36,935 nt of DNA. Origin: Woeseiaceae bacterium (GTDB lineage: Bacteria > Pseudomonadota > Gammaproteobacteria > Steroidobacterales > Woeseiaceae). Below, piece by piece: positions 1 through 36,935 of the stretch. The stretch's first letter is position 1; every line of letters begins with the position of its first letter. The DNA lies in the NCBI GenBank assembly GCA_030066735.1, contig JASJBB010000040.1, forward strand, positions 1 through 36,935, given 5' to 3'. The notes beneath the pieces are model-generated. The model did no database searches and had not been told where the DNA came from. It saw nothing but the letters and a program-made list of their open reading frames with translations. The translations under genes were made by a program, and so were the position numbers.

Positions 1-2755
<2,755 letters not shown>

Positions 2756-3079
2756 TCAGACGGCGCGAGTGTGCCTTTGCAGGACCTCGAAGACTTTTGC
2801 GTTGGGGCAGAAGTCGTTGCCGCCCGTTTCCTGGCCTTCCAGCCAGCGCTCGCAGACGCCCTCTGAACGGCACGTGCGGCAGCGCTGGCGAACCTCCCGC
2901 ATGATGGTCGGGATTTCATTGGTGTTGGCGATCGACGGGTCGAGGCCAACCGATTCGAGCATGCTGCGCATGCGCCGCTCGGAGCCGTTAGCAAGGTAGG
3001 CGCGAAAGCCGAGTACGACAAACACGGCAATAACGGCCATTGCGATGCCGACGAAGCCTTGGATGACTGGCAGTTCCAT
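2756..3079 (-). CDS. Small membrane-anchored cysteine-rich protein (DUF6455-like)
   Basis: A 107-aa protein with one N-terminal transmembrane helix (about residues 5-25, VIQGFVGIAMAVIAVFVVLG) and a soluble part with a four-cysteine pattern: CRTC, then C..WL, then DFCPN. The 'MRSMLESVGLDP...RC..C....C..WL....DFCPN' layout matches what I recall as DUF6455. The function is unknown; the cysteines could bind a metal or form disulfides. The start is the ATG at 3079, not the upstream GTG at 3109, because a perfect AGGAGG lies 6 nt before it (3086-3091). A possible -10 (TATAGT) lies at 3108-3113 on this strand. The gene is probably transcribed alone. Confidence 0.8.
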   Translation of the reverse strand: MELPVIQGFVGIAMAVIAVFVVLGFRAYLANGSERRMRSMLESVGLDPSIANTNEIPTIMREVRQRCRTCRSEGVCERWLEGQETGGNDFCPNAKVFEVLQRHTRAV

Positions 3080-3085
3080 GGGTCG

Positions 3086-3091
3086 CCTCCT
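3086..3091 (-). promoter_or_regulatory. Strong Shine-Dalgarno site AGGAGG
   Basis: AGGAGG on the minus strand, 6 nt upstream of the ATG at 3079. It fixes the start of the small Cys-rich protein and rules out the longer 117-aa version. Confidence 0.8.
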
Positions 3092-3154
3092 GTAGAGACT
3101 CTTTACCACTATAGGCCTGTGCCAGCGGCGGCGAACTAGGTAATTTCCGACGCC

Positions 3155-5344
3155 TTAGTCGAACACGTCAAATATGTGGCTGTACTTCACGATGAACTCG
3201 CGGCCGGTCGGTGGCGCCCCCACGGCGCGCTCGTCCACTTCGTTGTAGACCAGGAACAGCCCCGAGTTTGCGGATTGCAGCCATGAGAACCGGATGTTGG
3301 TTCCGATCGTGTCGGCGAGTTCGTTGTACTGCACCAGCGCCTGCAGCTGGATCTTCGGGGAGAACGAGTAGGACAACCGGAGGCGGGCGAGATGCGCCGT
3401 GAAGTCACCGCCGGGCAGGTCAAAGTCGTTGTACCGGAAATTGAGCGATGCGCGGAATGTCTCGCCGCGGCGGTAAGTCACCCATTGCGAAATCGACGCC
3501 CGGTCGCCGCCGAAGCGGCCGCCGACCGTGGCATCGAATCCGTAGCTCAGGGGGCGCGACTCGTCCGTCTCGCCGCGCAGCACGAACTCCGTGTGATCGT
3601 AGGTATCTGCCGGGACGACGACGCCCTCGACGATCTCGAAGTCCTCGATAACGCCATCGCGCGTGAAGTTGACGGCCGGGCCGAACTCGGCGCTCGAACG
3701 CAATTCGACGGGCAGGTGCAGGTGGATGAGGCCCGACTCCTGGAAGCCGTCCGGCTTCCAGAAACCCCGGTACGCGACGTGCGGTCGCATCTGCAACACG
3801 CGCTGCCACGCCTCGTTGCGCACATTGCGCAGGATGATGGCTTCAAACTTGCGATAGTCGGTGCGTGACAGGAATCCGAGTTCCGGGTTGAAGTTCGCCT
3901 CGATCTCGTTGTAGTGCGTGTCGATCTGCCAGTCGGGCGAATTGTAGACGGCCACGACGCCGTAACCCCTGTCCTTGTCGTCGAGGCCCGGCGTGTCCGT
4001 TCTTGCGAGCCATCCTGACACGGTCAGGTTATCGCCGATGCCCCAGCGGCCGTCGAGGCCGTACACGCGATTGCGATCGTCGGGTTTCGCGACCAGGTAG
4101 CTGCCGTCACCGTTGCGATCGGTATAGATCGCCCCGATCGACGAGCGATTGGGCAGCTCCTGGCTGATGCGGGCGACCGTGAACCGGTTTTGCGGCGCAA
4201 CCGCGTCGACGGCATCGGTCTGCATGTGCAGCAGTCCCACATTGGTCGACGAGCCCAGCTTGCCGGACAGGCGCACACCGCCGTCGACCGGAATGACCTC
4301 GCCGTCGTCGCTGATGCCGATGCGCCGGCTGAAGAACAACTCGACTTCCTGCGGCCGCCCGACCAGGAAGAGGCCGGCATTCTCGAGGAAGAACGGCCGC
4401 TTTTCCGGGAAGAACAGGTTGAATCGATCGAGGTTGACCTGCTGTTCGTCAACCTCCACCTGCGCGAAATCAGTGTTGTACGTGGCATCCAGCGTCAGGC
4501 TGGGCGTGACCGAGTACTTGAGGTCGAGGCCGAATTCGGTGTCGGTCTCGGTGCCGTCGAGCCCGCCGCCGCGTTGCGCGCTGCCAAGTCCGTACGGCGT
4601 CAGCTGCAGGTTGCGCGATGAGGGCGGGTTGACGCCGCGCAGCGTGCCGGCTTCCGAAACCCGGTACAGGTTGCGGCTGCGGTCGAGCGGCGCCCAGTAT
4701 GCAATTTCGTTGTTGCGGCGGATGTTGCGCTGGAAGTTGATGCCCCAGTCCTGCGGCTGGCTGCGGCCGAAGCGCAGCGAACGAAACGGGATTTCGAATT
4801 CGGCGCTCCAGCCGTAGTCCGCGATCCTGGTCTCGACCCGCCAGGTCGTGTCCCAGCTCAGGTTGATGCCGCCTCCGCCAAAGGTCCGGTTGGCTCCCGC
4901 GCCCTCCTTGATAACCTGGCCGTCGTACTCGATGCCGGCCGCGTTGGTGCCGAACACGAAGCCGTTCTGCCGGTCGAGCATGCCGTCGATGATGAACAGA
5001 AAAGCGTCGCTGTCGTCCAGGCTGGTGTCGCGGCGGCTGTCGTTGACGATAATGCCGGCGGGGTCGTCGTCGTAGGCGACGACGCCCACGTACAGGTTGG
5101 CGCCCGAGAAGCCGATGTACACCTCGGTGCGCTGTGATGCGGGCAGCCCTTCGTCGGGCTGAACCTGCCAGAACCCGGTGGCCGGCGCCACGCCGGTCCA
5201 GGCCGGGTCGCCCAGCACGTTGCCGTCCACGACGGGCGCTGACTCGAGGGCGTGCGCGCTCATCTCCGGACGCACGGGCGGCGGATTGTCAGCAAATGCC
5301 GTTGCGCTCGCGAGGAGCGCCGCGATTGTCAGCGCAATTCTCAA
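3155..5344 (-). CDS. DUF5916-type outer-membrane protein with CBM9-like domain
   Basis: A secreted or outer-membrane protein of 729 aa. The likely start is a TTG at 5344, giving a clean signal peptide (about residues 1-17, ending ATAFA before DNPPP). The frame is open to 5539, but that extension would run into galK and carries no signal peptide. After the signal come a CBM9-like beta-sandwich (about residues 35-190; APVVDGNVLGDPAWTG, TEVYIGFSGANLYVGV, DDSDAFLFIIDG) and a long region rich in alternating beta-strands, typical of the DUF5916 family and consistent with an outer-membrane barrel. Known members often sit beside carbohydrate or peptide utilisation genes, but no reaction is established. 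It is divergent from galK with 96 bp between starts, so shared control with galactose use is plausible. A candidate operator lies just upstream. Confidence 0.88.
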   Translation of the reverse strand: MRIALTIAALLASATAFADNPPPVRPEMSAHALESAPVVDGNVLGDPAWTGVAPATGFWQVQPDEGLPASQRTEVYIGFSGANLYVGVVAYDDDPAGIIVNDSRRDTSLDDSDAFLFIIDGMLDRQNGFVFGTNAAGIEYDGQVIKEGAGANRTFGGGGINLSWDTTWRVETRIADYGWSAEFEIPFRSLRFGRSQPQDWGINFQRNIRRNNEIAYWAPLDRSRNLYRVSEAGTLRGVNPPSSRNLQLTPYGLGSAQRGGGLDGTETDTEFGLDLKYSVTPSLTLDATYNTDFAQVEVDEQQVNLDRFNLFFPEKRPFFLENAGLFLVGRPQEVELFFSRRIGISDDGEVIPVDGGVRLSGKLGSSTNVGLLHMQTDAVDAVAPQNRFTVARISQELPNRSSIGAIYTDRNGDGSYLVAKPDDRNRVYGLDGRWGIGDNLTVSGWLARTDTPGLDDKDRGYGVVAVYNSPDWQIDTHYNEIEANFNPELGFLSRTDYRKFEAIILRNVRNEAWQRVLQMRPHVAYRGFWKPDGFQESGLIHLHLPVELRSSAEFGPAVNFTRDGVIEDFEIVEGVVVPADTYDHTEFVLRGETDESRPLSYGFDATVGGRFGGDRASISQWVTYRRGETFRASLNFRYNDFDLPGGDFTAHLARLRLSYSFSPKIQLQALVQYNELADTIGTNIRFSWLQSANSGLFLVYNEVDERAVGAPPTGREFIVKYSHIFDVFD

Positions 5345-5353
5345 GGGAATTTC

Positions 5354-5371
5354 TTGAACCGGATGGTTTAA
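5354..5371. promoter_or_regulatory. Candidate operator palindrome between DUF5916 gene and galK
   Basis: The inverted repeat TTGAACC-N4-GGTTTAA (6 of 7 positions match across the arms) lies in the 96-bp divergent gap. It sits 10 bp upstream of the DUF5916 TTG start and 14 bp before the putative galK -35. The shape resembles LacI-family operators, but no regulator gene lies in the window, so the factor is unknown. Confidence 0.4.
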
Positions 5372-5384
5372 TTGTAGCGTACGA

Positions 5385-5413
5385 TTACGGCCTGCGATGA
5401 ATATGTCTATAAG
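5385..5413 (+). promoter_or_regulatory. Putative promoter of the galK operon
   Basis: The -10 candidate TATAAG (5408-5413, 5 of 6 consensus) is 17 bp after a weak -35 TTACGG (5385-5390). It ends 27 bp before the galK ATG. The weak -35 would fit activator or repressor control. No strong Shine-Dalgarno precedes galK. Confidence 0.4.
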
Positions 5414-5440
5414 TACAAACAACCGCGAATAACAGCCTGC

Positions 5441-6543
5441 ATGTCTCTTGTCGTCCAAGCGCCTGCGCGCGTCAACGTCATCGGTGAGCATACCGACTAC
5501 AACGATGGCCTCGTCCTGCCGACGACCACGGCATTGCATACCCGGGTTCGTGCGCGCCGGCGGCTGGATCGCATCGTCGACGTAACGACCCGCACACTGG
5601 ACGACAGCCGCACGTTCAATCTCGACGCACTGGAGCCGGCGGCCGAATCGAGCTGGATCAACTATGTCATCGGCGTTGCCGCGATGCTGGCCGATTCGGG
5701 CATCGCATTGCGGGGCGCCTCGCTGGAGATAGACAGCGAAATACCGCTCGGCGCGGGACTGAGTTCATCGGCGTCGCTCGAGCTCGGCGTGGCGCTCGCC
5801 CTGCTGGGAATTGCGGAGCAGGCGGTCGAGCCCGCCGAGTTGGCGCGGCTGTGCCAGCGGGCCGAGCATCAGTTTGCGGGCCTGCAATGCGGCATCATGG
5901 ACCAGTACGCAATCGCGTGCGCGCGCCGCGGACACGCCGTTCTGATCGACTGCCGGTCGCTGCAGACGGAGCAGGTCGCCATCCCCGGGAGCGTTGCTTT
6001 GTTGCTTGTCGACAGCGGCGTGCGCCACCAGCTTCCAGACGGCGACTACAACAACCGCACCGAGGAGTGCCGGCAAGCGCTTGCCCGGCTTGCGGACCGC
6101 GTCCCGGCGCTGACGTCGTTGCGCGACCTCGGCCCCGAGGCGCTCGAGGAGCACAAGTCGCACCTGGGCGACACGCTGTACCGGCGCTGCCGGCATGTCG
6201 TGACCGAGAACGGGCGCGTCCAGCAAGCCGTCGCCGCGATGCGCGACGGCGACACCGCGAAGCTCGGGGCGCTCATCAGCGCGAGTCACGCGAGCCTGCG
6301 CGACGATTACGAGGTGAGCTGCAAGGAAGTCGACGAACTCGTCGTCATCAGCGATCGCTGCCCGGGCGCGCTCGGCTCGCGCCAGGTCGGCGGCGGGTTC
6401 GGCGGCTGTGTGCTCGTGCTGGTCGACGCGAGGGAGGCCGCGGCGGCCGCAGGCCGGATTGCGTCGGAGTACACTCGGTACGCCGGGGCGACGCCGTGGA
6501 CGCACATCGTGCAGGCGACGGACCCCGCGAAGGAGATCGACTC

Positions 6544-6547
<4 letters not shown>
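5441..6547 (+). CDS. galK: Galactokinase
   Basis: Phosphorylates alpha-D-galactose to galactose-1-phosphate with ATP, the first step of the Leloir pathway, in the cytoplasm. The 368-aa GHMP kinase shows all three family motifs: the sugar-binding GEHTDYNDG (residues 15-23), the ATP-binding PLGAGLSSSASLE (about 102-114) and the C-terminal VGGGFGGCVLVLV. CGIMDQ (150-155) carries the expected catalytic Asp. It is slightly shorter than E. coli GalK (382 aa) because the N-terminus is trimmed. It is the first gene of the galK-galT-lacZ-symporter operon. Its TAG (6545-6547) overlaps the proposed galT start. Confidence 0.97.
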
Positions 6548-10724
<4,177 letters not shown>

Positions 10725-10729
10725 CGAAA

Positions 10730-12292
10730 ATGCACCTGAGTTCACTGGATCTGGCAGTTGTTGTTATCTACGCGGTCATGCTCTTGTTTATCGCGCAGTG
10801 GGTGTCGCGTGAAAAAGCAGGTCACAAGAAGGATACGCAGGACTACTTCCTCGCGGGTCGTGCGTTGCCGTGGTGGGCGATCGGCGCGTCGCTGATCGCT
10901 GCGAATATTTCGGCCGAGCAGATCATCGGGATGTCGGGTTCGGCGTTCGTAATGGGCGTGGCGATCGCGTCCTACGAGTGGATGGCCGCATTGACGCTCG
11001 TGATCGTCGGCAAGTACCTGCTGCCGGTATTCCTGAAGTACAAGATCTACACGATGCCGCAGTTCCTCGAGCAGCGCTATGACCATCGAGTGCGCATGGT
11101 GCTCGCGGTGTTCTGGCTCGGGGTGTACGTCTTCGTCAACCTGACGTCGATCATCTGGCTCGGCGCACTCGCGATCAACACCATCACCGGGCTGGATATG
11201 ACGTACGCGATGTTGCTGCTCGCAGCATTCGCGGCCGGTTACTCGCTGTATGGCGGGCTCAAGGCTGTGGCGCTGACCGACATCATCCAGGTTGTCTTGC
11301 TGGTATTCGGTGGCCTGATGATCGCGTATATCTCGATGAACCAGATCTCGGGCGGACAAGGCGTCATTGCAGGCTTTGCGATGGTGCTCGAGCAAGCGCC
11401 CGAAAAGTTCGACATGATCCTGTCCAAGGACAGCCCGCACTACGTTCACTTGCCCGGCATCTCGGTGCTCGTGGGCGGCATGTGGATCATGAACCTGTCG
11501 TACTGGGGCTTCAACCAGTACATCATCCAGCGTGCGCTCGCCGCGAAGAGCACCGCCGAGGCGCAGAAGGGCATCGTTTTCGCGGCATTCCTCAAGCTTC
11601 TGATGCCGGTTCTCGTGGTGCTGCCCGGCATCGCAGCCGTGATCCTCGCGCCGGATCTCTCTACGCCTGACAAGGCATACCCTGAGGTCATGAAACTGTT
11701 GCCAGCGGGGATCATGGGGCTCGTCTTCGCGGCACTGATCGCGGCGATCGTGTCGTCGCTGGCATCAATGATGAACAGTATCTCGACGATCTTCACGATG
11801 GATGTGTTCAAGCATTACGTCGACCGTTCGGAGCAGCAGCTCGTGACGGTCGGGCGAATCGCCAGTTTCTCTGCGCTCGTCATCGCCGTCATCGTCGCGC
11901 GGCCACTGCTCGGCAACTTCGACCAGGCGTTCCAGTACATCCAGGAGTTCACGGGCTTTTTCACGCCGGGCATCGTTGCGATCTTCCTGCTGGCGATTTT
12001 CTGGAAGAAGACCACGGCATCCGGCGCACTTGCTGCAGCAATCGGTTCGGCCGCGTTTTCGGTGGGTGCGAAGCTCTGGTGGCCTTCGTTGCCGTTCATC
12101 GACCGGGTGGGGCTGGCGTTCGTGCTGTGCGTTGCGCTCGGCATGATCGTTTCCTGGGTTGGCGGCGGTGGCCGCGATCACCCTAACGCAATCGAGTACA
12201 GCGAAGTCGACACATCGACAAGCCCGGCCTACAACTGGGCGTCCGTCGTCATCGTCCTGATTCTGACGGGCCTGTACGCCGCATGGTGGTAG
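10730..12292 (+). CDS. Sodium:galactose/glucose symporter (SSS family, vSGLT-like)
   Basis: An inner-membrane transporter of the solute:sodium symporter family, 520 aa with about 13-14 hydrophobic helices. Characteristic segments are DYFLAGRALPWWAIGASLIA (about residues 40-59), NISAEQIIGMSGSAFVMGV, YDHRVRMVLA and YWGFNQYIIQRALAAKS, all shared with sugar-transporting members such as Vibrio vSGLT. It begins 5 nt after the lacZ stop, preceded by a GGGGAGATAACGAAA leader that carries a usable ribosome site. As last gene of the galactose operon, its substrate is most likely galactose released by the surface-anchored beta-galactosidase; glucose uptake is also possible. Confidence 0.93.
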   Translation: MHLSSLDLAVVVIYAVMLLFIAQWVSREKAGHKKDTQDYFLAGRALPWWAIGASLIAANISAEQIIGMSGSAFVMGVAIASYEWMAALTLVIVGKYLLPVFLKYKIYTMPQFLEQRYDHRVRMVLAVFWLGVYVFVNLTSIIWLGALAINTITGLDMTYAMLLLAAFAAGYSLYGGLKAVALTDIIQVVLLVFGGLMIAYISMNQISGGQGVIAGFAMVLEQAPEKFDMILSKDSPHYVHLPGISVLVGGMWIMNLSYWGFNQYIIQRALAAKSTAEAQKGIVFAAFLKLLMPVLVVLPGIAAVILAPDLSTPDKAYPEVMKLLPAGIMGLVFAALIAAIVSSLASMMNSISTIFTMDVFKHYVDRSEQQLVTVGRIASFSALVIAVIVARPLLGNFDQAFQYIQEFTGFFTPGIVAIFLLAIFWKKTTASGALAAAIGSAAFSVGAKLWWPSLPFIDRVGLAFVLCVALGMIVSWVGGGGRDHPNAIEYSEVDTSTSPAYNWASVVIVLILTGLYAAWW

Positions 12293-12295
12293 TCT

Positions 12296-12342
12296 CCTGC
12301 TATACGAGCAGGCGGCTGGCGGCCGGGAATTCGAATTTCCGG
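12296..12342. promoter_or_regulatory. Two inverted repeats after the galactose operon
   Basis: A CCTGCT-ATACG-AGCAGG hairpin (12296-12312) is followed by a near-perfect 20-bp palindrome CCGGGAATTCGAATTTCCGG (12323-12342, one G/T pair). Neither has a T-tract, so a classic rho-independent terminator is unlikely. The second could be an operator for the cytochrome gene, whose ATG is 50 bp further on. Confidence 0.4.
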
Positions 12343-12392
12343 ATGGAACGGATTGGGGGCATACTGTCTATTCGGTAAGGAGGGCCATTGCG

Positions 12393-13013
12393 ATGAGAAT
12401 CTGTAGCGTTACCCTGGTGTGCATGTTCCTTGCCGGCTGCGCGGCGGAAACGACGACCGAACGGCCCGAAGACCCGATGCAAGACTACGAAGAGGTCGCT
12501 GCAACCAGGATCCTCGACGCGCCCGAGCCGGTGCCCGGCAGCTTTGCGCCGGATAACCTGGTGCAGGTGAAACGCGGCGAGTACCTGGTCGAACTGCTGG
12601 GCTGCGGCTCCTGCCACACCGACGGCGCGCTCGAAGGCGTACCGGACTTCGACAAGGCGCTGGCGGGTTCCAGCATCGGCATCGCATTCTCCAACCCGAT
12701 GGGGAACCGCTACCCGGGCATCGTGTTCCCGCCGAACCTGACACCCGACCCGGACACCGGGCTGGGCGGCTGGAGTGACCGGCAGATTGCGAACGCGGTT
12801 CGTTACGGGGCCGGCCGTCATGCCGGTCGCCGGATCGTCATCATGCCGTGGCAGGGATACGCCAAGATGACCGACCAGGACGTGAAGGCGATCGTCGCCT
12901 ACCTGCGCAGCATACCGCCGGTTCGACACAAGGTGCCCGACGAGGTCATTCCCGGGCAGGATACCGACGATCCGTTCGTCTACTTCGGCGTGTACCGGAA
13001 CCGCGACAACTAG
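12393..13013 (+). CDS. Lipoprotein class I cytochrome c, single heme
   Basis: A 206-aa predicted lipoprotein (lipobox LAGC, residues 13-16) with one heme-attachment motif CGSCH (residues 71-75) and a likely Met axial ligand in VIMPWQGYAKM (about residue 150). The segment between them has the GIVFPPNLTPD and LGGWSDRQIANAVRYG pattern of the cytochrome c subunits that accompany alcohol and aldehyde dehydrogenases. No dehydrogenase partner lies nearby, so its electron donor is unknown. The start is supported by AAGGAGGG about 9 nt before the ATG. It converges on the small secreted gene, and the two genes share the palindrome CTAG as stop codons on opposite strands. Confidence 0.9.
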   Translation: MRICSVTLVCMFLAGCAAETTTERPEDPMQDYEEVAATRILDAPEPVPGSFAPDNLVQVKRGEYLVELLGCGSCHTDGALEGVPDFDKALAGSSIGIAFSNPMGNRYPGIVFPPNLTPDPDTGLGGWSDRQIANAVRYGAGRHAGRRIVIMPWQGYAKMTDQDVKAIVAYLRSIPPVRHKVPDEVIPGQDTDDPFVYFGVYRNRDN

Positions 13014-13405
13014 TCCGCCACGGCGAGCAGCCGCTCGAGAATGTCGACGGGCAGCTCGCCCGCATGCAGCGATATCAGCAAGATCGCATCGGTGCTCAGG
13101 TCGCTGACCGGGTAAATGTAGCCGTGCAACCAGTTGATGCTCTGGTCGACGGTCACGTGACCCAGGTCGCTGGCTTCTTCGTTGAAGCCGTAAAAGCAAA
13201 TCGAGTTACCGCGCGCCCGCAGTTTCACGGGTGTGCCGGCCTCCATCAGCGCATACAGTTGCAGGTCGCTGCCGTCAGCGGCCTCTACCTGCCACGTGTA
13301 CCAACCGTCCCCGGCCGGCACCCGAAAGTCGGCGCCGTGGCTCTCGCTGCCAATGATTGCCGCGGCCAACAGGGCGATCAGCAATAACCTGGCCGAAGTC
13401 TTCAC
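13010..13405 (-). CDS. Small secreted protein of unknown function
   Basis: A 131-aa protein with an N-terminal signal peptide (about residues 1-24, LLLIALLAAAIIGSESHGA) and a mature domain of about 105 aa that looks all-beta (WYTWQVEAADGSDLQLYALM, GNSICFYGF). I do not recognise a family. The start is a GTG that overlaps the stop of the HEAT-repeat gene by GTGA, making this the fourth and last gene of the ECF sigma operon. A role with the HEAT-repeat protein outside the inner membrane is inferred only from this coupling. Confidence 0.75.
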   Translation of the reverse strand: MKTSARLLLIALLAAAIIGSESHGADFRVPAGDGWYTWQVEAADGSDLQLYALMEAGTPVKLRARGNSICFYGFNEEASDLGHVTVDQSINWLHGYIYPVSDLSTDAILLISLHAGELPVDILERLLAVAD

Positions 13406-14226
13406 AGCCCGCCCTCCAGGGCGGCATCGATCACCTCGAGGACGAGGTCGCTATTCATGATGGCGAGCATTTGCAGCAGGTCGCGTTTCTCGTTGATGTC
13501 GGTGCTCTCGCGGTAGAGTTCGAGCACGCCTTCGTCATAACCCGAAATCAGCATGCCTTCGAGCGCCGCCTCGCGAATATCGTCGGTCTCGGCGCCCCGG
13601 TAGATCTCCATGAGCGTCTGATTGACATCGTCCCCGCCCGCGATGCCGAGCGCCTGGATCAGTTCCTCGGTGTAGCCGCTGGTTTCACTCAGTGACCGCA
13701 GCTCCGCCGTGGCGCCCATTGCGCCGAGCATTTCGACTGCGGCCTCGAATTCGCTGGCATTGGCCGCATTGCTGGCGATGGCGTAGACGGCAGCGGCGTC
13801 CCCGGCAATCAGGTAGGCCTCTAGCACCGCGTTGCGCAGATCTTCGTCGCCGTCGCTGTACAGCGCCCCCAGTCCGGCCATTGCTTCCGGATCACCATTG
13901 ATGCCGATCATGCGCACGGCTTCGGCGCTGAGCTCCGGGTCGCCGCTTCGCGCCACCTCGAGAAGCTTGTTGCGCGCCTCGGGCATTTCGATCTGGCTGA
14001 GAACGAACAGTGCGGCTTCCTTGACCTCACTCGTATTCTCGGCATCCAGCACTTTGGTTGCGAGGGGCAGGGCGCGTTCCGGTGGCGCGGCTATCAGCGC
14101 TTCGAGCGCCGCGATCTTGAGAACATCGTTCGGATCCTCGGCATCGCTGACGGCATCCTGGGCGCGTGCAACGCCGAGCGTCAATGTGGCAATGACGGCA
14201 ATGAAAAGTAGTTTGCGAGTCTTCAT
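13402..14226 (-). CDS. Secreted HEAT-repeat protein
   Basis: A 274-aa protein with a signal peptide (cleavage likely after VARA, about residue 22), then a solenoid of short helical repeats spaced about 30 residues apart. Recurrent units such as 'A.EALI.A.', 'VKEAALFVLSQIEMPEARNK', 'AVRMIGINGDPEAM', 'RNAVLEAYLIAGD' and 'IREAALEGMLISGYDE' are HEAT/PBS-lyase-like. Such scaffolds bind other proteins; no catalytic residue is evident. It is third gene of the ECF operon, overlapping the anti-sigma stop by ATGA and followed by the small secreted gene. It may sense or assemble an envelope component monitored by the sigma/anti-sigma pair; this is inference. Confidence 0.85.
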   Translation of the reverse strand: MKTRKLLFIAVIATLTLGVARAQDAVSDAEDPNDVLKIAALEALIAAPPERALPLATKVLDAENTSEVKEAALFVLSQIEMPEARNKLLEVARSGDPELSAEAVRMIGINGDPEAMAGLGALYSDGDEDLRNAVLEAYLIAGDAAAVYAIASNAANASEFEAAVEMLGAMGATAELRSLSETSGYTEELIQALGIAGGDDVNQTLMEIYRGAETDDIREAALEGMLISGYDEGVLELYRESTDINEKRDLLQMLAIMNSDLVLEVIDAALEGGL

Positions 14227-14933
14227 GTCTGAATTCCTGTTTGTGCGGTGCCTGTCTCGTTCGATGTGCCGCGGGACAATTTGGTTAGCATCACGTTGAG
14301 TTCGAACGCGAGCTTGGCGCGCAGGGCCTCGGCATCGGCATCCGACAGGTCCTCCTGCGCGAGGCGGACGAGGACCGGTTCGAACGCGCGCAGGACCCGC
14401 GCAAGGTCATCGGCCTGGTTCTGCTCGGCGGCCCGCTCGAACAGCCGGTTCTGGTTGATGATCTGCATGACCAGCGCCGTGCGATCGGCGGCGGAGCCGA
14501 TGGGCAGCGCAGCGAGCTGGTCCTGCGTGTCCCGGAAATGCACCTGGATGCCGCGCTCGAACGCGGACGATGCGGGCGCCAAACCGCCCACCGGCGGTTG
14601 TACGGGTTCCCGAACCACGAATACGGCGAGCACCAGCGCGGCGGCCGCCGCCACGCCCCAGGCAAAGGACATCGGGTTGAACGACCGCGGTGCTGGCCGG
14701 CGCGCGTCCGCGGCTGCATCCGGTGCGCTCGCGATAGCCGCGTGCCAGCGCTCGACCGCCTGGGCCGGCGCCGGCGGAATGCCGGCGTCGGTCAGCGCAT
14801 TCATTTCGGCACACAGCGCCTCATACTGCGTGGCGACAGCCGGGTCGGACGCCAGGGCGGCTTCGACGTCACGGCGCTCGTCCTCGGTCAGGCCATCGTT
14901 GTAGTAGTAGAGAATCAGGGTGTCTTCATTCAT
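14223..14933 (-). CDS. Anti-sigma factor, single-pass membrane protein
   Basis: A 236-aa protein with an N-terminal cytoplasmic helical part (LILYYYNDGLTEDERRDVEA, the 'L..Y.....L.......E..L' pattern of zinc-less anti-sigma domains), one transmembrane helix (about residues 91-108, FAWGVAAAAALVLAVFVV) and a periplasmic tail containing a predicted coiled region. It directly follows the ECF sigma gene with an ATGA overlap, the usual arrangement for a sigma and its membrane-bound inhibitor. No HxxxCxxC zinc motif is present. It should hold the sigma factor inactive until an envelope signal arrives. Confidence 0.85.
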   Translation of the reverse strand: MNEDTLILYYYNDGLTEDERRDVEAALASDPAVATQYEALCAEMNALTDAGIPPAPAQAVERWHAAIASAPDAAADARRPAPRSFNPMSFAWGVAAAAALVLAVFVVREPVQPPVGGLAPASSAFERGIQVHFRDTQDQLAALPIGSAADRTALVMQIINQNRLFERAAEQNQADDLARVLRAFEPVLVRLAQEDLSDADAEALRAKLAFELNVMLTKLSRGTSNETGTAQTGIQT

Positions 14934-15466
14934 GAGATCTCACCTCGCAGGCCGCCCAGTCGCTTGCGCAGCTTGCGCACCGCGCGAAAGACGGCCTGTT
15001 TGACTGCGCCAATGTCGGATCCGACCTCGTCGGCGATTTCGCGGAGTCGCCATTGCTCGAGGTGCTTGAGCACGAAACAGATGCGCTCGAACTCGCTGAG
15101 CTGGGTCATCGCCGCTGACAGCGTCTTGCCGAATTCATGCCCGGCATGCACGGCCTCGGGGGTCTCCGATGCGTCTTCAACGTCAGTCTCCAGCGGCTCG
15201 AACGCCGCAGGCCGCTGCTTGCGCAGCAGCTGCAGCGCCGCGTTGACCGCGATCCTGTGTATCCAGGTATCGAGCCGGGCCGTGTTGTCGAACTGGTGGC
15301 GCTTGTTCCAGGCGCTGAGCAAAGCGTCCTGCACGGCATCCTCGGCCATCGCGCGATTGCGCGTGATTTTCAGGCACGCGGCAAACCAGCGGTCCGATCG
15401 ACTCGAGATCGCCGCATGAAAGTCCGCCTGGGTCGGTTGCCCCGGGGTCTGCAATATCGCCACCAT
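14930..15466 (-). CDS. ECF-family RNA polymerase sigma factor
   Basis: A 178-aa sigma-70-family protein. Region 2 is at about residues 20-85 (ITRNRAMAEDAVQDALLSAW, then LDTWIHRIAVNAALQLLR) and region 4 at about 118-170 (LSEFERICFVLKHLEQWRLR, then IADEVGSDIGAVKQAVFRAV, the helix-turn-helix). It starts the four-gene operon sigma / anti-sigma / HEAT / small secreted protein, each pair overlapping by 4 nt. The ATG at 15466 lacks a clear Shine-Dalgarno. It is divergent from the 15584 gene across 117 bp, which may hold an autoregulated ECF promoter; I could not identify its -35/-10 with confidence. Confidence 0.95.
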   Translation of the reverse strand: MVAILQTPGQPTQADFHAAISSRSDRWFAACLKITRNRAMAEDAVQDALLSAWNKRHQFDNTARLDTWIHRIAVNAALQLLRKQRPAAFEPLETDVEDASETPEAVHAGHEFGKTLSAAMTQLSEFERICFVLKHLEQWRLREIADEVGSDIGAVKQAVFRAVRKLRKRLGGLRGEIS

Positions 15467-15583
15467 TACAGATTGGATGCGTCAGGCTCGCATTCGGTTA
15501 GCCCGGGTTGCAAGCGGCGCGGCCGGCTGTCACATAAAGGGTGTATATTTTCCGAACGACAATTCTGAGGGGAGGGCTCAATA

Positions 15584-16027
15584 ATGAGACATGTGGTCAC
15601 TTTTTCAATCTTGTTGGCGCTGCTGTTCAGCGCGTCGACCGGAGATGCGCGCAACACCATTCACCAGCTCTCGATCGAAGCGGCGCTGGCGGAAGGCGAA
15701 GCCAAGGGCGTCATGATCGATGGCATCGCCCTCTACTTTGGCGACGCGGAACACCCGGCGGTCGAGAGCACCCACGGCCAGTTTACGGCCAACCGCAAGA
15801 CCAATGCGTTCAACAAGAGCGATGAAGAGGCCTGCAACTGGGTGTTTCTCACGGCCGTCAAGGCGCTGCAGGAGCGTGCGCTCAAAGAGGGCGGCAACGC
15901 CGTGATCAATATCTACAGCTACTACTACAAGAACAAGTTCGTCAGCGACGCCGAGTTCGAATGCGGCGCGGGGACGATGGTCGCAGGCGTCACGATGATC
16001 GGTGACGTCGTCACGATCGCCGAGTAA
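15584..16027 (+). CDS. Small secreted protein, family often mislabelled 'excinuclease ATPase subunit'
   Basis: A 147-aa protein with a signal peptide (about residues 1-22, ending GDARN) and a compact domain marked by NRKTNAFNKSDEEACNWVFL, GGNAVINIYSYYYKN and ECGAGTMVAGVTM. I recall this pattern from short proteobacterial proteins that databases carry under an erroneous excinuclease name. They contain no ATPase or UvrA zinc motif. Two cysteines in the mature part (in EEAC and FEC) could form a disulfide. The fold may resemble RcsF/YbjQ-like small alpha-beta domains (inference). The start is well supported by GGGGAGGG about 7 nt before the ATG. The function is unknown; it is probably transcribed alone from the gap shared with the ECF operon. 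Confidence 0.8.
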   Translation: MRHVVTFSILLALLFSASTGDARNTIHQLSIEAALAEGEAKGVMIDGIALYFGDAEHPAVESTHGQFTANRKTNAFNKSDEEACNWVFLTAVKALQERALKEGGNAVINIYSYYYKNKFVSDAEFECGAGTMVAGVTMIGDVVTIAE

Positions 16028-16030
16028 AGA

Positions 16031-16759
16031 CTACAGGGGCAAATCAGCGGCAATCTGGTCCCAGAGCGGGCGCCAGGTCGTCCACTTGTGACCGCCCTCC
16101 AGCGTGTAGACACTCGAAGGCTGCATGTAGTCGCGTAGCTTTTCGTAACCTTCGGCCATGCCGTCGGAGAGGCCGTAGCCGAGCACCATCGGTACCGAAC
16201 CGCCGCCCGTGCGCGCGTCGCGTATGTACGACCAGATCCTGACTTCATAGTCCTTGAGGCCTTCGCCCTGGCCGTCCCACTGTTCGAGCGGCCCGCTCGC
16301 GACGATCGTCTCGATGGCGCTGCGGTCGCCGAGGAACGGCGCCAGCAACACCACGCCGTCGACCTCATCCGGGTACTCGGAGGCATACAGCAAGGTACCG
16401 AGACCGCCCATCGAAATGCCGAGCAACCAGATATTCTCGTAGCCCGCCTCGCGCGCCGGCGCAACCACGTCTTCGTGCAGGCGCTCCAGGAGACTGCGCC
16501 GCATGTAGTAGCCGAGGTGCGCATCGACGGCGACGGTATCGAAGCCGTGCTCGAGACCGGCCTGCTCAAATCCTTCGCGGATGAAGACGTCCGCCCGGTC
16601 GCCACGTCCAGGCAGCATGACGACGAGCGTATGATTTCGTGATTCGGTGGTTGTGGTCTGGATGGCCGGGATCGGTACCTGCGTCGGGGCCATTCCGAAG
16701 CAACCGGCCAGCAGCGCGCAGGCCGCCGTGACGGACAATTGTCTCCAGGTCGACATCAT
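16031..16759 (-). CDS. Lipoprotein alpha/beta hydrolase
   Basis: A 242-aa predicted lipoprotein (lipobox LAGC at about residues 17-20 from the first Met; a second ATG at 16756 is equally possible) with an alpha/beta hydrolase domain. The nucleophile elbow is GISMGG (about residues 114-119), an oxyanion region VVMLPGRGD lies near residue 47, and a C-terminal GGHKWTTW supplies the likely catalytic His. Substrate unknown: esterase or thioesterase activity is possible. It lies 55 nt downstream of the phosphopantetheinyl transferase on the same strand, so it may or may not belong to the pigment operon. The gap holds a GATAGAAT that could serve as its own -10. Confidence 0.85.
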   Translation of the reverse strand: MMSTWRQLSVTAACALLAGCFGMAPTQVPIPAIQTTTTESRNHTLVVMLPGRGDRADVFIREGFEQAGLEHGFDTVAVDAHLGYYMRRSLLERLHEDVVAPAREAGYENIWLLGISMGGLGTLLYASEYPDEVDGVVLLAPFLGDRSAIETIVASGPLEQWDGQGEGLKDYEVRIWSYIRDARTGGGSVPMVLGYGLSDGMAEGYEKLRDYMQPSSVYTLEGGHKWTTWRPLWDQIAADLPL

Positions 16760-16814
16760 CTGATTCTATCCGCGTTGCGATGTACAAGGCGCCGCGCGAA
16801 ACAACATGAAACAA

Positions 16815-17522
16815 CTACGTTGCGTCAGAGCTGGCGAGCAGCACCGGCCGATCGTCAACCGCGAATACGCCCTGCGCGGGCAGCCAGCGACGGACTTCGG
16901 TTGCAGCAGGTGAAGTATCGACGGTTGCCAGGCCGAGGAAGCCGTCATCCAGGGCGTACAGCCGCAACGCGGCTACTGGCGCCGAATCGTCCAACAGCCG
17001 CACATGCGGCGGCTCCACGATACAGCGCAGCTGGTCGAGCCCGCCGGCGATGCCGATGCCCGTGGCCTTCAGCCATGCTTCCTTGAGCACCCACAGCCTG
17101 TAAAAGTGATCGGAATCCCGGGCCGCGAGCCATTCGGCTTCATCCCGTGAAAAATAGCGCTCTGCGATGCCCGACGTATTGCGAGGCCGGCCGGGAAATT
17201 CGACGTCGATACCGACCTGATCGGCATCCATCACGGCGCAGGCGACGATGTCGCCGCTATGCGAGATGCTGATCGCCGGGCCGTCCACGCATATCGGCTT
17301 GCCGCGCTCATCGGCGATCAGCTCGAAAGACGCTGCGGGCTGGCCGGTGTGATCGGCGAGAAGGGCGCGCAGCATCGCGCGCGACGCAACGTACTGCCGC
17401 CGGCGCAGGCCAGACTGGTAACGGCCCGCCTGCTCGCGTTCCTGTGGCTGGATAGCATCGTCGGTAACGGCCGCCAGGTCGGTGTTCGTCGCCCAGGCGA
17501 CGCGCAAGGTCGCTCGTGTCAT
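16815..17522 (-). CDS. 4'-phosphopantetheinyl transferase, Sfp type
   Basis: Transfers phosphopantetheine from CoA to the conserved serine of carrier proteins. The 235-aa protein shows the Sfp-family motifs in order: GKP (residues 74-76), ISISHSG (84-90), GIDVE (104-108, Mg-binding acidic residues) and WVLKEAWLK (144-152). It is the last gene of the leftward pigment operon, 18 nt after the deiodinase-like gene, so its natural targets are probably the two acyl carrier proteins encoded at 23270 and 32166. Sfp-type transferases are regular members of aryl polyene loci. Confidence 0.95.
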   Translation of the reverse strand: MTRATLRVAWATNTDLAAVTDDAIQPQEREQAGRYQSGLRRRQYVASRAMLRALLADHTGQPAASFELIADERGKPICVDGPAISISHSGDIVACAVMDADQVGIDVEFPGRPRNTSGIAERYFSRDEAEWLAARDSDHFYRLWVLKEAWLKATGIGIAGGLDQLRCIVEPPHVRLLDDSAPVAALRLYALDDGFLGLATVDTSPAATEVRRWLPAQGVFAVDDRPVLLASSDAT

Positions 17523-17540
17523 AACTGGTCCTGCAACGCC

Positions 17541-18176
17541 CTATTCGGCCAGCAACGTGTCGAGTACTTCGCGAATCTCCCGCGGGTCGACCCACGGTTG
17601 CCGCAGGCGAATGATACCGTGAACGTCAACGACATAGGCGGCGGACGGCGCCGCGCCGTATTGCCGCCACACGCTATTGTCCATGGCGTCCACGAGGAAT
17701 CGGGATTGCAGCTCCATGGCCTCGAAAGCCAGCGAGGCCTGGCGCTGGCGGTCTTCGGCTGACTTGTGTTCCTCGACGTTCACGCCGACGGCCTTGTTGA
17801 TCACCGGGTTCCAGATGCGATCCTCGTACGGATTGATGGCGTCGACCGGGTGCGCTTCCTGCGTGTACACGACGACGAAGTCGACGCGTCCGGCGTAATC
17901 GCGCTGCAGTGCCTGCACGTCGAACCGCCGGTAGCGAAACACCGGGCAGGAATAGCTGCCGAGTTGGATGACGACGGGTCTGTCGCCGACGAGATCGGAG
18001 AGCTGCACGACGTCGCCGTCGATATCGGTCAGCGTGAACCCGGGCGCGGGTTCGGACTCCCGCGGCGCCGTCGCGTCATAGTGCGACAGGGATTCGCCGG
18101 CTTCGGTCGGAAACAGCAGCGAACACGCCGGCTGGGTGGCGCAGGTCAACAGAACAAGTACGAAGCGGACAGCCAT
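17541..18176 (-). CDS. Iodothyronine deiodinase-like redoxin, exported
   Basis: A 211-aa protein with a hydrophobic N-terminal signal (about residues 1-20; a lipoprotein Cys at 12 or 18 is possible but the lipobox is poor) and a thioredoxin-fold domain. PGFTLTDIDGDVVQLSDLVG (residues 45-64) is redoxin-like. The active site QLGSYSCPVFR (71-81) and VVVYTQEAHPVD (101-112) are the two signatures of the deiodinase family, with C77 where animal enzymes have selenocysteine. There is no CxxC motif. Bacterial homologues are common and mostly uncharacterised, so dehalogenation is not established. Here it is inside the pigment operon, 52 nt after the ketosynthase and 18 nt before the phosphopantetheinyl transferase, next to halogenase genes. 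That suggests a role in halogen or redox handling of the product; a generic peroxiredoxin-like role is the alternative. Confidence 0.85.
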   Translation of the reverse strand: MAVRFVLVLLTCATQPACSLLFPTEAGESLSHYDATAPRESEPAPGFTLTDIDGDVVQLSDLVGDRPVVIQLGSYSCPVFRYRRFDVQALQRDYAGRVDFVVVYTQEAHPVDAINPYEDRIWNPVINKAVGVNVEEHKSAEDRQRQASLAFEAMELQSRFLVDAMDNSVWRQYGAAPSAAYVVDVHGIIRLRQPWVDPREIREVLDTLLAE

Positions 18177-18228
18177 ACCGGTTGGAGCCGGCCACCGTGC
18201 ATTTAGTTTCGCGGGATTACGGCCGCAG

Positions 18229-19458
18229 TTACGGATGGCGCCGCATGATCAGCGACGTGTTGATGCCACCGAACGCGAAGTTGTTGTTCATCACGTACTC
18301 GGTATCGACTTCGCGGCCGTTGCCGCGGATGTAATCGAGCGCCGCGCACTCGGGATCGACGTTCTCGAGATTGATGGTCGGCGCAAACCAGCCGCGGTTC
18401 ATCATCTCGACGGCCAGCCAGGTTTCAAGGGCGCCGCAGGCACCGAGCGTGTGCCCCATGTAACTCTTGAGCGAGCTAACCGGGACCGAGTCGCCCAGCA
18501 CGCGCTCGGTCGCGTGCGATTCGGCAATATCGCCGCGGTCCGTTGCGGTGCCATGGGCGCTGACATAGCCGATCGCGCCGGGCTCCAGTCCGGCGTCGGC
18601 CAGCGCCATTTCCATGACGCGCTGCATCATGGGCGAGGATGGCTGGGTGACGTGCTCGCCGTCGGCATTCGTGTCGAAGCCGACGATCTCGGCGTAGATG
18701 GCGGCGCCGCGGGCCAGCGCGTGGTCGCGATTCTCGAGAATCAGCGTGCAGGCGCCTTCACCGATCACCAGGCCGTCCCGATCCGCGTCGAAAGGCCGCG
18801 GCGATCGCTCCGGCGTGTCGTTCAGGGTGCTCGTGGCGTACAGCGTGTCGAACACGGCCGCCTCGGTCGGGCACAGCTCTTCCGCGCCGCCCGCCACCAT
18901 GACGTCCTGCGAGCCGTCACGGATGGTTTCGAACGCGTAGCCAATGCCCTGGCTCCCCGACGTGCAGGCGCTGGACGTCGTGATAACGCGCCCCTTGAGG
19001 CCGAAGAATACGCCGATGTTCACGGGAGTCGTGTGGCCCATCATGCGGATGTAGGTCGTGGCGGTAATGCCGTCGAGCGACTTGGTGAGCAGCATGTTGG
19101 CGAAATCGGTGATCGCCTGGGTGCTGCCGGTCGACGAGCCGTAAGCGACGCCCACCCGTCCGGACTGCAACAGCGGGTCGCCAAGCAGCCCGGCATCTGT
19201 CAGGGCGCGCTCACTTGCTGCGGTCGCGAGCATCGCGACCCTGCCCATGCTCCGCGTGCGCTTGCGAGTAAAGCTCGCCGGCAGCTCGAAGTCGGTAACC
19301 GGCGCGCCGAGCTTGGTATTGAGCCCGTCGTATTCCTCCCACTCGGGGATGTGGCTGACGCCGTTTTTGAGTGCGCGCAGGTTCGCCTCGATCGTGGCCC
19401 AGTCGTTGCCGATGGGCGAGTAAGCGCCAACGCCGGTGATTACGACTCGATTCGTCAA
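18229..19458 (-). CDS. apeR: Beta-ketoacyl-ACP synthase, FabF-like (ApeR type)
   Basis: A condensing enzyme of the aryl polyene pathway. The 409-aa protein (from TTG at 19458; a GTG at 19461 is one codon earlier) has the full Cys-His-His set: C165 in SSACTSGSQ, H302 in SAHGTATDRGD, and K331/H336 in KSYMGHTLGACG. The TTG overlaps the stop of the upstream ketoreductase (TTGA) and is preceded by GGGGGA, so coupling is likely. The frame is open further upstream to 19518, but that would overlap the ketoreductase by 64 nt and adds no conserved residues. Aryl polyene loci use a KS/CLF heterodimer plus a separate FabF-like KS; this is the separate one, since the partner pair lies at 24412-26404. Confidence 0.92.
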   Translation of the reverse strand: MTNRVVITGVGAYSPIGNDWATIEANLRALKNGVSHIPEWEEYDGLNTKLGAPVTDFELPASFTRKRTRSMGRVAMLATAASERALTDAGLLGDPLLQSGRVGVAYGSSTGSTQAITDFANMLLTKSLDGITATTYIRMMGHTTPVNIGVFFGLKGRVITTSSACTSGSQGIGYAFETIRDGSQDVMVAGGAEELCPTEAAVFDTLYATSTLNDTPERSPRPFDADRDGLVIGEGACTLILENRDHALARGAAIYAEIVGFDTNADGEHVTQPSSPMMQRVMEMALADAGLEPGAIGYVSAHGTATDRGDIAESHATERVLGDSVPVSSLKSYMGHTLGACGALETWLAVEMMNRGWFAPTINLENVDPECAALDYIRGNGREVDTEYVMNNNFAFGGINTSLIMRRHP

Positions 19459-20189
19459 CACAGTCCCCCGTTGATGGAAATGACCTGGCGCGTAATGTAA
19501 CCCGCATCGGGGGAGCACAGGAACGCAACCAGCGCCGCGACCTCATCCGCCTGGCCGATGCGGCGCAGCGGGATCGCTTCGAGCATCTGGTCGAGCGGCA
19601 GCTCGTCGGTCATGTCCGATTCGATGAGGCCGGGAGCAACGCAATTGACCGTGATCTGGCGCTTGGCCAGCTCGATCGCCAGCGCCTTGGTCGCGCCGAT
19701 GATGCCGGCCTTCGAGGCGCTGTAATTGACCTGGCCACGGTTGCCCATCAGTCCCGATACCGACGAAATGGTGACAATCCGTCCGGGTTTGCGGCGCCGC
19801 AGCATCGGCATCACGATCGGGTGCAGGACGTTATAGAGGCCGTTGAGGTTGACGTCGATGACGCGGTTCCAGTCATCCTCGCCCAGCATCGGGAACGGGC
19901 CGTCTTTGGTCATGCCGGCATTGCAGACCGCGCCGTAATAGGCGCCGTTCTCCGCAATGTCCTGTTCCAGGACGCCGCGGGTTTCTTCGGCGTTACTGAC
20001 GTCGAATGACATCAGGCGGCAGTTGCCGCCAGCGTCCTCGATCGCGGCACGGGTCGCCTCACCGCCATCCTTGTTGCGGCCGTAATGGGCGGCGATGGCG
20101 TATCCATCCTCGGCCAGGCGCAGCGCAATCGCCCTGCCGATGCCGGAACTCGTTCCGGTGACCAATATGCTCGACTGTTCGTTATTCAT
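19455..20189 (-). CDS. apeQ: 3-oxoacyl-ACP reductase, FabG-like (ApeQ type)
   Basis: An NADPH-dependent ketoreductase of the short-chain dehydrogenase family, 244 aa from the ATG at 20189 (an in-frame upstream start at 20234 would run back into the dehydratase gene). Motifs: TGTSSGIGRA cofactor loop (about residues 11-20), CNAGMT, the catalytic Ser in ISSVSG, and Y-x-x-x-K in YSASKAG. The C-terminus ITRQVISINGGLC is FabG-like. It reduces the beta-keto intermediate in each polyene extension cycle. It overlaps the dehydratase upstream by 8 nt and the ketosynthase downstream by 4 nt. Confidence 0.93.
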   Translation of the reverse strand: MNNEQSSILVTGTSSGIGRAIALRLAEDGYAIAAHYGRNKDGGEATRAAIEDAGGNCRLMSFDVSNAEETRGVLEQDIAENGAYYGAVCNAGMTKDGPFPMLGEDDWNRVIDVNLNGLYNVLHPIVMPMLRRRKPGRIVTISSVSGLMGNRGQVNYSASKAGIIGATKALAIELAKRQITVNCVAPGLIESDMTDELPLDQMLEAIPLRRIGQADEVAALVAFLCSPDAGYITRQVISINGGLC

Positions 20190-20655
20190 CGGTTTCTTCC
20201 GGCGTCTCGAAGACCGCCAGGTTGGCCTCTGCAATGATAGTGCCTGCCGCCTCTATGCGGCAGGCGAACGACCCCATGCCCTGCGAGTCGCGAACCAGTT
20301 CCTGGCACCCGGCCTTGAAGCGTCCGCCGACCTCGAAGTAAGGCACCCGGCATTCATAGTTGCGGGTGCCGAGCAGCAGGCCTAGCGGAGGGTTCACGCC
20401 GCGTACATTGGCTCGCGCGCCCGAATGGACGGCGACGCATTGTGCCATATACTCGATGCCGGCATAACCGGGCACCCCTTTTCCGGGAACGACGAGCGGG
20501 AAGTCCTCGCGCACCTGCCACTGGCACTCGGCGAACTCCGGGCCGATGGCGGTAAGCCGGTCCAGGAACAGCATGGGCTCGCGGTGCAGCACGAACCGGT
20601 CGGCCGTCGAGCCGACCAGCTGCTGCAGCGCGCTGCTGAACGCCTGCTCGTTCAT
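20182..20655 (-). CDS. apeP: 3-hydroxyacyl-ACP dehydratase, ApeP type
   Basis: A hotdog-fold dehydratase of 157 aa. H24 in LHREPMLFLDRL matches the FabZ catalytic His (HR.P.L..D), and E68 in YAGIEYMAQCVAVHSG matches the catalytic Glu on the central helix. The 'GIEYMAQ' wording is typical of the ApeP/COG4706 group in aryl polyene loci. The ATG at 20655 overlaps the thioesterase stop by ATGA; the frame is open to 20979, but that part is antiparallel coding shadow. Together with the ApeI-type enzyme at 22805 it should dehydrate the beta-hydroxy intermediates to give the conjugated double bonds. Confidence 0.9.
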   Translation of the reverse strand: MNEQAFSSALQQLVGSTADRFVLHREPMLFLDRLTAIGPEFAECQWQVREDFPLVVPGKGVPGYAGIEYMAQCVAVHSGARANVRGVNPPLGLLLGTRNYECRVPYFEVGGRFKAGCQELVRDSQGMGSFACRIEAAGTIIAEANLAVFETPEETDE

Positions 20656-21104
20656 TTGTCGCCCAGCCCGGCCTCCTCGAGGCGGCGCGCGACGTTGTCT
20701 ATCAGCAATTGCGGCGACCCGAGCACCAGTTCGTGCGTTTCGGCATCCACGGGCACCTGGATCGTCCTCGCCTTGGTCGTGAGGACGCCGGCCGCATCTT
20801 CGATCTTGTAGTCGACCACGAGCCGTAGTTCCCACTCTCGCAGGCACGCCGTCACGCGCACGGCCTGGTTCAGGAGCAGGGGCCTGACGTAACGCACCTC
20901 GGTATCGGCGACTGGCCAGAGGTATCCCGACGCCTCCATCTCCTCGTAGCTGTAGTCGAAGCCCTCGAACAGGGCGCAACGCGCCAGCTCGAAGTACTGG
21001 AAGTAGCGGCCATGCCAGGCAACGCCGGCCGGATCGAGGTCGAAAAAAGGGATCTGCACGTCCACGGCAGCCGTGAGGCAGTTCGAGAAATCAGTCTTGA
21101 TCAT
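20652..21104 (-). CDS. Acyl-ACP/CoA thioesterase, 4HBT (YbgC/FadM-like) hotdog protein
   Basis: A 150-aa single-hotdog thioesterase. The FFDLDPAGVAWHGRYFQYFE segment (residues 20-39) is the hallmark of 4HBT enzymes, with the aspartate before the P-x-G-x-x-x-x-x-x-Y-F pattern acting as catalyst. In aryl polyene loci such an enzyme may release or proofread chains on the carrier protein. Its first 14 nt overlap the end of the LpxL-like acyltransferase and its end overlaps the ApeP-type dehydratase by 4 nt, so it is an integral part of this operon. Confidence 0.88.
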   Translation of the reverse strand: MIKTDFSNCLTAAVDVQIPFFDLDPAGVAWHGRYFQYFELARCALFEGFDYSYEEMEASGYLWPVADTEVRYVRPLLLNQAVRVTACLREWELRLVVDYKIEDAAGVLTTKARTIQVPVDAETHELVLGSPQLLIDNVARRLEEAGLGDK

Positions 21105-22065
21105 CGGTTCCGTCGTCGCCGGCCACGGACGAGTGGGTCTGGCTTGCCCAGAAGTCGTAGAAATTGAACCACTGCAGCGGGGCTCTTTTAACCTGGGCTT
21201 CGAGCGCCGCTGCGAACTTCTGGGCTTGGGGTTCGTAGTTGCGCTGCCGGTCCTTTCTCGACGTGGCTATTTCCTCCGCGAGTAACTCTACACGAAGCCG
21301 GTACATGCCGGACTCGAAAAAGCAGTGCATGACGTAGACCGGGCAGCGCAGCAGGTTGCCCAGCACGTAGGGGCCGATCGGAAAATTGGCCTCGTCGCCG
21401 AAAAACTCCGCCGGGCAGACGTTGTCGCTGAGACCGACGGGAACGCGGTCTCCCGCGATCAGCAGCCATTCGCCGTTATCGAGCCGCTCCTTCAGCCGCA
21501 ACGCCAGGTCGAGGTCGAGATCCGTAACCTGGATCAGGTTGAGCCGGGTTTTGGCTGCCGCATCGCCGAGCAGTTTCGCAAAGTTGGCCGCGTGCCGGTC
21601 GTAGACGAGTACGTTGATGGTGAGGTCCGGATGGCGTAAGGAAATCCCCCTCGAGTACTCGAGACAGCCGAAGTGAGAACCGACCACGACAATCCCCTGG
21701 CGCGCTTCGATGACGGGCCAGATCAGGTCCGCTTCCTGCTGGCGTACGTCAATCTGCGTCGGCTCGCCGGTCCAGGCGATGTACTTGTCGAGCAGCGAGC
21801 GGCCGAAGGCCAGGAAATGCCGAAACGTCATCCACAGGCCGGGTTCGCCGCGCAGACTGTCCGGGTATTCGCGCTTGACCCGGCGCAGGAAGTCCAGCGA
21901 CGCGCGGCGCGCGATGGGGCGGCGCAGCAGGAAGTAGAACATGACCGGCGCCAGCACGATATTGAAGCCGGCGCGGCCCAGCAGCCGATACGTCCAGGCC
22001 ATGAACCGCAGGCCGGCCAGCGCGCCGGCTTCGCCGATCGACGCCCAATGCCGGCTCTTGCTCAC
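21091..22065 (-). CDS. LpxL/HtrB-like lysophospholipid acyltransferase
   Basis: A 324-aa membrane-associated acyltransferase from a GTG at 22065 that overlaps the glycosyltransferase stop (GTGA). The frame stays open to 22902, but that stretch is shadow of the glycosyltransferase gene. It has a hydrophobic segment (about residues 33-48, FNIVLAPVMFYFLLRR) and the HX4E catalytic motif HFGCLE (H131/E136) of the LpxL family, followed by a GDRVPVG segment (about residue 225). In aryl polyene and xanthomonadin loci, an acyltransferase of this class next to a GT2 is thought to join the polyene to a lipid or sugar carrier. The acyl donor here is presumably polyenoyl-ACP; this is inference. Confidence 0.9.
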   Translation of the reverse strand: MSKSRHWASIGEAGALAGLRFMAWTYRLLGRAGFNIVLAPVMFYFLLRRPIARRASLDFLRRVKREYPDSLRGEPGLWMTFRHFLAFGRSLLDKYIAWTGEPTQIDVRQQEADLIWPVIEARQGIVVVGSHFGCLEYSRGISLRHPDLTINVLVYDRHAANFAKLLGDAAAKTRLNLIQVTDLDLDLALRLKERLDNGEWLLIAGDRVPVGLSDNVCPAEFFGDEANFPIGPYVLGNLLRCPVYVMHCFFESGMYRLRVELLAEEIATSRKDRQRNYEPQAQKFAAALEAQVKRAPLQWFNFYDFWASQTHSSVAGDDGTDDQD

Positions 22066-22808
22066 GATTGCCGGCTCTGCATTTTGCGCCACAGGAGCAA
22101 CGGCAGGCGGAGCAGCATCCCGAAGACCAGCCGGATGTGCATCCAGGAGATAATCGCGTTGTCGCGCAGGTAATGAAAGTGCGAGGCGCCGTCGTCGGGA
22201 TAGCGGACCTTGACCGGCGTGTAGTGAACAGGAATGCCCTCCCAGGACGCGCGTACGAGCAGCTCCGGGTCGAACGCCATTCGCGAGCCGGGCGCCTGCT
22301 TTCTGATCAGCGCGACGACCGGGCCCGTGGGATACACGCGGAAGCCGCACATGGCGTCGCGGATCTCGGTGCTCAGCGTCTCGAGCCAGACGAGCGAGTG
22401 CGTGAGATAGCGGCCGTAGTAGCGCAGCTTCGAGATGGTCTCGTCGAAAACCGGCTGGCCGCAGATGATGGCGTCCGGGTGCTGCGCCGCCATCTCGCGC
22501 AACGCATCGATATAGGCAACATCGTGCTGGCCGTCCGCATCGATCTGCAGTGCGTGCGTGAACCCCGCGTCGAGCGCCGTAAACAAACCCGTTGTCACGG
22601 CGCCACCCTTGCCCTGGTTCTCCTCGTGCCGCACGAGCGTGATCTCGCCGCCGCTCTCGTCGATCAGGCGCTCGAGTTCCTGCAGAGCTTCGGGCGGGCT
22701 CGAGTCGTCGACGATCACCATGGGCAGGCCGGTATCCAGCAGCGACGGCAGCAGCCGGCGGAACTGCGCGACGTGATCGTAGTGCGGCACCACGAGGCAA
22801 AGTCTCAC
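22062..22808 (-). CDS. Glycosyltransferase family 2 (dolichol-phosphate-mannose-synthase-like)
   Basis: A 248-aa GT-A fold enzyme. The nucleotide-binding aspartates are in VIVDDSSPP (about residues 31-39) and the metal-binding DxD is in QIDADGQHD (88-96), with a conserved GKGGA (67-70 region) just before. The C-terminus (LVFGMLLRLPLLLWRKM) is hydrophobic and may touch the membrane. The start is a GTG overlapping the ApeI-type dehydratase stop. In this locus it probably adds a sugar to the lipid headgroup that carries the pigment; the sugar is not predictable. In some aryl polyene loci this activity is fused to the adjoining acyltransferase; here they are separate but overlapping genes. Confidence 0.9.
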   Translation of the reverse strand: MRLCLVVPHYDHVAQFRRLLPSLLDTGLPMVIVDDSSPPEALQELERLIDESGGEITLVRHEENQGKGGAVTTGLFTALDAGFTHALQIDADGQHDVAYIDALREMAAQHPDAIICGQPVFDETISKLRYYGRYLTHSLVWLETLSTEIRDAMCGFRVYPTGPVVALIRKQAPGSRMAFDPELLVRASWEGIPVHYTPVKVRYPDDGASHFHYLRDNAIISWMHIRLVFGMLLRLPLLLWRKMQSRQS

Positions 22809-23215
22809 CGCCCTGGCTCCGGGAAGACCAGCCTGCCCTGCGAATGTTGCAGGTCCTCGCCCTCGATTTGAAACTGGACGTCACGCGCGCCGTGCCTCGC
22901 AAGCGTGAGCTCGATGACTCGCGGCGGAACTATGATGTTGCTGAACTTCAGCCGCTTGACGTGTTGCGGCGGCCCTTCGAGGCCGAACAGGATCGATGCC
23001 ACTTCGGCCGCCCAGTGCAGCTGGATGATGCCGGGCAGCACCGGTTCTCCGGGAAAGTGCCCTTCGAACCACGACAGCTCCGGCGACACGTCCAGGCGCA
23101 GCGTTACCTGGCTGTCATTTTCGTCGATAGCGATGATGCGCGGGAAGTCGCCGCTGACCTGCGCCGACAGTCGCCCGGGGTCCCGAATGAACCGCTTCAG
23201 CGAGGAATCCTGCAT
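22805..23215 (-). CDS. apeI: 3-hydroxyacyl-ACP dehydratase, ApeI type
   Basis: A 136-aa hotdog dehydratase. The FabZ/FabA-like active-site loop FEGHFPGEPVLPGIIQLHW (residues 50-68) holds the catalytic H53. The Glu seen in FabZ is not present at the expected place; Q65 and H67 occupy this region, as in the divergent ApeI subfamily, so the second catalytic residue may differ. It sits between the carrier protein (54 nt upstream) and the glycosyltransferase (4-nt GTGA overlap). It likely works with the ApeP-type enzyme on alternate cycles or as a complex partner. Confidence 0.87.
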   Translation of the reverse strand: MQDSSLKRFIRDPGRLSAQVSGDFPRIIAIDENDSQVTLRLDVSPELSWFEGHFPGEPVLPGIIQLHWAAEVASILFGLEGPPQHVKRLKFSNIIVPPRVIELTLARHGARDVQFQIEGEDLQHSQGRLVFPEPGR

Positions 23216-23233
23216 GATTGAATCTGTGCCCCG

Positions 23234-23252
23234 GCGCCGGCTTTGCCGGCGC
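23234..23252 (-). repeat. Intercistronic hairpin between ACP and ApeI-type dehydratase
   Basis: A perfect 8-bp stem (GCGCCGGC / GCCGGCGC) with a 3-nt loop lies in the 54-nt gap of an operon whose other genes mostly overlap. No T-tract follows on the minus strand, so it is not a standard terminator. It could stabilise the upstream ACP-encoding mRNA and lower expression of the genes after it, as carrier proteins are often needed in excess. Confidence 0.5.
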
Positions 23253-23269
23253 GAGCCGGGCGTATCACC

Positions 23270-23506
23270 TCAAAGAGCCGTCAGGGCGTTGATCACGTCG
23301 TTGATCGTGCGAACGTCCTTGAAGTCGTCAGGGGAGATTTTCTTGCCAGTGACGTTCTTCAGCTGTACGAGGAGATCGACGGCGTCAATGCTGTCGAGTT
23401 CCAGTTCGTCGTAGAGGTTTGCGTCCGGCGAGATCGACGCCTCGTCCAGCTCGAACTGATCAATCAGGATGTTCTTGAGCTGGCCGTAAAGTTCGTTCTT
23501 GTCCAT
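23270..23506 (-). CDS. Acyl carrier protein (pigment unit A)
   Basis: A 78-aa acidic carrier protein from the ATG at 23506. The phosphopantetheine serine is S39 in ELELDSIDAVDLLVQL, matching the DSI/DSL motif. Four-helix character is clear (MDKNELYGQLKNILIDQF; INDVINALTAL). The longer version starting at 23536 adds ten non-conserved residues. It follows the PlsC-like gene by 54 nt and precedes the ApeI-type dehydratase. Aryl polyene loci carry two carrier proteins; the other is at 32166 beside the AMP-ligase. This one therefore more likely carries extension intermediates, although the split of roles is inferred. Confidence 0.93.
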   Translation of the reverse strand: MDKNELYGQLKNILIDQFELDEASISPDANLYDELELDSIDAVDLLVQLKNVTGKKISPDDFKDVRTINDVINALTAL

Positions 23507-23560
23507 GGCCGCAATTCTAAGAGAGATGTTTTCCAAACGCGATAGAAATTGCGGCCGGAA

Positions 23561-24325
23561 TCAGTCCAGTTCGCCCCCGATCAGCGACTCGAGGGCCGCG
23601 TTCAGCTCGTGCCGGGCGCGGCGCGGGTCGGTGCCCTCCGGCACCAGCGATTCTGCCGCGACGGGCGGCAGCAGCGTGATCCGGAATTGCGGCTGGGAGG
23701 GGGGAATCCGGTACCAGGGGACGTTCTTGGCCAGCATCTGCGGCTCACAATCGATCGCAATCGGTACGATCGTGGCGCGGGCGCGCAGCGCGATCTCGGC
23801 GGCCCCCAGCCTGAACCTGAGCGGCTCGCCCCGGATTGCGCGGGTCCCCTGCGGAAACAGCAGCAGGCTGGAGCCGCCCTCCAGGCGCGCGACGCAGGAA
23901 TCGAGGAGTTCATCCGGCGCATGGTTCGAGATGTAGTTGGCTGTACCTGCGGACACGCGCAGCACCGGGTTGCGCGTGACGGCGGCCTTGACGACGCAGT
24001 CGACCTGCGGAAACAGTGACAGCAGGATGACGACGTCGATCAGCGTCAGGTGGTTGGCCAGCAGCAGCTGGCTCTGATCGGGGTCCCAATGCTGCATGCC
24101 GCGGACATCACAAGTGATCAGGCGCATGTTGCGCGCGACCCAGACGAACATAATGAATGCACCCCGGATCATGTTCCGGGCAATGACCTGGCGCCTTTCG
24201 GGCCGGCGCACGACGAGGTACACGAGCGGCAGGAGCAAAAAGCCGTATATCAGCCCGATGACGCCGAAGAAAAACCAGAACAGCGACGTGCCGATAAAGC
24301 GGTAAACGAAGAACAGATGTTTCAT
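23561..24325 (-). CDS. 1-acyl-glycerol-3-phosphate acyltransferase-like (PlsC family)
   Basis: A 254-aa membrane protein with an N-terminal helix pair (about residues 5-40) and the PlsC motifs NHLTLID (residues 91-97, the NHX4D catalytic pattern) and FPQGTR (157-162). It is the first gene of the long leftward pigment operon and divergent from the ketosynthase at 24412. Xanthomonadin-type loci contain such an acyltransferase besides the LpxL-like one, which suggests two acylation events when the pigment is attached to a phospholipid- or glycerol-based anchor. Housekeeping phosphatidic acid synthesis is the alternative, but the operon context argues against it. Confidence 0.9.
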   Translation of the reverse strand: MKHLFFVYRFIGTSLFWFFFGVIGLIYGFLLLPLVYLVVRRPERRQVIARNMIRGAFIMFVWVARNMRLITCDVRGMQHWDPDQSQLLLANHLTLIDVVILLSLFPQVDCVVKAAVTRNPVLRVSAGTANYISNHAPDELLDSCVARLEGGSSLLLFPQGTRAIRGEPLRFRLGAAEIALRARATIVPIAIDCEPQMLAKNVPWYRIPPSQPQFRITLLPPVAAESLVPEGTDPRRARHELNAALESLIGGELD

Positions 24326-24411
24326 AGCGGGGGAGTTCGGCTTATTCTACACAAATGAACCTCACGCGCCGTTCCACGGTGGCGAGGCACTCACAGGGAA
24401 ATCTGACTCAC
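24326..24411. promoter_or_regulatory. Divergent promoter region of pigment units A and B
   Basis: The 86 bp between the PlsC-like start (24325, minus) and the preferred ketosynthase start (24412, plus) must drive 11 leftward and 3 rightward genes. A TAGAAT on the minus strand (24345-24350) is a possible -10 for unit A. I could not place -35 boxes. If the ketosynthase starts at its first ATG (24355) the gap is only 29 bp, too small for two promoters, which supports the later start. Confidence 0.4.
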
Positions 24412-25599
24412 ATGCGACTGGCTATCGGCCAATACACGGCGACCTCCGCGGTTGGCGCCGGACTCAATGCAATGCGCGACGCGATCCGCACCGGCCGGTC
24501 GGGGCTGCGACGCAACGATCTCGAGCACTGTGACCTGGACACCTGGATCGGTCGGGTCCAGGACGTCGAGTCCGTCGAGCTCCCCGACAGCGTTGCCCAT
24601 CTGCACAGCCGTAACAACCAGCTCGCCTGGCTTGGTCTGCAGCAGGACGGGATGCTCGACAGCATTACGGCGCTGAAGGAGCGGGCCGGGCCGGAGCGCA
24701 TCGGCATCGTCATGGGAACCAGCACGTCGAGCATCGGCCGGACCGAGAAGGCGTACCGGCACCTGCTGCCGTCGGACGAGATGCCGCCCGAGTACCGCCA
24801 GCCGCTGGTTCACAATCTGCATTCGCCCGGAATATTCGTCCAGGCCGTGACGGGCATCACCGGCCCGTCGCTGACGATCAGCACCGCCTGCTCGTCGAGC
24901 GCCAAGGTTTTCGCCTCGGCGGCGCGGTGGATCAACCACGGTCTCGTCGACGCGGTGCTGGTCGGCGGCGTGGACAGCCTGTGCATGAGCATCCTGTATG
25001 GATTCAACTCTCTCGAACTCGTGTCACCGAATCCCTGCCGCCCGTTCGACCGGCGCCGTGACGGCATCAGTATCGGGGAAAGCTGCGGCTACGCGATCGT
25101 CGCCCGGCCGGAGCTCATCGACGATTCCGACTTCGTGCTGCTGGGCTACGGAGAGAGCGCGGATGCTTATCACATGTCGCATCCTCACCCCGACGGCAAG
25201 GGTGCGCTGCTGGCCATGACGCAGGCGCTACAGCGCGCGGAACTGGATGCCGGAGACGTGGACTACATCAACCTGCACGGAACCGCGAGCCAGGCGAACG
25301 ACCGCATCGAGTCTCGAGCCCTTGCCCAGCTGTTCAGCGAAAATACGCTGGCGAGTTCCACCAAGGGCTGGACCGGTCACACGCTGGGGGCGGCCGGTAT
25401 CCTCGAGGCCATCATCACGCTCGAGGCCATGCGCTACGGGGAAGTACCGGGTACGCTCAACTGCGACGAGCCCGAAGACGATTTCGACTTCGGCGTCATC
25501 CGGCAGAACGTCGCGAGGCCCATCCGTTACGCGATGACCAATTCGTTCGGCTTCGGCGGCAACAACGCCTCGCTGGCGTTCGGGGCGGCCCATGACTGA
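24412..25599 (+). CDS. apeO: Beta-ketoacyl-ACP synthase of the KS/CLF pair (ApeO type)
   Basis: The catalytic half of the aryl polyene chain-elongating heterodimer, 395 aa. The active site is complete: C160 in STACSSSAK, H289 in LHGTASQAND and K318/H323 in KGWTGHTLGAAG; GFGGNN near the C-terminus is also KS-typical. An in-frame ATG at 24355 would add 19 residues, but the family N-terminus starts near MRLAIGQYTA, an AGGGA lies 12 nt before the 24412 ATG, and the earlier ATG has no ribosome site. The stop overlaps the chain-length-factor start by 8 nt, so the two subunits are probably made in equal amounts. Confidence 0.93.
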   Translation: MRLAIGQYTATSAVGAGLNAMRDAIRTGRSGLRRNDLEHCDLDTWIGRVQDVESVELPDSVAHLHSRNNQLAWLGLQQDGMLDSITALKERAGPERIGIVMGTSTSSIGRTEKAYRHLLPSDEMPPEYRQPLVHNLHSPGIFVQAVTGITGPSLTISTACSSSAKVFASAARWINHGLVDAVLVGGVDSLCMSILYGFNSLELVSPNPCRPFDRRRDGISIGESCGYAIVARPELIDDSDFVLLGYGESADAYHMSHPHPDGKGALLAMTQALQRAELDAGDVDYINLHGTASQANDRIESRALAQLFSENTLASSTKGWTGHTLGAAGILEAIITLEAMRYGEVPGTLNCDEPEDDFDFGVIRQNVARPIRYAMTNSFGFGGNNASLAFGAAHD

Positions 25600-26404
25600 C
25601 GTCGACATCGCGGGCGCCGGCATCTGGAGCCGGAAATTCGGCAACTGGGACGAGTTCCGGGACGTGCTCGCAGGCCGCGAGGTCGAAGCAGGCGGCGTGC
25701 TGAAGCCGGAGCTGATCCCCGCCAGGGAGCGGCGGCGCGCACCGGCCGCCGTGAAGATGGCCGTCGAGGTGATGGACCAGGCCTGCCGCATGGCGGACAT
25801 GGAACCGCAAAACGTTGCGACCGTCTTCGGTTCGGGCATGGGCGACATGCAGATCACGGACTATATCTGCCGGACATTGGCGGAAGCGCCGCGCATGGTC
25901 TCGCCCACCAAGTTCCACAACTCGGTCCACAATGCGTCGACCGGTTACTGGTCGATCGCGACCGGGTCGCACTTTGCAGCCAACGCGATCTCGGCGTATT
26001 CGGACACGGTTGCGGCATCCTTGCTCGAAGGCGCCGTACAGGCTGTCGAAGAGGAACTGCCCGTGATCGTGGCGCTCGAGGAACTCGCCGCGCCGCAGCC
26101 GTTCAGGTCCGTCATCGACGTGGACGAGCCGCTCGCCATCGCGGTGCTGCTGACGCCGCAAGGCTATGCCGCCGCGCCGCTGGCCGGCCTGCGGCTCGAC
26201 GTACGGGAAGAAGCGCCCGGCGCGCCGGCGACGCACGCCGTCCCCGGCGCCGAGTTCGACAACAACTTCGCCGCGCCCTTGCTGCCGCTGCTGGCCGCGC
26301 TGGCGGACGGCGAGCCGTCGACGTTTGCTCTGCCGCTGTCGCAGGGCGCCACGCTCGACCTGTCGCTGGAGTTTGCCGCGGCGGCGCGGACCGCGCAGGC
26401 CTGA
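25592..26404 (+). CDS. apeC: Ketosynthase chain-length factor (ApeC type)
   Basis: A 270-aa ketosynthase-like protein of the Ketoacyl-synt_2 type, much shorter than a real KS (about 400 aa). Visible family signs are AGAGIWSRKFGNW at the N-terminus, VFGSGMGDMQITD (about residues 78-90) and SPTKFHNSVHNASTGYW (104-120). The catalytic cysteine region of a KS is replaced by this non-Cys segment and the two active-site histidine loops are missing, so it cannot condense on its own. In aryl polyene synthesis this subunit pairs with the preceding KS and sets chain length. Its stop is 1 nt before the flavoprotein ATG. Confidence 0.9.
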   Translation: MTDVDIAGAGIWSRKFGNWDEFRDVLAGREVEAGGVLKPELIPARERRRAPAAVKMAVEVMDQACRMADMEPQNVATVFGSGMGDMQITDYICRTLAEAPRMVSPTKFHNSVHNASTGYWSIATGSHFAANAISAYSDTVAASLLEGAVQAVEEELPVIVALEELAAPQPFRSVIDVDEPLAIAVLLTPQGYAAAPLAGLRLDVREEAPGAPATHAVPGAEFDNNFAAPLLPLLAALADGEPSTFALPLSQGATLDLSLEFAAAARTAQA

Positions 26405-26405
26405 C

Positions 26406-27974
26406 ATGACGCCCGACTACGATGTGGCCATCATCGGCGGCGGCCTTGCCGGGCTGACCCTGGCCGCCCAGCTGCAGCAGGAGAATGAGGGGCTGTCGAT
26501 TGCTGTCCTCGAGCGCAGCTCGCTGCCACCTCCGGCGGCGGCGCACAAAGTCGGCGAGTCGACCGTCGAGATCGGCGCCCATTACCTGTCCGAGACGCTC
26601 GGCTTCGGCGACCTGCTCGACGAGACGCAGCTGCGCAAATTCGGACTGCGCCTGTTTTTCGGCAGCAACGAGCACAGTGACCTGTCCCGGGCCGATGAGC
26701 TGGGCGCCAGCCGGTTGTTGCCGGCGCCGTCCTACCAGATCGATCGCGGCAGGTTCGAACGCGATCTCGTGGAGCTCCTCAGGGAGCGCGGCATCGCGAT
26801 CATCGACGAATGCGTGGTTCGCGAGACAGCGATCAGCGGCAACGGCGCCGGGCACGAGGTATCGATGTCGATCAACGACGAGCCGTCGAGCCTGCGGTGC
26901 CGCTGGGTGGTGGATGCGAGCTCCCGGGCGGCCGTGTTGAAGCGCAAGCTGAACGCCGGCAAGGCCTGCGAACACAAGGTATCGTCGGCATGGTTCCGGC
27001 TGGACAAGGCCATCGCCGTGGACGACTGGTCCCAATCGCAGGACTGGCGGGACATGTGTGACCGTCCGCGCCTGTATTCGACCAACCACCTGATGGGCAG
27101 CGGTTACTGGGTCTGGATCATTCCGCTGGTCGATGACAAGACGAGCATCGGCCTGGTCGCCGATCCCGATATCCACCCGTTCTCGTCGTACGGAAGCTTC
27201 GAGAAATTTTCTGAGTGGCTTGCGACTCACCAGCCGCTACTGGCTGAAGAAGTTGCAGCGGCCGCAGACACGCTCATGGACTTCAGGTTCTGCAAAAACC
27301 TGTCGCAGGATACCGAGCAATTGTGGTCGCCGGAGCGCTGGGCGTTGACGGGCGAGGCCGGGGTATTTGCCGACCCGTTTTACTCGCCGGGTTCGGATTT
27401 CATAGGTATCAGCAACACCTTCGTCGCCGATCTCGTCCGCCGCGACCGCCTTGGCGAAGACTGGAACCTGCGATCGGTCATCTATGACAAGATGTACCGG
27501 TCGTTTTTCGACAGCACCATGAGCCTTTACGAAGGGCAGTACGCCGGTTTCGGCGACACCCGCCTCATGGTCGTCAAGACGACGTGGGACTACGCGTACT
27601 ACTGGTCCGTGCTCAGCTGGCTGTATTTCCGCGATCTGCTCACGGACATCGACTTCCTGCCGGCCGCGCAGTCGAAGCTGGTCGAGATGCGCGCCCTCAA
27701 CGAGACGATGCAGGCGGCGTTCCGGCAGCGCGCCGCCGAGCGCATCGTCAACCGCGGTGACGGCCGGTTCGTGGACCAGGCGGCCATCCCGATTCTCTAC
27801 GACCTGAACGCGGCGCTGCTCGAGCAGCCTGCCGACGTCGCGGCCGAGCTGCAGGCCAACTGCGAGCGCCTCGTCGCGCTGTCAACGGTTCTGCTCGGGA
27901 TTCTCTCCGGGACGGCAGCCCAGAACCTTACGGGCTGCAGCCTGACTGGCGACCTGGCGCTCAGGCTCAACTGA
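26406..27974 (+). CDS. Flavin-dependent halogenase-like oxidoreductase 1
   Basis: A 522-aa FAD protein. GGGLAGL (residues 11-17) is the FAD-binding loop, GEST (50-53) follows the flavin, WVWIIP (235-240) fits the halogenase signature WxWxIP, and LTGEAGVFADPFYSPGSDF (about 314-332) is the second FAD contact. K78 (in LRKFG) lies where flavin halogenases have the lysine that takes up hypohalous acid. It is about 85 residues longer at the C-terminus than the second flavoprotein (32530). It is the third gene of unit B, after KS and CLF. Related flavoproteins without proven halogenation also occur in flexirubin and aryl polyene loci, so it may halogenate, oxidise or dehydrogenate the chain. The frame is open upstream to 26166, but the ATG at 26406 starts the Rossmann fold. 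Confidence 0.88.
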   Translation: MTPDYDVAIIGGGLAGLTLAAQLQQENEGLSIAVLERSSLPPPAAAHKVGESTVEIGAHYLSETLGFGDLLDETQLRKFGLRLFFGSNEHSDLSRADELGASRLLPAPSYQIDRGRFERDLVELLRERGIAIIDECVVRETAISGNGAGHEVSMSINDEPSSLRCRWVVDASSRAAVLKRKLNAGKACEHKVSSAWFRLDKAIAVDDWSQSQDWRDMCDRPRLYSTNHLMGSGYWVWIIPLVDDKTSIGLVADPDIHPFSSYGSFEKFSEWLATHQPLLAEEVAAAADTLMDFRFCKNLSQDTEQLWSPERWALTGEAGVFADPFYSPGSDFIGISNTFVADLVRRDRLGEDWNLRSVIYDKMYRSFFDSTMSLYEGQYAGFGDTRLMVVKTTWDYAYYWSVLSWLYFRDLLTDIDFLPAAQSKLVEMRALNETMQAAFRQRAAERIVNRGDGRFVDQAAIPILYDLNAALLEQPADVAAELQANCERLVALSTVLLGILSGTAAQNLTGCSLTGDLALRLN

Positions 27975-30243
27975 CGCGGCGCGAAATCCGGCGGCTGCCG
28001 CCCCAGGCGATCGCAAAACTCGCGAGCGAGCCGGTTGCGACGGTCAGGCCGAGGAACTTGAGCACCGGAATCGACGATGCGGCCAGTATCGTGAAAGCGA
28101 CCGTTGTCGAAGCCGCGCAGGCGAGCACGCCAGTGTCCGTCGCCCGTCGTTCCCCGGCCGGCTCCGAGCGGCTCAGGAACAGCGCGTAATCGAGCCCGAG
28201 TCCCAGCACCAGGAGCAGGGCGACCATGTGGATGACGGTCAGGCTGCCGTGCACGACGCCGATGATGGCGACCGTAACGAGCAGCGATGCGGTCACGGTC
28301 AGCCCGGTCCAGAGAGTCTGGAACAGCCGGCCGCGCACCCACCAGAGCAGGCCGACGATCACTATTGCCGCCATGAGGATGGTGCGTAACGCCGTGTTGC
28401 GGTAGTCCCGCATCAGGTCGAGCGAGGCGTTCTGAAAATCGACCAGGTCCGCCGCTACGTCGTGCGCCGCGATGTGCCGGGCTAGCGCGTCAGGTTGTAC
28501 CTGCACGAGGGACGTCAGCGCCACCCAGCGGTCATCGAGCTGCACCAGGTGAGCGTCCAGCCAGGCGCGGAGCGGCGAGTCTTCGATCGCCGCCGCGGTG
28601 AGAATCGGCGCGGCGCGCGCTGCCTCCGCCGCGTCCAGGAAAGCGTCGAAGGCGTCGGCGCGAAACGGCGTGTCTGCGACCGCGGCCGCGACGCGGGCGG
28701 CAAGCACGTCGCGCTCGGGAATCATGGCCTGGCGCGAGGCCTGGGAGCGCTCGCTGGGCAGGATCCGGGTCACGGACTGCCAGCCGTCGAGAATCCCCTT
28801 GCCGACCGCGTCGGCCAGAATCGCATCCATGGCTTCGCTGTTGCGCAGCAGCTGCTCGAGCGAGTCGGCGCGCAACGTCAGCTGGTAGCGGAGATCCGCG
28901 GTGACGGCGGCCGATCGCAGCACCTGGTCGGCCTGCAGCCGGTCGCCGGCAACCGGGCTGAGGCTGGACAGGTTGTCATCCCATAGTCCCGTCTCGAAGC
29001 GCGGCCAGGCGACGGCCACGGCAAGCACGAGGGCGCCGGCCGCGACCGCGAGCGACAGCCGGGGCGCCGCGGGCCGGTCGGCCCCGGCCGCCTGCTCCCG
29101 GCCTCCGGGGAGCAGGTGCGGCAACCAGGTTCGCGTTGCCAGGCTGGCGGTGATGACACCGACGGCCGTGAATACACCGAGTTGCGCCAGCCCTGTCGAG
29201 TTGGAGAACACGAGAGCAAGGTAGGCGATCACCGTACTGGCCGCGCCGAGGCGCATCGTGGGCCAGATGCGCTGCATCGCGGACACGCCCGAGTCGTGCC
29301 GGGCATGACTGAAGAGGTGTAACGGGTAGTCGATCGCGACGCCCAGCAGCGTGAACCCGAATGCCAGCGTGATGCCGTGTACGGTCTCGAACAGCACCGC
29401 GACGGTCGTCAGCCCGGCAAGGAACCCGGTCAACAGCGGCAGTGCCGCAAGGAACAGCATGCGAACGTTGCGAAAGACGGCATACAGGACGAGCAGCAGG
29501 GCGAAGCTGGCCAATACGCTGCGCAGCGTCGCCTCGGCGCGGATCGTCTCCTGCAGTTCGACACTGAATGCGCCGACCCCGGTGACGTCGAGTGTCAGCG
29601 CGTCACTACCCGGTAATGCGCGGAAGGCAGTTTGAACGGCATCGACGGCGCCCGCCTGGGCAGCAATGTCGATCGAGGCGGCCGTTGTCTCGGCCAGCAG
29701 CACCGCACTGCCGTTGGCCGCAACCCACGGGTCGCCGCCGAGTTCGGCCGGCGCGAGCGATTCGAGCACGTCGAGCGTGGCCAGGTAAGGGTCGCGTGAG
29801 ACCAGCTCGAGCAGCTCCGCGCCGCCGCCGAAAGACAGGTCGCGCAGGCGCTCCTCGATGGCGCCGCGCAGCCCTCCGGCACTGAAGTCGAGTTCGTCCA
29901 TGACCAGGTAATAGTCGCTGACCGGGAACGGCACATCGGTTGCCTGCTCGTCGAATTCCCCATTGAGCACCGACACGAACCCGGGATTGCCAGCCAGCTC
30001 CTGTTGCAGGAGGCGCGCGGCCTCGACGGCATTGCCGGTCTCGCCGGCGCCAATGCCGACAACGAGCAGCCTCGAGGCGGGGCCGTTGCGAACCTGTTCG
30101 ATCAGAACTTCGTGGGCGAGGGTGGTGTGACGGGGAAAGAACGCGCTCAGGTCGAAACTGAGTTGCAGCCGGGTGAGCAGGATGACCAGGGCGACCCCGA
30201 TAGCGCCGGCCCACCAGAGCGAGCGTTGCATTGCGACGGACAC
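27967..30243 (-). CDS. MMPL/RND-family lipid-pigment exporter
   Basis: A 758-aa inner-membrane protein with the RND/MMPL layout: one N-terminal helix (about residues 9-27), a large periplasmic loop, a block of five helices, a second loop, and a second helix block near the C-terminus. Typical MMPL segments are GFTLLGVAIDYPLHLFSH (acidic residue in the first helix block) and LLLVLGLGLDYALFLSRSEP (second block), both carrying the proton-relay Asp. Aryl polyene and xanthomonadin loci always include such an exporter; in Xanthomonas a member of this locus is linked to outer-membrane localisation of the pigment. The start is a GTG at 30243 or an ATG at 30231. It converges with halogenase-like protein 1, their stops overlapping by 8 nt. 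Confidence 0.93.
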   Translation of the reverse strand: MSVAMQRSLWWAGAIGVALVILLTRLQLSFDLSAFFPRHTTLAHEVLIEQVRNGPASRLLVVGIGAGETGNAVEAARLLQQELAGNPGFVSVLNGEFDEQATDVPFPVSDYYLVMDELDFSAGGLRGAIEERLRDLSFGGGAELLELVSRDPYLATLDVLESLAPAELGGDPWVAANGSAVLLAETTAASIDIAAQAGAVDAVQTAFRALPGSDALTLDVTGVGAFSVELQETIRAEATLRSVLASFALLLVLYAVFRNVRMLFLAALPLLTGFLAGLTTVAVLFETVHGITLAFGFTLLGVAIDYPLHLFSHARHDSGVSAMQRIWPTMRLGAASTVIAYLALVFSNSTGLAQLGVFTAVGVITASLATRTWLPHLLPGGREQAAGADRPAAPRLSLAVAAGALVLAVAVAWPRFETGLWDDNLSSLSPVAGDRLQADQVLRSAAVTADLRYQLTLRADSLEQLLRNSEAMDAILADAVGKGILDGWQSVTRILPSERSQASRQAMIPERDVLAARVAAAVADTPFRADAFDAFLDAAEAARAAPILTAAAIEDSPLRAWLDAHLVQLDDRWVALTSLVQVQPDALARHIAAHDVAADLVDFQNASLDLMRDYRNTALRTILMAAIVIVGLLWWVRGRLFQTLWTGLTVTASLLVTVAIIGVVHGSLTVIHMVALLLVLGLGLDYALFLSRSEPAGERRATDTGVLACAASTTVAFTILAASSIPVLKFLGLTVATGSLASFAIAWGGSRRISRRVS

Positions 30244-30253
30244 GTACGACGCC

Positions 30254-30862
30254 CTACGGAGACAGGTCGTTGCCGATCTGCATCTGGTGCCACTCGTCGT
30301 TCGGCAGGCTGATCCTGATGCCGGTAACGGCCTGTTCGTTGCCCGTGACCTCGATCGAAGACAGGCGCCTGGCCACGGCTTTCGCGAGGGGCGTCATCTG
30401 CAGCGACCATGCGTCTGCGGAGCCGGACACATCGCACCGGAAAGCCGCTTCCAACTGCGCCTGGTCGCCGGCCAGCACAGCCTCGATGGCGCCGAGAATG
30501 GTCTTCAGCGCGCGGCTGCGGTTCAGCGACAGCTTGCGGGTCTTGCCGTCCCGCGTGACGATCACGCGATCGTCCGCGACGAGGATGTCCTCCTCGAACG
30601 GCGCCTCGACGACCTTGCGCAGCACGCCGGCATCGAGGTATTCGAGCCGCCCCGCCAGCACCATGGGCTCCTTGAACATCGGGTTGTTGCGCTCTTCGCG
30701 GAAACCGATTTCGGCAGGCGGCTGCACGGCGGCGCCGGCCAGGATCGATTGCAGGTCGGCTGGCCACGCCGGCGCACAGGCGACGAACGTCACCAGCGTC
30801 GCAAGCAGCGCACGGGTGCTCAGTATCCCGGGGCTAGGAAGAGCTGTCGGCTGGCTCGCCAT
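30254..30862 (-). CDS. LolA-like outer-membrane lipid carrier protein
   Basis: A 202-aa exported protein with a signal sequence (about residues 14-36, ending APAWPADL) and a LolA-like half-barrel. FREERNNPMFKEPMVLAGRLEYL (about 54-76) matches the strand pattern of LolA-related proteins in aryl polyene loci. It is next to the MMPL exporter (10-nt gap) and overlaps the AMP-ligase end by 29 nt. The inferred role is to accept the lipidated pigment in the periplasm and pass it to the outer membrane. The N-terminal 12 residues before the signal core are unusual, so the true start may lie slightly downstream. Confidence 0.85.
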   Translation of the reverse strand: MASQPTALPSPGILSTRALLATLVTFVACAPAWPADLQSILAGAAVQPPAEIGFREERNNPMFKEPMVLAGRLEYLDAGVLRKVVEAPFEEDILVADDRVIVTRDGKTRKLSLNRSRALKTILGAIEAVLAGDQAQLEAAFRCDVSGSADAWSLQMTPLAKAVARRLSSIEVTGNEQAVTGIRISLPNDEWHQMQIGNDLSP

Positions 30863-32147
30863 TTTTATCTACGGTGGCTCTTAGCGACTCGTACAGGTCG
30901 AGAACCATCTTCCGCGCCAGCTTGCCGGTTTCCTGCCGCGGCAACATCGGCACGAGGTACATGGGGCGCGGCAGGAAGGCGGGATCGATAGCCTCTTTCA
31001 GGTTGTCCAGAATAGCAGACGGTTCGATACCCGGCGCGACCACGAGGGCGGCCAGCCGCCTGCTGTCTTCGCTCGGCAGGAAAAACACCCCGTCGACGAC
31101 GCCCGGTATGCGCGTCAGCCGGTGATTGAGGTGGGCGAGGGAACCGCGTTTACCGGCGATGTTGATCATGTCCTGGTCGCGGCCCAGCCAGCGGAAGCGG
31201 GAGTCACCCACCAGTTCGATGACGTCGCCGAGAATGACAGGCTCCGGCAGGTGCGGCGCGCTGACCCTCGTTTTTTCATCGAGAATCTCGAACCGGAACG
31301 GCGCCGCGATAGTCCACAGCGTTTCAGTTGCCGTTGCTCGCGACGCCAGCGACCCGGCCTCGCTGCAGCCGAAGACTTCGTTGACCCGGGCGCCGAAACC
31401 GGACTCGAGGTCCGCGGCGAGCTGCTGTGACATCGGCGCCGTCGCACTGAGGACATAGTCGATGTCGATGCCGTCGATCCCGGCCGCCAGCAGCGATTCG
31501 AGATGGATGGGCGAGGAGACAATCACCCGCGGGCGCGGCAACTGTTCGAGCGCGTTCGCTATGTCCTGCGGGAACAGCGGCGTTTCGCTGCTGATCGCGA
31601 TGTCGGCAAACAGTGGCAACTGGATCGACGTTTCGAGTCCCCAGTTGTGTTGCGGCGGCACGGTGGCCAGCATGTTGACTCGCGCGTTGCCGAGCCCATA
31701 GCTGACCTGGTTGGCCAGCGCGCCGCCGCGAACCGTCTCCCAGTACTTCGGGTGGCCGGTCGATTCGCCCGTGCTTCCCGAGGTAAAAACGATCGCCACG
31801 AGTTGCCCGGCGCCGATCTCGGGTATCGCCGTTGCGGCTGCGGCCGTCGCGACGTCGGTATCTTCGAAAATGTAACTGTCCGGGTACTCGCCGGCGATGT
31901 CACGCACGGTCTCGCGTTGCCGGTTCGGCGGCAGCAGGGTGCATTGGCCCGCGACGATCGCGGCGCAGAAGCCGAGCAGGAACGTGTAGCGGTTCGTCGC
32001 AAGGTTGATGACATAACGATGCCGGGGCAGCGTTTCGGCCAGCGTTGCGACCTGGCCCAGGAATTCGTCGACGCGGATCCCGGCCCCGCCGGTGCAGGCG
32101 ATGACGTCGTCCAGCCTGCGGGTCGTAAGCGGGTATGAGGCGTTCAA
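30834..32147 (-). CDS. AMP-dependent ligase for aromatic starter (ANL superfamily)
   Basis: A 437-aa adenylate-forming enzyme. A phosphate loop FTSGSTGESTGHPK (residues 121-134), GCSEAG (about residue 260), RDQDMINIAGKRGS (about 338-351) and a C-terminal lysine in RQETGKLARK (about 411) give the full ANL set. Compared with the usual TSGTTGxPK, the loop has an insertion before HPK. It starts at a TTG (32147), 18 nt after the ACP gene. In xanthomonadin and aryl polyene loci this enzyme activates hydroxybenzoate and loads it on the carrier protein. The chorismatase in the divergent unit would supply that acid. The acid specificity cannot be read from sequence. Confidence 0.92.
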   Translation of the reverse strand: MNASYPLTTRRLDDVIACTGGAGIRVDEFLGQVATLAETLPRHRYVINLATNRYTFLLGFCAAIVAGQCTLLPPNRQRETVRDIAGEYPDSYIFEDTDVATAAAATAIPEIGAGQLVAIVFTSGSTGESTGHPKYWETVRGGALANQVSYGLGNARVNMLATVPPQHNWGLETSIQLPLFADIAISSETPLFPQDIANALEQLPRPRVIVSSPIHLESLLAAGIDGIDIDYVLSATAPMSQQLAADLESGFGARVNEVFGCSEAGSLASRATATETLWTIAAPFRFEILDEKTRVSAPHLPEPVILGDVIELVGDSRFRWLGRDQDMINIAGKRGSLAHLNHRLTRIPGVVDGVFFLPSEDSRRLAALVVAPGIEPSAILDNLKEAIDPAFLPRPMYLVPMLPRQETGKLARKMVLDLYESLRATVDKNGEPADSSS

Positions 32148-32165
32148 TTGCCCGGTAGAACCGGC

Positions 32166-32432
32166 TTAGGGCGCGTTCTCGGATACGTAAGCGCTGAGGC
32201 TGCCGAGCGAACCGAACACTTCCTGTACGTTCGCGTCGTCGGCTTTGAGCTGCACCGAGTACTTCTGGGAGATGGCCAGCGCGAGCTCGAGGGCGTCAAT
32301 GGAATCGAGGCCCAGGCCCTCGCCGAACAGCGCATCGTCCGGGTCGATATCGGCCGCGCCGATATCCTCGAGATTCAATGACTCGACGATCAGCTGCGCA
32401 ACTTCCTGTTCAAAATCAGACTGGGGCCGCAT
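32166..32432 (-). CDS. Acyl carrier protein (pigment unit C)
   Basis: An 88-aa acidic carrier protein. S44 in GLGLDSIDALELALAI is the phosphopantetheine site; the preceding DPDDALFGEGLG loop is typical of standalone ACPs. It is first gene of unit C, directly before the AMP-ligase, which suggests it receives the activated aryl starter. It is clearly different from the ACP at 23270 (ELDSIDAVDL), so the two are not recent duplicates. Its start is an ATG, with a spacing of 97 bp to the divergent halogenase start. Confidence 0.93.
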   Translation of the reverse strand: MRPQSDFEQEVAQLIVESLNLEDIGAADIDPDDALFGEGLGLDSIDALELALAISQKYSVQLKADDANVQEVFGSLGSLSAYVSENAP

Positions 32433-32478
32433 GGCAATTCCGTGCCTGTATAAGGTCTTTGTTTCAATCGATGACGCA

Positions 32479-32504
32479 TGATAATTTGTTGACCGAAATT
32501 ATCA
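32479..32504. promoter_or_regulatory. 26-bp palindromic operator in divergent promoter of units C and D
   Basis: TGATAATTT-N8-AAATTATCA is a perfect inverted repeat with 9-bp arms in the 97-bp gap between the carrier-protein start (32432, minus) and halogenase 2 (32530, plus). The left arm contains GATAAT (32480-32485), a possible -10 for the rightward unit (weak -35 TTGTTT at 32459-32464), so a bound dimer would block or steer transcription both ways. It is AT-rich in a GC-rich surround, which makes chance unlikely. No regulator gene is in the locus. Confidence 0.6.
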
Positions 32505-32529
32505 ATACACGCCCTCAGCCGGCTCGGCA

Positions 32530-33843
32530 ATGACGATCAACAAGACAGATATCCTAATTATCGGTGGCGGCCCCGCCGGCTCGACGTTCGGCAACCTGGC
32601 CGCCCAGCAGGGCTGGCAGGTCACGCTGTTTGAGAAAGATTCGCATCCCCGATTCCACATCGGGGAATCGCTGCTGCCGATGACCATGCCGATCGTCGAT
32701 CGGCTCGGTCTGCGCGAGGAACTGGAAGAAATCGGCGTGCGCAAGCTCGGTGCGGATTTCACGACGTTCCGCGGCGGCGCCTACCACCATACCTACCCGT
32801 TTGCGCGGGCCCTTGGCGACAGTCCCGACCACGCGTTCCAGGTGCGGCGGTCCGAGTTCGACCAGATGCTGTTCGAGGGGTCGCGGCGCGCCGGCGTTGA
32901 CGCCCGCGAGCAAGTGACCGTTACCCGGGTCGACCGGCTCGAGAGCGGCGATCACCGGGTAACGGCCGTGGACGCCGACGGGCAGGAGTCAGTGTGGCAG
33001 ACACGCTTCCTGGTCGACGCCTCGGGACGCGATACGTTCCTGTCCGGCAAGAACAACTGGAAGCACCGCAATCCGCGTCACGCCAGCGCGGCCGTATTCG
33101 CGCACTACCGCGGAGTCAAGCGCCGGGCCGACGAGCGCGAGGGCGACATCAGCATTTACTGGTTCGAGCATGGCTGGGTTTGGATGATCCCGCTGCAGAA
33201 CGACATCATGAGCATCGGCGCTGTGTGTGACCCTGAGTACATCAAGTCGCGCAGCGGTTCCCTCGACGAGTTTCTGCTCAAGACCGTCAACAGCATGATC
33301 GGCGTCCGTGCGCGCATTCGCGACGCCGAACAGGACCGGCCGGCGCAGGCGACCGGCAATTATTCGTACCTGTCGAATCGCATGATGGGCGACGGTTTCC
33401 TGATGATCGGCGACGCGTTTGCGTTCGTGGACCCGGTGTTCTCGAGCGGGGTGCACCTGGCGATGAGCAGCGCGGAGCGCGGCATCGACGTCGCGCGTAC
33501 CTGGCTCGACGGCGACCGGCGCGCTTACAAGAAGGCATGCCGCCGCTACGAGCGCATCACGCGCCGGGGACTCGAGACGTTTGCGTGGTTCATCTACCGG
33601 TTCCGCACACCGACAATGTCGTACCTGTTCAGTAACCCGAAAAACTCGTTCCGGCTCGTCGAGGGCGTCGTCTCGATGTTGGCCGGCGACGTGTTTACGA
33701 ACAGGGCGGTGCGCCGGCGGCTGATCATGTTCAAGGGCGTGTACGCGTTCGTGACCTTGCTGATGCGACTGGGTGTGATCGACGCAACCAGTGGGTCGCG
33801 TCCGCGGCGGCGGCCAGAAGCCGGAAGCATGGTGAGTGGGTAA
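32530..33843 (+). CDS. Flavin-dependent halogenase 2
   Basis: A 437-aa FAD-dependent enzyme. The N-terminal GGGPAGS (residues 12-18) binds FAD, followed by HIGESLLPMTMP (43-54) as in pyrrole/phenol-type halogenases. K72 (in VRKLGADF) sits at the conserved halogenase lysine position, and WVWMIP (216-221) fits WxWxIP. GDAFAFVDPVFSSGVHLAMS is the second flavin contact. All these support real halogenase activity on a carrier-bound or free phenol. Xanthomonadins are brominated, which makes this the best candidate for ring or chain bromination; chlorine is equally possible. It is first gene of unit D and overlaps the chorismatase start by 8 nt, tying halogenation to starter supply. A TTG-rich palindromic promoter precedes it. 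Confidence 0.92.
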   Translation: MTINKTDILIIGGGPAGSTFGNLAAQQGWQVTLFEKDSHPRFHIGESLLPMTMPIVDRLGLREELEEIGVRKLGADFTTFRGGAYHHTYPFARALGDSPDHAFQVRRSEFDQMLFEGSRRAGVDAREQVTVTRVDRLESGDHRVTAVDADGQESVWQTRFLVDASGRDTFLSGKNNWKHRNPRHASAAVFAHYRGVKRRADEREGDISIYWFEHGWVWMIPLQNDIMSIGAVCDPEYIKSRSGSLDEFLLKTVNSMIGVRARIRDAEQDRPAQATGNYSYLSNRMMGDGFLMIGDAFAFVDPVFSSGVHLAMSSAERGIDVARTWLDGDRRAYKKACRRYERITRRGLETFAWFIYRFRTPTMSYLFSNPKNSFRLVEGVVSMLAGDVFTNRAVRRRLIMFKGVYAFVTLLMRLGVIDATSGSRPRRRPEAGSMVSG

Positions 33844-34873
33844 CTCGGCGCCGATAGACCGCAGCGCGTTCCCGGCTGCGAGCAGCAATAGCCTGCGCAT
33901 AACGCTGACACCCGCCGTGCCGGCGACGCCGCCGGACAGCAACCTGTTGCTCGCGTTTCACTTCGGCCGCGGCGCCGCCGGCGCCGAGACGCCCGGTGTC
34001 GTCAATACCGGTATCGACCCGATCCTGCAGGACGACCTCCACGAATGCTGGTGGTACGAAGGGCCGGTCGAGCACCGTCAGGTGGGCAATGCGCGTATCG
34101 CCGAGTGCGGCGATTTCGCCGTAGTGATCATGCAGGTTGCCGACGCAGGGCCTGCCGATTTTCGCGCCGTGACCTGCGGGCTCTACGAGGAGCTGCTCGA
34201 CGCGGTTGGCGTGACCGCGCACCGCAACATTGTCCGCTTCTGGAACTACTTCAGCGACATCAACCTGGGCGAGGGGGACGACGAGAAGTACCGCCAGTTC
34301 TCGATCGGCAGGGCCGAGGCGTTCGAGGGGCGCGGTCTGATCGATGAGGCCGTGCCGGCCGCCACGGCGATCGGCAGCGTCAGGGACTGCGACTTCACGG
34401 TTATCGCCCTCGCATCGAAGCACGAGTTTCACAACGTGGAAAACCCACGCCAGGTCAGCGCCTACCGCTACCCGCGGAACTACGGGCCGCGCAGTCCCAA
34501 GTTCAGCCGGGCCGGCTGTGTGCGTGTTGACGACCAGCAGCTGTTGCTGATTTCAGGCACGGCCGCAATTATCGGGCACGAGTCCATGCATGCCGGCGAC
34601 GTCCGGCTGCAGTGCGAAGAAACGCTGAACAACCTGCGCAAGCTGAGCGAGGCGGTAGCCGAGGTTGGCAGCGTCGATGCGGACGCCGTTCTGGATGGCG
34701 GGAGCGTCGCCAGGGTGTACCTGCGGCATGCGGCAGACGTCGACGACGTAAGGCGCCGGGTCGAGGAATTCCTCGGTGGCCGCCCGGAGTCCGTGGCCTA
34801 TCTCAATGCGCACATCTGCCGGCGCGAGCTGCAAATAGAAATCGACGCTGCGACACTGGTCGGGCCGGCCTGA
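33836..34873 (+). CDS. xanB2: Chorismatase, XanB2/FkbO/Hyg5 family (hydroxybenzoate synthase)
   Basis: Converts chorismate to a hydroxybenzoate or dihydroxycyclohexadiene product. The 345-aa length and fold match XanB2/FkbO. Conserved segments are HRNIVRFWNYFSDINLGEGD (about residues 129-148), YRQFSIGRAEAF, RYPRNYGPRSPKFSRAG (about 214-230), the core LLISGTAAIIGHESMHAGD (about 238-256) and the C-terminal AYLNAHICRRELQIEID that carries the catalytic-site Glu. In Xanthomonas XanB2 makes 3- and 4-hydroxybenzoate, the former being the xanthomonadin starter and the latter a ubiquinone precursor. The GTG start overlaps the halogenase stop by 8 nt and has GGAAG 8 nt upstream. FkbO-type or Hyg5-type product outcomes differ by few residues, so the exact product is not certain. 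Confidence 0.92.
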   Translation: MGNSAPIDRSAFPAASSNSLRITLTPAVPATPPDSNLLLAFHFGRGAAGAETPGVVNTGIDPILQDDLHECWWYEGPVEHRQVGNARIAECGDFAVVIMQVADAGPADFRAVTCGLYEELLDAVGVTAHRNIVRFWNYFSDINLGEGDDEKYRQFSIGRAEAFEGRGLIDEAVPAATAIGSVRDCDFTVIALASKHEFHNVENPRQVSAYRYPRNYGPRSPKFSRAGCVRVDDQQLLLISGTAAIIGHESMHAGDVRLQCEETLNNLRKLSEAVAEVGSVDADAVLDGGSVARVYLRHAADVDDVRRRVEEFLGGRPESVAYLNAHICRRELQIEIDAATLVGPA

Positions 34874-35610
34874 TGCGGCGCTGGTGGCTCGGCGCGATCG
34901 TTTTCATCGCGCTTGACGGGCTCGCCCAGGAACCGCGGCCCGGCCTGCAAATGCTCGTCTATGGCGCGACCGGCAACATCGGTACCCACATCGTCGACGA
35001 GGCGCTGGCGCGGGGACACTTCGTAACCGCGGTGTCCCGCGACCCGTCGCGGATCGAAAAGCAGCACCCGAACCTGACTGCGGTTGCCGGCAACCTGCTG
35101 GATCCCGCCAGCGTCCGCGCGCTGCTGGCCGGCAAGGATGTCGTGGTCACGTCGGTGCGCGGAGTGATCGGCGACGACAAGGACCCGAAAAATTCGCTGC
35201 AATACCTCGCCGTCGTTGCCGTGGTCGAGCAGCTTCGCGCTCTCGGCGATGAGGCGGGCCGGCTCATCCATGTCGGTGGCGCTGGCTCACTGGAGATCGG
35301 GGACGGCAGGCTCTACGCCGACAAGCTGCCGAAACTGTTCCTGCCCAAGGGGCTCGAACTCGAAATCCAGGGCCAGATTCTCGCGCTGGAATACCTGCGG
35401 GCCGCCAGCGACGTCCGGTGGACCTACGCCACGCCGCCGAAGAACTTCACCAACGGCGATCGGACCGGGAATTTCCGCGTCGGCGCAGACGAACTCATGG
35501 AAGACGAGCGTGGCAGGAGCCGCCTATCGCGCGCCGATTTCGCCGTCGCCGTCCTCGACGAGGCCGAACTCGAAATCCACACCGGCCGGCGTTTCTCTGT
35601 CGCCTACTGA
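34873..35610 (+). CDS. NmrA-like NAD(P)-binding Rossmann protein with signal peptide
   Basis: A 245-aa protein of the atypical SDR/NmrA group. GATGNIG (residues 31-37) is the dinucleotide loop and LIHVGGAGSLE (about 127-137) is shared with NAD(P)H-binding reductases of this type. Before the fold are 26 residues that look like an export signal (RRWWLGAIVFIALDGLAQ), with an RR pair that only loosely fits a Tat motif. Its ATG shares the last base of the chorismatase stop (TGATG), which supports this start. An internal ATG at 34951 would give a cytoplasmic form, but it has no ribosome site. It is last gene of unit D and converges with the deacylase, overlapping it by 7 nt. The substrate is unknown. 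Confidence 0.85.
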   Translation: MRRWWLGAIVFIALDGLAQEPRPGLQMLVYGATGNIGTHIVDEALARGHFVTAVSRDPSRIEKQHPNLTAVAGNLLDPASVRALLAGKDVVVTSVRGVIGDDKDPKNSLQYLAVVAVVEQLRALGDEAGRLIHVGGAGSLEIGDGRLYADKLPKLFLPKGLELEIQGQILALEYLRAASDVRWTYATPPKNFTNGDRTGNFRVGADELMEDERGRSRLSRADFAVAVLDEAELEIHTGRRFSVAY

Positions 35611-36935
35611 GCCGTCCAGCCGGGTCCGCGAACGACGCGCCCCGGGGTAGCGCCGGTGTGTTCGCCATCCTTGATGACCCGTTCCCCGTTGACGAACACG
35701 TGCACCATGCCCGTCGAGTACTGGTGCGGTTCGACGAACGTCGCGTGATCCTGGATGGTGTCGGGGTCGAAGACGACGACGTCGGCAAAAAAGCCTTCCC
35801 GAAGTTCTCCGCGGTGCTCGATCCGAAGGTTCTGGCTCGGCAGGGCCGCCAGCTTGCGAATGGCCTCCTCCATCGAAAGAACCTGCTCCTCGCGCACGTA
35901 CTTGCTCAGCACCCGGGTGAGGCTGCCATAGGCGCGCGGGTGTGTGGCTCTCTCGAGGAACAGACCTTCGGGCGCGAGTGATGCCGCGTCGGTATTGAAG
36001 CTGACCCATGGCAGGGCCACGGCCTTGCGCACGACATCTTCCGACTGGGTGAAATACACCGTCTGGACCCGGCTGCCGTCTTCGACGATCAGGTCCATCG
36101 CCGTATAGCGCGGGTCCGCGCCGCGCATCTCGGCGACTTCGGCCAGCGTCTTTCCAGTGAGCGGTTTCAGTGCCTCTGACTTGAAACCGACCAGCAGGAT
36201 GTTGTCCGGCGTGCCCGCGCCGACGTACATGTTGTCCCACTCGAGCGTCGGCTCGCTCATCTCCTGCGCGATCCGGTCGCGCAGTTCTTCATCCTGCATG
36301 CGCTCCAGCGACGCGTCAAATCCGCCTTCCTGGACCCAGGGTGGAATCGCGGCGTTGAGCCCGGTGCTGCCCGCCGGGTACGTGTAGACGTCGGCCGTGA
36401 TCGCCAGGCCTTCGGCCCTGGCCTCCTCGACCATGGCGACGGCCTCGTCGAACAATGGCCAGTTGTCCTTACCCGATGACTTGATGTGGTAGATATTCGC
36501 CCTGATGCTGGCTTCGCGCGCGATGGTGATGAGTTCCTCGACGGCTGCCAGCATGTTGGCGCCTTCGTCACGCAGGTGGGAGGAGTACATGCCGTCGTAC
36601 TCGGCCGCTACCTCGGACAGCGCGATCAGCTCATCGGTGTCGGCGAAGCTCCCTGGCGGGTAGATCAACGAGGAGGCGACGCCCACCGCGCCGTCTTCCA
36701 TGGCCTGGCGAACGAGGTCGCGCATCTGGTCCATTTCTTCAGCCGTGGCCTTGCGGTCCTCGAAGCCGATCACGTACTTGCGCGGCGTGGCGGCGCCAAT
36801 GAACGAAGCGACATTGGGCGAGATTCCGCGCCTCTCGAGAAACTCGAGATACTCGTCCAGTGTCGTCCACTCGACGTCATAACGAATATTGGATTGCCGA
36901 TCGACCATTTCCTGCTTCATCGCCTCGTTAAGGGG
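35604..36935 (-). CDS. N-acyl-D-amino-acid deacylase (D-aminoacylase), 5' end outside window
   Basis: An amidohydrolase-superfamily enzyme that hydrolyses N-acyl-D-amino acids to D-amino acid and fatty or acetic acid. 444 codons to the stop are visible; the frame continues past 36935, so the ATG at 36920 is internal and the N-terminal metal-binding HxH region is missing. Visible signs are YSSHLRDEG and IYHIKSSGKDNW (metal-ligand histidines), YTYPAGSTGLNAAIPPWVQE, the catalytic Asp in WVSFNTDAAS, and the terminal beta-sandwich FFADVVVFDPDTIQDHATF with GMVHVFVNGERV. Full-length family members run to about 480-600 aa. It is not part of the pigment locus by function; the tail overlaps the Rossmann gene convergently. 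Confidence 0.95.
   Translation of the reverse strand, partial: PLNEAMKQEMVDRQSNIRYDVEWTTLDEYLEFLERRGISPNVASFIGAATPRKYVIGFEDRKATAEEMDQMRDLVRQAMEDGAVGVASSLIYPPGSFADTDELIALSEVAAEYDGMYSSHLRDEGANMLAAVEELITIAREASIRANIYHIKSSGKDNWPLFDEAVAMVEEARAEGLAITADVYTYPAGSTGLNAAIPPWVQEGGFDASLERMQDEELRDRIAQEMSEPTLEWDNMYVGAGTPDNILLVGFKSEALKPLTGKTLAEVAEMRGADPRYTAMDLIVEDGSRVQTVYFTQSEDVVRKAVALPWVSFNTDAASLAPEGLFLERATHPRAYGSLTRVLSKYVREEQVLSMEEAIRKLAALPSQNLRIEHRGELREGFFADVVVFDPDTIQDHATFVEPHQYSTGMVHVFVNGERVIKDGEHTGATPGRVVRGPGWTAQ

What the first reader, a model, noticed from the sequence alone, without database searches (positions are those of the whole stretch)
16815..35610. Complete xanthomonadin-type halogenated aryl polyene locus in four transcription units
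All expected functions are present: chorismatase starter supply, AMP-ligase, two ACPs, KS+CLF, a third KS, ketoreductase, two dehydratases, thioesterase, two acyltransferases, GT2, LolA-like carrier, MMPL exporter and Sfp-type transferase, plus two flavin halogenase-like genes. Known from the family: xanthomonadins are brominated aryl polyenes built on 3-hydroxybenzoate. The locus lacks the ammonia-lyase and the methyltransferase of some other aryl polyene clusters. The product should be a membrane-bound, probably halogenated yellow pigment with protection against light and oxidants (inference).
Basis: partly seen in the sequence, partly recalled or inferred. Interest (0 to 1): 0.85.

Follow-up and report, generated by a model that had tools for sequence, protein, structure and literature searches.

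The report
Halogenated-pigment locus with deiodinase-like gene
A marine-sediment type of bacterium carries the genes for a xanthomonadin-like, probably halogenated yellow membrane pigment, and among them sits a gene resembling the animal thyroid-hormone deiodinase, which gives the bacterial members of that enzyme family a testable candidate substrate.

Summary
All named functions are present in four strand blocks. The main ketosynthase falls in the aryl-polyene clade. Both halogenase-like genes keep flavin-halogenase motifs and lie in separate clades. The conserved block is at least 15584-35610.

ORF 17541-18176 (-) is in the iodothyronine deiodinase family (PF00837, 2e-20). Its closest solved structures, by sequence and by fold, are mouse DIO3 and DIO2. 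Cys replaces Sec; the published proton-relay positions are kept, one as Ser for Thr. A leader suggests export. Of 9 pigment loci in 73 genus genomes, 4 carry it, all beside the PPTase gene; 3 lack it, 2 are cut short. No other member this close (64% or more) was found in the genomes searched. No paper in the searched library joins aryl polyenes and deiodinases.

Mechanism is inferred: reductive dehalogenation of the pigment or a precursor (about 0.3), or a one-Cys peroxidase (about 0.4).

The parts
15584..16027 (+). exported 147-aa protein, no Pfam or NCBIfam match; weak YbjQ/DUF74-like fold
   Evidence: Aligned with 8 relatives from pigment loci; AlphaFold pLDDT 86.3; Foldseek best 1vr4/3qkb/1y2i, E 0.003-0.01, none <= 0.001
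16031..16759 (-). alpha/beta hydrolase
   Evidence: Pfam; 57-83% in relatives
16815..17522 (-). Sfp-type phosphopantetheinyl transferase
   Evidence: PF01648 4.2e-15; one of two ACPS-family hits in the genome
17541..18176 (-). iodothyronine-deiodinase-family protein with export leader, Cys at the Sec position
18229..19461 (-). ApeR-type ketosynthase (KSc)
   Evidence: NF006587 715.9 bits over cut-off 470; groups with the E. coli counterpart
19455..20189 (-). ketoreductase (FabG2-like)
   Evidence: TIGR01831 361.1 bits over cut-off
20182..20655 (-). ApeP-like dehydratase
   Evidence: PF22817 7.6e-14
20652..21104 (-). 4HBT thioesterase
   Evidence: PF13279 3.3e-12
21091..22065 (-). lipid-A-type (LPLAT) acyltransferase
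   Evidence: PF03279 8.7e-9
22062..22808 (-). glycosyltransferase family 2
   Evidence: PF00535 5.2e-14
22805..23215 (-). ApeI-like dehydratase
   Evidence: PF22818 1.6e-9
23270..23536 (-). acyl carrier protein (ACPa)
   Evidence: NF003757 114.6 bits over cut-off
23561..24325 (-). PlsC-like acyltransferase
   Evidence: PF01553 4.1e-14
24355..25599 (+). aryl-polyene ketosynthase (KS)
   Evidence: NF006618 485.6 bits over cut-off 407; tree
25592..26404 (+). half-size chain length factor
   Evidence: PF13723 2.6e-25
26406..27974 (+). flavin-dependent halogenase-like HalA
   Evidence: PF04820 3.3e-13; WVWIIP, FADPFYSPG
27967..30243 (-). MMPL exporter
   Evidence: PF03176 2.6e-14
30254..30862 (-). 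LolA-like carrier
   Evidence: PF19574 2.3e-21
30834..32147 (-). AMP-ligase
   Evidence: PF00501 5.8e-10
32166..32432 (-). acyl carrier protein (ACPb)
   Evidence: PF00550 3.8e-10
32530..33843 (+). flavin-dependent halogenase-like HalB
   Evidence: PF04820 1.2e-30; PDB best 5buk 2.4e-54; WVWMIP, FVDPVFSSG
33836..34873 (+). FkbO/Hyg5-family chorismatase
   Evidence: PF21168 1.2e-26; TIGR04444 199.7 bits, below its cut-off 325
34873..35610 (+). NAD(P)-binding (NmrA/SDR) protein with N-terminal signal-like segment
   Evidence: PF13460 1.2e-25; signal-like N-termini in orthologues by eye

Best explanation
The block 15584-35610 is a xanthomonadin-type aryl-polyene pigment locus of a Woeseiaceae-like gammaproteobacterium. 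Likely route (family knowledge, not shown here): the chorismatase makes 3-hydroxybenzoate; the AMP-ligase loads it on an ACP; KS-CLF extends it with the ketoreductase and two dehydratases; the flavin enzymes HalB and HalA halogenate ring and/or chain; thioesterase, acyltransferases and GT2 place it on a lipid; MMPL and LolA-like proteins carry it to the outer membrane; the PPTase activates the ACPs. Added to this core in part of the lineage is a deiodinase-family protein with a Cys in place of selenocysteine and an export leader. Its site (one redox Cys plus the deiodinase proton relay) and likely envelope location fit an enzyme that attacks the halogenated pigment or a precursor by thiol-based reductive dehalogenation, removing or recycling halogen. 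Locus identity and family membership of the extra gene are supported by results, and the confidence given is for these; its reaction and substrate are inference (about 0.3).
Against: The deiodinase gene is dispensable: absent from the locus in L055 (the nearest relative), L065 and G236, which keep both halogenases, and no PF00837 match was found anywhere in those genomes. In G178 and G056 an opposite-strand ORF lies between KSc and the deiodinase, so co-transcription with KSc is not kept; adjacency to the PPTase is. PF00837 as a whole is not enriched with pigment loci in the order (7 shared genomes, 4.2 expected, P 0.10). In the order nine more PF00837 genes exceed 60 bits, none of them in a pigment locus, and none of the 16 other deiodinase regions fetched (of 20) had a HalA/HalB hit. 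None of the four leaders has Leu at -3 of the candidate lipid-anchor Cys, so lipidation is unsure. Cys deiodinases are expected to be weaker than Sec ones (recalled). The fold also resembles ResA and one-Cys peroxiredoxins. DIO3 Phe258 aligns with Pro177. The halogen is unknown.
Confidence: 0.85

Rival explanations
1. The deiodinase-like protein is a one-Cys thiol peroxidase or thiol reductase that protects the envelope or the pigment from oxidants and never touches halogens.
For: Thioredoxin/peroxiredoxin fold with good matches to AhpE and ResA; export leader; white Lysobacter mutants are more sensitive to light and H2O2 (PMC3691225 abstract passage); PMC1088965 suggests a redox role for bacterial deiodinase-like proteins (passage).
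Against: Sequence and fold rank DIO2/DIO3 above every peroxiredoxin or thioredoxin listed; the deiodinase relay positions are invariant in 4 of 4.
Confidence: 0.4
2. The deiodinase gene is a neighbour without a role in the pigment, for example a hitchhiker next to the PPTase gene.
For: Absent in 3 of 7 loci where that end is covered, with a clean KSc-PPTase junction in L055 and L065; opposite-strand ORF between KSc and the gene in two of four carriers.
Against: 4 of 4 members at 64% identity or more lie in this locus; as conserved as core genes (72% in G178, against KS 75% and PPTase 49%); purifying selection.
Confidence: 0.25
3. The two halogenase-like flavoproteins do not halogenate here (hydroxylases or silent), so the pigment is a plain aryl polyene.
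For: HalA scores only 67.7 bits against its best PDB match, CmlS; NCBIfam hits of both genes fall under their cut-offs and include monooxygenases.
Against: Both keep GxGxxG, WxWxIP and FxxPxxSxG; HalB matches halogenases 5buk, ChlB4 and PltA strongly; the HalA clade includes Xanthomonadales aryl-polyene loci.
Confidence: 0.12

Closest known systems
Xanthomonadin locus (Xanthomonas, Lysobacter)
   Same: KS with half-size CLF, XanB2-type chorismatase, KR, dehydratases, acyltransferase, LolA-like carrier; halogenase genes near KS-CLF in Xanthomonas and others (PMC3691225 passages).
   Different: Here a second halogenase type (HalB), an ApeR-type KS, a thioesterase, a deiodinase-family gene and an NAD(P)-binding protein are present; the passages read do not name these for Lysobacter.
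Arcuflavin locus of Azoarcus BH72
   Same: ArcB chorismatase next to a halogenase gene (ArcA), KS plus N-terminal-KS protein, AMP-ligase, LolA, exporter (PMC3949708 table, passage).
   Different: Arcuflavin genes lie in separate clusters and include a methyltransferase and dialkylresorcinol genes; none seen among the 24 ORFs scanned here.
E. coli aryl polyene locus
   Same: CLF (240 aa), LPLAT, two ACPs, AMP-ligase, ApeI, GT2, thioesterase, LolA, MMPL, KS, ApeP, FabG2 KR and a second KS (L179 annotation); ApeP-KR-second KS order shared. The names ApeO and ApeR for its two KS are recalled.
   Different: E. coli has a methyltransferase and a DUF3261 gene; its annotation shows no halogenase, chorismatase, PPTase or deiodinase in that locus.
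Vertebrate iodothyronine deiodinases (PF00837)
   Same: Fold, relay residues, N-terminal membrane-targeting segment.
   Different: Cys instead of Sec, loop D 8-11 residues longer, Pro177 at DIO3 Phe258, export leader instead of a eukaryotic anchor, no thyroid hormone expected.
Bmp8 debrominase (bmp pathway)
   Same: A cysteine-based reductive debrominase inside a bacterial bromination pathway (PMC5577590, PMC7918430 passages).
   Different: Carboxymuconolactone-decarboxylase homologue that acts on a bromopyrrole; a functional parallel only.

Membership tests
Aryl polyene (APE) biosynthetic loci | KS placed in the aryl-polyene KS clade | tested here: met
   33-row KS group 100/100 with the E. 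coli APE KS, own FabF outside
Aryl polyene (APE) biosynthetic loci | Type II set: KS, CLF, KR, two DH, ACPs, AMP-ligase, TE, LolA, MMPL | tested here: met
   compared with E. coli L179
Aryl polyene (APE) biosynthetic loci | Produces an aryl polyene pigment | not testable with these tools
   Needs expression and chemistry
Xanthomonadin-type subgroup | Chorismatase for 3-hydroxybenzoate in the locus | tested here: met
   PF21168 1.2e-26; product type cannot be told from sequence alone (PMC3949708 passage)
Xanthomonadin-type subgroup | Half-size CLF directly next to KS | tested here: met
   270 aa, PF13723, overlapping the KS stop; half size by itself is shared with E. coli (240 aa)
Xanthomonadin-type subgroup | Halogenase of the Xanthomonadales clade beside KS-CLF | tested here: met
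   HalA groups with Luteibacter, Lysobacter and Dokdonella loci; no named Xanthomonas sequence was in the tree
Xanthomonadin-type subgroup | Brominated product | not testable with these tools
   Isotope pattern needed
Iodothyronine deiodinase family (PF00837) | Family profile above curated cut-off | tested here: met
   73.6 bits, cut-off 27
Iodothyronine deiodinase family (PF00837) | Deiodinase relay: Ser, Thr, Tyr, Glu, His, His | tested here: met
   S74, S76 (Ser for Thr), Y104, E107, H109, H137 invariant in 4 of 4
Iodothyronine deiodinase family (PF00837) | Catalytic selenocysteine (animal deiodinases) | tested here: not met
   Cys77 (TGC) in its place; Cys members exist in bacteria (PMC1088965 passage). 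So: family member, not an animal-type selenoenzyme
Iodothyronine deiodinase family (PF00837) | Reductive dehalogenation activity | not testable with these tools
   Needs enzyme assay
NCBIfam NF038285 deiodinase family protein | Score above curated cut-off 250 | tested here: not met
   106.9 bits

The most novel reading that the evidence does not exclude
The extra protein is a Cys-type, deiodinase-fold reductive dehalogenase working on the halogenated aryl polyene or its bromophenol-like starter: a bacterial counterpart of thyroid deiodinases whose natural substrate is a halogenated pigment, tuning or recycling halogens put on by HalA and HalB.
Probability: 0.25. Interest if true: 0.8.

Novelty: new variant of a known kind. 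Interest (0 to 1): 0.5.

Why it matters
The pigment locus by itself is a new member of a well-described class. The added gene matters because bacterial deiodinase-like proteins were reported in 2005 without a known function (PMC1088965, passages), and a 2026 review still lists them among selenoproteins found by bioinformatics (PMC13188914, passages, the last one cut off at the words 'biological functions remain largely'). A deiodinase-family gene lying in one locus with two halogenase genes names a candidate substrate class and makes the question directly testable. It would also give a second kind of protein, after Bmp8, for thiol-based dehalogenation inside a bacterial halogenation pathway.

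Tried and rejected
Considered and dropped: that the match is only a generic thioredoxin (sequence and fold rank DIO2/DIO3 first); that deiodinases in general travel with pigment loci (no enrichment; 0 of the 75 loci outside the Woeseiaceae-type four matched by tblastn at E 1e-5, flanks 10 kb at most and many cut by contig ends); that the gene was clearly a recent arrival in the window's lineage (identities 71, 71 and 64% to three orthologues roughly follow the KS order; two losses, or a loss and a regain, remain open). The class-wide profile search gave weak matches in 58 of 368 other genomes, best 66 bits, none close to this subfamily. A first KS tree had one outgroup row in a wrong frame; repeated correctly. 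In the first tblastn table the KSc query was out of frame, so its KSc column is not used; repeated. Two halogenase rows (L135, L138) were left out of the tree as duplicates of L056 and L057; only ORFs over 330 aa and 60 bits were used. The unknown 147-aa protein gave no fold match at E <= 0.001. Paper searches without use: one paper, on a Dictyostelium dechlorinase, listing only; three, listing only.
Full report
What is there. The window is one whole contig (C136, 36,935 bases) of a 3.34-Mb, 85%-complete genome. The nearest named loci are metagenome bins labelled Woeseiaceae (L055 at 86% in KS, L065 at 79%, L057 at 70%), so a Woeseiaceae-like gammaproteobacterium is inferred; marine-sediment life is recalled for that family. 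The blocks are: minus strand 24325 to 16031 (PlsC, ACPa, ApeI, GT2, LPLAT, thioesterase, ApeP, KR, ApeR-type KS, deiodinase-like, PPTase, hydrolase); plus 24355-27974 (KS, CLF, HalA); minus 32432 to 27967 (ACPb, AMP-ligase, LolA, MMPL); plus 32530-35610 (HalB, chorismatase, NAD(P)-binding protein). An exported protein of unknown function at 15584-16027 also keeps company with pigment loci.

Is it an aryl polyene locus? Yes. In a tree of 51 ketosynthases the window KS is in a 33-row group (100/100) with Xanthomonadales, Burkholderia and Methylococcaceae loci and the E. coli aryl-polyene KS; the genome's own FabF is outside. The second KS groups with the second KS of the E. coli locus (15-row group, 100/100). 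I call the two E. coli genes ApeO and ApeR from recall; the record names them only beta-ketoacyl synthases. The E. coli locus, reached by DNA similarity (808 of 5,426 genomes) and read with its annotation, shares CLF, LPLAT, two ACPs, AMP-ligase, ApeI, GT2, thioesterase, LolA, MMPL, both KS, ApeP and KR. Its annotation shows no halogenase, chorismatase, PPTase or deiodinase, and has a methyltransferase and a DUF3261 gene. Its CLF is also half-size (240 aa), so half size alone does not mark the xanthomonadin type; the chorismatase and the HalA-type halogenase beside KS-CLF do (PMC3691225, PMC3949708, passages). The locus therefore joins the two published gene sets. Outside the Woeseiaceae-type loci, L067, L090, L132, L144 and L147 also show KSc, CLF and a HalA- or HalB-type gene.

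Halogenases. HalA-type and HalB-type rows form two separate groups in a 58-row tree (26 and 32 rows, 100/100; labels were set by best BLAST match). All 26 HalA-type rows keep WxWxIP and FxxPxxSxG; of the 32 HalB-type rows 29 keep WxWxIP and all keep FxxPxxSxG. HalB's best solved relatives are 5buk (Mpy16 by recall), ChlB4 and, further down, PltA, known (recalled) for carrier-bound substrates, and it lies beside the chorismatase; HalA lies beside KS-CLF. A division of labour, starter ring versus growing chain, is a guess from position. Both at 40% identity or more occur in the seven Woeseiaceae-type loci that cover both places (window, L055, L056, L057, L065, G056, G236) and in L090; many other loci are cut by contig ends.

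Distribution. In 73 genomes of the genus the pigment KS is present at 65% or more in 9, and in a tenth at 39%. PF00837 matches occur in 10 genomes; only four exceed 60 bits, and those four are the orthologues in the pigment locus. Of the nine loci, four carry the gene (window, G178, G109, G056), three lack it with that end covered (L055, which by contig coordinates is G266; L065, likewise G254; G236), and two contigs stop short (G192, G216), with no orthologue found elsewhere in those genomes. In L055 and L065 the PPTase start follows the KSc stop within 20 bases. In G178 and G056 a small opposite-strand ORF lies between KSc and the deiodinase. None of 75 loci from other groups had a hit. In the order (246 genomes) nine further PF00837 genes exceed 60 bits, but none lies near pigment genes in the stretches fetched, and the seven of them that were aligned are 26-35% identical to the window protein. 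A class-wide search of 369 genomes found no further close member. dN/dS is 0.13-0.27 with dS of 1.05-1.72, which suggests purifying selection.

What it may do. Shown: family, fold, active-site set, adjacency, constraint. Inferred: envelope location, and use of C77 to attack halogen on an aryl ring in the way DIO selenolate takes iodine (described in PMC11592359). Recalled: xanthomonadin's ring bromine sits beside the ring oxygen, the ortho-halophenol pattern deiodinases act on. Against: the gene can be missing while both halogenases stay, other PF00837 genes show no tie to halogenases, and the same fold serves peroxidases. I put dehalogenation at about 0.3 and a thiol peroxidase at about 0.4.

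Novelty. Full-text searches for 'iodothyronine deiodinase' or 'deiodinase' with 'aryl polyene' found 0 papers; 'deiodinase' with 'biosynthetic gene cluster' found 3, which by title and abstract opening are on other subjects; 'Woeseia' with 'aryl polyene' found 1, a Microbulbifer genome paper (listing only). Most subscription papers are missing from that library. The pigment locus is a new member of a known class; with the deiodinase-family gene it is a new variant.

Noticed in passing
window 15584-16027 (+); L055, L129, L133, L134, L137, L139, L142, L145: Exported protein of unknown function that recurs beside aryl-polyene loci of different groups; model resembles YbjQ/DUF74 and, more weakly, IgaA and RcsF periplasmic domains.
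   Followed up: partly
window about 34873-35610 (+) and orthologues in L055, L065, L135, L136, L138: NAD(P)-binding (NmrA-type) protein with signal-peptide-like N-terminus in the orthologues, odd for a nucleotide-dependent enzyme (by eye). No match was found in the G236 region.
   Followed up: partly
L002/L150 (G045), L003/L148 (G034), L004/L149 (G020): Deiodinase-family genes with one in-frame TGA at the catalytic position (apparent selenoproteins) in another family of the same order, not near a pigment locus.
   Followed up: partly
L134 about 13129-13542 (+), L137 about 4762-5259 (-): Small exported protein on the opposite strand between KSc and the deiodinase gene in G178 and G056, absent from the window, where the gap is 52 bases.
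   Followed up: no
L082 6635-9979: A Nitrospirales-labelled bin with two tandem HalA-like genes and a HalB-type gene in one aryl-polyene locus.
   Followed up: no
window 5441-12292: By reading of the translations, a galactose block: galactokinase, uridylyltransferase, beta-galactosidase and sodium-solute symporter; no family search was run on these.
   Followed up: no
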